Shown here piece after piece: positions 1 through 53,139 of a stretch of DNA of 53,139 bases. How positions within the stretch are numbered: position 1 is the stretch's first letter; every line of letters begins with the position of its first letter. The position numbers were made by a program, and so were the translations under genes. The stretch comes from an uncultured bacterium (GTDB lineage Bacteria > Verrucomicrobiota > Kiritimatiellia > RFP12 > UBA1067): assembly GCA_902761275.1 (NCBI GenBank), contig CACWJS010000052.1, positions 1 through 53,139 on the forward strand, in the 5' to 3' direction. A model generated the notes under the pieces. The model was not told the DNA's origin and did no database searches. It worked only from the letters and a program-made list of their open reading frames with translations.

Positions 1-1425
1 GAAGTAGTAGTCGCGTATCTCCTTGCGGAGCGTCTTGATGCGGTGCGCGGCGCGCGCGAGACGCTTGTTCGTGCGCACGATGCCGACGTAGTCCCACATG
101 AGGCGGCGTATTTCGTCCCACATGTGCGAGACGAGAACCGCCTCGTCTGGCGGAACGGCGTTGCCGATGCGCCATGCGGGAATTTCGGGAAGCTTCCTGC
201 TTCTGAGCTGGAGGCGCGAGTTGGAGTTGGAGAGACGTGCCGCCGCGAGACGGGCGCAGACGAGCGCCTCCATAAGCGAGTTGGACGCAAGGCGGTTCGC
301 GCCATGAAGACCTGTACAAGCGCACTCTCCGACGGCGGAAAGCCCGGGAACGGAAGTCTCGCCCGCAGTCGTCGCCTGGATGCCGCCGCAAGTGTAGTGT
401 GCTGCGGGGACGATCGGGATCAAGTCCTTCGCCATGTCGATGCCGAACTCCATGCACTTCTGGTAGATGTTCGGAAAGCGCGTCATCAGGTAGGACCTGC
501 CCTTCTTCCTGATGTCGAGGTACATGCAGTCGTCGCCGGTGCGCTTCATCTCGCTGTCAATCGAACGCGCAACGATGTCGCGCGGCGCAAGGCTCCCTCG
601 AGGGTCGTACTTCTTCATGAACTCGCGGCCATGCTTGTTCACGAGAACGGCACCTTCGCCGCGCACGGCCTCGGAGATAAGGAAGCGCTTCGCCTGCGGA
701 TGGTAGAGGCAAGTCGGGTGGAACTGGATGAACTCCATGTTCTCGATCTTCGCGCCAGCGCGCCACGCAAGCGCTATGCCGTCGCCAGTCGCCGTGTCGG
801 GATTGCAGGTGTAGAGATAGACCTTGCCGCAGCCGCCTGTCGCAAGCACCGTGTCGGGCGAGCGAACCGCGTATATCTCGCCCGTCGTCTTGTCGAGGAC
901 GTATGCGCCAATGCAGCGGTTGGGACCCTTGATCCCGATGCGCTTCGTCATAACGAGATCGATTACTATCGTCTGTTCCCTGACATCGACGGAAGAGCGG
1001 CGGATGGCGCGAATCATCGACGCCTCGCACTTCTCGCCAGTGATGTCGCCCGCGTGGAAGATGCGCCGCGCGCTGTGCCCGCCCTCGCGAGTAAGTTCCC
1101 ACGAACCGTCCTTGTTCTTCGCAAACTTTACGCCGCACTTTACGAGATCCTGTATTCCCTCGGGCGCGTGTTCGCAGATTTCGTGTACGACGGCGGAGTT
1201 GCCGAGCCAGGCGCCAGCGATCATCGTATCGCGCGCGTGCTTGTCGAAAGTGTCTGATGGATCGGCAACGCAGCAAATGCCGCCCTGCGCGAAATTCGTG
1301 TTGCAGTCCTGGAGCCGCCCCTTCGTCACGAGCACGACCTTGCCCTTGTCGGCGAGATGAAGCGCCGTCATGAGCCCTGCCATGCCGGAGCCGACGACAA
1401 AGTAGTCGCAATCGACGATTTTCAT
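1..1425 (-). CDS. nadB: L-aspartate oxidase NadB (3' end outside window)
   Basis: Flavoprotein that oxidises L-aspartate to iminoaspartate in the first step of de novo NAD synthesis. The reading frame stays open from the ATG at 1425 to the left edge (475 codons), so the C-terminus is missing; the E. coli protein is about 540 aa. The N-terminus has an FAD-binding GSGMAGL motif after a hydrophobic strand, followed by the NTNFAQGGI, EGGHSARRI, ATGGCGKVY, QFHPT and GLHGANRLASNSLMEALV blocks characteristic of the succinate dehydrogenase/fumarate reductase/NadB flavoprotein family; the last, with the RLASNSL core, favours NadB. It starts 25 bp after accA and is the last visible gene of the accD-accA-nadB operon. 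No close Shine-Dalgarno is obvious. Assignment is secure by family; only the end is unseen. Confidence 0.93.
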   Translation of the reverse strand, partial: MKIVDCDYFVVGSGMAGLMTALHLADKGKVVLVTKGRLQDCNTNFAQGGICCVADPSDTFDKHARDTMIAGAWLGNSAVVHEICEHAPEGIQDLVKCGVKFAKNKDGSWELTREGGHSARRIFHAGDITGEKCEASMIRAIRRSSVDVREQTIVIDLVMTKRIGIKGPNRCIGAYVLDKTTGEIYAVRSPDTVLATGGCGKVYLYTCNPDTATGDGIALAWRAGAKIENMEFIQFHPTCLYHPQAKRFLISEAVRGEGAVLVNKHGREFMKKYDPRGSLAPRDIVARSIDSEMKRTGDDCMYLDIRKKGRSYLMTRFPNIYQKCMEFGIDMAKDLIPIVPAAHYTCGGIQATTAGETSVPGLSAVGECACTGLHGANRLASNSLMEALVCARLAAARLSNSNSRLQLRSRKLPEIPAWRIGNAVPPDEAVLVSHMWDEIRRLMWDYVGIVRTNKRLARAAHRIKTLRKEIRDYYF

Positions 1426-1450
1426 TATGGAGCCAAGCCCCTAAAGTTTG

Positions 1451-2251
1451 TCAGCTGTAGAAATTGCCGTAGGCGCGGATCTTCTCGTAGCGCTTCTCGA
1501 TAAGTTCGTCCACGGGAATCTTCTTGAGCGTCTTGAGCGCGGCGAGAATCGCCTTCTTGACAGCAGAGGCCGCGGCCTTGTGGTTCTTCTGCGCGCCGCC
1601 TGCCGGCTCCTTGACGACCTCGTCGATCGCGCCGAGCTTAAGGAGGTCGGGCGCTGTGATCTTGAGCGCCTCTGCGGCCTCGGGAGCCTTCGCGCCGTCG
1701 CGCCACAGAATGCCCGCGCACCCCTCGGGAGAAATGACGGAATAGATCGCGTTCTCCATCATGAGAATCTTGTCGCCGACAGCAATCGCGAGCGCGCCGC
1801 CCGAACCGCCCTCGCCGGTAACGACGACAACGACTGGCGTCTTGAGGCGAGAGAAGAACTCAAGCGACTTCGCAATCGCCTCGGCCTGTCCGCGCTCCTC
1901 TGCCTCTCGGCCAGGATATGCGCCGGGAGTGTCGACGAAAGTGACGACGGGCAGGTGGAACTTCTCCGCGAGCTTCGCGAGGCGCATCGCCTTGCGGTAG
2001 CCGTCGGGGTTCGCCATGCCGAAGTTGGCCTCCATGTTCTCCTCGACTGTCGCACCCTTGTTGTGGCCGAGCAAAAGCACCTTCTCGCCGCCGATCGTCG
2101 CGAAACCGCCGACGAGACCGCGGTCGTCGTTGACGAGGCGGTCGCCATGCAGCTCCTCGAAGTCGGAGCAGATCAGCTTGATGAAGTCCTTGAGATGCGG
2201 ACGCTTCGGGTCGCGCGCAAGCTTCACGCAGTCCATTGCACTCTTTGCCAT
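1451..2251 (-). CDS. accA: Acetyl-CoA carboxylase carboxyltransferase subunit alpha
   Basis: Alpha subunit of the carboxyltransferase half of acetyl-CoA carboxylase, which makes malonyl-CoA for fatty acid synthesis in the cytoplasm together with AccD. The 266-aa protein shows the crotonase-fold carboxyltransferase signature: RPHLKDFIKLI, ELHGDRL.DDRGLVGG, the VDTPGAYPG loop, GEGGSGGALAI (oxyanion region) and SVISPEGCAGILW. It is shorter than E. coli AccA (319 aa), lacking part of the N-terminal helical region. The start at 2251 is preceded by GAGGAG. accD lies directly upstream, so the two obligate partners are co-transcribed; the 58-bp spacer between them holds a short repeat. Confidence 0.96.
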   Translation of the reverse strand: MAKSAMDCVKLARDPKRPHLKDFIKLICSDFEELHGDRLVNDDRGLVGGFATIGGEKVLLLGHNKGATVEENMEANFGMANPDGYRKAMRLAKLAEKFHLPVVTFVDTPGAYPGREAEERGQAEAIAKSLEFFSRLKTPVVVVVTGEGGSGGALAIAVGDKILMMENAIYSVISPEGCAGILWRDGAKAPEAAEALKITAPDLLKLGAIDEVVKEPAGGAQKNHKAAASAVKKAILAALKTLKKIPVDELIEKRYEKIRAYGNFYS

Positions 2252-2274
2252 AAATCTCCTCTCCTAAAAATTTC

Positions 2275-2311
2275 TGACTACTGACTCCTGACCCCTAACT
2301 ACTGACTCCTC
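2275..2311. repeat. Short TGACTCC/TGACCCC repeat tract in the accD-accA spacer
   Basis: The spacer between accD and accA consists largely of near-heptamer units (TGACTAC, TGACTCC, TGACCCC). The same string, with more TGACCCC units, lies inside the SNF2 helicase gene near 40438-40542. The tract abuts the accD stop codon. It looks like the same simple repeat family in two unrelated places. Confidence 0.7.
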
Positions 2312-3059
2312 AGAATCCCCAGTAGTTAAGCATCTTCGCGAGGAAGCCCTTGAGTTCGCTGCGCTCGACTATCTTGTCGATGAAGCCGTGCTTCTCAAGG
2401 TATTCCGCCGACTGGAAGTCATCGGGAAGCTTCTGGTGGATCGTGTTCTCGATGACGCGCCGCCCAGCGAAGCCGATGAGCGCCTTGGGCTCGGTCACGT
2501 TGATGTCGCCGAGCATCGCGTAGGACGCGCTCACACCACCCGTCGTCGGGTCGGTGAGAACGGAAATGTATGGAAGCCCAGCTTCCTTGAGCTTTGCAAT
2601 CGCGGCGGAGGTCTTTGCCATCTGCATAAGCGAGAGAATACCCTCGTGCATACGCGCGCCGCCAGACGCGGAGAAGAGGACGAGTGGACGCTTTTCGGCA
2701 ATCGCCTGTTCGCACGCGCGGGCGATGCGCTCGCCAGTGCCGGTGCCGAGGGAGCCGCCCATGAACGCAAAATCCATGACGCCAAGCATCACGGGGTGTC
2801 CATCGATCTTCGCGGTTCCCATCACGATCGACTCGGTCTCGCCCGACTTCGCGATCGTCGCCTCGACCTTCGCCTTGTAGGGGCCGGTAGCGTCGTGGAA
2901 CGAGAGGTGGTCGGAATAGGAAACTGCGCGGAAGACCTCGGAGAAAGATCCCTCGTCCGCGACTTGCGCGATGCGCTCGCGCGCCGAGAGACGCCCGTGG
3001 TAGTTGCACTTCGGGCATATCGCGTTGTTCTTCTTCCAGACCGCCTTTTCGAAGCTCAT
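2310..3059 (-). CDS. accD: Acetyl-CoA carboxylase carboxyltransferase subunit beta, short N-terminus
   Basis: Beta subunit of acetyl-CoA carboxylase carboxyltransferase, partner of AccA. The 249-aa product has the typical FAFMGGSLG, FSASGGARMHEGI, SLMQMAKTSAA, LPYISVLTDPTTGGVSAS and ALIGFAGRRVIE blocks. The ATG at 3059 has AAGGAG about 7 nt upstream and begins a conventional N-terminus; frame upstream of it contains no further cysteines. In E. coli AccD a zinc ribbon uses two CxxC knuckles; here only the second (CPKC, residues 15-18) is present and the first is absent. Catalytic blocks are intact, so activity is expected, but the ribbon cannot bind zinc in the usual four-cysteine manner. First gene of the operon accD-accA-nadB. 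Confidence 0.95.
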   Translation of the reverse strand: MSFEKAVWKKNNAICPKCNYHGRLSARERIAQVADEGSFSEVFRAVSYSDHLSFHDATGPYKAKVEATIAKSGETESIVMGTAKIDGHPVMLGVMDFAFMGGSLGTGTGERIARACEQAIAEKRPLVLFSASGGARMHEGILSLMQMAKTSAAIAKLKEAGLPYISVLTDPTTGGVSASYAMLGDINVTEPKALIGFAGRRVIENTIHQKLPDDFQSAEYLEKHGFIDKIVERSELKGFLAKMLNYWGF

Positions 3060-3106
3060 GTGGTCTCCTTGAACTGTTGCAGGGGCTTTGCGCCCCATTT
3101 CAGAGT

Positions 3107-3115
3107 ATTATACCA
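3107..3115 (-). promoter_or_regulatory. Extended -10 promoter box (TGGTATAAT) for accD-accA-nadB
   Basis: Perfect TGGTATAAT on the minus strand, 47 nt before the accD ATG. The spacer carries an AAGGAG ribosome site, so this is a normally led transcript. Confidence 0.75.
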
Positions 3116-3255
3116 TAAAAACCGCCCGCCGAAGCGCAAGCGCGGACTACTCGCCAAGGCACCTGTGTTGTGGTGGCTTGCCCGACATCGTGCGGTCACG
3201 GTCGGGGCAACCGGCGCATGCGTTCGTCTCTCTGTGGCATCGCCATCCGTGCCTC
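3116..3255. other. Intergenic stretch, no gene seen
   Basis: GC-rich spacer between the accD promoter and the end of the DUF4143-type ATPase gene. It has no open frame with gene-like features. It contains 17 bases (3142-3158) that recur at the 3' end of rsmD (8617-8633) and a segment resembling the dispersed repeat near 8554-8620. No clear terminator was seen. Confidence 0.5.
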
Positions 3256-4545
3256 TTAATTCAATATTGTTCTGTCCAAAAGAAAAGGAATTACCCCCAC
3301 ATACTCTATCCCTGATTCATCTCGCGTCAACCTCTTCATTCCGCCAACCACCACAATCTTCCTGAAGAAATCGCCGCTCTTTCTCAACGACAACGTCTCC
3401 TGTTCAAGCTTCTCGGCGGATTCTACAGAAAGCGCACTTTGGATGTACAGTTTCTTTGAGCCAAGGTTGACTACAAAATCGATTTCATGCTGCCGTATAG
3501 ACTGTTTTCCCTCGACTCTGGACGCTATTGGCACAACACCAACGTCAACATTGTACCCCCTGACAACCAGTTCGTTGTATATAACGTTCTCCATCAGATG
3601 ATCCCCTTCGACCTGCCGGAAATTCAGTCTGGCATTCCGCAACCCGACGTCTTCGGCAAAATACTTGTGGGGCGTGTCAAAATAGTTTTTCCCCTTCACG
3701 TCATACCGGAGAACCTTCGAAAAGAGAAAGGCGTCGCAAAGATAGCCCAGATAGCCATTGAGCACATGGTCGTTCGTTTTTACGTTGAGCACCGATCGAA
3801 GCGTGTTGACAAGCTTGTGCGGATTGGTCAAACTTCCGACGCTTGACGAAACAGCGTCGACGACATTGTTCAGAACGTAGTCATCCTGAATCCCATGTCG
3901 TTCGCAGATGTCCTTGATGTACACCCGCTCGAAGAGCCCCTTAAGATACCGAGACCTTTCGTCATCGTCCTTTTCGAGAACCGCAAGCGGCAGGCCTCCC
4001 CACATGATGTAATCTTCGAAAGCCGTCGGCGCATCCTTTCCTGTCGCCTCGACGTATTCGGCAAACGAAAGTGGGTGAAGGCGGATTTCAAAACCCCTGT
4101 CGCGAAAATTCGTGGCAACGTCCTTCGAAAGCATCTGGGAGTTCGATCCTGTTACATATATGTCAATTCCCGGCAGCTTCATAAGCCCGTTCAACACATC
4201 GTAAAAAGAGATAGTCGCCTTCGAACCTGGAACAGACGACGGAAGCTCCTCGCACATCTGTATTTCGTCGATCAGTACATAAGTCTTGCCACGACGCCGC
4301 CCGATACGCTTCCTTATGTACGCAGACAATTCACGAGGATCCCTAAGACGCTCGAACGAATCATCATCAAGCGCGATCTCTACGATATGATCCGCCTTGA
4401 CTCCATTGGAAAGCAAATGTCGCTTGAACAAATTGAACAGCAGATAACTCTTGCCGCAACGGCGAAGTCCAGTAATGACCTTTACCAATCCGTTGTGTTT
4501 GTGCTTAACAAGCTTCTCGACATACGTCTGCCGATTGATCCTCAT
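3256..4545 (-). CDS. AAA+ ATPase, DUF4143-type (archaeal-ATPase-like)
   Basis: Protein of 429 aa belonging to the widespread bacterial AAA/DUF4143 family, whose function is not established; many members are scattered accessory genes. The N-terminal ATPase has Walker A GLRRCGKSYLL (about residues 27-37), Walker B TYVLIDEIQ and sensor VTGSNSQML. The C-terminal half contains a nuclease-like restricted-fold segment, with QHEIDFVV and KLYIQSAL resembling the core of the DUF4143 region. The ATG at 4545 (MRINRQTY) is preferred over one 8 codons upstream because a GGGAG site precedes it. AT content and codon use look different from its neighbours, and it is bordered by repeat-rich DNA and a transposase relic, so acquisition by transfer is plausible. 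Confidence 0.85.
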   Translation of the reverse strand: MRINRQTYVEKLVKHKHNGLVKVITGLRRCGKSYLLFNLFKRHLLSNGVKADHIVEIALDDDSFERLRDPRELSAYIRKRIGRRRGKTYVLIDEIQMCEELPSSVPGSKATISFYDVLNGLMKLPGIDIYVTGSNSQMLSKDVATNFRDRGFEIRLHPLSFAEYVEATGKDAPTAFEDYIMWGGLPLAVLEKDDDERSRYLKGLFERVYIKDICERHGIQDDYVLNNVVDAVSSSVGSLTNPHKLVNTLRSVLNVKTNDHVLNGYLGYLCDAFLFSKVLRYDVKGKNYFDTPHKYFAEDVGLRNARLNFRQVEGDHLMENVIYNELVVRGYNVDVGVVPIASRVEGKQSIRQHEIDFVVNLGSKKLYIQSALSVESAEKLEQETLSLRKSGDFFRKIVVVGGMKRLTRDESGIEYVGVIPFLLDRTILN

Positions 4546-4600
4546 AGACTCCCTTCGTTTCAAAAACAATTAACTTGTTAACCTTTTTTGAACCAAGGAA

Positions 4601-4609
4601 AGTATATCA
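4601..4609 (-). promoter_or_regulatory. Weak -10-like box (TGATATACT)
   Basis: TGATATACT on the minus strand, 55 nt before the ATPase start. The identical 9-mer occurs inside the two MITE-like elements (5639-5647 and 7959-7967). It is a variant of the extended -10 box seen elsewhere in the window. Confidence 0.4.
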
Positions 4610-4719
4610 AAAACAACACTGAAAGGGAAGTGCCACCAGTCTACGTTCGCCTATTTGCAGTTCACTTCGCGCTGAATGTTGGCTATTTGGTGATGTTCTG
4701 TGCTGGTTTGCCTTCCAGT

Positions 4720-4751
4720 GTGCGGCTTTGTTTCGGGCAACCGTGCTCGCC
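4720..4751. repeat. 32-bp dispersed repeat, inverted copy at 8554-8585
   Basis: These 32 bases occur without mismatch and in reverse orientation at 8554-8585. A partial third copy is the left arm of the long palindrome at 8423-8587. This copy lies in the decayed tail of the RAYT gene. Confidence 0.8.
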
Positions 4752-4801
4752 CTTTGAGGCGGGCGCCTTGCCCGTCCTTCGACCCGCTCGCCCTCGCGTT
4801 G

Positions 4802-4825
4802 GCGTCCATGGTACCCCATGGACGC
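4802..4825. repeat. Perfect hairpin, 10-bp arms and 4-nt loop
   Basis: GCGTCCATGG and CCATGGACGC arms flank TACC. It lies where RAYT protein homology ends, so it may mark a REP-type insertion into the gene. Confidence 0.75.
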
Positions 4826-5142
4826 TCGTTCCTCCGTCTTCAGCCGGTTCCAGGTCGCGACGACCTGCGCAAGCGACGCGTCCCGGTAGAGCGCGCGGAT
4901 GCGGCGCATGACCTCCGCCTCGTCGATTTCCTCCGCCTTGGGCACGTAGACGAAGATGTGGAAGTGGTTCGACATGAAGGCGTACGCTAGGACGACGACT
5001 CCGCTGAACTCCTCGACTCGGCGCATCAGCGCAACGCGCGGTCTTTCTCCCCGTCGTCGAGGAAGAACGCCCGGTGCGCAAGCCGGCTGACAAGGTGATA
5101 GCACCTGTCCTGCCCTATGAACCTGTTTTTCCTCATGCAGGC

Positions 5143-5151
5143 ATCATACCA
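5143..5151 (-). promoter_or_regulatory. Extended -10 box (TGGTATGAT) of the RAYT gene
   Basis: Ends 6 nt before the ATG at 5136, so the predicted transcript would start at or next to the start codon (leaderless). Confidence 0.6.
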
Positions 5152-5160
5152 AAAACTCGG

Positions 5161-5199
5161 CTACTGTATCAATTTTACTGTATCAATAAGCTCTGACCC
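5161..5199. repeat. Solo, diverged copy of the MITE right end
   Basis: Resembles the right terminal inverted repeat of the MITE-like element at 5658-5696, with the two ACTGTGGTAA-like units changed to ACTGTATCAA and a closing CTCTGACCCT. It lies directly upstream of the RAYT promoter, linking the MITE ends with the RAYT gene. Confidence 0.6.
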
Positions 5200-5228
5200 T
5201 TCATTCTCTTTTGGATCAAGAACGCATT

Positions 5229-5435
5229 TCACCGCCCGAAAACAACCGTCACAACCGCACACCACATCGCCACCAGAACCAACAACACAACCCCAAGTCC
5301 CCTGCTTTTCTTGTCGCAAAGCAGAACCACGCCACAAATGCCAAAGACGATCCAGCCGAAACGAAGCAGCCAATAAACGACCGTGACAAGAAGAAACGCA
5401 ATGGTTAGTCCCCAATCCATCCCGCAGAGAATCAT
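5229..5435 (-). CDS. Small membrane protein, 68 aa
   Basis: Short hydrophobic protein of unknown function. Two or three membrane segments are visible (about residues 8-22, 24-40 and 46-66), separated by a basic CDKKSRG loop. The ATG at 5435 has AAGGAG 7 nt upstream, the main support for it being real; an internal ATG at codon 6 is an alternative. It starts 24 bp from the left end of MITE copy A, whose internal -10-like box points towards it. I recognise no family. A spurious frame is possible. Confidence 0.5.
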   Translation of the reverse strand: MILCGMDWGLTIAFLLVTVVYWLLRFGWIVFGICGVVLLCDKKSRGLGVVLLVLVAMWCAVVTVVFGR

Positions 5436-5459
5436 CGCTCATCTCCTTGATCAACGATC

Positions 5460-5704
5460 GGAGCCAACAGGGTCAGACCTGATTGCCACAGTAAATTGCC
5501 ACAGTAGGTTTTCCTTGTCATAGCGGCGCGACCCTTTCGATTCGCCGCTTGCCCCCTTCAAACGCGCGGTGTGCCACTCGGCCGATCAGACGCTGGCACC
5601 GATCTGGAAGATTTATCATGCAACGTCTCATGCCGAACAGTATATCACAAACTCCCGCTACTGTGGTAATTTACTGTGGTAACCATGTCTGACCCTATAG
5701 CCCC
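5460..5704. mobile_element. MITE-like element, copy A (245 bp, 39-bp terminal inverted repeats)
   Basis: Non-coding element with terminal inverted repeats at 5469-5507 and 5658-5696 that match at 35 of 39 positions. Each end begins with AGGGTCAGAC and contains two tandem CCACAGTA units. A second copy lies at 7802-8014. The element holds a TGATATACT box at 5639-5647 in a context similar to the RAYT promoter (compare 5143-5199), which suggests derivation from a RAYT-carrying element by internal loss. RAYT proteins are known to mobilise REP palindromes; mobility here is inferred from the two copies and the inverted ends. No target duplication could be defined. Confidence 0.75.
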
Positions 5705-5705
5705 G

Positions 5706-5828
5706 CGACTCGGCGCATCAGCGCAACGCGCGGTCCTTCTCCCCGTCGTCGAGGAAGAACGCCCGGTGCGCAAGCCGGCTGACAAGGTGATAGCACCTGT
5801 TCTGCTCGATAACCCTGTTCTTTCTCAT
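5706..5828 (-). pseudogene. Relic of the 5' end of a RAYT gene
   Basis: About 138 bp including its promoter (5706-5843) align at roughly 90 percent identity with 5014-5151, the first 41 codons plus promoter of the RAYT gene at 4607-5136. Homology stops abruptly next to MITE copy A. The relic carries the same TGATG junction as the longer copy, so that change predates the duplication. Confidence 0.85.
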
Positions 5829-5834
5829 GTGGAC

Positions 5835-5843
5835 ATTATACCA
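5835..5843 (-). promoter_or_regulatory. Extended -10 box (TGGTATAAT) of the RAYT relic
   Basis: Perfect box ending 6 nt before the relic ATG at 5828. It could still drive leftward transcription through MITE copy A to the small membrane protein. Confidence 0.55.
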
Positions 5844-5877
5844 ATAAGCTGAACCTTTTTACCCTTTTACCATTTTG

Positions 5878-7053
5878 TCAATAACTCACAATCCAGCCAT
5901 TACCATAAAACCCAGCACCTGCATACGGCTCCGTGTGCTTCTCAAGAATCCGGCTTTCGCGCAAAACGGACCAATTGCACTCGAGCGCATCGTCTCCACT
6001 ACACCAGCTAGAGAGCGCACCTGTGTCGACATCGAACACTTCACAATACGTCATGGCGGACGGAAATGTATTCCTGGTGGTTAAATACAATTGGCCTTTT
6101 CGTACGCACATTTTATCCATTTTAGCATCCGATGAGATACGTTTCCAGCTCATTCCACCATCCCTTGATACATTTACAGCATCATCCGTTGAAAAACAAA
6201 TCTCCCCTGCATCTCCAATTCCGACACCCAAAATCCGATGTTTCGTCAGCCAACCTAGACTATCGGGATTTGGAATATTCAGCAACCTCCAGTTTTCCCC
6301 GCAGTCTTCAGAGACAACAATCCCCTTCATATAATCAGTCTCAGGGTATGAGGCACCCTCAGGCAAACACAAAACGCTTGCTACGATGCAACTTGAATAC
6401 GCATCAAAGTCCACAAATCCAACCCTATATGAAACATCACCGACTTTAACCCTACTCCTATAAACCTCAGCCGACGCATTTTTGTCTTTCGCAGTCAGGC
6501 AAAGATACAAATCTGAGGCACAAGAACCGATCAATGTGCCATTGCACGAAACCCCCTTATCGACGCCGATACGGCTATCAACTCGAATAAGAGCGACACT
6601 GTTAGTTGACCCTTCGAACAGGAATATGTTAACAGCACCGTCTTTTTGGGGGGCAACGGCCAAATATCGGCCTTCGTCTAACTTCAGCACGGTGATCAGT
6701 TCTTCAGGGACAAACACCCTGCCGTCAAGTGTCTTTGCCGTCGCAGATGTGCTGCCCGTCAGCCGAGCGCACACCCACTCGTCGCCATCGTTCGCACGTA
6801 CTGCGCCACAGCATGTAGGAACTCCGACGCTTTGAAACCTTTTCGAAACCTGTTCGTCAGTGAAAAAGTCATGAAACCTTGCGTCGGGAAACTTTAAGAG
6901 GCAACAGTCACCTTCATTTGGTTCAGACGGAATCAGCCTACAGCATTCCTTTGACAACGGGATGCCGCCGCGAGTTTGCGAGTACACTCTATAACCATAA
7001 GCAGCTACAAGCGTAAAACAGCATAGCACGCGAATACATGCGGGATAATTCAT
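5878..7053 (-). CDS. Exported BNR/Asp-box repeat protein of unknown role
   Basis: Protein of 391 aa. The N-terminus is hydrophobic (about residues 8-22) and looks like an uncleaved or atypical signal sequence. Two Asp-box (BNR) motifs, SEDCGENW and SRDGGMSW, occur in the second half, as in beta-propellers of sialidases and photosystem stability factors; the repeats around them suggest a six- or seven-bladed propeller. Sialidase catalytic arginines cannot be assigned, so a glycosidase role is not supported. Cysteines are frequent (CC pairs near residues 37 and 50). Base composition is noticeably less GC-rich than the core genes, and the gene lies between two direct MITE copies, consistent with acquired DNA. 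The ATG at 7053 has no strong ribosome site. Confidence 0.7.
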   Translation of the reverse strand: MNYPACIRVLCCFTLVAAYGYRVYSQTRGGIPLSKECCRLIPSEPNEGDCCLLKFPDARFHDFFTDEQVSKRFQSVGVPTCCGAVRANDGDEWVCARLTGSTSATAKTLDGRVFVPEELITVLKLDEGRYLAVAPQKDGAVNIFLFEGSTNSVALIRVDSRIGVDKGVSCNGTLIGSCASDLYLCLTAKDKNASAEVYRSRVKVGDVSYRVGFVDFDAYSSCIVASVLCLPEGASYPETDYMKGIVVSEDCGENWRLLNIPNPDSLGWLTKHRILGVGIGDAGEICFSTDDAVNVSRDGGMSWKRISSDAKMDKMCVRKGQLYLTTRNTFPSAMTYCEVFDVDTGALSSWCSGDDALECNWSVLRESRILEKHTEPYAGAGFYGNGWIVSY

Positions 7054-7102
7054 TGCTACTCTGCCCCTTCGTTATTGCAATCAAGTCCCCTGTTGGCTTC
7101 GG

Positions 7103-7111
7103 ATTGTACCA
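7103..7111 (-). promoter_or_regulatory. Extended -10 box variant (TGGTACAAT)
   Basis: 49 nt upstream of the BNR-repeat protein start, in the 76-bp spacer after the lipoprotein gene. Confidence 0.5.
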
Positions 7112-7129
7112 ATTACCTTTAGGATTAAG

Positions 7130-7756
7130 TTAGCGGCTTCCAGCTTCGACCTTTTGCGACCCTGCTGGAAATACTTCAATCAACCATGAATCTTTCGAAA
7201 ACAACGTTAGATCCATTACGAGATTCGGTCTATCAACAATCTTAAACCAATAGACATAATAATCCTCCCCCTCGGTTTTAGCGTTTGGACACCCAAAATT
7301 CATCCGCGAATAAGAAATTACATCATCCACATTCAATAATTTCAAAACTCGTTCTAAAGGAATGCTTACCCTATGATTGTTCTGGACACAGAAACCATAT
7401 TGTGGTTCGACATATGACCACTGCGCTTCTTTCTTAAGGCTATATTTGTCCTTAATGACATATGTCAGGAATGCCGATGGCAAATGTGACTCGATTCTGA
7501 TTTTACAAATCCGACCATCCAACTCCCATACTGAAATTGCGCAAGCGTCATCATCAAAAAATTTATAGGACACACTATATGGATCGCATAGACACTTCTC
7601 CATATTAAACTTGGCAATCTCAATACTATTCTGCGAAAGTTCGCCACTTAATATCGCAAAACAGTCTGCGGCTTTCCACGCTCCGCCATCGTCTTTCTCG
7701 GAATATTTACACCCAGAGAGAACCAATGCAAATGCCAAAAAACATTTCCTTATCAT
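7130..7756 (-). CDS. Predicted lipoprotein, 208 aa, unknown function
   Basis: N-terminal MIRKCF..., hydrophobic stretch and lipobox LVLSGC with Cys16 as the likely lipidated residue. The rest has no motif I recognise; it is a mixed alpha/beta protein with several cysteines. The ATG at 7756 is chosen because GGAGG precedes it at good spacing and because it starts the signal peptide; the open frame extends 65 codons upstream into the MITE. Like the BNR gene it is AT-richer than the surroundings. MITE copy B ends 45 bp upstream, so expression may start inside the MITE (7959-7967) or at the box at 8028-8036. Confidence 0.7.
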   Translation of the reverse strand: MIRKCFLAFALVLSGCKYSEKDDGGAWKAADCFAILSGELSQNSIEIAKFNMEKCLCDPYSVSYKFFDDDACAISVWELDGRICKIRIESHLPSAFLTYVIKDKYSLKKEAQWSYVEPQYGFCVQNNHRVSIPLERVLKLLNVDDVISYSRMNFGCPNAKTEGEDYYVYWFKIVDRPNLVMDLTLFSKDSWLIEVFPAGSQKVEAGSR

Positions 7757-7801
7757 AGATGTCCTCCAAACCGCTTCCATACAGGAGCTGAATAATATTC
7801 T

Positions 7802-8014
7802 GGAGCCAACAGGGTCAGACCTGATTGCCACAGTAAATTGCCACAGTAGGTTTTCCTTGTCATAGCGGCGCGACCCTTTCGATTCGCAGCTTGCCCCCTT
7901 CCTGATCAAGCGCTGGCACCGATCTGGAAGATTTATCCTGCAACGTCTCATGCCGAACAGTATATCACAAACTCCCGCTACTGTGGTAATTTACTGTGGT
8001 AACCCTGTAGCCCC
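7802..8014. mobile_element. MITE-like element, copy B (213 bp)
   Basis: Direct repeat of 5460-5704. It shares the left boundary GGAGCCAACAGGGTCAGAC and right boundary AGCCCC, with two internal deletions of about 22 and 10 bp. Left inverted repeat at 7811-7849; right one truncated at 7978-8004. Like copy A it carries TGATATACT (7959-7967) on the minus strand and lies just upstream of a minus-strand gene. Confidence 0.75.
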
Positions 8015-8027
8015 TTGGAACAGCATT

Positions 8028-8036
8028 ATTATACCA
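8028..8036 (-). promoter_or_regulatory. Extended -10 box (TGGTATAAT)
   Basis: Perfect box just outside MITE copy B, reading left through the MITE towards the lipoprotein gene (start 7756). No nearer start codon with gene-like features follows it. Confidence 0.5.
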
Positions 8037-8205
8037 AAAACCGCTCAGGACAGAGTGGTGAATTTTGAACGCCGCCAAGATGGCGACGCTCCCAGTTAGT
8101 GAACTGCGTAAACGCGGCGATTTTGCCGCAGACAAGGTTAAGCGAGCCGATGGAACATTGGCGAGCGCAGATGCTACGAAGAAAAACGCGCCATAGCGAA
8201 AGGTC

Positions 8206-8403
8206 GGGCTAACGGCGTATGTGTGAGGAGCAAGCGCAGGGGAACGGCGCGACGACAGTTCGCGTGATGCGCCATCGGACGCAAGCGAGACGAGGAGGCG
8301 GTATTCCGCCGACGAAGTATCGCGCTGCGGACGATGGATGCAGCGCGCGGAAGGAGTCGCGCTTTTCCCCGAAGGGAGCGACGAACACATGCGCCGTTAG
8401 CCC
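8206..8403. repeat. Inverted repeat, 19-bp arms 160 bp apart
   Basis: 8206-8224 and 8385-8403 are inverted copies with one mismatch in 19. The enclosed sequence contains several shorter perfect hairpins. Confidence 0.7.
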
Positions 8404-8422
8404 AGCTCCCGAGAGTGCCATG

Positions 8423-8587
8423 CGCGGCTTTGTTTCGGGCCGAAGCCGGGCGGAACCTTCGAGAGCGAGACGATTACGGCAGGACTCGCCCCCGACGGCG
8501 TATATGTATACGCCGAGTGGGGCGAAGGACGCCGGAATCGGCCGCTCTCGCAAGGCGAGCACGGTTGCCCGAAACAAAGCCGCACGA
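8423..8587. repeat. Long imperfect palindrome, about 80-bp arms
   Basis: The centre is CGGCGTATA-TG-TATACGCCG (8496-8515). Outward from it the arms still pair as CGCCCC/GGGGCG (8487-8492, 8519-8524), a CGAGAGCG block, and finally GCGGCTTTGTTTCGGGC near 8425 against its complement at 8568-8585. The outer right arm (8554-8585) is identical, inverted, to 4720-4751. Confidence 0.75.
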
Positions 8588-8621
8588 TGTCAGGCAGACC
8601 CGCACAAAGCACAACTGCGGA

Positions 8622-9173
8622 CTACTCGCCAAGACGCCAGACGCAGATGCGCGTGCGACCGTAGGAGCGGTCGCGAATAAGCTCCCAGCGCGGCGCATCT
8701 GCCGCAGACTGCACCGCCGTCATCTCGGCGGCGAAAAGCCCACCTGGTCGGACTACTCCGCGAGAGACAAGAGTCTCGAGGACAGACGCATACCCCTTCT
8801 CCTCGCCGAGCGCATACGGCGGGTCGGCATACACGACGGAAAAGCCGGGGCCGGAGTAGGCGGCGATCCAACGATAAACGTCGGCAAGGACACAATTGGC
8901 GGTCGTGACACGCAAGGTGGAAAGGTTTTCCTTCAAGACTGCCATGTGGCGACGGTCTTGCTCGACGAATGTCGCGGACTTAGCGCCACGAGAGAGCGCC
9001 TCTATGCCAACCGCGCCAGAGCCCGCAAAGAGATCGAGAAAATCGGCCCCCGGAACTTCGCACTGGATGATATTGAAAAGCGCCTGCCTCACGCGGTCCT
9101 GCGTCGGGCGAACGGCGTCCGTTTTCGGAACCTTCAAAATCCGCCCGCAGAACTCGCCGCCAGTTACCCTCAT
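8622..9173 (-). CDS. rsmD: 16S rRNA (guanine966-N2)-methyltransferase RsmD
   Basis: SAM-dependent methyltransferase that modifies G966 of 16S rRNA. The 183-aa protein begins MRVTGGEFCGRILKVP, has VRPTQDRVRQALFNII (family block), the SAM motif DLFAGSGAVGIEALSRGA and the catalytic DPPY motif. The ATG at 9173 overlaps the queD stop as ATGA, which fixes the start and indicates translational coupling. It is the last gene of ybgC-queD-rsmD. The final 17 coding bases recur at 3142-3158. Confidence 0.94.
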   Translation of the reverse strand: MRVTGGEFCGRILKVPKTDAVRPTQDRVRQALFNIIQCEVPGADFLDLFAGSGAVGIEALSRGAKSATFVEQDRRHMAVLKENLSTLRVTTANCVLADVYRWIAAYSGPGFSVVYADPPYALGEEKGYASVLETLVSRGVVRPGGLFAAEMTAVQSAADAPRWELIRDRSYGRTRICVWRLGE

Positions 9174-9601
9174 GCCTGCCTGCACTCCGCGCAGCTGTCG
9201 GCAGTCTCCCAAACCTTCACGGCGTAAAGCCCGGGAATCCGCGACTTGAGCTCGCCGAAGAAAAGCTTCGCAAGGTTCTCGGCAGTGGAGCGGAAAGGAA
9301 TCGCCGCCGTGCGCATGCCGTACCGCTCGACGACGGCGGCAATCTCGCGCTCGCCCTCGCTCTCGGTGTTGTAGATGAACGCGTGGTCGAAGCGATCGCA
9401 GACGACTTCAGAGGCAATCTTCTTGAGGTCCTTGAAGTCGATCACCATGTCCTTAGTGTCGTCTGCGGACTGCGCGACCGTGACGTCAACGCGATAGGTG
9501 TGGCCGTGCAGGTTCTTGCAAAGCCCCTCGTGGTTCGTAAGCACGTGCGCGGCGTCAAACTTTATCGTCTTCGTCGCTGTTGTCATGACGGCGTCTTTCA
9601 T
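9170..9601 (-). CDS. queD: 6-carboxytetrahydropterin synthase-like protein (QueD/PTPS family)
   Basis: T-fold enzyme of 143 aa. QueD converts 7,8-dihydroneopterin triphosphate to 6-carboxytetrahydropterin in queuosine/preQ1 synthesis; related PTPS enzymes act in other pterin pathways. Zinc-binding histidines are visible in FDAAH and LHGHTY, the catalytic cysteine in C-x3-HGH (CKNLHGH), the DRFDHAF block, and the terminal VWET glutamate that holds the pterin. CAEC near the C-terminus is not a standard feature. The ATG at 9601 lies 2 bp after the ybgC stop; a second ATG five codons on is possible. queA elsewhere in the window supports a queuosine pathway in this organism. Confidence 0.88.
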   Translation of the reverse strand: MKDAVMTTATKTIKFDAAHVLTNHEGLCKNLHGHTYRVDVTVAQSADDTKDMVIDFKDLKKIASEVVCDRFDHAFIYNTESEGEREIAAVVERYGMRTAAIPFRSTAENLAKLFFGELKSRIPGLYAVKVWETADSCAECRQA

Positions 9602-9603
9602 TT

Positions 9604-10011
9604 CTAGTCGCCCTCCGCAATCATCGCCAGAAACCGCTCAGGCGGCGGGCATGGACGAAAGGTCTTCAAGTCGATGAAGGCGTGGCGCGTGTAGCCCGAG
9701 ACGAGAATGCCTTCCTCGCCCTTGCGGCGAACCTCGCAGGCAATCTCGATCCTGACGCCCTTCTGCGCCCTGACCCACGCGGTGACTTCGAGAAGGTCGT
9801 CGTAGCGCGCGCTGGAGCGGTAGTCGCACTCCGCGTGCGTCACGGGAAGCCCCCAGCCCTCAAGCTCGCACTCTTTGTAGGTATAGCCCATCGCGCGCAT
9901 AAGCTCGTTCCTCGCACGCTCGAACAGCGTGAGGTAGTTGCCGTAGTAGACGACGCCCATCTGGTCGGTGTCGGCGTAGGGAACGCGATACTCTATTGTG
10001 ACCTTTTTCAT
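9604..10011 (-). CDS. ybgC: YbgC/4HBT-family acyl-CoA thioesterase
   Basis: Hotdog-fold thioesterase of 135 aa. The N-terminal block YADTDQMGVVYYGNYL contains the catalytic aspartate and the H/N-containing loop of the 4-hydroxybenzoyl-CoA thioesterase family. Substrate is not predictable; E. coli YbgC associates with the Tol-Pal system and acts on short acyl-CoAs or acyl-ACP. The ATG at 10011 (MKKVTIEYR) is chosen because the next upstream ATG (10020) lies inside the -10 box. There are only 7 nt between that box and the ATG and no ribosome site, so the message is predicted leaderless. First gene of ybgC-queD-rsmD. Confidence 0.9.
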   Translation of the reverse strand: MKKVTIEYRVPYADTDQMGVVYYGNYLTLFERARNELMRAMGYTYKECELEGWGLPVTHAECDYRSSARYDDLLEVTAWVRAQKGVRIEIACEVRRKGEEGILVSGYTRHAFIDLKTFRPCPPPERFLAMIAEGD

Positions 10012-10018
10012 CCCCGGC

Positions 10019-10027
10019 ATTATACCA
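10019..10027 (-). promoter_or_regulatory. Extended -10 box (TGGTATAAT), leaderless arrangement
   Basis: Perfect box; 7 nt (GCCGGGG) separate it from the ybgC ATG at 10011, placing the expected transcription start on the A of the ATG. Confidence 0.75.
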
Positions 10028-10047
10028 AATTTCAGGGATCGCCGGGG

Positions 10048-11115
10048 CTATGCGAGGCGGCGCGACGCGAACATCGAAAGCGACACGGCGAGAAAGACGA
10101 GAACTGCACCGCCGAAGAGGAACGCGGCGAAATGCTCGTCCCAACGGTCGTAGGCATCGGCGTCAAGCTTCGTCGTCTCGAGCTGGTCAATCTCCGCGAG
10201 CGCCTTCTCGAGCGAGTCGCGGTCATTGACCGGGAAGTACATCGCGCCTGTCTCGGCGGCGATTCCCTTGAGCTGTCGCTCGTCGAAAGTCATGCGGTCG
10301 GCAACTACACCATAACGGCCGTAGCCATCGCGCACGAGGCGCGGCGTGCGGCGCAGCGCCGTGCCGATGCCGATGCAATAGACCTTGACACCCATCTTCG
10401 CCGCAGTCGCCGCAGCGTCCTTCGGCTCGACGACGCCGGTGTTGGAGACGCCATCGGAAAGGAGAATCACTATCTTCGACTTGGGCTTCGCGTCCTTGAG
10501 TCGCAAAAGCGCCGTCGCGAGGCCGTCACCAATCGCGGTGTTCGCCTCGTCTTCTCCGCCGATTGCATTGCCCTGCGCGTCGAAGACGGTCGAGGGAATC
10601 TCGACGCCCTTGAGCGCATGAAGCAGCATCTCGTGATCCATCGTAAGCGGCGCGACGGTCGTAGCGTAGGTGCCGAACGAGACAAGGCCGATCAAGTCGT
10701 CAGGACGCTTCTCAACGAACTCGGCGAAAAGGCGCTTCACGACTGAAAGACGCGTCCACTCCTCGAGCTTCTTCGAGGGGTTCCTGAAGTCAGTGCCAGA
10801 CGGCGCGAGGTCGAGCGCGTCCATAGATCCAGAGACGTCGACGGTCATCGCAATTGCAATCGCGTCGATAGACTTCTTGTCGTGCGCCAGGGGAGTGCGA
10901 GGACGCGCGGCGGCGACGATGAGCAAAGCGAGCCCCGCGAGGAGGATAAACGGCGTGAGCGACGCGAGCTTCGCGCGCCAACCCGCCGTCTTTGCGGGCA
11001 GGCGAGAGGTCGCGGAAAACCTTATTCCCGACCGCCGTCCGCGCCGCAACAGCCGCCACGCAGCAATGCCAAGCGGCAATAGAAGAAGCAACATCCATGG
11101 AGTAGCAAAAGTCAT
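10048..11115 (-). CDS. VWA-domain membrane protein (BatA-like)
   Basis: Protein of 355 aa with two N-terminal membrane segments (about residues 5-20 and 53-72), a von Willebrand factor A domain with an intact MIDAS (DVSGSMD, then T and D positions in the following loops) and a C-terminal membrane segment (about 327-350). This topology matches BatA-type proteins of MoxR/DUF58/VWA operons, thought to act with the MoxR ATPase in envelope integrity or metal-dependent complex maturation; precise role unknown. The ATG at 11115 overlaps the stop of the upstream gene as ATGA. Last gene of dnaG-moxR-DUF58-BatD-like-VWA. Confidence 0.88.
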   Translation of the reverse strand: MTFATPWMLLLLLPLGIAAWRLLRRGRRSGIRFSATSRLPAKTAGWRAKLASLTPFILLAGLALLIVAAARPRTPLAHDKKSIDAIAIAMTVDVSGSMDALDLAPSGTDFRNPSKKLEEWTRLSVVKRLFAEFVEKRPDDLIGLVSFGTYATTVAPLTMDHEMLLHALKGVEIPSTVFDAQGNAIGGEDEANTAIGDGLATALLRLKDAKPKSKIVILLSDGVSNTGVVEPKDAAATAAKMGVKVYCIGIGTALRRTPRLVRDGYGRYGVVADRMTFDERQLKGIAAETGAMYFPVNDRDSLEKALAEIDQLETTKLDADAYDRWDEHFAAFLFGGAVLVFLAVSLSMFASRRLA

Positions 11116-12050
11116 AGTCGCTCCTCGGTACGCTGTTCCACGGTGTTCGCGGAATCGCCTTTAAGATAGACGCGCGCGGATTCGGTCGCGGAGTCTGCCA
11201 TTTCCGGAGTCGCCTGCACGCCGGCGAACTTCACCATGTCGGCAGACTCGAGAAACGCCCTGAGCCCCTCAACGTTCGAGCACTCGCCGAGGCGGCTTCC
11301 CGCGAGTTCGCCGAGGAATTCCTCCGTCGTGAGGTGCGGAGCGCGGATGCCGTACTTGCGCTGGACATAGCGGCGGACGACCATCGTGAGCTCCACGTAG
11401 AAGTCCTTGTAGCGCCCGCGCCCAGGAAGCCCCTTCTTGAGAAGACGGTCAAGCTCAACCCACGCGCGTTCGATCGGGCTCATCCTGTGTTCCTTGATGC
11501 GCCGCGCGAGATAGCGAAGCAGGAACCACACGGCCGCAACCACGGCGACGACAGCGAAAAGTGCGAGCGCGCACCAGCCGACGAGTTTCCACGAAAGCGG
11601 CGGCAGGTCCTTCTGCGGGTCGGCCTCCATATCGCCAGTCACAGTCTCGCGGGCTGGGGGGTTCTCGAAATAGATAGGCCCTGCGACAAACGAAAGCGAG
11701 CCCTCGTCGGCCGCAGTAGAGAGAAGCCGAGGCGAGGCGGTCACGGCAAACGGCGCAATTTTGTAGACGTCGGCGCAGGGCTCTGGAACGAGCTTCCAGT
11801 TGACGGTCTCGACGAGAGAGCCGTCCGCGTTCTTCACTGGCTTACCGGCAAAGTCCTCGGCGAGCGAAAAGCCGCGCACGCGGTCGCGGAGATCGGGAAC
11901 TGACGCCTTGACGTCCTTCGGCGTCTTCATCGTCACCGTAAGAAAGACGCTCCGCCCCGGATCGATCTGCGTGCGGTCGGCATCGACCTTGAGGTCGATC
12001 CCGTTCCGGCTCATCTCCAGAACCGTCACTGCTATAAGGACTGAAATCAT
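11112..12050 (-). CDS. BatD/DUF4381-like membrane protein
   Basis: Protein of 312 aa with a short N-terminal hydrophobic segment (residues 1-12), an exported beta-rich region (RSVFLTVTMKTP suggests an Ig-like fold), a single strong membrane segment near residues 152-180 and a cytoplasmic tail with PIERAWVELDRLLKKG and YYVELT..RRYVQRKYGI-like sequence that matches DUF4381 proteins. Such proteins sit between DUF58 and VWA genes in MoxR operons, as here. It overlaps the VWA gene by 4 bp. The spacer upstream (12051-12143) is filled by an octamer-like repeat. Confidence 0.75.
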   Translation of the reverse strand: MISVLIAVTVLEMSRNGIDLKVDADRTQIDPGRSVFLTVTMKTPKDVKASVPDLRDRVRGFSLAEDFAGKPVKNADGSLVETVNWKLVPEPCADVYKIAPFAVTASPRLLSTAADEGSLSFVAGPIYFENPPARETVTGDMEADPQKDLPPLSWKLVGWCALALFAVVAVVAAVWFLLRYLARRIKEHRMSPIERAWVELDRLLKKGLPGRGRYKDFYVELTMVVRRYVQRKYGIRAPHLTTEEFLGELAGSRLGECSNVEGLRAFLESADMVKFAGVQATPEMADSATESARVYLKGDSANTVEQRTEERL

Positions 12051-12062
12051 AAGCAGAATCCC

Positions 12063-12137
12063 AACTTTAAACTTTCAACCTCAAACTTTCAACTTTACAC
12101 TTTACACTTCAAACTTCAAACTTTAAACTTCAAACTC
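12063..12137. repeat. ACTTTCAA-type short tandem repeat tract
   Basis: About 75 bp of imperfect 7/8-mers (AACTTTCA, AACTTCAA, TTTACACT). This is the reverse orientation of the GTTGAAA(A/G) tracts at 14238-14297, 14806-14837 and 18752-18793. It fills the spacer between the DUF58 and BatD-like genes. Confidence 0.75.
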
Positions 12138-12143
12138 CACTCC

Positions 12144-13139
12144 CTACCTTTTCCTTGCGCGTCGCTTGAAAAGAGCGCGGACGCCGTCGATGTACGGCTT
12201 GTCCGTCGCGATGTCGAGGGTGTCTATCCCAGTCTTGCGGAAGAACTTCGTCAGCTCCTCGCGGTCGCTTTCCGCCTTTGCCGCGAACGCCTTCCTGACC
12301 TTCGCGCTCGAAGTGTCGACGAGCATAAGCTCACCGGTCTCGGAATCCTCGAGCTCGACGAGCCCGACGTCGGGAAGTTCGCCTTCGGCTGGATCTGACA
12401 CCGGCACGCAGATCATGTCGTGGTGACGCGCCGTCGCGCGCAAAAGCCGCTCCAAGCTCGCCCCCGTTCCTCGATTCCCGTTCCCCGTTCCCTCGGCACT
12501 CGCTTCGCTCGGCGTGTTTGCTTCCCCATGGGTCGCAAACCCCCGCAAGGGGCGGTTACGTTCCCCATTCCCCGTGATAAAATCACTCACGAGAAAGACG
12601 ACTGCGCGGCGCTTCTGCACGCCGTTCAGGAACTTCAGGACTCCCTCGACATCCGTGCCGCCCTTCGCCTCGTCCTCTGCGGCGAGCACTTCGCGCACGA
12701 GCCGCATCACGGAGTCGCGGCCCTTGCGCGGCGGGATGTACTTGACGATCTTGTCGGAGAAGAGGACAAGCCCGATCTTGTCCTGGTTGCGTATCGCTGT
12801 GAGCGCTAGAAGCGCCGTCACCTCGGCGGCAAGCTCCATCTTGGAGCGCGAGCGCGAGCCGTAGCTCTGCGAGCCAGAGACGTCGACGAGGAAGAGAATC
12901 GTGAGTTCGCGTTCCTCGGAGTAGCGCTTGATGTAGGGAACGCCCGTTCTCGCAGTGACGTTCCAGTCGATTGTCCTGACATCGTCGCCCGCGATATAGG
13001 GCCTGACTTCGTCGAACTCGACTCCCTGGCCCTTGAACGTGGAGTGATAGTCGCCGGCCAGCTGGTCGTCGATGAGCCGATTGGTGAGGATCCGTATCTT
13101 CCCCACCTTCGCCATCAATTCCTTTACGTCAGTCGCCAT
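12144..13139 (-). CDS. DUF58-domain protein with an internal repeat insertion
   Basis: Protein of 331 aa, usual partner of MoxR ATPases. The DUF58 signature G-x-EFDEVRPYIAGDDVRTIDWN-type block spans about residues 40-62, followed by a VWA-like region with FLVDVSGSQSYGS. After VFLVSDFITG the chain contains about 35 residues of low-complexity sequence (RNRPLRGFATHGEANTPSEA and onward) encoded by the 68-bp repeat at 12492-12559 and flanking GGGAACGG-like units; family homology resumes at LERLLRATARHHDMICVPVSDP. The insertion is in frame and probably forms a surface loop. The ATG at 13139 is the normal family start; an upstream in-frame ATG reads through repeat DNA. Confidence 0.9.
   Translation of the reverse strand: MATDVKELMAKVGKIRILTNRLIDDQLAGDYHSTFKGQGVEFDEVRPYIAGDDVRTIDWNVTARTGVPYIKRYSEERELTILFLVDVSGSQSYGSRSRSKMELAAEVTALLALTAIRNQDKIGLVLFSDKIVKYIPPRKGRDSVMRLVREVLAAEDEAKGGTDVEGVLKFLNGVQKRRAVVFLVSDFITGNGERNRPLRGFATHGEANTPSEASAEGTGNGNRGTGASLERLLRATARHHDMICVPVSDPAEGELPDVGLVELEDSETGELMLVDTSSAKVRKAFAAKAESDREELTKFFRKTGIDTLDIATDKPYIDGVRALFKRRARKR
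12492..12559. repeat. 68-bp intragenic repeat, copy 1 (in the DUF58 gene)
   Basis: 66 of 68 bases match 41196-41263 inside the SNF2 helicase gene, in the same plus-strand orientation. It contains a CCCC-GCAA-GGGG mini-hairpin and a CGAGCGAAGCGAG segment. The open reading frame is preserved. Confidence 0.9.
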
Positions 13140-13157
13140 TTTATAAATCTCATTGTT

Positions 13158-13251
13158 TTTTGCCACAATGAACACAAAGATCACAAAGAATTTCACACAG
13201 CCAATTTTCGACCGCTAACCTATGTGTACTTTGCGTTCTTTGCGGCTAAAA
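13158..13251. repeat. CACAAAG-type inverted repeat in the moxR-DUF58 spacer
   Basis: 13158-13179 (TTTTGCCACAATGAACACAAAG is the left arm, written here only in part: GCCACAATGAACACAAAG) pairs imperfectly with 13229-13251 (CTTTGCGTTCTTTGCGGC). The arms enclose about 50 bp. No gene lies in this 115-bp spacer. Confidence 0.6.
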
Positions 13252-13254
13252 TAC

Positions 13255-14217
13255 TCACGGCACTGGAACAACACTAAGTATCTTGTCGATGATCTTGTCG
13301 CTCGTCACGTTCTCCGCCTCGGCCTCGTAGGTGAGGAGGATGCGGTGGCGAAGGACGTCGTGCACGACTTCCTTCACATCCTGCGGCGTCGCGTAGGCGC
13401 GACCGTGCATAAGCGCGTTGCCGCGGGCGGCGAGGTTCAGGGCGAGCGTCGCGCGGGGCGAAGCGCCATTCTGGATCATCGCGTCGGTCTCGCGCGTCTT
13501 GAATACGATCTCGAGGATGTAGTCGCCAACCTTCTCGTCGCAGTAGACGTCGTTCAGCGCGGCGCGAAGCGTCTCGATGTCGCCAGGAGCGCAAACCGTC
13601 TTCGCCTCGGGCTTCTCGGCAGTCTCGGCAAAGCGCTGCATAATGCGACGCTCGTCGGCCTTAGTCGGCGGCTCAACGAGGCACTTGAACATAAAGCGGT
13701 CGACCTGCGCCTCGGGGAGCGGGTACGTGCCTTCCTGCTCAATCGGGTTCTGCGTCGCGAGAACGAGGAACGGCTTGGGGAGCGCGTATGTCTCATCGCC
13801 AATCGTCACCTGGCGCTCCTGCATCGCCTCGAGAAGCGCAGACTGCACCTTCGCCGGCGCGCGGTTGATTTCGTCTGCGAGCAGGAGGTTAGTGAACACA
13901 GGCCCCTTCTTCGGCGTGAACTCGCCAGTCTTCGGAGAGTAGACGAGCGTACCGACGACGTCGGCGGGAAGAAGGTCTGGCGTGAATGAGATGCGCCTAA
14001 ACTCGAGCCCGAGCGCCTTGGCGAGAGTGTTGCACGAAAGCGTCTTCGCGAGGCCGGGAACGCCCTCGAGGAGGATGTGCCCATCCGTTATCATTGCGAG
14101 GACGAGTCGGTCGACGAGCTTCTCCTGCCCGACGATGACCTTGCCCACCTCTTCGCGTATCTTCGCCACGAGCTCCTTCTGCGCGGCGATCCTGTTCGTT
14201 GCTTCCTTCAGGTCCAT
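13255..14217 (-). CDS. MoxR-family AAA+ ATPase
   Basis: Chaperone-like ATPase of 320 aa. Walker A is GVPGLAKT, Walker B LLLADEINRAP, followed by the MoxR block VQSALLEAMQERQVTIG and ATQNPIEQEGTYPLPEAQVDRF with sensor and arginine-finger positions. MoxR proteins act with DUF58 and VWA proteins, encoded directly downstream. The ATG at 14217 (MDLKEATN) has AAGGAG upstream; the open frame extends further only by translating the GTTGAAAA repeat tract, so that extension is not real. Confidence 0.95.
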   Translation of the reverse strand: MDLKEATNRIAAQKELVAKIREEVGKVIVGQEKLVDRLVLAMITDGHILLEGVPGLAKTLSCNTLAKALGLEFRRISFTPDLLPADVVGTLVYSPKTGEFTPKKGPVFTNLLLADEINRAPAKVQSALLEAMQERQVTIGDETYALPKPFLVLATQNPIEQEGTYPLPEAQVDRFMFKCLVEPPTKADERRIMQRFAETAEKPEAKTVCAPGDIETLRAALNDVYCDEKVGDYILEIVFKTRETDAMIQNGASPRATLALNLAARGNALMHGRAYATPQDVKEVVHDVLRHRILLTYEAEAENVTSDKIIDKILSVVPVP

Positions 14218-14237
14218 TTTATTTCTCCTTGTGGTGT

Positions 14238-14297
14238 GAAAGTTGAAAAGTTGAAAGGTTGAAAAGTTGAAAAGTTGAATAGTTGAAAGGTTAAAGG
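14238..14297. repeat. GTTGAAA(A/G) octamer tract between dnaG and moxR
   Basis: Seven or more imperfect octamers fill the spacer up to the dnaG stop codon. The same units occur inside dnaG and in the ruvC-J protein spacer. Confidence 0.85.
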
Positions 14298-16220
14298 TTA
14301 TGGGCGGGATTGTCTCTCTCGCATAAAATCCCTGATCATGTCCTTTACAACGGCCCAGCGTGCCTGCCTTAGGCGCTTCAAGTCCATCGTTATCTTCATG
14401 CGCTCCTTGTTGGCTTCGTCGTCGCCCACTGCGGGCAGCGTTCCGCGCACTTGCTTCAGGTGCGCTTCCCAGAACGACCTCACGAAATCCTGCATAATGT
14501 CGGTCGCGCTGAGAGTGCTCGACTGCGTCTTGCCAACCTCTACGAGAACGGCGTCGAGCCATGCCCTCTCCTGCCCTGCGAGACTCGCCGCAAACGCCGC
14601 GAACGCATCTTCGCCGCTCGCCGCCTCCATGCGCCATGTCTCGACGAACCTCCATGTAAAACCATGGGCAAACACCTCGCGCGGCAGGAAATCGCCAATC
14701 ATGCCGTCAAGCGTCTTGTCGCGTTCGTTCGCCATAAGGAACTGCATAAAAGCCATTTCGCGCGGCGGCGGTGGAGCGACCTCTGCGGCATCAGCCGCAG
14801 AAGGAGTTGAAAGTTGAATGTTTAAAGTTGAAAGTTGGCTATCCACGTCATACTCGTCGACAGGAGATTCCTGCGCGGCAGGCGCTGAATGGCGAGGAGC
14901 GGCGGCCATTTTTTTCCTGACCGCCTCAAGCTCTTCCGTAAGCGCGGCAGACGGAAGCCCAAGGAGCTTCGACGCCTCGCCCACCATGCTCGCCCTAAGG
15001 ACCGCCGACGAACATGCCGCGATAGTCGCAAGGACTGCTTTCGACACTCGCGCTACTGCGTCGATCGACGCGGGGTCGCGCTCTTTCGCGCGTTCTACAC
15101 GGCACTGGAAGGAGATTATCGACTCGCCCTTCTCCAAAAGCGCGCGAAACGCCTCTGCGCCTTTCGTCCTGAGGAACGAATCGGGGTCGTCGCCATCGGG
15201 AAGCGAGACGACGCGCACGGGGATTTCGGCGGCGAGCAGCATGCCTGCAGAACGGATCGTCGCCTTGTGGCCCGCCGCGTCGTCGTCATATACGAGGACG
15301 GCCTGGCTTGCGACGCGCTTCAGCATCCTGACATGCTCGTCTGTGAACGCGGTTCCCTGGCCTGCGACGGCGTTTGCGAAGCCGGACGAGTGAAGACGGA
15401 TGCAGTCGATCTGTCCTTCGCAGACTATCACTTCGCAGTGCGAGTCCTTGCCGATAGCGCGCGAGGCGCGGTCAAAGCCGAAGAGGACATTTGACTTCTT
15501 GAAGATGAGAGTCTCGGGCGAGTTGACGTATTTCCCGGAGTTCTTCTGCGCGACGAGCTGGCGGCCAGAGAACGCGACGACTCTCCCCTGCTTGTCGCGC
15601 ACGGGGAACATAAGCCGACCGGCGAAGCGGTGGTAGCCGCTGTCGCCAGGGCGCGTTGGCGCCTTGATGACACCAGCGGCCTCGAGTTCCTCGGGAGTGT
15701 ATTTGTATTTCTCGGCCCAGCGCAAGATGTTCGCAACGCCGTTCGGCGCATAGCCGATGCTCCAGTCCTCGGCAACTGCGCCGTCGAGAGCGCGGTCCTT
15801 AAGGTAATTGCGCGCAAGCTCGCCTTCTTTGGCTTGCAGGAGACAGCGGCGATAGAAGGCCGCGAGCTCTGCCATCAGCGCGTAGAGGCGCTTGCGCTGG
15901 CCAGCGTTGGGGTCTTCGGTTTCCTCGATCTTGACGCCGCACTGCTCGGCGAGCTTCTTGACGGCCTCGACGAAGGTGAGCCCCTCTTGCTTCTGGACGA
16001 ACTTTATGGCGTCGCCCGACTCGCCGCAGCCGAAGCAATGGTAGAAGCCCTTTGCGGAATTGATGTTGAACGAGGGCGTCTTCTCGTGGTGGAACGGGCA
16101 GCACGCCTTGGCCGATCCGCCGGCGTGCTTCACCTGGATTCCGTATGACGAGACGAGATCGGCGAGGTCGATTCTCGCCTTTATCTCCTCGATGACGGAC
16201 TCTGTGATTCCCATTGCCAT
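14298..16220 (-). CDS. dnaG: DNA primase DnaG
   Basis: Synthesises RNA primers at the replication fork. The 640-aa protein has the CHC2 zinc site (C41, H44, C62, C65), the RNA polymerase core with GYAPNG and RLMFPVRDKQGRVVAFSGR, the TOPRIM glutamate in VCEGQIDCI and the DDDAAG metal site, and a C-terminal helicase-interaction region. Near residues 462-472 the linker between TOPRIM core and C-terminal domain is encoded by four GTTGAAA heptamers (14806-14837), giving SQLSTLNIQLST. Start: ATG at 16220 or 16214; no ribosome site is seen, and the -10 box ends 13 nt upstream, so the leader would be a few nucleotides at most. First gene of a five-gene operon with moxR and VWA genes. Confidence 0.95.
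   Translation of the reverse strand: MAMGITESVIEEIKARIDLADLVSSYGIQVKHAGGSAKACCPFHHEKTPSFNINSAKGFYHCFGCGESGDAIKFVQKQEGLTFVEAVKKLAEQCGVKIEETEDPNAGQRKRLYALMAELAAFYRRCLLQAKEGELARNYLKDRALDGAVAEDWSIGYAPNGVANILRWAEKYKYTPEELEAAGVIKAPTRPGDSGYHRFAGRLMFPVRDKQGRVVAFSGRQLVAQKNSGKYVNSPETLIFKKSNVLFGFDRASRAIGKDSHCEVIVCEGQIDCIRLHSSGFANAVAGQGTAFTDEHVRMLKRVASQAVLVYDDDAAGHKATIRSAGMLLAAEIPVRVVSLPDGDDPDSFLRTKGAEAFRALLEKGESIISFQCRVERAKERDPASIDAVARVSKAVLATIAACSSAVLRASMVGEASKLLGLPSAALTEELEAVRKKMAAAPRHSAPAAQESPVDEYDVDSQLSTLNIQLSTPSAADAAEVAPPPPREMAFMQFLMANERDKTLDGMIGDFLPREVFAHGFTWRFVETWRMEAASGEDAFAAFAASLAGQERAWLDAVLVEVGKTQSSTLSATDIMQDFVRSFWEAHLKQVRGTLPAVGDDEANKERMKITMDLKRLRQARWAVVKDMIRDFMRERQSRP
14806..14837. repeat. 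GTTGAAA heptamers inside dnaG
   Basis: Four near-perfect heptamers in coding sequence. Unit length 7 is not a multiple of 3, so change by one unit would shift the frame before the C-terminal domain. Confidence 0.8.
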
Positions 16221-16233
16221 TGAATTAGGATAT

Positions 16234-16242
16234 ATTATACCA
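16234..16242 (-). promoter_or_regulatory. Extended -10 box (TGGTATAAT) for dnaG operon
   Basis: Perfect box, 13 nt before the first dnaG ATG; predicted leader of about 6 nt. Confidence 0.75.
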
Positions 16243-16270
16243 CAAGCGCCGCGCGGCGATCTTCAACGGC

Positions 16271-16292
16271 TTTAGACGAAATGCCGTCTAAA
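16271..16292. terminator. Hairpin downstream of the GH27 gene
   Basis: Perfect 8-bp arms TTTAGACG/CGTCTAAA with a 6-nt loop, about 25 bp after the GH27 stop. There is no U tract on the minus strand, so factor-independent termination is uncertain. Confidence 0.4.
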
Positions 16293-16316
16293 TTTACCGC
16301 TTTGCGAAGTCAAGCG

Positions 16317-18194
16317 TCAGAAGACAACGCCCTTGCCGGAGTCGAGCGTCATGCGGTCGATGTCGGGCATCGGCGCGGAGGCGTTCGAAAGGCGGATCGT
16401 GTGGATGCCGGCAGAAAGCTCCGTGGCAATCACTACCTTCATGAACTTGCCGTCCGTTCCCTTCACATTTACGCGGCGCGGCGCGGCTCCATCAACTGCG
16501 AGATCGAACGCCCGATCGTCGGGTGACGAGTAGTCGATGGTGATAAGATACTCCCCAGTCTCGTCAACCTTGACATCACGCCACTCGAGGTAGTTGGTAT
16601 CGCGCTTGCCGAGCTTGCTGACGACCATTCCGCCCGACGCTCCTTCCATCGGCACAGGGGCGGCCGTGCCGAACTTCTCCGTGAATCGCTCGTCGAGCTC
16701 CTGGTAGTCGGCGAGATACGCGCACTCCGCCTCGTAGACCTTCCTCTGGACGCGCCTTTCGGCGTCGAAACGGTAGAACTTCGAGCCGTGAGGGGCGACA
16801 TTGACGGACACATGATCCTCAAAGCAGCCGACATCCGCCATCTCGACGAGATCAAACGCGTCGATCTTTCCGCCAAGGTCGAGATCGGACGCCCTAACCG
16901 TGAAATCGTGCGCCTTGCCGGAGCTGTTGTAAAGCGCAACGTAGCGCGACTTGCCGAACTTCTCGATTGCGTCCTTGACGAGAATATACGCGTCGCCGTC
17001 TTTAACAACGACATACCCCTGAAGCCCGAGATCGTTCTGGTTCATCGCAAGAATATAGGGGTTGGTGATAAGCGCCTTCGAGGACGCGGGGATGGTTCTC
17101 ACGTCGCATCCAATCAAGAGCGGCGACGAAAGCATGCACCACATGCCGAAGTGTGTAATTTCCTCGTCGGGGGTTATGCCGGTATCGCCGTGCTTGCCGA
17201 AGACCGACTTCATCTGCCCGACGAGCTGGCCGACTTCGAGCATGTCCATGTCGTTGTAGTGCCCGGGCTTAGAATATGCGCTCAAGTAAAGGTTCTCGCC
17301 TATGATCCTCCTGATCGAGCTCCAGTTGGCGCGAATGTCGCCAGTCGTGCGCCACGACTCCGCAATGTCCGCAGCCCAAGTTCCGGGGAACGCCCAGCGG
17401 CAGATGTTGAGCCGGACATCGGTTCTTCCCGTCGCCTTGATTGCATTCGCGATCTCGGTGTAGCGAACCTTCTCGTTGAGCTTGAGCACAAGTCCGCCGC
17501 AGTAATCGACCTTGATAAAGTCGAAGCCGAGGTCGACGAAGTGCAACTTGCAGTCTGCCGCATCGTGGCCATAAAGACCGCCGCCAATGCCGCCCTTGTC
17601 CTTGCCATCAGGACCGCCACCCCACATGCTGCCGCATGTGTCCGCGCCGCCATCGGAGTAGATGCCGGCCTTCAGCCCCAGCGCGTGGATTCCGTCAACG
17701 ACCGGCTTCATCCCGTTGGGGAAGCGCTTCGGGTGGAACCTGAGGATTCCGTCTTCGCCATGCCCCCAGAAAAAGCCGTCGTCGATGTTGACGTAGGTAT
17801 AGCCAGCGTCCTTGAGCCCGTTGGTCGCCATTGCCCTCGCGGTTTCGAGAATGACATCCTCGGAAATCTCCACGCCAAACGTGTTCCAGCTCGACCATCC
17901 CATGAGCGGGCGAATCTTCGGGTCGCTCGTCGGCGCAATCTTCGCGGCGTCGAGAAGCTTTGCCGCTCGCGCAGCCACGACTTCCTTGTCGGCACCCTCA
18001 AGGCGGCTCAAGTTGACATACGCCTTGCCCGCGGCAAGATCGACGCGGATGCGCTTGTCGCATTTCGGGCAATCCCTGTATTCGACGCGCTTGTCCGCGC
18101 GGGAGACTTCCGATGCGCCCTCTGCGCCAAACGACGCGTACGCGCCGACACCAGCAGCCAACAGAGCCAAGCTTCCAACATATACTGACTTCAT
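16317..18194 (-). CDS. Secreted GH27 alpha-galactosidase with C-terminal CBM-like domain
   Basis: Protein of 625 aa with a signal peptide (MKSVYVGSLALLAAGVGAYA). After a small CPKC-containing segment the glycoside hydrolase family 27 barrel starts at MGWSSWNTFG (about residue 96) and contains YVNIDDGF, GLKAGIYSD, the nucleophile in FIKVDYCGG and the acid/base aspartate in ESWRTTGDI. A C-terminal domain beginning YEAECAYL looks like CBM35/CBM6. It probably removes alpha-galactose from plant or host glycans outside the cytoplasm. Start at 18194 has AAGGAA upstream and its own promoter at 18224-18232; a longer frame without signal peptide is less likely. Convergent neighbours are absent, and ruvC lies just upstream in the same direction. 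Confidence 0.92.
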   Translation of the reverse strand: MKSVYVGSLALLAAGVGAYASFGAEGASEVSRADKRVEYRDCPKCDKRIRVDLAAGKAYVNLSRLEGADKEVVAARAAKLLDAAKIAPTSDPKIRPLMGWSSWNTFGVEISEDVILETARAMATNGLKDAGYTYVNIDDGFFWGHGEDGILRFHPKRFPNGMKPVVDGIHALGLKAGIYSDGGADTCGSMWGGGPDGKDKGGIGGGLYGHDAADCKLHFVDLGFDFIKVDYCGGLVLKLNEKVRYTEIANAIKATGRTDVRLNICRWAFPGTWAADIAESWRTTGDIRANWSSIRRIIGENLYLSAYSKPGHYNDMDMLEVGQLVGQMKSVFGKHGDTGITPDEEITHFGMWCMLSSPLLIGCDVRTIPASSKALITNPYILAMNQNDLGLQGYVVVKDGDAYILVKDAIEKFGKSRYVALYNSSGKAHDFTVRASDLDLGGKIDAFDLVEMADVGCFEDHVSVNVAPHGSKFYRFDAERRVQRKVYEAECAYLADYQELDERFTEKFGTAAPVPMEGASGGMVVSKLGKRDTNYLEWRDVKVDETGEYLITIDYSSPDDRAFDLAVDGAAPRRVNVKGTDGKFMKVVIATELSAGIHTIRLSNASAPMPDIDRMTLDSGKGVVF

Positions 18195-18223
18195 CTTTCG
18201 TTCCTTTCCTTGAGAGATAGGGT

Positions 18224-18232
18224 ATTGTACCA
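18224..18232 (-). promoter_or_regulatory. Extended -10 box (TGGTACAAT) of the GH27 gene
   Basis: 29 nt before the GH27 ATG, with an AAGGAA ribosome site between; a normally led message. Confidence 0.6.
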
Positions 18233-18248
18233 AACCGCCGCTGGCTCT

Positions 18249-18746
18249 TCAAACAAGATCCGAGCCGCCCTTGACGACGATGGGCGAGGCGTGGGCATGG
18301 CAGATCGCGAGCGCGAGCGCGTCAGCCGCATCGTTCTGCGGAAGCTCGGGAAGCGCGAGGAGCGTCTTCACCATGCGCTGCACCTGCTCCTTCTCTGCAA
18401 GCCCGTTGCCGCACACCGCCATCTTCGCGCGACGCGGCTCGTATTCGTAGATGGGCTTCCCCGCGTCCGAGCCGGCGACTATCACCGCCCCGCGCGCTTC
18501 GCCGAGCACGAGCATCGTGTTGGCGTTCTTGCCGTAGATCACCTTCTCAACGCTCAGGACGTCGGGGTTCCACGCGGTGATCAGCTCGGCAATCTTCGCG
18601 TGGATGCGCTTAAGGCACTCCGAGAGCGGCAGTTTCGCCGCGTTTGGGATGTTGCCGTAGTCGAGCGCGACGAGACGCGAGCCCTTCGTCTCGACGACGC
18701 CGAAGCCCGTCGAGCGAAGCGAGGTATCGACACCGAGAATGATCAT
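18249..18746 (-). CDS. ruvC: Holliday junction endonuclease RuvC
   Basis: Resolves Holliday junctions with RuvAB. The 165-aa protein has the RNase H-fold catalytic acids in GVDTSLRSTGFG (D7), SVEKVIYG and the C-terminal NDAADALALA block. Length is normal (E. coli 173 aa). ruvA and ruvB are not in the window. It follows the J-domain gene after a 56-bp spacer occupied by GTTGAAAG repeats. Confidence 0.94.
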   Translation of the reverse strand: MIILGVDTSLRSTGFGVVETKGSRLVALDYGNIPNAAKLPLSECLKRIHAKIAELITAWNPDVLSVEKVIYGKNANTMLVLGEARGAVIVAGSDAGKPIYEYEPRRAKMAVCGNGLAEKEQVQRMVKTLLALPELPQNDAADALALAICHAHASPIVVKGGSDLV

Positions 18747-18751
18747 GATGT

Positions 18752-18793
18752 AAAAGTTGAAAAGTTGAAGGGTTGAAAGGTTGAAGGGTTAGG
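18752..18793. repeat. GTTGAA(A/G)(A/G) octamer tract upstream of ruvC
   Basis: Four to five imperfect octamers of the same family as 14238-14297, filling the J protein-ruvC spacer. Confidence 0.8.
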
Positions 18794-18802
18794 GTGTATG
18801 GT

Positions 18803-19165
18803 TTATTGGTTTTCAATGATGTTCCATGCGGCATTGACGCGAGACATCTTTTCTGTCGCCTCGGACACTTCGTGTTCGCTCGCGCCGGATGCACGAAGGA
18901 TGTCGGGATGATATTTCTTCGCAAGCGCGTGGTAGGCGCGGCGCACAGCAGACTTAGAGGCCCCAGGTTTCACGCCGAGCGTTCGGTAGGCGTCTGCGAG
19001 CGGATTCGCACGCTGGCGCGGCGATCGACGCTCGCCTCTCGCACGCCACCGCTCCTCGCGAATGCGCCGTTCGATCCAGCCGCCGAGAAGCGATCCCAGG
19101 AACGCGCCGAGCAAGCCGCCCCGCGAACAGAGAATCGCTCCTGCGAGTGGACCGATCCAGAGCAT
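18803..19165 (-). CDS. Membrane-anchored J-domain protein (DjlA-like), 120 aa
   Basis: Small type III J protein. The N-terminal 30 residues form a glycine-rich membrane segment (GPLAGAILCSRGGLLGAFLG), then a basic linker and a C-terminal J domain, ADAYRTLGVKPGAS...KKYHPD, with the HPD motif that stimulates DnaK. The arrangement resembles the C-terminal part of DjlA/TerB-DnaJ proteins but without TerB. The ATG at 19165 overlaps the mrp stop by one base (TGATG), fixing the start and implying coupled translation; a link between Fe-S carrier Mrp and DnaK-type chaperoning is possible but inferred. Confidence 0.85.
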   Translation of the reverse strand: MLWIGPLAGAILCSRGGLLGAFLGSLLGGWIERRIREERWRARGERRSPRQRANPLADAYRTLGVKPGASKSAVRRAYHALAKKYHPDILRASGASEHEVSEATEKMSRVNAAWNIIENQ

Positions 19166-19986
19166 CAGACGATCTTCCCTGCAAACTCCTCGAACGCAGG
19201 AAGCTCGATAAGCTCGGCCGCGCCAGCATCGATCGACGCGGCAAACGAAGGATCGACCGGGAGCCGCACGACTTCGGGGATTTCGAACTTCTTTGCGATC
19301 GCCTCGGCCTTGGACTCGCCAAACACCGAAATTTCCTTGCCGCAGTCGGGGCACTTCAGATAGCTCATGTTCTCGACGAGCCCCACGACCGGCTTTCCCA
19401 TCATCTTCGCCATCTTGACCGACTTCGAGACGATCATCTCGACGAGTTCCTGCGGCGAAGAGACGACAACAACGCCGTCAACGGGAAGCGACTGGAAGAC
19501 CGTGAGCGGCACGTCGCCGGTGCCAGGCGGCATGTCGACGAACATGACATCGAGCTCACCCCAGTGGACGTCGGTCCAGAACTGCTTTACTAACCCTGCG
19601 ATAACCGGGCCGCGCCAGACGACGGGGTCGGACGGATCCTCGACAAGCATGTTGAGCGAGATGACCTTTATCCCCGTGTTCGTCATCGTCGGCTCTATGC
19701 CGTCGTCCGACTTGTAGGTCGAGCCCGCGAGGCCGAACGCCTTGGGGATCGAAGGTCCCGTCACATCTGCGTCGAGGATTCCCACCTTGAGGCCGCGCTT
19801 TGCCGCAGCGACTGCGAGCATCGTCGTCACAAAGCTCTTTCCGACGCCGCCCTTTCCAGACGCGACGGCAATCACCTTGCCGACTTTCGACGCGGCGTTC
19901 AACTTCGCGGAGAAGTCGAACTTCTCCTTCCTGTCCCCACAGTTCTTCCCGCAGGTCGAGCAGTCGTGTGTACATTCTTCAGACAT
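19165..19986 (-). CDS. mrp: Mrp/ApbC-family iron-sulfur carrier ATPase
   Basis: P-loop ATPase of 273 aa that carries or inserts Fe-S clusters. The Walker A is the deviant ASGKGGVGKS (about residues 42-51), DADVTGPSIPK, VDMPPGTGD and the cluster-binding CPDC motif follow. The N-terminus is a cysteine-rich CTHDCSTCGKNC leader, an extra potential metal site, in place of the MIP18-like domain of longer ApbC. The ATG at 19986 has AAGGAG 9 nt upstream. First gene of mrp-J protein-ruvC. Confidence 0.92.
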   Translation of the reverse strand: MSEECTHDCSTCGKNCGDRKEKFDFSAKLNAASKVGKVIAVASGKGGVGKSFVTTMLAVAAAKRGLKVGILDADVTGPSIPKAFGLAGSTYKSDDGIEPTMTNTGIKVISLNMLVEDPSDPVVWRGPVIAGLVKQFWTDVHWGELDVMFVDMPPGTGDVPLTVFQSLPVDGVVVVSSPQELVEMIVSKSVKMAKMMGKPVVGLVENMSYLKCPDCGKEISVFGESKAEAIAKKFEIPEVVRLPVDPSFAASIDAGAAELIELPAFEEFAGKIV

Positions 19987-20015
19987 TTAACACTCCTTGT
20001 CATCAACTCAGGAGC

Positions 20016-20024
20016 ATTATACCA
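20016..20024 (-). promoter_or_regulatory. Extended -10 box (TGGTATAAT) for mrp-J protein-ruvC
   Basis: Perfect box, 29 nt before the mrp ATG, followed by an AAGGAG ribosome site. Confidence 0.75.
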
Positions 20025-20066
20025 TATTCAGCCCTTGTTCATCCACGAGTCCATCCACGAGTCACT

Positions 20067-20083
20067 GCGGGGACAGACCCCAC
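20067..20083. repeat. REP-like palindrome GCGGGGACAGACCCCAC
   Basis: One of five related GCGGGGACAG(A/G)CCCC palindromes; this one is just downstream of RAYT 2. A 12-bp tandem CATCCACGAGTC lies next to it (20040-20064). Confidence 0.7.
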
Positions 20084-20124
20084 AGAACCCGCTGTTTTAT
20101 TGGCCGTCATCGCTTCTCCGCCTT

Positions 20125-20917
20125 TCACGCCGCACTTTCCGCCGCCTTCGCGAGCCGCCAGCCGTGCGTCGCATAGCCAAGCTCCCCCACTTCCCGCGCC
20201 GCGACGCTTCGCGACCGGAACCGGTCACCCAGCGCAAACGCCGTCGCAGTCACGAACGCGAGGCTCCCGAATATCTTCCCCGCCCCTATCTGCGCCACCC
20301 TCCTCATCAGCCTCTCGTCGGGGACAGACCCCGCGGAAGTGCCGTCAGACGTGGCGATCCAGCTCCAGGCGTAGTCGGTGGCGTGCTTAACCATCCCCGC
20401 GCGGACGGGGTTCAGGTAGACGTAGCGCATGCAGATCGCGCGGTAGCGCCCGTCCTCGACCAAGGTAGACTTGAAGCGCCCGTCCCATATCGAGCCGCTG
20501 TAGCCGCGCTCGCGCTTGTACCAGACGTTGAAGAGCTCCTTGAACGTCTTTATGAACTCGCTTACGTCGTTCATCCGCGCACGGAGACGGTCCTGCGCAT
20601 CGACTACCGCGGAATCCATGCCGATGTCGCGGAGCTCCTTCCAGTGCGAGGCGAGGTCTTCGGCCGCCCGCTCGCCCTTCAACGCCGCGATGCGGCGGAG
20701 AAGCTCGCCCTCGGGCAGTTCGTCTTCACGGCGCACCACCTTGCAGACTATGTGGAAGTGGTTGTCCATCGCGACATACGCCTCGAGCTCCACGCCCGAG
20801 AACGCCGCCGCGCGCTTCAGCGCGTCCACACAGGAAGCGCCTGTCGTTGGTGCGCGACATGAGGTGGTATCGCGCGGTTCCGTTGTTCGACTTCTTGATC
20901 CTTGCAGACCTTGCCAT
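20125..20917 (-). pseudogene. REP-associated tyrosine transposase (RAYT 2), frameshifted
   Basis: HUH transposase of the RAYT group. From ATG 20917 (AAAGGA upstream) the frame encodes GTARYHLMSRTNDRRFLC, then homology moves to another frame near 20826-20832 and continues CVDALKRAAAFSGVELEAYVAMDNHFHIVCKVV with the HUH motif, followed by RMNDVSEFIKTFKELFNVWYKR, GSIWDGRFKS and MRYVYLNPVRAGMV with the likely catalytic tyrosine. About 8-9 codons expected between FL(F) and VDAL are missing, so a small deletion caused the frameshift. The rest is full length. A GGGGACAGACCCCG palindrome (20319-20333) is inside the 3' part. Flanking palindromes on both sides fit the RAYT-REP arrangement. Confidence 0.85.
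20319..20333. repeat. REP-like palindrome inside RAYT 2
   Basis: CGGGGACAGACCCCG, a copy of the GGGGACAG family, within the transposase coding sequence. Confidence 0.65.
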
Positions 20918-20958
20918 TTGTGGTCCTTTCTGCCGACGCTTCCCGCGTCGACAGATGC

Positions 20959-20967
20959 ATCATACCA
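20959..20967 (-). promoter_or_regulatory. Extended -10 box (TGGTATGAT) of RAYT 2
   Basis: 41 nt before the RAYT 2 ATG; same variant box as RAYT 1 (5143-5151). A GACGC/GCGTC hairpin lies between. Confidence 0.55.
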
Positions 20968-21062
20968 CATTTCGGCTAAAGAAAAATGAATTGAATATGA
21001 ATTCGTTTCGGCCGTCGGCGACAGGGGGATGGCCGGCGACAAGGGCCAAATCGTGGCCGAAA

Positions 21063-21120
21063 GCGGGGACAGGCCCCGAGAAACGCTGAAAAATCAAGCT
21101 TTCGCGGGGCCTGTCCCCGC
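21063..21120. repeat. Paired REP-like palindromes forming a 21-bp-arm hairpin
   Basis: 21063-21083 and 21100-21120 are inverted copies with one mismatch in 21 and a 16-nt loop. Each arm is itself the GCGGGGACAGGCCCCG palindrome. It begins 12 bp beyond the M48 peptidase stop and may also act as a transcription terminator for that operon. Confidence 0.75.
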
Positions 21121-21131
21121 GGCGCCCGTTT

Positions 21132-23186
21132 TCAGTCCTTGTTGATTCGGGCATCCGCGAAACGGGCAATTGCCAGTTTACAACGGAGGCTGTAGTCTCC
21201 GCACATCGACCCAAAGGCGTTGCGGTAGTCCTGCAGTTCCTGAAACGACTCCAGGGCGAAGTCAGATTCGCAATTGTGCGACTTTGACGCATACTCGAGC
21301 ATGCGCCTCCCAGATTCGTCGTCTGGGATCGCATCTGGGATCGTTCGCTGCACTTCAGCTATGCCCTGCCGAAACTCTTTCTCATGCATAACGATCCTGG
21401 CACACAACTCATGATATCCGTCCACGCTCAGATTCTCGCAATTTGCCAGACATCGGTCGATGAATTCCTCGTGTGGCAACAGTCGCTCGGCAAGCTGCGA
21501 GCACAGCGCTTTCATCGACATCATGTTCCCATACATCGTTTTCACATGACTGCGATCGGCATCGTTCCCGATGTGCGTCAAATAGGAGCATGCAGCCGAG
21601 TCGCACTTCGCAACGGCAGCCGCAAGCCCTTCCAGATATTCCCTGTGCTGGGCGACTGGCGCCGTCTTTCTCGTATATGCCGTGCCGTTGTAGAGGAATT
21701 TCTTCGCCTCGATTTCACCAGACGCAACCTGCTCCAACGTCTCCATGTCCGACTTTGCCATGTTCAACTCGCCAACGAGTCGCCTGTATTCTGCCGTAAA
21801 CGGATTCTCCTTGACGTCTGCCTCAAACGCCTTCTGCAGATCAAACTTCTCCAACGACCGGGCAAAGAACGGACTGAACTCCAGCGGAAATCCGTTCTCC
21901 GCATACCACTTGTCGACAAACGCCTGAAATTCCGCAGAGCTGACGATCTCTGGCTTTTTGTCCATGTCGGCAACACAACACTGGAAGAACCGGTCAGAAA
22001 CCTTCTGCGCCAGCTCTTCCGGAATCAAGGCCCAGGCGGGATCTGATTCTTCATCCCCGCACGCAAGAGCCAGCTCCCTTGCACACGCCAATCGGTCGGC
22101 CAGCTCCGGATGCGTGCTCCACACGTCCTTTATCTCGACCCTCGATTCGGCCACGCCAAAGTCATAGTCGTTCTTGAGCTGCACGTCATGCGACAGTGTC
22201 GGCCAACCTTCCTTGCTCAACGCCTTGACAACTGCATCGTGCGCCTTGAAATAATTGTCCGGCAGCTTGTTCTCGTTCAGATACTTCCTCAGGAATGACC
22301 GCAGCCAATCCATGTCACACGCATCAAGCAGCTTGATCTTGCACATGGCAGAAACGAACGCGTCCGAACCGGCGCACCTGCACGCCACTTCGTCCGCGCC
22401 AAACTCCATAAGGCGAGACAGCCTCCGCTCGCCTATCTGCACAAACGCAAACACGTGTATCGTCATCAGCTTTACCAACATCGTCATGCCATATGCAAGC
22501 ATGCCAAACAATCTCCAGAGATACCACCCGGCGTTGCGCCAGCTGTAAAGCGCGTTATCGAAGAAGTCGTCGGTATAAATCAGGTTGTACAGCACTTTGT
22601 TTGTGACCGACACCGCAGACCCGACCTTCATGCTGCTCTGGCCAAAGTGCCCGAATTCGTGCGCGAGGACGGCTTTGACTTCTTGGATCGTCGTCGCGTT
22701 GAAGATTCCAAGTCCTATCTCGAGGTTTTTCCTCACTGGCAGAAAAATGCTCCAGAATCCGGTGTTGTAGAACACGCATGCGTTCACATCGGTCGTGAGA
22801 TAGACATGGCGCGGCATCCTAAAACCTGTGCGCTCCGACAGTCTGCGGATGAGCCCAAAAAGCTTGGGGCAGTCGCCTTCCTTCACTTCGACACGCTCTT
22901 CGTTCGTGCTCTTGGTGAAGGAGAAAAGCGGCTTTATCAGATATATGCCAAACACTCCGGCCAGCGACAACACGCCGGCGATGACGACAATGACACCAAT
23001 TACGCCGCGCCCTTTTGCGTTCGGCAGGACTTCCTCGCCCAGGAACTTGGCCACATAAAACGCAGCGACAAGAATGGCGATGCCCAGGCAGATCAGCGCC
23101 AAGTAATAGACAAGAAACAAGACGACTCGAAACGTCTCGTTTACGACCGCGCCTTTTATACTGCCTTGTTCACGCGCCATAATCAT
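21132..23186 (-). CDS. Membrane M48-family metallopeptidase, 684 aa
   Basis: Zinc peptidase of the HtpX/Ste24 type. Two N-terminal membrane segments (about residues 20-48 and 62-85), the HEFGH zinc motif near residue 175, two further hydrophobic stretches around 225-255 and the third ligand in MEFGADEVA. About 380 residues of helical C-terminal sequence extend beyond the usual peptidase core; no known domain is recognised there. Likely role is cleavage or quality control of envelope proteins. The start is ATG 23186 or 23180; no strong ribosome site. Last gene of the 28184-21132 operon. Confidence 0.87.
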   Translation of the reverse strand: MIMAREQGSIKGAVVNETFRVVLFLVYYLALICLGIAILVAAFYVAKFLGEEVLPNAKGRGVIGVIVVIAGVLSLAGVFGIYLIKPLFSFTKSTNEERVEVKEGDCPKLFGLIRRLSERTGFRMPRHVYLTTDVNACVFYNTGFWSIFLPVRKNLEIGLGIFNATTIQEVKAVLAHEFGHFGQSSMKVGSAVSVTNKVLYNLIYTDDFFDNALYSWRNAGWYLWRLFGMLAYGMTMLVKLMTIHVFAFVQIGERRLSRLMEFGADEVACRCAGSDAFVSAMCKIKLLDACDMDWLRSFLRKYLNENKLPDNYFKAHDAVVKALSKEGWPTLSHDVQLKNDYDFGVAESRVEIKDVWSTHPELADRLACARELALACGDEESDPAWALIPEELAQKVSDRFFQCCVADMDKKPEIVSSAEFQAFVDKWYAENGFPLEFSPFFARSLEKFDLQKAFEADVKENPFTAEYRRLVGELNMAKSDMETLEQVASGEIEAKKFLYNGTAYTRKTAPVAQHREYLEGLAAAVAKCDSAACSYLTHIGNDADRSHVKTMYGNMMSMKALCSQLAERLLPHEEFIDRCLANCENLSVDGYHELCARIVMHEKEFRQGIAEVQRTIPDAIPDDESGRRMLEYASKSHNCESDFALESFQELQDYRNAFGSMCGDYSLRCKLAIARFADARINKD

Positions 23187-23207
23187 GTGTCGGCGGCCGA
23201 AGCGCCG

Positions 23208-23861
23208 TCACTTCACTAGCGCGAGGCCGCACGAGCAGCCGAGGCGGTTTGCACCCGCGCGGATCATCGCGAGGGCAGTCTTGCGGTCGCGTATCCCGCC
23301 CGCCGCCTTTACGCCCATCTTCGCGCCAACAGTTTTTCGCATAAGCTTGACGTCGGCGACGGTTGCGCCGCCCTTGCCGAAGCCTGTCGATGTCTTCACG
23401 AAATCGAACCCCGCCTTTTTCGCCGCGGTCGACGCGACGACGATTTCGTCCTTCGTCAAGTTGCAGCATTCGAGGATGAGCTTGAGGACTACGCCCTTCT
23501 TCGCCGCGCGGCATTCGCGGACGATTTCGGAAAGCTCGCAGAAGCACGCGTATATGTCGCTCTTGAGAAGCCCCTGGTTGATTACGACGTCAAGCTCGTC
23601 CGCGCCGTCATCTATCGCCTGCAGCGATTCCTCCACCTTCGCAAATGTGCTCGTCGCGCCAAGGGGAAAGCCGATCACGGTGCATACCTCGACCTTCGTT
23701 CCCTTAAGTGCCTCGCTGCACTTGGCGACCCAGCAGGGATTTACGCACACGGACTTAAAGCCGCACTCCTTCGCCTCGCGGCATATCCGCGCGATGTCAG
23801 ACGCCTTGGCGTCCGCCCTGAGGAGAGTGTGGTCGATATACTTGGCAAGGTCGGTTTTCAT
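23208..23861 (-). CDS. deoC: Deoxyribose-phosphate aldolase
   Basis: Class I aldolase that splits 2-deoxyribose-5-phosphate into acetaldehyde and glyceraldehyde-3-phosphate in deoxynucleoside catabolism. The 217-aa protein starts MKTDLAKYIDHTLLRADA; it contains VCVNPCWV, VIGFPLGA, DELDVVINQG, LKLILE and the Schiff-base lysine in FVKTSTGFG, then KAAGGIRD. The ATG at 23861 is the canonical family start, 7 bp after the stop of the leucine-rich gene. Being sandwiched between exported proteins is unusual for deoC. Confidence 0.95.
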   Translation of the reverse strand: MKTDLAKYIDHTLLRADAKASDIARICREAKECGFKSVCVNPCWVAKCSEALKGTKVEVCTVIGFPLGATSTFAKVEESLQAIDDGADELDVVINQGLLKSDIYACFCELSEIVRECRAAKKGVVLKLILECCNLTKDEIVVASTAAKKAGFDFVKTSTGFGKGGATVADVKLMRKTVGAKMGVKAAGGIRDRKTALAMIRAGANRLGCSCGLALVK

Positions 23862-23868
23862 ATTCGGA

Positions 23869-25248
23869 TTATGGCTTGAGAATGACGCGGTTGTCGGCAG
23901 TCGGCTTGTTGTCGAACGCCCACGTTTCGCAGACAACGCCATCTGGTACCTGGAGGTTCGAAAGCTTTGGACAATCGTAAAACGCGAGCCGCCCGATGCG
24001 CTTCAGGTTCTTCGGCAACTTGACCTCGCGGAGATTCGGGCAGCCGTAGCAGATGCCGGCAGGCAACTCCTCGACCGTATCGGGGAACTCTATGGACGCG
24101 ATGTCGGCGCGAGCCGAGAACAGCCCGGGCGAAAGCATTGCGACCGGCTTGCCGCCCATCGTCTTCGGCACAACAAGCGAAATACCCTTCCCTTCATTGG
24201 GAGCCGGACGGTACAAGGAGGCATTGCCGCGCTTGTCGTCTTTTTCGTTTCCAAGAATCGCCGCGACCTCTCCGCTCTTGACAAGGTAGCGGTAGCCGCT
24301 TTCGCAAGGAAGGCCGTTCGTCAGCGAGACGACGTCGTCCAGCGTCGTCCATGTTGGCACGCAAGTGGACTTAAAGCTCCAACCGGACATGGAGTCCGGA
24401 ACGCTTCCGCGCACATAGACACAGCCATCCTTCGCCAAAATATACCTGGCGCCATAGTTTCTCAGGTCGTCAAGCGAGGACTGTTCCACAAGGAGGGTGC
24501 GGAACTTCATTTCCTCGCCGGGCTCCGCGCCGTCGCCATATTCGCGGCACGAGGTTGGAATTCCACCGATCTTCGCCGGCAGCTCCAAAGCGTTTCTGTC
24601 GCCAGGCAGATAGGCGATCAGCTTTGCAATTCCATCGCTAATCCTGACAAGCCATCCGTCGGCGGTAACGCGAGGGCCCTCGTAACGGACGACGGCCGTA
24701 TTCGTGCGCACACGCGCCATCTGCCTGTCCGGCATGGCATCGGACGGCGCAAGGAGGCAGGTCAACGACTTGGCTCCATTCCAGGGGATCCTCACGCAGA
24801 CCATGTTCTTCCAGATCGCCGCAGGGTGCATGATTTCAAGCGGACCATAGTTGTCGCGCGGATAGACTACGGTCAGCTGCGCGTGCGCTCCGGCGAACGT
24901 GTCCACGCAGGCATCTACGGGATTGCGCGACGCAAAGACGACGCATGTCAACTTAGGCGCATCTGCAAACGCTCGCGCGCCGAGCGAGGACACCCTTCCC
25001 TCGAAGCTGACCGTCTCAAGGTCCGGAGCGCCGGCAAAGGCACTGTCGCCGACCTCCGAGACCTCCTGTGCGAACACGAGCGTCTTTACGCCCTTGAGCG
25101 CGTCCGTTGTGCCGGGGGAATGGCGTCGTTCCTCAAATGCCGCCGGCGCAAACGCCCCCGACTCCTCTGTGCCAAAGCATACCGCCGTCTCGTCTGCAGG
25201 GGAGACCCCGAGGATATAGACGACAGCCATAATCGCTGAACAGCTCAT
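23869..25248 (-). CDS. Exported leucine-rich repeat (BspA-like) protein, 459 aa
   Basis: N-terminal hydrophobic segment (MSCSAIMAVVYILGVSPA) followed by BspA-type repeats at both ends: LKGVKTLVFAQEVSEVGDSAFAGAP and LETVSFEGRVSSLGARAFADAP near residues 50-100, and IASIEFPDTVEELPAGICYGCP, LREVKLPKNLKRIGRLAFYDCP near the C-terminus. The middle part (about 120-370) is not recognised. Likely surface or periplasmic binding role. The ATG at 25248 overlaps the esterase stop as ATGA. Confidence 0.8.
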   Translation of the reverse strand: MSCSAIMAVVYILGVSPADETAVCFGTEESGAFAPAAFEERRHSPGTTDALKGVKTLVFAQEVSEVGDSAFAGAPDLETVSFEGRVSSLGARAFADAPKLTCVVFASRNPVDACVDTFAGAHAQLTVVYPRDNYGPLEIMHPAAIWKNMVCVRIPWNGAKSLTCLLAPSDAMPDRQMARVRTNTAVVRYEGPRVTADGWLVRISDGIAKLIAYLPGDRNALELPAKIGGIPTSCREYGDGAEPGEEMKFRTLLVEQSSLDDLRNYGARYILAKDGCVYVRGSVPDSMSGWSFKSTCVPTWTTLDDVVSLTNGLPCESGYRYLVKSGEVAAILGNEKDDKRGNASLYRPAPNEGKGISLVVPKTMGGKPVAMLSPGLFSARADIASIEFPDTVEELPAGICYGCPNLREVKLPKNLKRIGRLAFYDCPKLSNLQVPDGVVCETWAFDNKPTADNRVILKP

Positions 25249-26324
25249 TTCTTGACCTCCACTTCGCATTCGCTTTCTTTTTCAAAACACCATTTCCAGA
25301 ATTCGTCGGACTCCCACATGACGTCCCACCACCAGGCATTCTCGCCTTTCGAATATGTCCGATAAACGAACGAACCGCCGAAACGCTCGACGTCGCCGCG
25401 AAACTTGCCCCAGAATTTTTCGTAAAAATCCTTGTACGACTCTGGCATGTCGGCATACGTCTTTTCCTCGTATCCGAACCACCAGTTCCCCGGGGCGTCG
25501 GGATGCAGCACCGGCTGATGGTGCGGGCGCGCCCAGGCGACTGCGGTAGCGGCATAACGCCCTGGATGGTCGAGCGACATTGCAATTGCCATCGATCCCC
25601 CGCTGCCGAGTCCAGTAAGGTAGATGCGCCGATTGTCGACAGGGGGCGCGGTCTCGCCCTCGGCGCACGACATCTCGACGACCTTGAGCACAAGATCGTC
25701 GTAGAGGGTGATGAGCGGAGCCCGCGGCTGGACAGGATAACCCGAGGGAATGCCGCAATTGGCATTTGTGGGCGGCATCGGGACGAGAAGCCACGCCGGA
25801 TGGTCGTCCTGAAACTCGTCGCCGACGACCCGGCCAATCACGCCGACCTGGCGGAACTGCTTCACGAGGTCCGTGCCCTGCTCGCCGTTTCCAGGGAGAT
25901 AGACGACAAGGGGAACCTTGCCCGAATCAAACCAGCTAAACGGATTCCACCAACGGCACGGGCGAGGTTTCGGACGGAACAGGAGAAACGGGATCGCGTC
26001 TGCATAGCTCTTGGCCTTGCGTCCGTATTCGGCCGACTTGCAATCGAGCGGTTCCCTGACGAACCAGTGCGCCTCGAGACCCGGGTACTCCGCAAGCTTT
26101 TCCGCAAGAGCGTTGTCGACCTCGTAATCCTCGACGCGCGACGGCCAGCCGTAGCCAGGCTGCCCCTTCCCCGGCGGATACGGCGCCGGTCTGCGCCAGT
26201 CAACCAGCGTAGGCGCCGCATCGAACTCCCACCGCGCAAGAGCCGTCGCATCCGGCGCTACGATCGGCTCTGTCATCGGCGCGAGCCTGACCGCAACGGA
26301 GGCAATTATCGAAACGAAGACCAT
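25245..26324 (-). CDS. Alpha/beta hydrolase, esterase-like, exported
   Basis: Protein of 359 aa with an N-terminal hydrophobic start (MVFVSIIASVAVRLAP). The alpha/beta-hydrolase signs are VYLPGNGEQG (oxyanion strand-turn), YLTGLGSGGSMAIAM with the nucleophile serine in G-x-G-S-G-G, and late WWWDVMW. It resembles CE1/polyhydroxybutyrate-depolymerase-like esterases. Catalytic Asp and His cannot be assigned with certainty. GGAG precedes the ATG at 26324; it overlaps the end of the upstream gene by 19 bp and the next gene by 4 bp, so it is tightly operonic. Confidence 0.75.
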   Translation of the reverse strand: MVFVSIIASVAVRLAPMTEPIVAPDATALARWEFDAAPTLVDWRRPAPYPPGKGQPGYGWPSRVEDYEVDNALAEKLAEYPGLEAHWFVREPLDCKSAEYGRKAKSYADAIPFLLFRPKPRPCRWWNPFSWFDSGKVPLVVYLPGNGEQGTDLVKQFRQVGVIGRVVGDEFQDDHPAWLLVPMPPTNANCGIPSGYPVQPRAPLITLYDDLVLKVVEMSCAEGETAPPVDNRRIYLTGLGSGGSMAIAMSLDHPGRYAATAVAWARPHHQPVLHPDAPGNWWFGYEEKTYADMPESYKDFYEKFWGKFRGDVERFGGSFVYRTYSKGENAWWWDVMWESDEFWKWCFEKESECEVEVKK

Positions 26325-27166
26325 CTACGCTCCTCTGCCTCGAGCGACTGCTCCCCTGCGACAGAATTGACGATATACTCAAGATTGTTGCAAAACCTGC
26401 CGTTCATCTTGACTACGCCATAGACAAAGCCAGCGGACGTCTTGTGGCGAAACGCAAACAGGCGGACGCCTTCCCCCGAGCGGTTGCTCCGATCCTCTCG
26501 GAACATCATCTCGAAGACGCCTGGCGTGTATCCGTCCGTCGGCGCGACAAGTGGCGTCCCGAGCGAGTCCGGGTAGACCTCAACCTCTTGGAATCCGTCT
26601 TCAGGCGACTTCGGCTCAAGGATGACATAGCCCGCCATCAAGTTGCCGTATCCCATGTTGCCCGAAACGCCGGGAAACATTCCGGTCTCGACATTGAACC
26701 ATTCGGTCTCGTACTTCCCCTCCATCGGCCGCTCGCGGTTGAAGGACCAGAGATTGACCGAGCCGCGCACCATCTCGTGCGGCTTTACCTTGCGACGCAC
26801 GACGATCGGCTGCATGTTCGTAGGCGCAAAGGACTTATTGTCGTCCGAAAGCTCGGAAAACACGATTGGCGCCACGGTGGGCGAATAGATGTCGGGCGAC
26901 GAGACGGCGACTTGCAGCTGCCCGTTGACGACGATGCCGCGATATACCGCGAGGCCAGCGGAATCCGTATTGACACCGCATACCGAGACGCCTTCGACGG
27001 GCTTGCCGTCGGTGTCGACTACCTTGAAAGTCACCTCGGCGTTCGCGCCATATCTGCGAACCGCCGAGGGCAGTTCGGACAACAGCCTGAGGTCGCCCAC
27101 GGACTGGGCTTTCGAGGAAAGCGGCAACGCGGCAAGGGCGGCCACTGCAACAGCAAATATCTTCAT
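26306..27166 (-). CDS. Secreted protein of unknown function, 286 aa
   Basis: Clear signal peptide (MKIFAVAVAALAALPLSSKA, cut near QS). Residues 40-105 (ANAEVTFKVVDTDGKPVEGV and onward) look like an Ig/carboxypeptidase-regulatory-type beta-sandwich. The remainder is beta-rich with no family recognised. It lies 9 bp after the lytic transglycosylase-like gene and overlaps the esterase gene, so it probably works with exported neighbours. Confidence 0.75.
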   Translation of the reverse strand: MKIFAVAVAALAALPLSSKAQSVGDLRLLSELPSAVRRYGANAEVTFKVVDTDGKPVEGVSVCGVNTDSAGLAVYRGIVVNGQLQVAVSSPDIYSPTVAPIVFSELSDDNKSFAPTNMQPIVVRRKVKPHEMVRGSVNLWSFNRERPMEGKYETEWFNVETGMFPGVSGNMGYGNLMAGYVILEPKSPEDGFQEVEVYPDSLGTPLVAPTDGYTPGVFEMMFREDRSNRSGEGVRLFAFRHKTSAGFVYGVVKMNGRFCNNLEYIVNSVAGEQSLEAEERRWSSFR

Positions 27167-27175
27167 TTCTTCTCC

Positions 27176-28156
27176 TTACTTCGCAAGCTTTATCTCGATC
27201 GGGACGAAGGCGTTCGGGTCCTTCGCGCGTTTCATGATCTTGTCGGCATATTCGTCGCTGTAGTAGCGGTCGGTGTCGGTGCGGTCGCGCCGCCCGTTGT
27301 AGCGGCGAAGAGCGTCGAGCCAGCCATCAAAGAATCCCGTGGGGCGCGAGGCGGCCGGCCGCGCAGAGGCGCCGAAGCCCTTGCGCGAAAGATACTTGAT
27401 CGCCGCGCGGACGTTGTTTTCAAGAGAGCCCTCGTTGCGCTTCGTCGGCTTCGTCAGCCCGACAAGCTCCTTCTCGACGCCCCAGTCGCCAGGAACATTC
27501 ACCTGCAGCGGATCGACTGCCCACGCCGCCTTGGAACGCGGACCGTTGCCGCCAGATTCCTCGATCATGTGCGCCTTGACGAGCGCAGGCGTAAGATTGC
27601 TGACCTTAATCGCCTGCTCCAGCGTGCCGCCGGTCCAGCCCTTCTTGTCGGCGTTGAACTCCTTGACGAGCTTCGCTATCAGCTCGTCGTGCGCCTGGTA
27701 GCGCTTGTCCTCGAAACCTCGGAACACTGGAAGCCCCGCGCCGCCCGCACTAGAGCGCGGGTTGGTCTTCCGCTTCTTCGTCTGCTCCGGGAACCACTTC
27801 GCGATCCACGCCTCGATCTTCTTGACGGTCTTCATTTCCTCGTCCGTCACGAAGCGGCGGTCGATGTAGAGCTCGCCCCAGTCGTCGAACGAGAACCCGC
27901 CGAACGCGGGAGTGTCGATGACATACCGCTCGCTGCCGCACGGCGGCACTTCTGCAATGCCCTTCTTCTTGAGCTCGACAGCGTGCTTTGCCTCGCGCTC
28001 CATGGCGCGCTGCTGTATCGCAATCGCCTCGGTCGCGAGAGGAAGTATCTCGACTATCGCCTGAGGATCTATCTCAAGCACGATGCCTTCGCCAGCCCAG
28101 ACGGGCGCGGCGGCCTGAGCGTGTCCCTGCAGCCCAGTCCGCCAGCCTTGACGCAT
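27176..28156 (-). CDS. Lytic-transglycosylase-like protein, 326 aa
   Basis: The central/C-terminal part matches the SLT fold: LVKAHMIEESGGNG gives the catalytic glutamate position, AWAVDPLQVNVPGDWG the substrate-groove block, NVRAAIKYLSRKGF the third block, and ALRRYNG...YYSDEYADKIM the C-terminal YxxY-type end. Such enzymes cut peptidoglycan between MurNAc and GlcNAc. There is no ordinary signal peptide, so how it reaches the wall is unclear; the first 100 residues are not recognised. First gene of the six-gene operon running to the M48 peptidase. The ATG at 28156 has AGAAG upstream. Confidence 0.7.
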   Translation of the reverse strand: MRQGWRTGLQGHAQAAAPVWAGEGIVLEIDPQAIVEILPLATEAIAIQQRAMEREAKHAVELKKKGIAEVPPCGSERYVIDTPAFGGFSFDDWGELYIDRRFVTDEEMKTVKKIEAWIAKWFPEQTKKRKTNPRSSAGGAGLPVFRGFEDKRYQAHDELIAKLVKEFNADKKGWTGGTLEQAIKVSNLTPALVKAHMIEESGGNGPRSKAAWAVDPLQVNVPGDWGVEKELVGLTKPTKRNEGSLENNVRAAIKYLSRKGFGASARPAASRPTGFFDGWLDALRRYNGRRDRTDTDRYYSDEYADKIMKRAKDPNAFVPIEIKLAK

Positions 28157-28175
28157 ATTTTCTTCTCATGTCGTA

Positions 28176-28184
28176 ATTCTACCA
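28176..28184 (-). promoter_or_regulatory. Extended -10 box variant (TGGTAGAAT)
   Basis: 19 nt before the lytic-transglycosylase-like ATG; presumed promoter of the six-gene operon 28156-21132. Confidence 0.5.
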
Positions 28185-28247
28185 AAACCACCACGTGCGC
28201 GCAAGCGACGCAGGCAATCGGGCAACGGCGCATGCGACACCTCGACC

Positions 28248-28300
28248 CCCACCCTAATTGGCCCTAAATAGAACCTAATCGACTCTAAATAGACCCTACT
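28248..28300. repeat. Tandem CCCTAA(T/A)-type 10/11-mers
   Basis: Five imperfect units (CCCTAATTGG, CCCTAAATAG, ACCTAATCG, ACTCTAAATAG, ACCCTACT) at the 3' end of the BspA-like gene. Inverted equivalents (AATTAGGGTC, GGTTAGAGTC, AATTAGTGTC) occur at 39001-39034. Confidence 0.6.
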
Positions 28301-31300
28301 CCACCTTAACCGGCACCGAGCCGACCTTCTTGATCGTCGCCGTGCCGTAGCCGACGCCGCCAACCACGATGCCGGCCACGTTCACCGTCGTCGCCTTCAG
28401 CTTGCCGCCATTGTCGGCATAGACCTTGAACGAGCCCTTGAACGAACCATCATTCGCCTTGTAGGTGAGCTTCAGCGCAGACGGATTCTCGCCAAGCTTG
28501 GAACTGTCAATCGTTCCATCTTTCGCCTTCTGCACCTTACCCGCCTTCGGGAGCGTCCACTTCGCGCCGCTCTGCGTCACCGCCATGCCATCGGGCAGGT
28601 AGTCGGTAAGCGCCCGCCCCGCGATCTGCGACCAGAGCGCGGCGGATTTGCCGACGCGGAACGCCGCATTCGCGGCAAGTGCGCCGGGCTTGCCGACGAC
28701 CACATCGCCGGAAAGTCCCTCGACAAGCGCCGCGCCATCGTTGCGCGGCAACCAGAGCGTGAACGCGAGGTTCATCTTCTTCGTCACAACGACTGGCACG
28801 CACAGCCATTCCTCGCCGACGAGCAGCTGGGCGTTCGCCGTCGCCTTAGTGCCATCCGCAAGCGTCACAGCCACCTTCGCCTTGCCTTTCTTGCCAATCG
28901 TCACGGACAGCGTCTGGTAGGGCGCGATCGCCGAGCGCGCCGCACCCTCCTCACGCCACGCAACATTCACCGCGCCGATCCACTTTTCGAGAATCGCGTT
29001 TGCCGCGCCCTGCTCGCCCTTGTCCTTCGACGTAAAGAAATTCCGAGCGCCGTCGATCTGGTACGAGCCGTAGGAGCCCGAGAGCCCTTCCGCGCCCAGC
29101 GTCACCTCGCACGACTCCCCGCCGACGAGCCGCATCGTCGTCGGTCCGTTCGCGGCAATCGCCGCCTTGCCATTGTCTGCGCCTTTAAGCGAACTCTTCG
29201 TCACACCGACCACGACCGTAGCCTTGACGGACGCAAGCCCGGCTTTCGGTTTCCCGACCTTCACTTGAATCGACCCGGCGACATTGCCCTTGGCATCAAC
29301 CAGATACCCGTCGTACACGCTCGCCGCAGCCGTCGGCACCGCGCCATCCACCGCTTCGTAAAGCTCCGTTGCACTCACACCACTCTCGTTTGCCATAGGC
29401 ACGCCATTCGGCGCCTCGAAACAGGCGTATATCACACGCTCGACGTCATCCGCCTCGACTTTGATCTGACGCGTCGCCGCCGTCTCGCCGTCTGACCACT
29501 TGACGAACGCGCAGCCTTCCGCAGCCGTCGCCGAAAGCGTGACCGTCTCGCCCTCGAAGTAGCGCCCCGTCCCCGTAACCGTTCCCGCGCCGACGATGGA
29601 CGGCAACACCGTTACCTTGTACTTAGGCTTCCAGATGGCGGAAATGAATATCTGCTCCTCGTCCTCCATCGTGCCGCACATCGCGTCCGTCACCATAAAC
29701 GAAAGCGTCGGCGAAGTCTTCTGAGCCTCCGTCAGCGTCAAATTTCCAAACCGCACCTCCCAATGGTCGAACTCCTCGCCATCTCCAGATACGGCCTTGA
29801 GCGTCGCCGTCTCCCCGCTCTTGTACACGCCACCGCCAGTGACGTAGCCCTGGACAAAAATCACGCTTGAATAGCCCCACGGCGTCTGGTCGTCAGCCAG
29901 TTCTTCGGTGCCATAGCCGGCCTCAATCGCCACGCTCTTACCGCTCTTCGGGAAGAAATACATTCGGCTGAACTCGCAATCAGCGCCATCAAGATCGTTT
30001 CGTGTGAACGTAAGCGTCGTCTTGCCAGACACCTCAATTCGACGAATCCTTCTGGCATACGTCGTTTTCCAGAAATTCGTCACAGTCCAGCAGTAATCTG
30101 GATCTTCCCAATTATCCGACAACGTCGTCACGACATCCTTTGAGATATTGCCGCCCGAAACGCCGAACACCGTCTTGTCTGCGAGATCGACGTCATCATT
30201 ATTGCGCTCCGCAATGACGAGCGTACCGGAGCAAGGCAGCGAAACGGCGAAAGTAAACGCCTTGCCATTCTTCTCGTATGCTGCCCAATTCACAAATTCA
30301 TGCGTCTGTGCGTATGCATCAATCCAATAGGCTATAGTTCCGGAAGGATTCCGAATCGCGCAACACTCGATGTGGTCCCATGGCTCGAAGTTCTCTACAC
30401 CGGTCACCGTCATTCCATGGAAGAAATCGTCTATTCTTAGATTCGACGGAGGACGGTCATCGTGATGCACGATAATTGCAGAGGAAATCTCGCTTGTGCC
30501 TGAAATTCCTACCCTGAAGTTCATTACGCCAGACCATCCATCTACCTCCTTAGCAGGCACTACAATCCACCTGCGGTTAGACACGACTTTATTCTCCGGC
30601 CATATCGATTTCGCCCATTCGTAGCACGCCTTCGACGTTTCATAATACCATGTGTGGTATTCGTCTTCCCACTTTGAAGACTCAACACCGGACGGAACGA
30701 ACTTTTCGAACAACTGTTTGTCCGTCCAGACAGAGGCAGGACCAAGATATTCGACGGGGGTATCACCATACAAAATGACAGGGTTGATTGTCCCTGAACC
30801 TGTCACAGAGACAAAGGCCATCTCGTCGCCCCATGTGCCGATTGTACCGTTGTCCCATATTTCATACGCCATCTGGCTGGATAATGGACCATCAGCCCAC
30901 CATCCGCCACCGTACACATCTCCAATCTTAAGGTCAGACTGCACGGCATATTCCTCCGGCACTTCGTTAAGCGTATACGTCTTCACGCCGCACCATTCCT
31001 CGCCCCATGTCCAGCCCGATGAACCATTAGTGAAGTATACAGCCGCAGGAGCCGACTCCCATTCGTACCATGCCCAAAGCCATGCTTTCGAAGTCATTTC
31101 CGGCTTATTACCAGTAAATATGAAACGGAACCACGCCCCACCCCAACCTGACCATCCGTTTCCATCCACTGGCCTGCCATAAATGTGGCCGAGGGCATAG
31201 TCCTTTATCGATTGCACCGTTGCCGGAATGAATATGGTCCCCTTCTCTTGTCTACGATTGAACTCTTCACTTACCTCTTCGTATGGCTTGTCATATGCCT

Positions 31301-31754
31301 TTATACCATACAACGTTTTCCCTGAAGCACTCAAAATGAAGTCTGGAAACAACGTACTCCATACATAAGGTGCCCCATCGAATGAACCTACCGCGTCAAG
31401 TGCCACAAGACTATCCGGCAACATCACATGAGATAGAGAGACGCAATTGTAGAACGCCATATACCCTATGTTGGTCACGCCCTCGGGAATCACCACACTA
31501 GTCAGTCCCGTGCAATCGGAGAAAGCAAAACTTCCGATGCTCGTCACGGACTTGCCCCCAAGCGTAGAAGGTATCGCCACCGCACCTGTCGGTAAAGGCG
31601 AGATTGCGACAGAACCATAGTTGTAAATCTCCGCCGTGTCGTCGTTTATGCGATACGTCCATGTGTAGCCCGAATCCGGATCGGTCCAAGTCTCGGCCCA
31701 CGCGCCAACCGCCACGGCAAACGCCGCAACCATCATCATCAGTTTCTTTGTCAT
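28296..31754 (-). CDS. Large BspA-like leucine-rich surface protein, 1152 aa
   Basis: Signal peptide (MTKKLMMMVAAFAVAVGAWA), then BspA repeats (VAIPSTLGGKSVTSIGSFAF, LTSVVIPEGVTNIGYMAFYNC, LSHVMLPDSL; about residues 55-125). Long beta-rich middle region. Around residues 755-815 an InlB-type repeat is visible (KVTVLPSIVGAGTVTG, GRYFEGETVTLSATAAEGCA, FVKWSDGETAATR), with an earlier, more diverged one near 655-720. The last 300 residues include LKLTYKANDGSFKGSFKVYA and end GYGTATIKKVGSVPVKVE, which looks like a self-contained C-terminal module, possibly for attachment. It is predicted exported; ligand unknown. Its ATG overlaps the DUF1016 stop by 4 bp. Confidence 0.88.
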   Translation of the reverse strand: MTKKLMMMVAAFAVAVGAWAETWTDPDSGYTWTYRINDDTAEIYNYGSVAISPLPTGAVAIPSTLGGKSVTSIGSFAFSDCTGLTSVVIPEGVTNIGYMAFYNCVSLSHVMLPDSLVALDAVGSFDGAPYVWSTLFPDFILSASGKTLYGIKAYDKPYEEVSEEFNRRQEKGTIFIPATVQSIKDYALGHIYGRPVDGNGWSGWGGAWFRFIFTGNKPEMTSKAWLWAWYEWESAPAAVYFTNGSSGWTWGEEWCGVKTYTLNEVPEEYAVQSDLKIGDVYGGGWWADGPLSSQMAYEIWDNGTIGTWGDEMAFVSVTGSGTINPVILYGDTPVEYLGPASVWTDKQLFEKFVPSGVESSKWEDEYHTWYYETSKACYEWAKSIWPENKVVSNRRWIVVPAKEVDGWSGVMNFRVGISGTSEISSAIIVHHDDRPPSNLRIDDFFHGMTVTGVENFEPWDHIECCAIRNPSGTIAYWIDAYAQTHEFVNWAAYEKNGKAFTFAVSLPCSGTLVIAERNNDDVDLADKTVFGVSGGNISKDVVTTLSDNWEDPDYCWTVTNFWKTTYARRIRRIEVSGKTTLTFTRNDLDGADCEFSRMYFFPKSGKSVAIEAGYGTEELADDQTPWGYSSVIFVQGYVTGGGVYKSGETATLKAVSGDGEEFDHWEVRFGNLTLTEAQKTSPTLSFMVTDAMCGTMEDEEQIFISAIWKPKYKVTVLPSIVGAGTVTGTGRYFEGETVTLSATAAEGCAFVKWSDGETAATRQIKVEADDVERVIYACFEAPNGVPMANESGVSATELYEAVDGAVPTAAASVYDGYLVDAKGNVAGSIQVKVGKPKAGLASVKATVVVGVTKSSLKGADNGKAAIAANGPTTMRLVGGESCEVTLGAEGLSGSYGSYQIDGARNFFTSKDKGEQGAANAILEKWIGAVNVAWREEGAARSAIAPYQTLSVTIGKKGKAKVAVTLADGTKATANAQLLVGEEWLCVPVVVTKKMNLAFTLWLPRNDGAALVEGLSGDVVVGKPGALAANAAFRVGKSAALWSQIAGRALTDYLPDGMAVTQSGAKWTLPKAGKVQKAKDGTIDSSKLGENPSALKLTYKANDGSFKGSFKVYADNGGKLKATTVNVAGIVVGGVGYGTATIKKVGSVPVKVE

Positions 31755-32470
31755 TTCATTGTTCCTTTCTTATTCACGTTTTGCCTCGCGACATCGGCAA
31801 TCGTTTCGTCAACGACTGTGCCGAGTTTCGCAACGGCACGTTTCATGGAAGAAAGTTCCTTGGGCGTCTTTTGCGTCAGACGATACTTGGCGACGCCCAT
31901 CGGCTTGTCGGTGACGCTCAAGGCGTACTCGACAACAGTCCTGTTGCCGTCCCTGCAAAGGACAAGCCCGACCGTCGGCGCGTCCCACTCGTTCTTCAAC
32001 TGCCTGTCAACCGCAACCATGTAGAACCCAAGCTTCATCAAATCCGCCACCCAGTTATCTGCAACAACTTGTTGCAGATAACGCTCTCCACCGTTGTCTT
32101 CCACGATTTGCGGCAGAAGAGCATCATTGCCGTTATCTGCAACAACTTGCTGCCGACAACTGTACAGCTGATAAAAGGCGAGAGAATATCTCAAATTTCG
32201 AGCCGACAATCCCACAGGGTTCTTGATTCCAAGGCAGAGATCGCTGCTCAAGTTGTCGAAAAAACCGAGATTTCGCTTTTTGCCCGGATACTTCCCGCTT
32301 ATGTCCTTGCCAAGCGACCAGTAAAACTCAAGCATTGCCGAATTGACGGCGACGGCCGCCTTGATCTGCGTCCTACGATACCTACGCTTGAGATCGGCAA
32401 TCCATTCAAGATACGCCCCATCCGAAACGCCTTCGCCACGTTTCTTCGTCACTTTGCCATTTGCCATCAT
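31751..32470 (-). CDS. DUF1016 (YhcG-like) protein lacking the nuclease core
   Basis: Protein of 239 aa; normal family members are about 340-370 aa with an N-terminal DUF1016 domain and a C-terminal PDDEXK nuclease. Here the N-terminal domain is recognisable (YWSLGKDISGKYP, DLCLGIKNPVGLSARNLRYSLAFYQLY), and the very end of the nuclease is present (LGFYMVAVDRQLKNEWDAPTVGLVLC, VVEYAL...MGVAKYRL). The middle with the catalytic D-ExK strands is absent and replaced by about 40 residues containing QQVVADN twice, encoded by palindromic DNA. The frame is intact, so it may be a nuclease-dead protein or an early pseudogene. ATG at 32470 (or 32467). Confidence 0.8.
   Translation of the reverse strand: MMANGKVTKKRGEGVSDGAYLEWIADLKRRYRRTQIKAAVAVNSAMLEFYWSLGKDISGKYPGKKRNLGFFDNLSSDLCLGIKNPVGLSARNLRYSLAFYQLYSCRQQVVADNGNDALLPQIVEDNGGERYLQQVVADNWVADLMKLGFYMVAVDRQLKNEWDAPTVGLVLCRDGNRTVVEYALSVTDKPMGVAKYRLTQKTPKELSSMKRAVAKLGTVVDETIADVARQNVNKKGTMK
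32054..32082. repeat. Perfect 29-bp palindrome in the DUF1016 gene
   Basis: 14-bp arms (GTTATCTGCAACAA and its complement) around one central base. A second, imperfect copy follows at 32132-32160. Both encode QQVVADN on the minus strand. Confidence 0.9.
32132..32160. repeat. Imperfect copy of the 29-bp palindrome
   Basis: Left arm identical to that at 32054-32067; right arm differs at three positions. Confidence 0.8.
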
Positions 32471-32496
32471 TCCCCGCCGCCTTTCATTTACCGCAT

Positions 32497-32505
32497 ATTA
32501 TACCA
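32497..32505 (-). promoter_or_regulatory. Extended -10 box (TGGTATAAT) for DUF1016-BspA-like
   Basis: Perfect box, 26 nt before the DUF1016 ATG. It overlaps the end of the BspA-like relic. Confidence 0.7.
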
Positions 32506-32629
32506 TATCCTCAGCCGTGTCACCGTTGATGCGGTACGTCCACGTTTAGCCGCCGACCGTTTCGGTCGCGGCCCACGCGCCAAGCGCAGCGGCGGCCGCC
32601 ACGACAAATAGCACTGTCGGTTTTTTCAC
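32500..32629 (-). pseudogene. N-terminal relic of a second BspA-like gene
   Basis: From a GTG at 32629 the minus strand reads a signal peptide (KKPTVLFVVAAAAALGAWAA) and, after an in-frame TAA near 32546, TWTYRINGDTAED. This matches the first 42 residues of the 1152-aa protein (GAWAETW...TWTYRINDDTAEI). Homology ends at the promoter box. It is therefore the broken 5' end of a paralogue, left upstream of the DUF1016 gene. Confidence 0.85.
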
Positions 32630-32833
32630 TTTGCCCCTGTTCAAATCCCTCTTGTCACTTTACATACAGGTAATTTAACGCCCGGTATCGCGGCAGTTTT
32701 GCCCACCCCTCAATCTAACATCAAAGTTGTAGCAAAAGCCCATGCAAACGACAAGCGCGGGATTTTGGATTAGTGCGCGGGAACACGCCCCCTCCGCGTA
32801 CGCGCCACCGCTACATATCAAACGGTGCGGCGA
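32630..32833. other. Intergenic stretch without a gene
   Basis: About 200 bp between the relic and the M48 lipoprotein gene. Nothing gene-like was seen. It holds a 25-bp repeat (32780-32804) that recurs with one mismatch at 39141-39165. Confidence 0.6.
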
Positions 32834-33640
32834 TCACGAGGTTGGACGGCCGTTGGACATGGCGACGCCCAGCCCCCGCTTCTTCGCACACTGCTGGTAC
32901 AGCGCCTTGGCCTCGTCCATGTGCTCGGTGAGGTTCTTGACGCGCGTCTCGTCGCACGGATGCGTCGACGCGAGCTCGCCGAGCTTCGACGAGTTTCCCG
33001 TTCCGAAGCGCTTCCAGAAGGTGACGGAAGCCTCTGGGTCGTATCCCGCCTTCGCCATGAGGTAGAGCCCTATGAGGTCGGCCTCGCTCTCGTGACTGCG
33101 ACTGTATGGAAGCAGTATTCCGTACTGCGTGCCTATTCCGTATATCTGCTGCGCCTGGTCGCCGCATCCGACGAGCGACAGGCCGAGCGTTCCGATTGCC
33201 TGCAGCTGCGACCAGCTCATGCGCTCGCCGCCATGCCGCGCGATTGCGTGGCCCACCTCGTGCGCGACGACACAGGCGAGCTCCGCCTCGTTGGCGAACT
33301 TCGTCATGATGCCGGTGTAGACGGCGACCTTTCCGCCGGGGAGACAGAACGCGTTCACCTCGTCGCTCTGCAGAACCGTGAACTCCCATTCAAAGCCCGT
33401 GTCGCCCGCGGCATCCTTGACCGCCGCGCCGACCCTAGCGAGGAGCGCCTGCTGCGACGCATCGGCCGACGGCTTCGTCTGCGCCTTGTATTCGCCGTAC
33501 GCCGTGGCCCCCATCTCCCGCTCGCTCGCGTCCGACGAGAGCATTAGCTGCGTGCGCCCGGTAATCGGAACGGTGCGGCAGCCCGTCGCAGCGACCGCAA
33601 ACACGGCCGCAGCCGCAAGTACTGCTATGTCCGTCCTCAT
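32834..33640 (-). CDS. M48-family metalloprotease lipoprotein (LoiP/YggG-like)
   Basis: Protein of 268 aa with a lipoprotein signal (VAATGC, Cys21). Motifs are HEVGHAIARHGGE (zinc HExxH) and HESEADLIGLYLMAKAGYDP with the third ligand. It resembles LoiP/YggG-type periplasmic peptidases, which degrade damaged envelope proteins. The ATG at 33640 lies 4 bp after the proS stop; a longer upstream start would overlap proS. Second gene after proS, an unusual pairing. Confidence 0.9.
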   Translation of the reverse strand: MRTDIAVLAAAAVFAVAATGCRTVPITGRTQLMLSSDASEREMGATAYGEYKAQTKPSADASQQALLARVGAAVKDAAGDTGFEWEFTVLQSDEVNAFCLPGGKVAVYTGIMTKFANEAELACVVAHEVGHAIARHGGERMSWSQLQAIGTLGLSLVGCGDQAQQIYGIGTQYGILLPYSRSHESEADLIGLYLMAKAGYDPEASVTFWKRFGTGNSSKLGELASTHPCDETRVKNLTEHMDEAKALYQQCAKKRGLGVAMSNGRPTS

Positions 33641-33644
33641 GATA

Positions 33645-35366
33645 CTATTCTCTTTCAAGCGCGGCCTTGATCGCATCGACCGCGGCGTCGGGAGCGACGA
33701 CCTGCATCTTCGACTTGTCGTCGCAGCGACGCTTGATCTCTACGCCGCCGTTGGCAAGCCCCTTGGCGCCGACGACGACGCGGACAGGGAAGCCGATCAG
33801 ATCGGCGTCCTTGAACTTGACGCCGGGACGCTCAGCGCGGTCGTCGACGATTACGTCGATTCCAGCCGCCTCGAGCGCAGATTCGAGATCGTCCGCGATC
33901 TTCGTCACGTCTGGCTTGTCGGGATCGAGGTTTTCGACGATGACCTGGTACGGCGCGACAGACGCGGGCCAGATTATGCCGTCCTTGTCGTGGCACTGCT
34001 CGATGACCGCCTGCAGCGTGCGGCTCACGCCGACGCCATAGCAGCCCATGATCATCACGTGGTCCTCGAGCTTGTCGTTCTTGTATACGGCGTTGAACGC
34101 GGCGGAGTACTTCGTGCCTAGCTTGAAGACCTGCCCGACCTCGATGCCGCGCTTGATCGCCATGGGCTTGCCGCACTTCGCGCAGATGTCGCCGTCCTTC
34201 ACGATCACGAGATCGGCGTAGTCCGCGTCCGCGATCTTCGCGTCGCGCGCGAGGTCAACGTTCTTGAGGTGGAAGTCGTCCTTGTTTGCGCCGACGATGC
34301 GACCTTTCGCGCCCTTGAGCGCGATGTCCGCGACGATCTTGAGCGACGCGTCTGCGGGAGCGACGGGGCCGACGAAACCGGCGTTCGCGCCGGTCGCCTT
34401 GAGAACTGTGCCGAAATCGGCGAGCGCGACGGACTTCGCGCCGAGGAAGCGCTTTAGCTTCACCTCGTTCACATCGCGATCGCCCTGAACGCACACCATG
34501 ACCGGCTTGCCGTCGGCAACATACACGAGAGACTTGACGAAACGGTCGGCGGGAAGAGAGAGGAAAGAGGCGACCTCTTCGATCGTCTTCGCGTTGGGCG
34601 TCGCGACCTCTTCATACGCGGGGCAGTCGGCGTCGGCACACGGCGCGGCGCGGCGTTCCGCCTTCTCGAGATTTGCCGCGTAGCCGCAGCCGTCGCAGAA
34701 CGCGATGCCATCTTCGCCAGCGTCGGCAAGAACGTGGAACTCGTGCGTCATCGAATCGCCCATGTCGCCGCCGTCGGCCTGCACAGGAACGGCCTTGAGC
34801 CCGCAGCGCGCGTAGATGCGCTCGTAGGCGTGGTACATGTTCCAGTAGCTCTTGTCCGCGCCCTCGGCGTCCGTGTCGAAGGAGTAGGCGTCCTTCATGA
34901 GAAATTCCTTAGAGCGCATGAGCCCGAACCTCGGGCGCGTCTCGTCGCGGAACTTCCACTGGATCTGGTAGATCGTGACAGGAAGCTGGCGATAGGAGCT
35001 GATGAGCGACTTCGCGAGGTCGGTGAACACCTCCTCTGCCGTCGGCCCGAGCGCGAACTCGTGTTCGCCGCGGTCGCGGAGCTTGAACATGTTCGGGCCC
35101 ATCGTGTCCCAGCGGCCAGTGGTGCGCCAGAGCTCAGCCGGCTGCAGGATAGGCGAGACGATTTCAAGGGCGCCCGCGCGATCCATTTCCTCGCGGACGA
35201 TCTCCATGATCTTCTTGAGCGAGCGCATTCCGAGCGGCAGGTACGCGTAAAGTCCGCCGGCGACCTTGCGCGCGAGGCCAGCGCGCATCAGTAGGCGATG
35301 AGAGTCGATTTCGGCGTCACCGGGATTCTCCCGGAGCGTCTGTATGAGAGATTTCGTCCATTTCAT
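33645..35366 (-). CDS. proS: Prolyl-tRNA synthetase (bacterial type with editing domain)
   Basis: Charges tRNA-Pro. The 573-aa protein has class II motif 1 (ALEIVSPILQPAELW), motif 2 (KFRDETRPRFGLMRSKEFLMKDAYSF), the INS editing domain between motifs 2 and 3 (about residues 220-400, with ADRFVKSLVYVADGKPVMVC), motif 3 GCYGVGVSRTLQAVIEQ and the anticodon-binding C-terminal domain. The ATG at 35366 begins MKWTKSLIQTLRENP, the standard family start; it lies 9 nt after the -10 box with no ribosome site, so the message is predicted to have almost no leader. Confidence 0.96.
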   Translation of the reverse strand: MKWTKSLIQTLRENPGDAEIDSHRLLMRAGLARKVAGGLYAYLPLGMRSLKKIMEIVREEMDRAGALEIVSPILQPAELWRTTGRWDTMGPNMFKLRDRGEHEFALGPTAEEVFTDLAKSLISSYRQLPVTIYQIQWKFRDETRPRFGLMRSKEFLMKDAYSFDTDAEGADKSYWNMYHAYERIYARCGLKAVPVQADGGDMGDSMTHEFHVLADAGEDGIAFCDGCGYAANLEKAERRAAPCADADCPAYEEVATPNAKTIEEVASFLSLPADRFVKSLVYVADGKPVMVCVQGDRDVNEVKLKRFLGAKSVALADFGTVLKATGANAGFVGPVAPADASLKIVADIALKGAKGRIVGANKDDFHLKNVDLARDAKIADADYADLVIVKDGDICAKCGKPMAIKRGIEVGQVFKLGTKYSAAFNAVYKNDKLEDHVMIMGCYGVGVSRTLQAVIEQCHDKDGIIWPASVAPYQVIVENLDPDKPDVTKIADDLESALEAAGIDVIVDDRAERPGVKFKDADLIGFPVRVVVGAKGLANGGVEIKRRCDDKSKMQVVAPDAAVDAIKAALERE

Positions 35367-35375
35367 GATTGAGAT

Positions 35376-35384
35376 ATTATACCA
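35376..35384 (-). promoter_or_regulatory. Extended -10 box (TGGTATAAT) of proS
   Basis: Perfect box 9 nt before the proS ATG. It lies back to back with the tcdA box, 19 bp apart. Confidence 0.75.
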
Positions 35385-35403
35385 AATCCGCGCGCGTGGA
35401 ATT

Positions 35404-35412
35404 TGGTATACT
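35404..35412 (+). promoter_or_regulatory. Extended -10 box (TGGTATACT) of tcdA
   Basis: 9 nt before the tcdA ATG on the plus strand; the only plus-strand promoter box tied to a gene in the window. Two polymerases could not occupy this and the proS box together. Confidence 0.7.
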
Positions 35413-35421
35413 TTACCGCGA

Positions 35422-36237
35422 ATGAAACATCCAGCCATATTCAGACGGACGGAGCTTATGCTCGGAACCGAGGCCCTCGACGCGCTCGCGCGCACGAAGG
35501 TCGCAGTCTTCGGCCTCGGCGGCGTCGGGAGCTGGTGCGCCGAGTCGCTCGTCAGGTCAGGCATCGGGAAACTGCTCCTCGTGGACTCCGACCGCGTCTG
35601 CATCACGAACGTGAACCGGCAGCTGATGGCCACGACGAAGACCGCGGGGCAGGTCAAGGCGGATGTCCTCGCAAAGCGTCTGAAGGAGATCAACCCCCTC
35701 GTCGAGCTCGATGTGCGGCAGCAGATATACTCGCCCGATACGGCCGGGGAATTCGCGCTGGACGAATACGACTACGTAATAGACGCGATAGACTCCCTCG
35801 ACTGCAAGGCGGCGCTCATACGCCACGCGCTCTCGATTCCGACGGTGACGCTCTTCGCCTCGATGGGCGCGGCGCTGAAGATGGATCCCTTCCAAATCCG
35901 CGCAACTGAGTTCCGCAAGGTCGAAGGCGACGGTCTCGCACGAGCGCTGCGCACCAAGTTCAAGAAGACCGGCGGCATGCCGACGCGAAAGTTCAAATGC
36001 GTGTGGAGCCCAGAGCGCCGAGAGAACCTGGGGCCGGCAGGCGCGGGGTGCGGCCTCGGCGAGTGCGTATGCCCGAAGGACCCGGGCGTCGGCGAGAGTT
36101 CGCTCGCAACGCACGAATGGTGCTCGTCAAAGGCGCGCATAAACGGCACGATCGCGCACACGACGGCGATCTTCGGCTTCGCGCTCGCAGGACTCGTCGT
36201 CCAAGACGTCGAGCGCAGGGTTAGAGAATTTTCTTAA
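35422..36237 (+). CDS. tcdA: tRNA threonylcarbamoyladenosine dehydratase (TcdA/CsdL), ThiF family
   Basis: E1-like enzyme of 271 aa that activates and cyclises t6A to ct6A in tRNAs. Nucleotide-binding GLGGVGSWCAE (residues 31-41), VDSDRVCITNVNRQ, and the VTLFASMGAA strand are visible, followed by the C-terminal block RRENLG and GTIAHTTAIFGFALAG. The ATG at 35422 (MKHPAIFRRTEL) is the family start. The gene is divergent from proS and its 3' end overlaps the fumarase beta gene tail to tail by 17 bp. Confidence 0.93.
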   Translation: MKHPAIFRRTELMLGTEALDALARTKVAVFGLGGVGSWCAESLVRSGIGKLLLVDSDRVCITNVNRQLMATTKTAGQVKADVLAKRLKEINPLVELDVRQQIYSPDTAGEFALDEYDYVIDAIDSLDCKAALIRHALSIPTVTLFASMGAALKMDPFQIRATEFRKVEGDGLARALRTKFKKTGGMPTRKFKCVWSPERRENLGPAGAGCGLGECVCPKDPGVGESSLATHEWCSSKARINGTIAHTTAIFGFALAGLVVQDVERRVREFS

Positions 36238-36787
36238 GTTGCTTATCTGCTGCAGAAGCAACCTTGTCGAAAAGCGAATTTCCGTGCGCGTCCATCGCGA
36301 CTACGCCGCGAAAGCCCTCCACCTCGAAATGCCAGCACGCCTCGGCGGCGCCAAACTTATCGAGAAGGTCAACGCCAGCGACCTTTTTCACCGAAGCGGC
36401 GTAAAGCGCACCCGCGCCGCCAACTGCCTGCACGTAGACGCAACCGCACTTCTTCATCGCAGCGAGAGTCGCGTCGTCCATTCCACCCTTTCCGATGATG
36501 ATGCGGACGCCAGACGACTTGATGAAAGCGGGCTCGTATGGATTTTCCCTGACACTCGTCGTCGGGCCTGCGGAAACAACCGCCCAGCCGTCCTCGCGCT
36601 TGACGCAAACCGGCCCGCAGTGGTAGAGCGCACCGTCGTGGAAATCGACGGGTATCTTCCCGCCGTCCGCGAAGAACTTGTGGAACTTGTCGCGCCCAGT
36701 GTGGACGATGCCGGAGATGCTAACTGAATCGCCCGCCTTGAGCGCGCGAATCTTCTTCTCGTCAAATGGATATCTCAGCTCTTTCAT
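36221..36787 (-). CDS. Class I fumarate hydratase / tartrate dehydratase beta subunit
   Basis: C-terminal domain (beta subunit) of the Fe-S fumarase/tartrate dehydratase family, 188 aa. Blocks: LKAGDSVSISGIVHTGRD, GALYHCGPV, AGPTTSVREN, GKGGMDD and AVGGAGALYA. It needs the alpha subunit, which carries the 4Fe-4S cluster and normally lies next door; it is not in this window. Specificity for fumarate against tartrate cannot be told. No clear -10 box precedes it; the spacer contains a GGGGCCTGTCCCC palindrome. Confidence 0.9.
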   Translation of the reverse strand: MKELRYPFDEKKIRALKAGDSVSISGIVHTGRDKFHKFFADGGKIPVDFHDGALYHCGPVCVKREDGWAVVSAGPTTSVRENPYEPAFIKSSGVRIIIGKGGMDDATLAAMKKCGCVYVQAVGGAGALYAASVKKVAGVDLLDKFGAAEACWHFEVEGFRGVVAMDAHGNSLFDKVASAADKQLKKIL

Positions 36788-36810
36788 AACCCAGTATTTT
36801 CAATGGTTCC

Positions 36811-36827
36811 GCGGGGCCTGTCCCCGC
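36811..36827. repeat. REP-like palindrome GCGGGGCCTGTCCCCGC
   Basis: Reverse orientation copy of the GGGGACAGGCCCC family found around RAYT 2, here between the esterase and fumarase-beta genes. Confidence 0.7.
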
Positions 36828-36836
36828 CCATTCTCG

Positions 36837-37955
36837 TTATTTAAGATATTTCCTAATGTTCTCGAAAAGCCAAGGAATCGTCTTCGGCTTGCGAGAGAGT
36901 ATCTGGCAGTGCGGCGCCTGCTCAATCCGAGCGGCATACGGAACCTTCGCAGCAGCAAGGCGGTTCGTGAGCGACTCATAATTCTGAACCGCGACGATTC
37001 CGTCTGTGCCCACCGACTTGGGCGGCGCCACCCCGGAATCCATCATCTTCCAGAGGTCCGAGTAGGGACGCTTCTTCCCTGCGACATAAGTAAACTTTTT
37101 CGTTGTAGGAACGGCTCCAGTGCTCCCATAGAGACAGATCGTCGGCGGGCAATTCTCCGAAACGAGGTTGACGGGCGAGTAGCGAGCGATCTCCTTGACG
37201 AGTTTCGTAAAGTCGCCATAGTTATACCCAAGACCAGAAAGGACGCCAAAGTTCGCCGCCCAGGTCGGGAAGGCGCCTTTGTTTGCGTCCATCCCAGCCA
37301 CTCCAAACTCTGGGCTGGAGATGTCGCTTGGGCCACAGTCGCTGAATACACAGGCGACCGGCACTGTGTGCTTGAGGTCGAGTCTGAGTACGGACGGGTT
37401 AGCGCCGTCGTAGGCATAGAGAAGCGAAAGATGTCCGCCCGCCGAGCTACCGCCGATTGCGAACTTCGAAATCTTGATTCCCGCCGCCTCGGCGATCTGC
37501 AGAAGGTGCGACACCATCGCGTCGATATCCCTCAGCATATCCGCGAAACCGTGCACCCCGCCATAGTCGCAGTTGCACAAGGCGTAGTTCATCGACGCCA
37601 CGACGAATCCGTTCTTCGCCATCTCGGCAAAAAGCGGCATTGGCCAGTTCTTGTTTCCGCTGATCCATGCTCCGCCGTGGACATAAAGGAAGAACGGCGC
37701 ATCCTCAGGAATCTTGCCTATTTTCGCTGGCAGATAGAGGTCGTATGTCTGTGCAACGTCCGGATGTGCCGCGCCCTTGCCCGGCTGTCGCGGACCATAG
37801 GCAATGTCTTTGCATACGAAGGAATTCCCTCCCTGAGGCATCTTCACCGGCTTGAGCGTCAACTGTTGCTCAGCGGCAGCCGACAGCGCAAAGCAGGCAA
37901 GACACGCAAGACAACACGTCATCTTCAATAATAAACTCTCGCGCCACTTCCTCAT
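36837..37955 (-). CDS. Secreted esterase/lipase of the alpha/beta hydrolase-3 (BD-FAE-like) group
   Basis: Protein of 372 aa with a signal peptide (about residues 8-28, ending SAAAEQQ). Oxyanion HGGAW, nucleophile elbow GGSSAGGH, and a late QAPHC histidine are typical of carboxylesterases related to bifunctional feruloyl/acetyl esterases acting on plant polysaccharides. The ATG at 37955 is 7 nt from a TGATATAAT box and lacks a ribosome site, predicting a leaderless message. Stop at 36837, ahead of the REP-like palindrome. Confidence 0.88.
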   Translation of the reverse strand: MRKWRESLLLKMTCCLACLACFALSAAAEQQLTLKPVKMPQGGNSFVCKDIAYGPRQPGKGAAHPDVAQTYDLYLPAKIGKIPEDAPFFLYVHGGAWISGNKNWPMPLFAEMAKNGFVVASMNYALCNCDYGGVHGFADMLRDIDAMVSHLLQIAEAAGIKISKFAIGGSSAGGHLSLLYAYDGANPSVLRLDLKHTVPVACVFSDCGPSDISSPEFGVAGMDANKGAFPTWAANFGVLSGLGYNYGDFTKLVKEIARYSPVNLVSENCPPTICLYGSTGAVPTTKKFTYVAGKKRPYSDLWKMMDSGVAPPKSVGTDGIVAVQNYESLTNRLAAAKVPYAARIEQAPHCQILSRKPKTIPWLFENIRKYLK

Positions 37956-37962
37956 GCGTCGT

Positions 37963-37971
37963 ATTATATCA
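37963..37971 (-). promoter_or_regulatory. Extended -10 box (TGATATAAT), leaderless arrangement
   Basis: 7 nt (ACGACGC) separate it from the esterase ATG at 37955. Confidence 0.7.
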
Positions 37972-38018
37972 CAAATCCCAAGACCATGCCCGCAGACTCC
38001 ATCGGGGACAGCAACTGT

Positions 38019-38231
38019 TCACAATCCAGTGCGACAATAGGCAAAATAGACGATAAGACATATTAAGATATAGCCGGAAATCAGAATGCCGAGAATTCTG
38101 ACCAACCAACATACCCACTTTCTCTTAATCCGAAACGACCGCTTGACCATCCATACACCCAAGGAGAACAACCCGATGACAATGGCCATCGAGACAACGA
38201 CATAGGCGATCTCCAACCAAGGAGGCGGCAT
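38019..38231 (-). CDS. Small membrane protein, 70 aa
   Basis: Two strong membrane segments (about residues 7-27 and 41-63) separated by a basic RSFRIKRKW loop. Function unknown. The ATG at 38231 follows the stop of the LA_2272-like gene by one base, and the two are probably co-transcribed. It resembles the 68-aa protein at 5229-5435 only in general character. Confidence 0.65.
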   Translation of the reverse strand: MPPPWLEIAYVVVSMAIVIGLFSLGVWMVKRSFRIKRKWVCWLVRILGILISGYILICLIVYFAYCRTGL

Positions 38232-38232
38232 G

Positions 38233-38910
38233 TCACCAGTCCTTTCGTCCGCGTGAGAAGTTGAAGATCGGCAGCCACTTGGCGAGGCCGTGCGGATTGT
38301 AGTTGAGCAAGCCGACCTGAAAGGCACTACGCTCACCATAGTCACTCGCAGCATTAAACAATCCAACCTGTAGGCCGCCATCGGCATTGAACGCACCAAT
38401 CTGGAAGCAACCGTTAAAATTGTAGAATCCAGCCTGCAACCCACCGCCGGCGTTGGCCAGACCAACCTGCAAACCCGGCAACCATGGATATGGATCTCCG
38501 CCCCGATCACCAAAATTTGACTCGACATTAAAAGCACCAACGCTCACGCCGATATTGCGTCCCGTGAGGTTCAAAAGCCCGACCTCAAATGCATAATTGA
38601 ATTCGCAGACATCGATCAGCCCAACCTGCGTGAAATAGTTATTCGCGACTGCGTTCAGTGGTGCCAAAGAGGCAATAGCCGATTTCTGGTTCATGTTCAG
38701 CAAGCCCGCCGCAACGCCGTACACGTCGGCGTCACCGGGGAAGAGCTGGACCGGACGATGCGAACAAATACCGACTTGGATTGGCGTCCAGCCAACACGC
38801 AAAAGTCCATCGTCGGACTCAGGGCTCACATCAATCGGGCAATGCGCGAGCGCCACGCCGCACAACAATGCCGCGCAACTGGCAACAACAACTTTATAGC
38901 GAACTGACAT
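38233..38910 (-). CDS. LA_2272-like surface repeat protein, 225 aa
   Basis: Signal peptide (MSVRYKVVVASCAALLCGVALA), then degenerate repeats of the form (L/F)QVGL(L/F)N, e.g. TQVGLIDVCEF, EVGLLNLTG, LQVGLANAGG, LQAGFYNFNG, FQIGAFNADG, LQVGLFNAAS, FQVGLLNYNP. This pattern matches the LA_2272/LA_2273 surface-repeat family, of unknown function. The ATG at 38910 is used because the next upstream one lies inside the -10 box; only 7 nt separate box and ATG. Confidence 0.8.
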   Translation of the reverse strand: MSVRYKVVVASCAALLCGVALAHCPIDVSPESDDGLLRVGWTPIQVGICSHRPVQLFPGDADVYGVAAGLLNMNQKSAIASLAPLNAVANNYFTQVGLIDVCEFNYAFEVGLLNLTGRNIGVSVGAFNVESNFGDRGGDPYPWLPGLQVGLANAGGGLQAGFYNFNGCFQIGAFNADGGLQVGLFNAASDYGERSAFQVGLLNYNPHGLAKWLPIFNFSRGRKDW

Positions 38911-38917
38911 ATAGGAC

Positions 38918-38926
38918 ATTATACCA
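38918..38926 (-). promoter_or_regulatory. Extended -10 box (TGGTATAAT), leaderless arrangement
   Basis: Perfect box, 7 nt (GTCCTAT) before the ATG at 38910. Confidence 0.75.
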
Positions 38927-39235
38927 AAATCTCGCAAACCCTCGGCAATTGGCACGCGGCAAATTTGTCGCAGCCAGAGTGACAATGAAGCGAGCAAAAT
39001 GAATTAGGGTCGGTTAGAGTCAATTAGTGTCGGATAGCGGGAGCGGAGGGGTGTTTCGGCGGCATGCGGTTTTGCTTTCAACCGCAAGGCTATCGCCAAG
39101 CCGAGCCATCGGGCGGCGCGGCGATTTTCATCCCTAAGCCGGAACACGCCCCCTCCGCGGACGCGTGACCGCACACCGGAAGGCAAACCAACACGAAAAC
39201 CAAAGAGCGGCCGTTAGAAAACTGACAGGCGACAA
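38927..39235. repeat. Repeat-rich spacer between the SNF2 and LA_2272-like genes
   Basis: No gene seen. AATTAGGGTC-type units at 39001-39034 mirror those at 28248-28300. An imperfect inverted repeat pairs GCGGAGGGG... at 39041-39058 with ...CCCCTCCGC near 39138-39158. The segment 39141-39165 recurs at 32780-32804, and GGAAGGCAAACCAACAC (39178-39194) resembles the complement of 4700-4716. Confidence 0.6.
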
Positions 39236-41800
39236 TCAGGCATCGGCAAGGCCGATGGCGTTCCAGAGTTTTTCGCCGTCCTTGAGAAGACCGGCGAGAG
39301 ACTCCTTGCGCTCGAGGATTTCCTCAACGCGCTCTTCGACAGTTCCTTCCGTCACAAAGACATGGACGAACACCGTCTTCTCCTGCCCGATGCGGTGGGC
39401 GCGGTCAGTCGCCTGCCCTTCCACTGCGGGATTCCACCAACGGTCGAAGTGAATGACATGCGTCGCTTTCGTGAGGTTCAAGCCAAAGCCGCCAGCCCTC
39501 AAGCTAAGCACAAACGCCGCAGGCCCCGCCGTGCCATCGAAAAGCGCAATCTGCTCCTCGCGCTGCGCAGCGGAAAGGCCGCCGTGCAGAAACGCGACCG
39601 GCTGCGCGAAGCGCCCCTCGAGCAGTTTCCTAAGCGCCTCGCCCACCTTCGCATACTGCGAGAAGATAAGCACCGACTCGCCGTTCTCGAAAATAGTCTC
39701 GACGAGTTCGACGAGACGATCCACCTTACCGCCCGAAACCGCCTCGCCGTCAAAGCCGTCGCAGGCAAGCTTGAGCCGCGTAAGGAGCGCAAAGATGTCG
39801 CCTTGCCGCCGCTCTCCCGCGCGATAGTCCGCAAGCGCGCGCTCATATTCCGCGCGCTCCGCCGGCGCAAGCGCGCAGTATTCGCGTATCTCGCGCTTCT
39901 CGCCAAGTTCTCCAGCGACAGCTGGATCGCTCTTGAGCCGGCGCAGGACAAACGGCTCGAGCGCACGGCGCAGCTTCTTCCCTTGCGCAGAACACGGATC
40001 GGTTGCAAGGGGTTTCACAAAGCGGTCGGCAAACGATTTGCGGTCACCGAGAAGCCCAGGGTTCAAGAACTCCTCAAGACTCCAGATATCCGCGACGCCG
40101 TTCTCTATCGGCGTGCCAGTGAGCGCAAGACGGCGGCGAACGCCAAGCGCGCGAATCGCCCTCGCCGCGTGAGTGTCTGGGTTCTTTATCGCCTGCGCCT
40201 CGTCAAGGACAATTCCATCCCATTCCACTTCTGCAAACTCGCGGTGGTCGCGCACGATTAGCGCGTAGCTCGTCACCACCACATCGGCTTCTGCCGCCGC
40301 CTTCTTGAAGCCGCTACCGACATGACGCATGTCTCCCTGATGGACATAGACGCGCAGCGACGGCGCAAACTTCGCAAACTCATGCCTCCAGTTCGACAGC
40401 AGCGTCAGCGGAGCAACTACAAGAACTCTCCCCACCTGACCCCTGACCCCAACTAAACTCTCCCCTCCGCTCTCCAACTCCAACTCTGAACTCCAACTAC
40501 TGACTCCTGACCCCTGACCCCTGACCCCTGACCCCTGACCCCTAAGAATCCACGCAATCGTCTGGATCGTCTTGCCTAGACCCATGTCGTCGGCAAGTAG
40601 CGCACCAAAGCCGTTGTCGGTCAGAAACGAAATCCAATCGACTCCGCGTGACTGGTAGTCGCGTAGAGTTCCCTCGAACCCAGATATCTCGACGGTCACT
40701 CCGCCACGCGTCACATTTGCCGCGCCGTCGTGCGACTGGCGAAGACGATTCAGAAGTCCGAGAATACCGCCGTCTGCGAGGACTTCCTCGACTTCCATTC
40801 TCCCGATGGCGCCGATGCCAAGCGCAAAGGAGAGAGGATTTGCTTTTGTCTTCTCGGACTTTTCGAGCGCGCGCAGTGCTTCACGCAAGATTCCACGGTC
40901 AACTTCAATCCAGCGATCGCGGAAGAAGACGAGCGTCGAATTCTGCTCAAGGAGAAAGCGTATCTCCTCCGCGCTAACTTCCTCGCCTGCGACCTTGATC
41001 TTAAGACGAACGCTTCTCTTCTCGTCATCGCGCGACACATCTGCCGCGCCACCATCTATTTCTGCTGCCGCAGCGACCGTCGCCGCGAGATCCACGCCAG
41101 ACACGGAATAGCCCGCATCCGCGAGCTCGCGCGCGCCGCGCCGAATGAAGTCTTCCGCCTCTGCCTTGGAAAGCCGCGCAACAAGGCAGGGGCGGCTCGG
41201 CGCTCGCTTCGCTCGGCGTGTTTGCTTCCCCATGGGTCGCAAACCCCCGCAAGGGGCGGATACCTCCGAGACGCCCGCGGACGCCTGGGGACAGGCGTCC
41301 CTACCATCTTTGCCGGCGCTCCTGAGGCCGCGCAGCGCACCCCACACGCTGACGGCCTGCCCAAGCGCACGATACTGGGTGCGACCCTTCGGACGAGGAC
41401 ACGAAAGCGTAAACGCCTCATCACCTGAATCATTCGCGGCATGGAAGCTGAAGCAGAGAGCCCGCCGCGCTTCGACATCTTCACTGCCGCCGCCGTGCCA
41501 TTCGGCAAGTTCCGCGGCAAATGCGGCGCACTCAGCGTCATCCCAGCGCACGAGCCCAGTGCGGCTCCTCAAAGCCATCGCCCAGGCGTCGTGAAGCGTC
41601 TCGTACCGCTGGTCCTCGGCATCTTCGCTAAGAACAGTGACAGACGGGCCGCGCACATATTCGTCGACCCATTCGTTATCCGCGCCAAGCGCGCGCCACC
41701 GTGCATGCCAGCCGTCGTCCTCCTTCACGAGATCGGGATAGAACTTCCCGTCCGCGACGAGCGCAAGCGCATCCCGCTGTCTTGGAGAAGGCTGCTTCAT
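39236..41800 (-). CDS. SNF2-family DEAD-like helicase with two repeat insertions
   Basis: Protein of 854 aa. The SNF2 ATPase core has DYQSRGVDWISFL, Walker A DDMGLGKT, VVAPLTLLSNW, Walker B LDEAQAIKN, LTGTPIEN and C-terminal motifs FVLRRLKSDP, LIFSQYAKVGEAL, SLRAGGFGLNLTKATHVIHFDRWWNPAVEGQATDRAHRIGQ. The N-terminal 350 residues are of the SNF2_N-associated bacterial type. Between motifs I and Ia about 40 extra residues (GQGSGVRGQGSGVSSWSSEL and onward) come from TGACCCC heptamers (40438-40542); near residues 175-205 a second insertion comes from the 68-bp repeat. Both keep the frame. The ATG at 41800 overlaps the upstream stop as ATGA. Likely a remodeller of protein-DNA complexes; exact role unknown. 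Confidence 0.92.
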   Translation of the reverse strand: MKQPSPRQRDALALVADGKFYPDLVKEDDGWHARWRALGADNEWVDEYVRGPSVTVLSEDAEDQRYETLHDAWAMALRSRTGLVRWDDAECAAFAAELAEWHGGGSEDVEARRALCFSFHAANDSGDEAFTLSCPRPKGRTQYRALGQAVSVWGALRGLRSAGKDGRDACPQASAGVSEVSAPCGGLRPMGKQTRRAKRAPSRPCLVARLSKAEAEDFIRRGARELADAGYSVSGVDLAATVAAAAEIDGGAADVSRDDEKRSVRLKIKVAGEEVSAEEIRFLLEQNSTLVFFRDRWIEVDRGILREALRALEKSEKTKANPLSFALGIGAIGRMEVEEVLADGGILGLLNRLRQSHDGAANVTRGGVTVEISGFEGTLRDYQSRGVDWISFLTDNGFGALLADDMGLGKTIQTIAWILRGQGSGVRGQGSGVSSWSSELELESGGESLVGVRGQVGRVLVVAPLTLLSNWRHEFAKFAPSLRVYVHQGDMRHVGSGFKKAAAEADVVVTSYALIVRDHREFAEVEWDGIVLDEAQAIKNPDTHAARAIRALGVRRRLALTGTPIENGVADIWSLEEFLNPGLLGDRKSFADRFVKPLATDPCSAQGKKLRRALEPFVLRRLKSDPAVAGELGEKREIREYCALAPAERAEYERALADYRAGERRQGDIFALLTRLKLACDGFDGEAVSGGKVDRLVELVETIFENGESVLIFSQYAKVGEALRKLLEGRFAQPVAFLHGGLSAAQREEQIALFDGTAGPAAFVLSLRAGGFGLNLTKATHVIHFDRWWNPAVEGQATDRAHRIGQEKTVFVHVFVTEGTVEERVEEILERKESLAGLLKDGEKLWNAIGLADA
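40438..40542. repeat. TGACCCC heptamer tract inside the SNF2 gene
   Basis: Two units at 40438-40451 and one variant plus five perfect tandem units at 40501-40542, separated by CCAACTC-like sequence. Heptamer gain or loss would shift the frame between helicase motifs I and Ia. Confidence 0.85.
41196..41263. repeat. 68-bp intragenic repeat, copy 2 (in the SNF2 gene)
   Basis: 66 of 68 bases match 12492-12559. It is read in a different frame from copy 1. A GACGCCT/AGGCGTC hairpin (41280-41299) follows immediately. Confidence 0.9.
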
Positions 41801-44493
41801 TTCTTGGCGCAAGTTTCCTTTGCGACATTCATGGCAAACTTGCGCCGCCAGAGGGCGAGCGGCGCGAAGAGCAAGAGAAGAATAAGGAAGCCGGGCGCGT
41901 CGCCAGTCTTGTCGGCAACGGACTCGTCGAAGTCGAGCGACTTGTCGCCGTGCAGGGATTCCATCTCCTTCTGCTTAAGCCCCTTCTCCTGCGCCGCCGA
42001 CTCGACGACGATGTAGGCGGACTTTGTCGTGAGCGTTCCAGTCTTGCGCGTCAGTTCAAGAAGCTCTCGGCGGACATCGAGCGCCGGTTTCAGGAACGCA
42101 TTGTTCTCGAGCTCCCACGCCTTCGCGCCCTCAGCCCACGCACCGCCAATCTTCGTCGCGCCCTTGAGGTTTGCGAACACGACCGTGCCGCCATCCTTCC
42201 AACGATATGGAACGGCAACCTTACCACCGTCCTCGCCGTCGAGGAAGAACCATCCGTCGAGAGGCCTATCGCCAAGCGACGTGAGACCTGGAAGTTCGCG
42301 GCGCAAGATGGCGAGATCGGCTTTCGAGAGAATGTTCGTCGAAAGGACGTCTATGGGCAGCGCGAGATCGTCCTTGCGTATTTCGAATTCGATGTTGGGC
42401 ATGACGCCGTTGCAGTCGCGCGCAATCGCCTTGGAAGCTTCGCGCAATCGCCGCCTGAGCTTGCGCACAAGCTCGGGATCATCGATGTCGAACTTCTCGA
42501 CTTCGCCTGCGCTCGCCGCGACGAGTTCGTTCGTGTGCGCGTTCATCCAAGCCGCAGGAACCGCCGAGACCGCCGCGCCGTCAGCCGTGTATAGCACATC
42601 GCCGCCTGAATAAAGCGGGTTGGCTACGGGCTTTCCGTTGAACATCGCGACATACGACGAGGCGTCAACCGACGGAAGCCGAATGGTCAATTCCACTTCA
42701 CGACCTTCCGTGCCGACAGGAAACACCTTGAGAGTGCCTGTCGTAGGCGTATCGAGCGTGACGATCGACGGGTCAAGACCCCATTCGGTGATCTTGTTGT
42801 AGACCCACTCCGCCGCCTTGCGCTCGGAAGGCCGCGCCGTCTTCCAGACGCCGTTTGTCATCTTGAGGCGCATGCCCTCGATCCACGCGCCGGCGGGAAG
42901 CACGATGTCGGCGGAGAATTCGCGGAGTTCGCCAACGGCGCGGGGCTTCACGGTTACGACATACTTCGCCTCGCCGATCTCGCCGACGTGCCGCGCGTCA
43001 ACGGTGAATTGATCCGTCCGCAGCGGACGGCCCCACCATCTTCCCCTCACACCGCGGGTGTACGAGCGCCGCGCGGTGTTGGCGCCAAAAAGCCCACCGC
43101 CAAAGATGTTGCGCGAGCGTCCTTCCCAGTCGCGTTCGTCGGCCACCTTCTTGCCGAGGATGCGGAGGTTCAGCTCGTTGCGGAGCTTGTCCGCCATGTA
43201 CATTCCGTCGTAGACGCGCCAAGTGCGCCATGCCGAGAGGAAAGGAATCTCCGCGCCGAAGGTGTAGTCGTTGATGCCCTTCATTATCTTCTCGGCTCTC
43301 TCCTGCGAGACCGGCATCGGCGCGGGCGGGAGATCAAAGTCTTCCTCTGTGTGCCACTTAAGAAGCGCCTTTACGTCGTGGCGCTCCATTTCGACATCAA
43401 CGACAAACGCCAGCGGCATGACGAGAGCGCCAACGAGCGCGATGAGAATGAGACGCCAGCGGGAGAAGCGAGGGCGAAGAGCAAGATACGCGGCGTATGC
43501 GTCGCGCGTCCAGTAGCGAAAGAGAAGCGTCGGCGCAAGAATTAGGAAGCCAGCGCCCATCGCGATTATCGCCGGTATTGCAAGCGGCATAAACGGAACG
43601 AAGAGGACGAAGAAATAGACGACGAAAGGAGCTGCGACGAACTTAAGGAAATACGAGCCGAGGCCAAGCGCATCGTTTCGCGTTGGCAGGAAAAGGACAA
43701 GACCAGAGAATATGGCAAGCCCCCACGCCCACGGATTTGCGAAGTCCGCAGGAAACGGAATCGTCAGGTTGAGCGAAAGACCGGCGAGCGGGAGAACGAG
43801 ACCAAAGACGGTAGCACCGCCATATCTGCGGGCACTTTCCGGCATCTGACTCGTAACGACAGTGAAAAGCTTGTGGAGGAGCCGTAGAAGCCCGACGAAG
43901 AAGACGACGCATCCGAGGAAGTAGCCGATTGCCAGAGCATGCGCGGCAATGGACTCCAGCAGTGGCGAAAGCTTGAGGTCGCGGAAGAATTTATCGAACC
44001 TAAACGCGACATTCGCCGCGAAAAATGCGGCGGCCGGCGGAACGACGAGGCAGAGGACCGATGTCATGATGTCTGCGCCGGTATTCATCTTCCACTTTGC
44101 CGTGGCGATGCGCGCAACGCCAGCAAAGATAAGCGGGACGATTCCGGCGAACATGGCAAACATTGGCGTCGGCCCGATTATCCAATTGTCCACTTTGCGT
44201 GACAGATAGAGAAACGCCACGCCGAGAAAGGCGTAGGCGAACATAAGCCATGCGTTCATGGACTTGGGACGGAACAGCAATAACCCAAGCGCAGACAGGG
44301 GAAGCGCGGCAGATGCGAGCAAGACGGCGAGCGCCTTTGACGCGAGCACTCCTTCGAGCGCGTCGCAAGTGATCCAATAGAGGTAGACGCACGCGAGCGT
44401 CGCAAGAATCGGAAAGGCGAGATGCGTGATCGCGAATGTCAACGGATGGGCGAAGAGCGAAAGCTTTTCATCGTTTTGCGAGGTCGTTTCCAT
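41797..44493 (-). CDS. MSEP-CTERM-like protein: multi-pass membrane protein with VIT-like domain and C-terminal sorting signal
   Basis: Protein of 898 aa. Roughly ten membrane segments occupy residues 15-380. A large soluble part follows; RRSYTRGVRGRWWGRPLRTD... GELREFSADIVLPAG and AAEWVYNKI suggest a vault/inter-alpha-trypsin (VIT)-like region. The C-terminus has the three-part sorting-signal form: short motif (GDAPG), hydrophobic helix (FLILLLLFAPLAL) and basic cluster (WRRK), then an unusually long tail. The immediately upstream, overlapping gene is an exosortase K-like enzyme, whose known partner is a single large MSEP-CTERM protein. The MSEP motif is altered here with only the proline kept. 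AAAGGA precedes the ATG at 44493. Confidence 0.75.
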   Translation of the reverse strand: METTSQNDEKLSLFAHPLTFAITHLAFPILATLACVYLYWITCDALEGVLASKALAVLLASAALPLSALGLLLFRPKSMNAWLMFAYAFLGVAFLYLSRKVDNWIIGPTPMFAMFAGIVPLIFAGVARIATAKWKMNTGADIMTSVLCLVVPPAAAFFAANVAFRFDKFFRDLKLSPLLESIAAHALAIGYFLGCVVFFVGLLRLLHKLFTVVTSQMPESARRYGGATVFGLVLPLAGLSLNLTIPFPADFANPWAWGLAIFSGLVLFLPTRNDALGLGSYFLKFVAAPFVVYFFVLFVPFMPLAIPAIIAMGAGFLILAPTLLFRYWTRDAYAAYLALRPRFSRWRLILIALVGALVMPLAFVVDVEMERHDVKALLKWHTEEDFDLPPAPMPVSQERAEKIMKGINDYTFGAEIPFLSAWRTWRVYDGMYMADKLRNELNLRILGKKVADERDWEGRSRNIFGGGLFGANTARRSYTRGVRGRWWGRPLRTDQFTVDARHVGEIGEAKYVVTVKPRAVGELREFSADIVLPAGAWIEGMRLKMTNGVWKTARPSERKAAEWVYNKITEWGLDPSIVTLDTPTTGTLKVFPVGTEGREVELTIRLPSVDASSYVAMFNGKPVANPLYSGGDVLYTADGAAVSAVPAAWMNAHTNELVAASAGEVEKFDIDDPELVRKLRRRLREASKAIARDCNGVMPNIEFEIRKDDLALPIDVLSTNILSKADLAILRRELPGLTSLGDRPLDGWFFLDGEDGGKVAVPYRWKDGGTVVFANLKGATKIGGAWAEGAKAWELENNAFLKPALDVRRELLELTRKTGTLTTKSAYIVVESAAQEKGLKQKEMESLHGDKSLDFDESVADKTGDAPGFLILLLLFAPLALWRRKFAMNVAKETCAKK

Positions 44494-45022
44494 GCTGACA
44501 ATCCTTTCTCAAATCCTGTGAGTCCTGTAAATTCTGTCTAAAAGATTTCTTGCAACTGGCTTTTACGACAAAAGTATACCACAACAGCGCGAACACGGGC
44601 AAGAAGACTGCGATGCCTATGGACATGTGGACGGCGGGAATCTGCGACGCCGGGAAGAAGCCGTCCGCGTAGACGAGAAGGACGAGCCGCACAGCGTTCG
44701 CGAAAACGGCGACGAGCCACGCAGATACAACGGCGGCGGGAATTCTCAGCGCAAGATGGCGAATCGGCATGGCAAAGGCGAGGAGCGTAAACGCCATCGA
44801 GAAGAAGTCCGTCGCGGAACACGCCCGCACGACGGTGATCGTCACGCCCCGCGCCGAAATCGTCATCGTGGGGATATCAAACGCCGCGCCCAAATAGATC
44901 GTGGCAAGCCGCGCGGCGGGCCGCATGAAACCAAAGGCGACAACTGCATCAGGCAGCGCGTCGACAGCAAGCTTCACGCCAAGCGCAACAGCTACTGCTG
45001 CGGCTGCGACTCGGCGGCGCAA
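44468..45022 (-). CDS. Exosortase/archaeosortase-family membrane protease (exosortase K-like)
   Basis: Membrane transpeptidase-like protein of 184 aa, small for the family. The predicted catalytic triad is Cys68 in RACSATDFF, Arg112 in FANAVRLVLLVY and His132 in VHMSIGIAVF, each at the edge of a membrane helix as expected for exosortases. The compact size and the neighbouring MSEP-CTERM-like gene favour exosortase K, a subtype dedicated to one target. It would cut and re-attach the target near the membrane. Start: a TTG at 45022 directly after GGAGGA, overlapping the upstream gene by 31 bp; a GTG at 44977 is possible. The last 25 residues, polar and odd, overlap the next gene. Confidence 0.78.
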   Translation of the reverse strand: MRRRVAAAAVAVALGVKLAVDALPDAVVAFGFMRPAARLATIYLGAAFDIPTMTISARGVTITVVRACSATDFFSMAFTLLAFAMPIRHLALRIPAAVVSAWLVAVFANAVRLVLLVYADGFFPASQIPAVHMSIGIAVFLPVFALLWYTFVVKASCKKSFRQNLQDSQDLRKDCQHGNDLAKR

Positions 45023-45552
45023 TCCTCCTCCTTGGCGACTTCGCCGAGGGTCTTCGTGCCCGAAAGGAGCGCGACGACCTGGGACTGCACTTCGGCAAGG
45101 TTCTCAAGCCGGAGACGCGGGTCGAGAATGACGAAGGTGTCGCCCTGCTTGCGGTCTTCGTAGACGCGGCGGATCTTCCCGTCCTCAAGCTCCTTCGCAT
45201 CGCGCTCGACGAGTATCTTCGAGCGCTCGAGCATCACGGCGAGGACATAGACGACATTCTTCATCGCAGGGTCGTCGAGCGTGACGAGCTGCCTGAGAAG
45301 TTCGCCCGCGTCCTCCTTCTTAAGCGGCTCCTTCTTCTCTTCCTTCACAGGCGCGAGATAGACGCCGTCCCACTGCGAAAACGGCTCCCAGTCGCGCTCG
45401 GCGGTCTTCCAGCACTCCGGGTGACAGTCGAAACGCTCATACCCCTCGGGCGTTTCCTTAAGCGCGCTCACAACCGGCGCGCGGTCGACGAGCGGTTTCT
45501 GGCAGAGACTGCATACATGACCGCGAGACCTGATGTTCCATTCCTGTGACAT
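44992..45552 (-). CDS. Small protein with a Cys4/His-type zinc knuckle, 186 aa
   Basis: The N-terminus has C14-x2-C17 and C43-H44-x2-C47, a plausible single zinc site; the remainder is a charged helical region (EEKKEPLKKEDAGELLRQLV; YVLAVMLERSKIL) and FVILDPRL. No family with known function is recognised. It lies 25 bp after rluA and overlaps the exosortase gene, so it may assist that system or simply be co-transcribed. Confidence 0.7.
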   Translation of the reverse strand: MSQEWNIRSRGHVCSLCQKPLVDRAPVVSALKETPEGYERFDCHPECWKTAERDWEPFSQWDGVYLAPVKEEKKEPLKKEDAGELLRQLVTLDDPAMKNVVYVLAVMLERSKILVERDAKELEDGKIRRVYEDRKQGDTFVILDPRLRLENLAEVQSQVVALLSGTKTLGEVAKEEDCAAESQPQQ

Positions 45553-45577
45553 TGCTACTTCCCCATTCCAAAAAGCT

Positions 45578-46435
45578 TCAGGAAATCTCAGCGCTGCGCG
45601 TCAGCGGATGCGGCAGCGTAAGCGTGGACGCGTGGAGCATCTGCCGCGGAACGCGCATAAGCCGAGGGTCGCGCGCGTTCTTGAGCCCGAACACTCTGTC
45701 GCCCACTATCGGGAAGCGCAGCGACGCGAGGTGGCGGCGAATCTGGTTTGTGCGGCCAGTGTCTATGCGAACCCTCAGGAAACTCGCGTCTGCCGACTTC
45801 GCCTCTCTCGTCACGCGAGAGACGGCTGGTTGCCCATCAAGCGGAGTGTCGACGAGTCGGTGCGCAAACTTGAACTCGCCGACGACAACGGCGTGGTAGA
45901 CCTTCGACACGGCGTGCGTCTTGAATTCCTCTATCGCCGCCTCGAGCGCAGCGTGGTTCTTCGCGAACATGAGGCACCCCGTCGTGTCGCGGTCGAGACG
46001 GTGGACCGCCTCGAGAGTGGGAACCTTCTCCTGCTCGCGCAGAATCGCCTCGACGCTCTTCGGGTCGTCGCACGAAACGAGCCCTGCCGGCTTGTCGCAC
46101 ACGAGGTAGTTGTCATCCTGCCAAAGAACCCTCACATGCCTCTTTGCGGGGAGCGTGCCTGGCGTCGCGTTTTCGCGCGAACTCTGAGCCGACTGCCGCT
46201 GGGCACCCTTCACGACTGCCGACGGAACCTCGACGAGATCGCCTGTCTTGAGCGCATAGCGCGCAATCCACACGCACTTGCGGTTGACCCAGACGCTGCG
46301 CCCGTCAATGGCCGCCTTCGCCGCGCGGCGGGAAAGCGCAAACTTGAGGACGAGAAAATCCTGCAGTATCTTGGGATCCGGCTTGTTGACGGAGAGGGAT
46401 ACGATGCCCGCGGAATGCTGGTAGGGGCGGCGCAT
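45578..46435 (-). CDS. RluA-family pseudouridine synthase
   Basis: Protein of 285 aa with an N-terminal S4-like RNA-binding segment (LQDFLVLKFALSRRAAKAAI...) and the catalytic pseudouridine synthase core HRLDRDTTGCLMFAKN, where the aspartate acts. RIDTGRTNQIRRHLA and GDRVFG follow as expected. It modifies uridines in rRNA or tRNA; target not assignable. The ATG at 46435 lies 4 bp after the PAS gene stop. Confidence 0.9.
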   Translation of the reverse strand: MRRPYQHSAGIVSLSVNKPDPKILQDFLVLKFALSRRAAKAAIDGRSVWVNRKCVWIARYALKTGDLVEVPSAVVKGAQRQSAQSSRENATPGTLPAKRHVRVLWQDDNYLVCDKPAGLVSCDDPKSVEAILREQEKVPTLEAVHRLDRDTTGCLMFAKNHAALEAAIEEFKTHAVSKVYHAVVVGEFKFAHRLVDTPLDGQPAVSRVTREAKSADASFLRVRIDTGRTNQIRRHLASLRFPIVGDRVFGLKNARDPRLMRVPRQMLHASTLTLPHPLTRSAEIS

Positions 46436-46439
46436 CGCG

Positions 46440-47150
46440 TCAGACCTTGATGACGCTGCCGACCACGCCTTGGCACTTGTGGCCGAGCATGTTGGGCGCA
46501 AGGACGACCTCGACCTCCTCCTGGTCTTCATCGCCCTCGGCGACGATGCCGGTTACGGTCGTCTCGCCCGCGAGCGCCTTCTTGAAGTTCTCAGGTAACG
46601 GGTCGTCGGACATGAATTCCGCAAAGGTGTGAGTGCGTGCGTCCTCTTCGTCCTTGAGGTCGAACATTTCGCAGAACGCCGTGTTGCACTCGCGGATGTT
46701 GCCGTCGGCGTCGCAAGCGAAAAGCGCGCACTGCGCGACCTGGAAGGCGTTGGCCTTCGCGCGAAGCATGGTGTTGATGCGGCGGCGGCGCTCGGTGTTG
46801 CGGACGGTGAAGACGAGGTCGCCTGGATCCATCAAGTCGATTATCGAGACCGTCACCTCGCAGGAGAACTTCGAACCGTCCTTGTTGAGGCCGTTCGCGT
46901 CGATCATCATGTGGCGGTCGCCTTCAAGCCCGCGGCGTATGCGCTGGACTATCTCGGGCGCGAGCCCGGGGATGTAGAAGGAAATCGGCCTGTCGATCAC
47001 TTCGTCCTGGGTGTAGCCGAAGTGTTCCTCGGCCCTGGGGTTGATTTCGATGATGTGGCCATTCGGGTCGGTTATGACGACGGCGTCATACATTCCCGCC
47101 AGAAACTGGCGGAAGAGAGACTTGCGGTCTTTAGGCACGAATAGCGGCAT
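46440..47150 (-). CDS. PAS-domain protein, 236 aa, without output domain
   Basis: Two PAS modules are visible: residues 12-118 (MYDAVVITDPNGHIIEINPRAEEHFGY...) and 125-235 (QVAQCALFACDADGNIRECN...FCEMF). There is no kinase, cyclase or DNA-binding domain, so it likely senses a ligand or redox state and passes it to a separate partner. First gene of the operon leading to exosortase K-like and SNF2 genes. The ATG at 47150 is 10 nt from the -10 box. Confidence 0.85.
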   Translation of the reverse strand: MPLFVPKDRKSLFRQFLAGMYDAVVITDPNGHIIEINPRAEEHFGYTQDEVIDRPISFYIPGLAPEIVQRIRRGLEGDRHMMIDANGLNKDGSKFSCEVTVSIIDLMDPGDLVFTVRNTERRRRINTMLRAKANAFQVAQCALFACDADGNIRECNTAFCEMFDLKDEEDARTHTFAEFMSDDPLPENFKKALAGETTVTGIVAEGDEDQEEVEVVLAPNMLGHKCQGVVGSVIKV

Positions 47151-47160
47151 ATTGGGTGGT

Positions 47161-47169
47161 ATTATATCA
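47161..47169 (-). promoter_or_regulatory. Extended -10 box (TGATATAAT) for the PAS-RluA-exosortase-SNF2 operon
   Basis: 10 nt before the PAS ATG, predicted leader of about 3 nt. A second TATAAT overlaps just upstream at 47171-47176, inside the end of queA. Confidence 0.7.
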
Positions 47170-47171
47170 AA

Positions 47172-48281
47172 TTATACGATGAGCATGCAATCGCCGTATG
47201 AAAAGAACATATAGTTGTTTCTCACGGCAAGGGCGTACGAACAGAGAACCCGCTCGCGGCCTGCGAGCGCCGAAATCATCATGAGGAGCGTCGACTGCGG
47301 AAGATGGAAGTTCGTAAGCATGCAATCGCACACGCGGAAGCGGTACGGCGGATAGATGAATATATCGCTCGCACCCGACCCCGCCTCGACGACTCGACCG
47401 TTCTTGCCGTCTATCGCGGCGGCTACGGTTTCGAGCGTCCTGACCGTCGTGGAGCCGACGCAGAAGACACGCCCGCCGCGCGCCTTGCACTCGTTGATAG
47501 CCTCGGCCGTCTCGGGCGGCACGGTAAACGCCTCGAAGTCCATGTGGTGGTCTTCGATGTTCTCGGCCTTCACGGGGCGGAAGGTGCCAGGCCCGACATG
47601 GAGCGTGACTGCGACACGCTTTACGCCCTTTGCGTCAAGCGCGGCGAATATCTCGGGCGTGAAATGGAGCCCCGCCGTCGGCGCGGCGACCGAACCGACC
47701 TCGCGCGCGTAGATCGTCTGGTAGCGCTCGCGGTCTTCCTTCTCCTCCTCGGCCGTTCCCTCGCGCTTCACGTAGGGCGGAACAGGCGTGCGGCCGAATT
47801 CGTCGAGAAGGTCCATTAGCGGGCGGTCGCACGAGAACTCCACCTGCCACATGCCGATGCCGGAAAGCGGCTTCACAAGCGTCGCCTTTAACTCGCCCGC
47901 TGGCCCGAACGAGGCGACCTGCCCCTCGCGGCACTTGCGCCCCGAGCCGATTATGCAGTTCCAGCGAAGCGAATCAGTTCCCGCCGTCATGCTCGGCCGC
48001 TCGTCGTCGGCGTCCATGGGCGCTGCGTTTACCATAAGGAGCTCGATTGCGCCGTGCGTGTCGGGCCACTCGCCGATGAGCCGCGCGGGGAACACCTTCG
48101 TGTCGTTCACGACGAGCAGGTCGTTCGCCGTGATGTACTCGACGATGTCGGCGATATGCCTGTGTTCGACGACGCCTGTCGCGCGGTGAAGCACCATCAT
48201 CTTCTCGGTGCCGCGCTTTTCGGCGGGGTGCTGCGCTATCAGCCGCTCTGGAAGCGGATACCAAAACTGCCTTGTCTTCAT
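47172..48281 (-). CDS. queA: S-adenosylmethionine:tRNA ribosyltransferase-isomerase
   Basis: Makes epoxyqueuosine in tRNA by transferring the ribosyl part of SAM to preQ1. The 369-aa protein shows LIAQHPAEKRGTEKMMVLHR, VVNDTKVFPARLIG, APTAGLHFTPE, VTLHVGPGTFRPV and LTNFHLPQSTLLMMISALAG. The ATG at 48281 shares one base with the rsgA stop (TAATG). Last gene of the murU-amgK-rsgA-queA operon. Confidence 0.96.
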   Translation of the reverse strand: MKTRQFWYPLPERLIAQHPAEKRGTEKMMVLHRATGVVEHRHIADIVEYITANDLLVVNDTKVFPARLIGEWPDTHGAIELLMVNAAPMDADDERPSMTAGTDSLRWNCIIGSGRKCREGQVASFGPAGELKATLVKPLSGIGMWQVEFSCDRPLMDLLDEFGRTPVPPYVKREGTAEEEKEDRERYQTIYAREVGSVAAPTAGLHFTPEIFAALDAKGVKRVAVTLHVGPGTFRPVKAENIEDHHMDFEAFTVPPETAEAINECKARGGRVFCVGSTTVRTLETVAAAIDGKNGRVVEAGSGASDIFIYPPYRFRVCDCMLTNFHLPQSTLLMMISALAGRERVLCSYALAVRNNYMFFSYGDCMLIV

Positions 48282-49159
48282 TACTTTCTCCAACGGTGGG
48301 TCGAGACGCCCTTGGCCACTATCTGGTCGGCCTCGCCAACCATGCCTATCTCCCTTACGCCGGGGGTGTCGATCACCATCGCCCCAGACGGCAGCATGAC
48401 GAGTTCGCGGCTCGTCGTCGTGTGGCGACCCTTCCCAGACCACTCCTGTATCTCCTGCGTCGCCGCCCACTCCTCGCCAGCGAGCGTGTTCAGTAGCGTC
48501 GACTTGCCTACGCCAGACGAGCCGACGAAAGCGAGAGTCTTGCCGGGGGCAGCGTATTCCCTCACGGCGTCCATCCCCTCGCCGGTAAGCGAAGACACCT
48601 TGAGAAGCCGCGCACGACCCGCTATCGTCTCGACTAACTCGTCAACGAACGCTTCGTCTCCGTCGCGCCAGAGGTCGGTCTTAGTGAGCACGACAACCGC
48701 CTCGCCGTCGCCAATGTCCTCGGCAAGCGAGAGATACCGGTCGATCCTCGCCGTAGAGAAGTCCTCGTTCAGCGACATCATTATGAAGAGCGTGTCGAAG
48801 TTGACGGCGAGCGTCTGCGAGGTGCGGCGCGCTGCGGGATCGCGGCGCTCGAAGTGCGAGAAGCGCGGCAAAACCTCTAGTATCATCGAGTCGCCCTGCG
48901 CGTTGTGGCGGAACCTAACGAAGTCGCCGGTAATCGGCTTAAGCGGCTCGGACGCCTGGAGTTCCGACTTCTTCGCGCCCTTCATGTCGTCTGGAGCGAC
49001 AGTCTTCATGCGCCCGAACGCAGACTTCTTCTTGCGGGCGAGTATCTCGCCCTCGGCCTCGTTGCAGACGAGATGGTAGTAATCGCCGTGTGCGCTCACG
49101 ACACGCCCGATCCCGGGTTCAACGGCTCCACGCCAGCCGAATCTCTCGATGCGGGTCAC
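48281..49159 (-). CDS. rsgA: Ribosome small-subunit GTPase RsgA, lacking the C-terminal zinc domain
   Basis: Circularly permuted GTPase that helps mature the 30S subunit. Order is OB-fold, then G4 (TKTD), G1 (GSSGVGKST) and G3 (DTPG), as in RsgA/YjeQ. The 292-aa product ends only about 20 residues after G3, so the usual C-terminal zinc-binding C-x5-C-x-H-x5-C domain is missing; the sequence runs straight into queA. The start is taken as GTG at 49159, overlapping the upstream stop as GTGA; a longer frame overlaps the upstream gene by over 130 bp and lacks homology. Confidence 0.88.
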   Translation of the reverse strand: MTRIERFGWRGAVEPGIGRVVSAHGDYYHLVCNEAEGEILARKKKSAFGRMKTVAPDDMKGAKKSELQASEPLKPITGDFVRFRHNAQGDSMILEVLPRFSHFERRDPAARRTSQTLAVNFDTLFIMMSLNEDFSTARIDRYLSLAEDIGDGEAVVVLTKTDLWRDGDEAFVDELVETIAGRARLLKVSSLTGEGMDAVREYAAPGKTLAFVGSSGVGKSTLLNTLAGEEWAATQEIQEWSGKGRHTTTSRELVMLPSGAMVIDTPGVREIGMVGEADQIVAKGVSTHRWRK

Positions 49160-51258
49160 GACTCCGCGGCACCTTCGCCGCCAACCGAGGCCTCGCCCTC
49201 GACAAGAGCGACCTTTTCCATAAACAGGCGCCTCAGGATCGGCATACGGCGCTCCTGACGCTCGAGCGACCAAAGCACGAACGCCCACTTCCGCTCGAAG
49301 TCATAGACGCTGGGAAGCGACGGCCTAAAGCCCTCGAACTCGTCGCGCATCACCGATAGCTGCCACGCAAGCGCGTGCGTCCTGTACTCGAAGCCGTCCA
49401 TGAACCTCTCGGCGACCTCGGCCATCGTGACGGCGTGCCGCTTCTGGTAGATCTTCAGCGCATGGGCGAAGTTGCCGAGGTAGAAGTTCGCAAGCGCAAG
49501 CAGGTTCTCGTCGGAGAACGAGATATCCGGCCAGCCGAAGCTGCCGCGCACGGAGCAGGTCGCGACACTCTTCGGGACGACGCGCTGACGGATGATGTCG
49601 TACTCAAACTCGTAGATCTCCTTGCCTACGCCATAGAGAGGAGACTGCGTCGCAGGGTCGTACTTCTTCATCGCCATGTTCTGCGCGGCCGCGTCGCCCA
49701 TCAGTGTCGCAAGCCCGAGAACGACGTCCTTCTCCTCGACCGAAGCGTCGTCGGCGTTGCAGAAATAGTTCGCGGGTATCGAATCCATCGGCTCGCCCTC
49801 GCAACGCTCGCGGATGTAGAAGTCAAGCGGACGGCGCCCCTTGTGCGGACGACGGCGAAGCAGCATGTATTTCGCGCTAAGGGAAAGACCGAGCGCCCTC
49901 AAGGCGCCGATGCGGGCGAGCATGTAGCTGCCGTAGCCGCGGCGAGCACTCGAAAGACGCTTCTCGATCAAGCTCTTTTCGAGTGGGCTGCGGTTCGTCT
50001 TGTAGACGATTTCGCGCGTCTTGCCCTTCCCGATCGGCACGTCGTCGGCCTGGCGGATTTCGTAGACGTTCGCATAGACGACGATCTCGTCCTTCGACAT
50101 GAGCCCGCGCAGGTTGGAGAGAAGCACTTCGCTGCGCTCGTCCGCGCCGGGGTGCATTACGGCACGCCCGCCGACATAAGTCGCACCCGGGAGCGCCGTG
50201 CGGCGGTCGTCGAACGCGGGGGTCGAGCCCTCGCCCGCGACGGCGTAGATCTCGCCCGTGATGTACATGTAAAGCGTCTCGGTGAACGCGCCCGACGTCT
50301 CGTCGGCAAATTCTGGGCGAGTCAGCAGCGACTCGTAGAGCGAAAGTATCTCCTGCGTCTTCTGGATGACGCCGAGCTGGCCAAGCCGCCCGAGCGCGAC
50401 AGACTCCATCAATCGCTCAAGCTCGGGAATGAGCCGCTCGAGCGCAACGCCGCGCCTCAGGCCGAAAAGTTCGATCTCGTGGTGGCCGCGGTACTTCGGC
50501 ATGCGGCAGAACGAACACGGCTGTCCCTCGTAGACCGAGACGAGTTCCTTCACGCCCCGCACGAACTCGGCAGGATCGTCCTGAGCGAGCGACGCGAAAC
50601 GGCGCAGCTCGGGGAACGTGAGGAAGTGGACGCCTCGCGCGGAATGGTAGTAGTTGAGTTTCGTCGCGATGCGCTTCTTCGAACCCGCGAGCGCGACTTT
50701 CATTTCGGTCTCCGTCCAGGCGAGCGGCTTCACGCGCCACTCCTGGCCGAGTTCGCGGTAGTGCGCGAGCGTCGTTTCGTTCCTGTCGCCCATCACGATG
50801 TCGTTCATGGCGAACCCGAGCGAACCGAGAAGCCAGCCGTCTGCGGCGTAGAGCTTCGGCGAAGGAACGTCGCGCTGTGAGATCTCTATCGTCGCGTTCA
50901 CTACGTTCGCGCAGAGGATTGAATGCATCAGCACGTCGCCGCGACGGGCGGAAGGGAGACGAGATATCTTCCAGAAGCGGCCGTCGAGGAGCGGGAACGC
51001 GGCGACGGAGTGATTGCCCGTCGTCATCGTGAACACGCGCCCGACCTTGCCGTTCCTCAGGTCGCGCTTCTCCGCGACGAGGACACTCGGCCTTTCGCCG
51101 AGGTGAGTTGATATGCCCTTCTCGAAGATGAAAGTGTCGTCGCCAATGTCCCACGCACGGAAAACGCGCTCACGCCCCATGGCCACGGTCTTTACGCAGC
51201 CCGGGCGTCGCACGCCCGTCTGGCAGATTCTGCGAAGGAACTGGCGGATCGCGTTCAT
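49156..51258 (-). CDS. Conserved-looking protein of unknown function, 700 aa
   Basis: No domain is recognised. There is no signal peptide or membrane segment. Features seen: a CSFC motif (QPCSFCRMPKYRGHHEIELF) near residue 245, many charged helices (ELERLMESVALGRLGQLGVIQK), and a segment with YDPATQSPLYGVGKEIYEFEYD near residue 545. It overlaps the stop of the MurU-AmgK gene as ATGA and the start of rsgA as GTGA, so it is translationally coupled on both sides. The coupling to a kinase/uridylyltransferase suggests a role in the same sugar or wall pathway; this is inference. Confidence 0.75.
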   Translation of the reverse strand: MNAIRQFLRRICQTGVRRPGCVKTVAMGRERVFRAWDIGDDTFIFEKGISTHLGERPSVLVAEKRDLRNGKVGRVFTMTTGNHSVAAFPLLDGRFWKISRLPSARRGDVLMHSILCANVVNATIEISQRDVPSPKLYAADGWLLGSLGFAMNDIVMGDRNETTLAHYRELGQEWRVKPLAWTETEMKVALAGSKKRIATKLNYYHSARGVHFLTFPELRRFASLAQDDPAEFVRGVKELVSVYEGQPCSFCRMPKYRGHHEIELFGLRRGVALERLIPELERLMESVALGRLGQLGVIQKTQEILSLYESLLTRPEFADETSGAFTETLYMYITGEIYAVAGEGSTPAFDDRRTALPGATYVGGRAVMHPGADERSEVLLSNLRGLMSKDEIVVYANVYEIRQADDVPIGKGKTREIVYKTNRSPLEKSLIEKRLSSARRGYGSYMLARIGALRALGLSLSAKYMLLRRRPHKGRRPLDFYIRERCEGEPMDSIPANYFCNADDASVEEKDVVLGLATLMGDAAAQNMAMKKYDPATQSPLYGVGKEIYEFEYDIIRQRVVPKSVATCSVRGSFGWPDISFSDENLLALANFYLGNFAHALKIYQKRHAVTMAEVAERFMDGFEYRTHALAWQLSVMRDEFEGFRPSLPSVYDFERKWAFVLWSLERQERRMPILRRLFMEKVALVEGEASVGGEGAAES

Positions 51259-52946
51259 CCCCTATCGTGATCGTGTCCGCACGAGCAGCCCTCGTGACCG
51301 TGGCTTCGCCGCATCTCGGCGATGAGGTCTTCCGCGAGCGCACCGACGGCGTCAAGGCCGGCATCGTCTGCGGCAGAAAGGAGATTCTGAAGCGCCGGCA
51401 GCACCCACTTGCAGAACTGCGGCTGCCCGACGGACGCGAGCCGCCCATAGGCGCCAAGGCACTGGACGAGGCGCTGGACTGCGGCAAAGGGAAGAACCTT
51501 CTCTATTTCGGCACGGCCACACTTCTTCGCATAAAGCGCGACAAGCGCCCTCCGCCCGTCGTCGGTGAAAGTAACGTACGGATCGTAGCCGAGCGACGCG
51601 AGGTCGTAGGCCGCAGGGCCAAGGCGCATGCCCTGGAAGTCGATGAACCTGGGCTTTCCATTCTTCCAGAGGACATTCGTAGACTGGAAGTCGCGGTGGA
51701 CGAGCGCCTTCGGCTCCTTCTCGAGAATCTCTGCGATCTTTTCTAGCTCGGCCTCGACATCCTTCGGCATCTCGCGCCGGAAGCGCGAACCGAGGCAGTA
51801 CTTGCGGAAAAGCCCCCTCTCCCACTCCCAGGTCTCGTCGTCGAAGCCAGGCAGGAGGTTGAGCTTGTCAAGCTCGGGATCGTCGCCGAGCGCATTGAAC
51901 CGCACAAGTTCCTCGACAACCTTGGCGTAGTCGTCGATGGACATCTTCTTCTCGCCGCCTGCATCCTCGAGAACGAGGGTCTTGATGCTGGGCAAATCGG
52001 CGAGCACTTCGGGAACAGGAACGCCACGCGACTTGAGGAAGCGCGCGTGGCCGGCGTAGAGGCCGTTCTCGTCGCGATTGCCGTCGTCGTATAGAATGAT
52101 TACGCCCTTGTCGCAGCGGAAGAACACGCGCTCGCTTCCCCTCGCGCCGATAAACTCGACGGAGTCTGGCTTGGAGCCAGACGCCTCGAGCGCGGCCTTT
52201 ACCTGGGGGATGTCGGTGAAGGCATTGTCGTCGCCGTCGCGGTTGAGGTCGATATAGCTCGGGATCGTGCCTGCGTCCGTCCACAGCATCTCGCGGCTCT
52301 TCAAGGCCTTAACAAACCTGCCGTGCATCATCGCGTCTTCGTATGCCGAGACGATGGACGAAAAACCGTCTGGCTTGACGAAGTCGAGGATCTCCGGCTT
52401 TAGCACAGTGATGCCGCAGTAGGTATAAGTGCCGTCACAGCCGGCGTCCTGGCTGCGCCAGTTGGTGACAAAGCCGCTCTCGGGCTCGACCTCGATCGTG
52501 CGAGGGCCCGACTCAGAGACGAGGGCGACGCCCATTACGGCGGCGCTGTCGAAATTGCGAACCTTGTCGAGAGGGTTCGGCGCGTTCTCTACCACGATGT
52601 CACCGTTCACGAGATAGAACGGCTCTCCCGCGATCCACTCCCTGAGCGGGTTCAGCACGCCGCCGGTGCCGAGGATCTCTGGCTCGTAGCTGACCTTTAC
52701 CTTCACCTTGTCGCCAGCCGCCGCCGCGCCGCGCCGATAGCCGTCGGCCCAGGCCTTTACCTGCTCGTGCAGACAGTGTGTGTTGAAGGCGATGTCGTCT
52801 ACGCCCCAAGAACGGAGCATGGCGACGATGCGGCCGAGCATCGGCTCGCCCCACACGGGCATAAGCGGCTTCGGCGTCGCGCACGTGAACGGCCTAAGCC
52901 GAGTTCCGTGGCCCGCCGCCAGGACAATCGCCTTGCGAACTTTCAT
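51255..52946 (-). CDS. Fusion of MurU-like uridylyltransferase and AmgK-like sugar kinase
   Basis: Protein of 563 aa. Residues 1-250 are a nucleotidyltransferase: IVLAAGHGTRLRPFT, KPLMPVWGEPML and FYLVNGDIV are close to MurU, which makes UDP-MurNAc from MurNAc-1-phosphate. After a linker, residues about 270-540 are an aminoglycoside phosphotransferase-like kinase with HRDFQSTN (catalytic aspartate, near residue 415) and IDFQGMRLGPAAYDLASLGYDPYV, as in AmgK, which phosphorylates the anomeric carbon of MurNAc/GlcNAc. The two enzymes are normally separate neighbouring genes in the peptidoglycan recycling shunt. The tail is histidine/cysteine-rich (HGHEGCSCGHDHDRG). Other sugars cannot be excluded. 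Confidence 0.82.
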   Translation of the reverse strand: MKVRKAIVLAAGHGTRLRPFTCATPKPLMPVWGEPMLGRIVAMLRSWGVDDIAFNTHCLHEQVKAWADGYRRGAAAAGDKVKVKVSYEPEILGTGGVLNPLREWIAGEPFYLVNGDIVVENAPNPLDKVRNFDSAAVMGVALVSESGPRTIEVEPESGFVTNWRSQDAGCDGTYTYCGITVLKPEILDFVKPDGFSSIVSAYEDAMMHGRFVKALKSREMLWTDAGTIPSYIDLNRDGDDNAFTDIPQVKAALEASGSKPDSVEFIGARGSERVFFRCDKGVIILYDDGNRDENGLYAGHARFLKSRGVPVPEVLADLPSIKTLVLEDAGGEKKMSIDDYAKVVEELVRFNALGDDPELDKLNLLPGFDDETWEWERGLFRKYCLGSRFRREMPKDVEAELEKIAEILEKEPKALVHRDFQSTNVLWKNGKPRFIDFQGMRLGPAAYDLASLGYDPYVTFTDDGRRALVALYAKKCGRAEIEKVLPFAAVQRLVQCLGAYGRLASVGQPQFCKWVLPALQNLLSAADDAGLDAVGALAEDLIAEMRRSHGHEGCSCGHDHDRG

Positions 52947-53005
52947 GGAAAACCGCCCCCGATCAAGCCATCCCCCATTCTGACATTAAAATCTCGCATG
53001 TGAGT

Positions 53006-53014
53006 ATTATACCA
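53006..53014 (-). promoter_or_regulatory. Extended -10 box (TGGTATAAT) for murU-amgK operon
   Basis: Perfect box, 59 nt before the ATG at 52946; a normally led message with a G-rich site near the start. Confidence 0.75.
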
Positions 53015-53139
53015 TAATCGTCTCGCGTTCTACTGAAAATTGTGAATTGAAAAGTCAGATGCGCTATTGCAACGTCAGATGGACATGTGTAGCATCTGGT
53101 GTTGCAAACCGGGATTCCAAACGCCTCGATTTCATTGGG
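53015..53139. other. Right-edge intergenic stretch with nested inverted repeats
   Basis: No gene seen. CAGATGC (53056-53062)/GCATCTG (53092-53098) and TTGCAAC (53067-53073)/GTTGCAA (53101-53107) interleave, as two stems of a possible pseudoknot; alternatively an operator. Confidence 0.4.

Follow-up and report, generated by a model that had tools for sequence, protein, structure and literature searches.

Where transcription and translation begin is the question raised by this locus. In the 53,139-nt stretch of DNA from an uncultured Kiritimatiellia bacterium analysed here (the window), an extended -10 box, TGRTATAAT or a one-base variant, recurs a few nucleotides before start codons and could place the start of the mRNA on or next to the start codon itself.

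Extended -10 sites in the window

The sequence-only reading had listed nine such sites, and re-reading of the sequence places all nine at the positions and spacings it gave. On the minus strand, TGGTATAAT at 35376-35384 stands 9 nt before the proS start codon at 35366 (putative promoter 35364..35384). Divergent from it, on the plus strand, TGGTATACT stands 9 nt before ATG 35422 of a ThiF-family gene, called tcdA in that reading (35404..35424). The other sites are on the minus strand. TGGTATAAT lies 13 nt before dnaG (16218..16242, ATG 16220) and 7 nt before both a 4HBT thioesterase gene, ybgC (10009..10027, ATG 10011), and the gene of a 225-aa protein (38908..38926, ATG 38910); TGATATAAT lies 7 nt before an alpha/beta hydrolase gene (37953..37971, ATG 37955) and 10 nt before a PAS-domain gene (47148..47169, ATG 47150). 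The ProS, ThiF-family, DnaG, 4HBT, alpha/beta hydrolase and PAS assignments are supported by Pfam, and the Pfam search gave no match for the 225-aa protein. For the two ATGs that had been ascribed to a RAYT gene and a RAYT relic, motif and spacing were correct, with TGGTATGAT 6 nt before 5136 (5134..5151) and TGGTATAAT 6 nt before 5828 (5826..5843), but the ORFs have only 36 codons, so that as read these are not the starts of intact genes. Nor was the list complete: it lacked, for example, TGATATACT 7 nt before ATG 7951 of a 273-aa ORF (7949..7967), for which Pfam likewise gave no match.

Exact TGRTATAAT occurs 12 times in the window, seven of them already listed, and is not always close to the ATG of a gene. 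At 20024, 32505 and 53014 it is followed by leaders of 29, 26 and 59 nt, the last site also having, at 6 nt, an ATG without a long ORF, and the site at 8036 leads no long ORF. The site at 3115, TGGTATAAT before a carboxyl-transferase gene (3057..3115, minus strand), is ambiguous or dual, with an in-frame ATG at 8 nt (3098) and an SD-led ATG (SD, Shine-Dalgarno) at 47 nt (3059). Leadered contrasts on the same strand are TGGTATAAT at 19984..20024, whose leader contains AAGGAG before ATG 19986, and TGGTACAAT at 18192..18232, with a 29-nt leader containing AAGGA before ATG 18194. With up to one mismatch, TGRTATAAT is found 31 times in the window compared to 4.2 (sd 1.8) in shuffles.

Enrichment and two-peaked spacing in the genome

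In the 3.4-Mb genome of the window TGGTATAAT occurs 311 times and its reversed word 5 times; counted as enrichment beside this comparison, the pattern TGNTATAATN{6,9}ATG gave 202 to 2 in genome G000. The promoter consensus is approximately (A/T)T(T/A)TGGTATAAT, with a nearly invariant TATAAT hexamer and TGG before it. The TGn directly upstream of TATAAT that defines an extended -10 element is associated with start codons: in 1.17 Mb an ATG lies 6-13 nt downstream of 76 of the 159 TATAAT words with TGN vs 15 of the 117 without it. Most sites (136/162) fall outside called genes, while 82% of the DNA was called coding. They are also oriented, since an ATG of a long ORF follows within 60 nt in 69 of 79 cases for TGGTATAAT vs 10 of 77 for the reverse-complement word.

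The distance from box to start codon has two peaks. Among 122 TGNTATAAT sites in 0.77 Mb of exploratory sequence, the ATG of an ORF of at least 100 aa was found at 6-13 nt in 64, at 14-22 nt in none and at 23-31 nt in 15; in a separate, held-out 0.40 Mb with 37 sites the corresponding numbers were 12, 2 and 6. The exploratory contigs had been picked among those with listed matches, which inflates their site density (122 in 0.77 Mb vs 37 in the held-out 0.40 Mb). The sequence-only reading had named the lack of a distance peak as a ground for giving up its proposal; the histogram of distances to the next ATG, covering about a third of the genome, has a sharp peak at 6-9 nt. The zone of 14-22 nt is almost empty, and from 23 nt on there is a second population in which SD-like words are more frequent. 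A weight matrix detected a site at 6-13 nt before 102 of 774 called genes, and before 0-3 when its columns were shuffled and the same score was used, the matrix having been trained on the same genes it then counted. Gene calls came from a home-made codon-usage script, and taking the nearest ATG of a long ORF as the start can mislead, as 3098/3059 illustrates. In these 102 genes, the near class, the start codon is mostly AUG (ATG 91, GTG 10, TTG 1) and the spacing is 6-8 nt in 77 and 9-13 nt in 25; at the longer spacings, leaders of about 2-7 nt are expected, which would make some genes nearly rather than strictly leaderless. First genes of transcripts are enriched, the near class making up 24 of 58 genes with a divergent neighbour vs 23 of 286 close-packed genes.

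Initiation signals and alternative explanations

The position of the initiator could be read from leadered promoters independently of any start codon. A pyrimidine-A step peaks there at the seventh base after the hexamer (27 of 80 promoters, background 8.1, p 1e-8). This points to the seventh base as +1, which in the near class would coincide with the ATG or precede it by a few bases. The base preceding the ATG is C in 44 of the 56 near genes with a spacing of 6 or 7, so that the same initiator falls on the A of the ATG. SD-like words were found in 57 of 88 genes of the farther class and in 1 of 102 near genes, a scarcity due in part to geometry, as the -10 box occupies that space. With purine-rich control words at 40/88, the SD signal of the far class is real, not large. 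The anti-SD, as read from one congener whose 16S ends in GGATCACCTCCTTTCT, is intact; 16S matches were present in 2 of 30 genus genomes, and a search for 16S in the genome of the window found none. TTGACA-like words at spacers of 17-18 precede 17 of 102 near and 21 of 80 far genes, with single other spacings reaching 9 and 10, and this weak excess suggests that a -35 element may not be wholly absent. Base tables are without a clear -35, their near/far split being flawed as promoters were assigned to the most downstream ATG.

With a probability of about 0.9, we consider the sites to be housekeeping-type extended -10 promoters set for leaderless or nearly leaderless mRNAs that are translated by recognition of a 5' AUG. 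From a sigma70-like extended -10 promoter, RNA polymerase would begin transcription on the start codon's A or 0-7 nt ahead of it. The mRNA would then have no leader or almost none, and translation would proceed by direct recognition of the 5'-terminal AUG, by a 70S ribosome or a 30S subunit with initiator tRNA, and not by SD pairing. Elsewhere in the genome, where promoters of this type stand at least 23 nt upstream of genes, leaders would be longer, many with an SD. Directly in hand are the motif, its enrichment, the two-peaked spacing, the initiator position of leadered promoters, the SD contrast, the congener's anti-SD and the switching of proS described below; from these we infer the actual start sites and SD-independent translation. 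The spacing peak, the empty zone and the SD-richer far population agree with the earlier proposal that a single genome combines two initiation modes, proS and dnaG belonging to the near class.

Other explanations should be weighed against this. The promoters could be real while translation starts at a downstream SD-led codon, the near ATG being a chance in-frame upstream ATG. One window site, 3115, would allow this. However, a peak at 6-9 nt beside an almost empty zone at 14-22 nt is not what chance produces, and C precedes the ATG in 44 of the 56 near genes at spacings of 6-7. In addition, 4 of 5 Bdellovibrionota-titled loci, which lack the promoter, retain the start codon of proS and the residues that follow it (M-K/R-W), which indicates that this proS start is right. 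We consider a general use of downstream starts very improbable. Even less credit is due to the possibility that the motif is another intergenic signal, such as a regulator's operator or a repeat spread by mobile elements. The constancy of the word and the location of some copies before repeated RAYT-like elements would fit such a signal, but the motif matches the sigma70 extended -10 element and points to genes, leadered cases have a pyrimidine-A initiator where +1 is expected, and the flanks of the sites appear unrelated by eye.

The remaining alternative concerns the translation step only and is compatible with leaderless promoters: standard 30S initiation on very short leaders, aided by A/U-rich, unstructured start regions. 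The lower G+C of codons 2-6 in near genes (0.415 vs 0.461 in SD genes) and the 25 near genes at spacings of 9-13 nt would suit it. Yet for the 77 near genes at 6-8 nt the proposed +1 predicts leaders of about 0-2 nt, generally regarded as too little for leader contacts of the 30S subunit (review PMC9031893), and we find this explanation rather unlikely, if less so than the other two.

proS in relatives and known leaderless systems

The upstream count used 48 of 54 proS loci, excluding six (L075, L079, L084-L087) that lack the N-terminus. In the 37 related loci with upstream DNA, TGRTATAAT lies 7-11 nt before proS in 20, as in the window, and 26-47 nt before it in five; 12 have no TGNTATAAT within 70 nt, and a spacing of 12-25 nt occurs in none. 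The promoter is found in 0 of 11 more distant loci. Among the relatives, proS has switched about seven times between leaderless and leadered or operonic forms. The second codon of proS is AAA in 20 of 21 leaderless rows and in 0 of 17 others (window included). On the proS tree leader state and AAA are coupled in 6 of 6 independent pairs with L102 left out and L083, a faulty 138-residue row, included, and in 5 or 6 of 6 with L083 out and L102 in (p 0.03-0.06).

Across 35 genus genomes AAA and AAG follow TGGTATAATN{6,8}ATG 434 and 227 times and AGGAGN{4,8}ATG 1125 and 1331 times, and the AAA share is higher after the promoter-near ATG in 32 of the 35. A genome-wide tie of AAA to leaderless initiation was nevertheless rejected, because promoter-led leadered genes of the window's genome have the same bias (13 AAA to 5 AAG, vs 20 to 13 in leaderless genes); it looks like a trait of transcript-first genes. 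Leader length could be a two-state trait of each gene in this genus: leaders would have 0 to 7 nt or else room for an SD, and lengths of about 8-16 nt would be selected against. Single orthologs such as proS would flip repeatedly between the two, their second codon changing with them (AAA in leaderless forms, not in others). We offer this tentatively, at slightly less than even odds. If true, the genus would be a natural experiment on gain and loss of leaders.

In all 35 genus genomes searched the near-ATG signature is strong; parts of the order have it too, and in most of the phylum it is weak, most genomes outside the order having few TGNTATAAT sites 6-9 nt before an ATG. Statements on the phylum rest on this separate TGNTATAAT-to-ATG scan, since in a plain-TATAAT scan of the class (155 genomes) the reversed-word control was high in some genomes. 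Record titles of many relatives name Kiritimatiellae of the rumen or gut. In these rumen bacteria, gene finders that expect an SD may put start codons in the wrong place, and promoters can be read straight from sequence in organisms that appear here only as metagenome bins. With proS switching between leaderless and leadered forms in close relatives, the reasons why bacteria maintain two modes of initiation could be tested by comparison.

A literature search for leaderless genes in Kiritimatiellia brought up no paper on them, its sole match, PMC10783764, being on anti-SD types. Further searches gave, judged by title, none on leaderless genes and promoters of Verrucomicrobia and, among the matches listed, none directly on the second codon in leaderless genes. 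Zheng et al. (2011) described TA-led genes of bacteria, in which a -10-like signal some 10 bp ahead of the start codon was taken to indicate leaderless mRNA; such genes are mixed with SD-led genes, and the authors argued that only the first gene of a transcript can have this arrangement (PMC3160421). Verrucomicrobia and Lentisphaerae do not occur in the main text of that paper. This genome shares with TA-led genes a -10-like signal so placed that +1 would be at or a few nt from the start codon, with SD-led genes alongside; it differs in the extended -10 element, TGG before TATAAT, and in the near-empty zone between the leaderless and leadered classes. In Akkermansia muciniphila, of the same phylum, Cappable-seq of mouse caecum placed 10% of mapped starts at annotated gene starts, hence leaderless (PMC4782308); RNA was measured there, while here the starts are predicted from DNA. 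Many genes of Mycobacterium tuberculosis lack a leader (PMC3898074), and Deinococcus deserti is named among leaderless transcriptomes (PMC9031893). As predicted for this genome, many leaderless genes coexist with SD-led genes in both. The mycobacterial -10 element is a looser TANNNT, in contrast to the nearly invariant hexamer with TGG found here. Leaderless genes are already known in other bacteria; those predicted here are unusually clear-cut.

Spacing between the extended −10 motif and start codons

The genome containing the window (3.43 Mb, 256 contigs, 88.8% complete) holds 311 copies of TGGTATAAT against 5 of the reversed word, and the window itself has 31 matches to TGRTATAAT with at most one mismatch, where shuffles give 4.2. 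The distance from each TGNTATAAT to the first downstream ATG opening at least 100 codons was determined in an exploratory set of 40 stretches plus the window (770,939 bases) and in a held-out set of 20 further stretches (L106–L125; 398,212 bases) taken later. Among the 122 exploratory motifs this distance was 0–5 nt in 1 case, 6–9 nt in 52, 10–13 nt in 12, 14–22 nt in 0, 23–31 nt in 15, 32–40 nt in 8 and 41–59 nt in 10, with none found for 24. The corresponding numbers for the 37 held-out motifs were 2, 12, 0, 2, 6, 4 and 2, with none for 9. The genome-wide distance peak anticipated by the sequence-only reading, which had proposed leaderless mRNAs from nine motif sites, is present at 6–9 nt in both sets (60 stretches and the window). 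In the exploratory set a long-ORF ATG followed within 60 nt for 69 of 79 forward TGGTATAAT words versus 10 of 77 reverse complements, which gave no peak of the 6–9 nt type.

Because the exploratory contigs were picked for the matches listed on them, motif density in that set is inflated; spacing is unaffected by that choice. The held-out contigs carry the motif less densely (37 in 0.40 Mb vs 122 in 0.77 Mb). Part of this gap may stem from selection of the first set, and foreign contigs in the bin could be an additional cause.

Gene classes and predicted initiation

A simple codon-usage caller yielded 774 genes in the two sets, of which 102 (13%) have a promoter 6–13 nt before a candidate start according to a 12-position matrix; shuffled columns at the same score give 0–3. 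The spacing in this near class is 6 nt in 20 genes, 7 nt in 36, 8 nt in 21, 9 nt in 9 and 10–13 nt in 16. Another 88 genes have their nearest start at least 14 nt from the promoter (14–22 nt in 8, beyond in 80), and in 584 the matrix finds no promoter. Genes whose neighbour is divergent have a near promoter in 24 of 58 cases. The figure is 50 of 349 for co-directional genes separated by at least 40 nt, 23 of 286 for close-packed genes and 5 of 81 at stretch ends.

The near class is probably leaderless or nearly leaderless, with a probability of roughly 0.9. The motif and spacing evidence supports what the sequence-only reading had proposed, with start sites predicted from sequence. At leadered promoters (spacing at least 23 nt) a pyrimidine–A step lies at the seventh base after the hexamer in 27 of 80 cases against a background of 8.1, a count independent of any start codon. 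In 44 of the 56 near genes spaced at 6 or 7 nt, a C stands directly before the ATG, so the same initiator falls on the A of the ATG itself. In G041, a genome of family f3 in the same order, 38 of the 45 matches listed end in CATG by hand count, and TGC takes the place of TGG in most of them. The f3 genomes, G041 included, prefer TGCTATAAT; the genus of the window mostly uses TGGTATAAT. No clear −35 element emerged from the base tables, and TTGACA-like words at spacers of 17–18 are in modest excess (near 17/102, far 21/80; single other spacings reach 9 and 10).

Shine–Dalgarno (SD)-like words precede 1 of 102 near, 57 of 88 far and 229 of 584 other genes. In the same genes, control words with C for G gave 3, 3 and 30, and purine-rich control words 0, 40 and 151; the SD count therefore partly reflects purine richness. 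The scarcity of SD words in the near class is also partly geometric. Near-class starts include 10 GTG but only 1 TTG among the 102, which makes leaderless GTG starts likely. The 16S rRNA of one congener ends in GGATCACCTCCTTTCT, an intact anti-SD. By analogy with work in other bacteria (PMC9031893), leaderless messages would be read by direct recognition of the 5′-AUG.

Individual sites and the history of proS

The positions and spacings stated for the nine motif sites all proved right when the window was re-read, and the proposed gene names agree with Pfam wherever Pfam covers the gene. As starts of intact RAYT-like genes the ATGs at 5136 and 5828 do not hold in the sequence as read, since each opens only 36 codons. 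In the two RAYT-like copies, as that reading named them (4607–5136 and 5400–5828, minus strand), these first 36 codons are nearly alike and the in-frame stop is shared; the first copy is followed by a 165-aa frame in another phase (4607–5104, minus strand). That both copies carry the same break suggests that it was inherited or that the element is frameshifted. The starts at 5631 and 7951 (minus strand) have a common promoter and start (TGATATACT, 7 nt, ATGAGACGTTGC) and 30 identical nt upstream; the frame from 7951 is 273 aa long and has no Pfam hit, that from 5631 spans 37 codons. This pair is a duplicated unit with its own near promoter. A dual start is possible for the carboxyl-transferase gene (3057–3115, minus strand), where one promoter is followed by a near ATG at 8 nt and an SD-led ATG at 47 nt in the same frame.

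At 35376–35412 the divergent −10 boxes of proS and a ThiF-family gene, both near-class, lie 19 bp apart. Among proS relatives this layout recurs only at loci L049 and L052 (70 nt upstream examined). Relatives at 70–99% identity are titled Kiritimatiellae, Lentisphaerae or Verrucomicrobia bacterium, or just uncultured bacterium, and many come from ruminant gut samples. The N-terminus is present at 48 of the 54 proS loci, of which 37 are near relatives and 11 belong to other groups (Bacillota- or Clostridia-like, Veillonella, Bdellovibrionota, Elusimicrobia). TGRTATAAT lies 7–11 nt before the proS ATG in 20 of the 37, 26–47 nt before it in 5 and 12–25 nt in none; TGNTATAAT is absent from the 70 nt upstream in 12. 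None of the 11 outside loci has TGRTATAAT before proS. With the window included, SD-like words occur in 0 of 21 leaderless rows vs 14 of 17 others. A ProS tree shows at least seven changes of leader state.

The second proS codon is AAA in 20 of the 21 leaderless rows and in 0 of the 17 others, the exception being L102, a 116-residue contig end left out of the first tree. As a genome-wide mark of leaderlessness AAA was rejected as not specific, the AAA:AAG ratio being 20:13 in leaderless and 13:5 in promoter-led leadered genes; the AAA preference in the window's genome tracks promoter-led genes, not leaderlessness. Across 35 genomes of the genus, a lysine second codon is AAA over AAG oftener behind near promoters than behind AGGAG.

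Distribution and comparison with known leaderless genes

The pattern TGNTATAATN{6,9}ATG, a single motif whose count leaderless genes with other −10 forms escape, matches 17 to 232 times in each of the 35 genus genomes (group g1), the reversed control 0 to 3 times. In 23 other genomes of the order it gives 24 to 45 matches in family f3, 0 to 87 in f6, 0 and 1 in f2, and mostly 0 to 7 in f4 and f5, although a single f4 genome reaches 23 against a control of 8. Across the phylum (240 genomes), the counts are 3 to 93 in other genera of the family, 14 to 45 in f3, and 1 to 7 in f4 and f5. The rest range from 0 to 36, mostly below 10, and higher counts often go with raised controls; three genomes of another genus, g99, are exceptional (18 to 28, controls 0 to 3).

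A literature search without most subscription journals turned up no publication about leaderless genes in Kiritimatiellia. Leaderless genes were detected in 206 of 953 bacterial genomes (Zheng et al. 2011, PMC3160421), and in Akkermansia muciniphila 10% of the starts found by Cappable-seq were leaderless (PMC4782308); this kind of gene is therefore already known, this phylum included. New here are the clade, the clean division of spacings into two states and the repeated change at proS.

Follow-up and report, generated by a model that had tools for sequence, protein, structure and literature searches.

Small interspersed repeats of bacterial genomes are typically under 200 bp (PMC3049150). The BOX repeats of Streptococcus pneumoniae, whose expression has been shown, are dispersed, modular, and intergenic, with a predicted fold if transcribed; they are enriched between convergent genes, their repeat families are nested, and no clean empty site was found for them (PMC3049150). 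The bcr1-bcr18 repeats of the Bacillus cereus group are dispersed, restricted to that group, and have traits of mobile elements (PMC3446304); bcr10 and bcr18, whose structure is conserved, are among those predicted to act as functional RNAs, and about half of the bcr copies are found in transcripts (PMC3446304 and references there). REPs, palindromes of 20-40 bp (PMC3733652), and REPINs are intergenic and go with RAYT genes (PMC2817692, PMC3116915). Group II introns (Rfam RF00029) are large mobile structured RNAs, and OLE, ROOL, GOLLD, and HEARO are large, elaborate non-coding RNAs, some of them rumen-derived (PMC12286853; Rfam).

The subject of this study is a ~470-base repeat, previously uncatalogued, that is scattered through one genus of ruminant gut bacteria; a search of open-licence papers found no description of it. 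By analogy, BOX and bcr, as dispersed structured repeats, are the systems closest to it in kind. Like BOX, it is dispersed, modular, and intergenic, has a predicted fold if transcribed, lies more often between convergent than divergent genes, has other repeats nested with it, and gave no clean empty site; it is likened to bcr by description and not by sequence relation, and the host phylum is different. It differs from both in size, in having a pair of long arms of irregular build, and in the variation of its stems, which are exchanged wholesale between copies with compensation. The bcr repeats are smaller than its copies. BOX is expressed, as this element would be on the reading favoured below.

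The analysed window is a stretch of 53,139 nucleotides from an uncultured bacterium of the Kiritimatiellia. The initial annotation had pointed to a block without genes, dominated by inverted structure, between rsmD and a sequence box, and this placement is correct: position 8028 has the box ATTATACCA (TGGTATAAT when read leftwards), and the minus-strand gene rsmD, a match to Pfam Cons_hypoth95, occupies 8622-9212. The block (8041-8621) is composite. It comprises a short separate repeat at ~8071-8102, found without the element at two other loci (L019 and L021), a small hairpin at 8113-8131, and then a full-length, non-coding copy of the dispersed element, with a type 1 left arm, on the plus strand from ~8137 (GTTAAGC) to ~8606. 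These boundaries, drawn from own-genome matches, copy alignments, and the 3' alignment of 91 copies, are approximate and were set by aligning full-length copies.

The element starts with a predicted hairpin at 8146-8162 (GCCGATGGAACATTGGC), kept in type 1 and type 2 copies, which is followed by a linker at 8163-8196 that contains GCTACGAAGAAAAACGC and is conserved in the copy alignment. The left arm (8202-8408), identified by repeat search, folding, and copy alignment, consists of an outer 19-bp stem and an inner hairpin with GGCGGTATTCCGCC. The stem corresponds to the inverted pair annotated at 8206-8224/8385-8403, in which 18 of the 19 pairs are Watson-Crick and one is T-G, a wobble pair if the strand is RNA. 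The right arm (8422-8583, 162 nt) has five stacked helices, and its GGA internal loops and one G-U pair are invariant; this is the region used for the covariance model R1. It had been described as a palindrome of about 165 bp. The long hairpin is real, with an outer perfect 17-bp stem (8424-8440/8567-8583) and inner arms at 8471-8504/8507-8540 recovered by the repeat search, but it is irregular and not a perfect palindrome (BLAST self-complementarity of 72% over 8424-8583). The variable 3' tail (8584-8613; ACGATGTCAGGCAGACCCGCACAAAGCAC) is rich in GGCA/AGCA in other copies, as judged from the 3' ends of 91 copies. The annotated 32-bp perfect inverted copy is exact (4720-4751 against 8554-8585). 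It is part of a second-copy fragment on the minus strand (4699-4790), which holds the last ~90 nt of the element and is joined to a truncated RAYT-like open reading frame (ORF) at 4607-5104, also on the minus strand (Y1_Tnp below the cut-off, E 0.071).

We also noted a second dispersed repeat, at 7802-8010 and 5460-5688, which has 25-nt inverted ends (TTGCCACAGTAAATTGCCACAGTAG) and matches the genome at 15 places. A related end, at 5161-5200, adjoins the truncated RAYT-like ORF, so this repeat may be linked to RAYT.

The block has 30 DNA matches in its own genome, from full-length copies down to short pieces. DNA searches found the element in 16 of 58 genomes (own genome counted), all of one genus, and R1, built from 28 right arms, found it in 24 of these 58 (1-16 copies each among the matches listed). 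Multiple intergenic copies within one lineage are thus present, as in other dispersed structured intergenic repeats. When 288 sampled genomes of the phylum were searched, the R1 matches beyond the genus were weak and numbered one in each of two genera belonging to the same family; the same layout is seen in two other genera. The exact core pattern occurs in 89 stretches of genome contigs. Among the matches listed, the titles are mainly Kiritimatiellae, Verrucomicrobia, Lentisphaerae, or rumen metagenome-assembled genomes (MAGs), and the named matches are mostly Kiritimatiellae MAGs from the ruminant gut. One is labelled Coriobacteriaceae and may be mis-binned. Two copies lie on L176, a contig of a viral collection; a phage origin was rejected, as this single contig shares genes of chromosomal type with L043. 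Many MAG contigs (G010:C29, G010:C115, and G007:C217 among them) end inside or near the right arm, presumably where the repeat breaks the assembly, and the element may help account for intergenic regions that are rearranged and fragmenting in assemblies of ruminant Kiritimatiellae.

Searches of Rfam with the window and the copies, at gathering and at permissive thresholds, gave no match to the element. OLE, ROOL, GOLLD, and HEARO had no match even at E up to 5, and the element is unlike them in being multicopy and dispersed. One of its helices (AGCCG/CGGUU, with an invariant G-U) recalls the triad of group II domain V, and we treat this as a lead only. Membership of the group II introns was rejected: domains V/VI and D1-D4 were unmatched by Rfam in the window or the copies, and no reverse transcriptase lies beside the copies. 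The same search does match a genuine group II intron on L219 (contig C157 of the same genome; 300-2172), with a reverse transcriptase ORF at 401-1765 and matches to Intron_gpII and D1-D4. Reverse transcriptase as the mobiliser was also set aside, as it was undetected in 13 of the 24 carriers, including G034 and G073, each with 16 copies among the matches listed (all incomplete assemblies). The REP cluster that had been offered as another option is not supported: the unit is a single multi-arm element of ~470 nt, it is not beside an intact RAYT, RAYT presence tracks it only loosely, and some carriers have no detected RAYT.

The plus strand of 8131-8608 has a predicted RNA fold of -269.5 kcal/mol (z = -14.0, none of 100 shuffles as low), and the minus strand has z = -10.1 against its shuffles. 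As with BOX- and bcr-like repeats, the predicted fold is conserved when the copies are read as RNA. The right arm is 160-164 nt long in 28 copies from many species, each of which folds alike, and in their MAFFT alignment 32 of the 54 predicted pairs have changes on both sides, a count that does not represent independent events because arms exchange between copies. The share of cells that pair is 95.9%, against 78.3% after shuffling and 31.6-43.0% in six slid controls. Covariation scores 0.447 in the real alignment and 0.138 +/- 0.010 in the shuffled ones. Over a wider set of copies, the outer stem has 41 distinct variants: 14.8 of 16 positions pair between a copy's own arms and 9.5 of 16 between arms from different variants. 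A minority of copies have mismatched arms (9-12 of 16 paired) and seem to be damaged or to stem from partial exchange. The case for a conserved fold is weaker for the left arm, where 21 type 1 copies give an RNAalifold value of -94.9 on the plus strand against -58.8 on the minus, with 11 pairs changed on both sides (again not independent events). The initial annotation had included a structured non-coding RNA among its options and had made compensatory changes between copies, along with transcription, the test of it; the compensatory changes were looked for and are abundant, which supports that option at the evolutionary level. That the same elaborate fold persists despite wholly different paired strands suggests that the folded RNA matters.

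The plus-strand fold of the right arm is the stabler one in 76 of 91 copies, and the minus-strand fold in 7. In the mostly Watson-Crick columns of the arm, the ratio of G-U to A-C is 83:27 with the structure derived on the plus strand, a figure biased upward and partly built in, as RNAalifold permits G-U. The minus-strand structure, a control that lessens the bias and does not remove it, gives 41:56. The asymmetry therefore points to the plus strand from both sides. At one pair of the right arm, 81 of 82 cores have G-U, and the GGA internal loops are invariant in the alignment. The wobble asymmetry, the invariant G-U, and the invariant internal loops favour selection on the predicted plus-strand RNA. 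The -10 box (TATAAT) was absent on the plus strand in the 120-nt upstream stretch sampled in 64 copies.

A protein-coding gene was rejected, in agreement with the earlier view that the block holds no convincing one. ORFs of 120-150 amino acids cross it, but there is no Pfam match over the block and the codon positions vary about equally (152/151/117 substitutions in the longest frame of the window). The longest open frame differs from copy to copy, and in an informal reading of other species stops break the frame at the tip hairpin.

Comparisons of shared sites give information on the dynamics of the element. At the 3' end of rsmD, a full copy is present in G000, an 80-bp 5' piece in G068, a short 3' piece in G073, and none of the element in G350 or G002; the far flank differs in each case examined. 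At a second site, upstream of another gene, G034 and G078 have a flanking gene 99% identical and a common left arm, but each has its own variant of the right arm. The copies of G350 and G068 there agree over a left part and diverge in the inner portion of the right arm, and G000 lacks the element. Arms are therefore replaced as units, probably as copies recombine with one another, and sites gain or lose copies. The compared sites defined no exact insertion point, clean target duplication, or exact empty site, so that the case for mobility rests on presence/absence and dispersal; the repeat search found no terminal inverted repeat joining the two ends of the element. Like MITEs, it is non-coding, non-autonomous, and polymorphic in presence/absence. 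The suggestion that the block is the imprint of a lost mobile element is supported in a modified form: the family is dispersed and varies in presence/absence where sites are shared, and the copy in the window is a full-length member and not merely a scar.

Taken together, we consider it probable (roughly 0.6, judging from comparisons of sequences) that the block is a mobile, non-autonomous, non-coding dispersed repeat of a ruminant-gut Kiritimatiellae genus, with an RNA fold under selection. The plus strand would be transcribed by read-through or from an unrecognised promoter, and selection would see the folded RNA. New copies would arise with enzymes supplied in trans, and existing ones would exchange whole arms by gene conversion, with each stem therefore replaced together with its partner. 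The least certain parts are the binding partner of the RNA and whether the benefit falls to the host or to the element alone. If the RNA is made, it would be of unusual size for a multicopy structured RNA, and its stems, with dozens of naturally occurring variants that are compensated, would make it a good natural data set for separating selection on RNA folds from hairpin-driven DNA repair.

The element could alternatively act at the level of DNA, as a miniature element whose single-stranded hairpins are recognised in trans by a RAYT or IS200-like HUH transposase, with no role for RNA. Its own genome has five RAYT-like genes, the truncated RAYT-like ORF of the window carries its 3' end, and there is a weak association between element and RAYT (detected in 20 of 24 carriers and 19 of 34 non-carriers, p = 0.046). 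We nevertheless regard this as unlikely. The element is absent from all five RAYT loci of its genome, RAYT is undetected in 4 of the 24 carriers (incomplete assemblies), of which G007, G026, and G059 have 14, 9, and 8 copies, and the element tracks genome size (rho 0.44) better than RAYT count (0.28). Moreover, a DNA hairpin would not be expected to show a wobble asymmetry that is specific to one strand, or internal loops that are invariant.

It is rather doubtful that the repeat is a cis-acting element co-opted at gene 3' ends as a terminator, RNA stabiliser, or processing site, roles that have reportedly been suggested for some bcr repeats and for BOX and ERIC. The very stable fold would suit this, and the upstream gene is co-directional in 29 of the 45 copies with both neighbours called, making a location in 3' UTRs possible; in the other 16, that gene is on the opposite strand, and no recurring gene class was found beside the copies. 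Where a -10 box follows (25 copies), it is 3' of the element, which is thus outside the 5' UTR of that gene. The element might, with a similarly low probability, be an RNA that is mobile and free-standing: a protein-less family of large structured RNAs whose fold would be needed for its own copying or insertion, and which would evolve as copies swap compensated arms whole; it would then be an RNA parasite using host enzymes. Least probable is quasi-palindrome correction with gene conversion, in which hairpin-templated repair copies one arm from the other and the fold is unselected: many of the outer stems are perfect and they differ wholesale, and copies swap arms and, being repeats, would convert easily, but such correction should erase mismatched loops, yet GGA/GGA is invariant, the G-U pair is kept, arm length is near-constant across many species, and two other genera have the same layout.

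The selected-RNA reading goes with mixed genomic surroundings. Among the 45 copies above, analysed with a simple ORF caller, neighbours are convergent in 13 and divergent in 5. The search for a partner gene by all-against-all comparison of flanking ORFs gave small clusters only (the largest with 4 loci), and an association with AGGGTC arrays was dismissed, at least two motifs being upstream in just 5 of 33 copies. Nested hairpin inserts of 50-70 nt (GGTATCCCCCG...AGGGGTGCGG, GGTAACCGCCGC...) lie within the right arm at L008, L027, and L012. Just 3' of one copy there is an AdoCbl-II riboswitch (L006:2050-2124, 39.9 bits), and the ORF that follows it resembles a TonB-dependent receptor.
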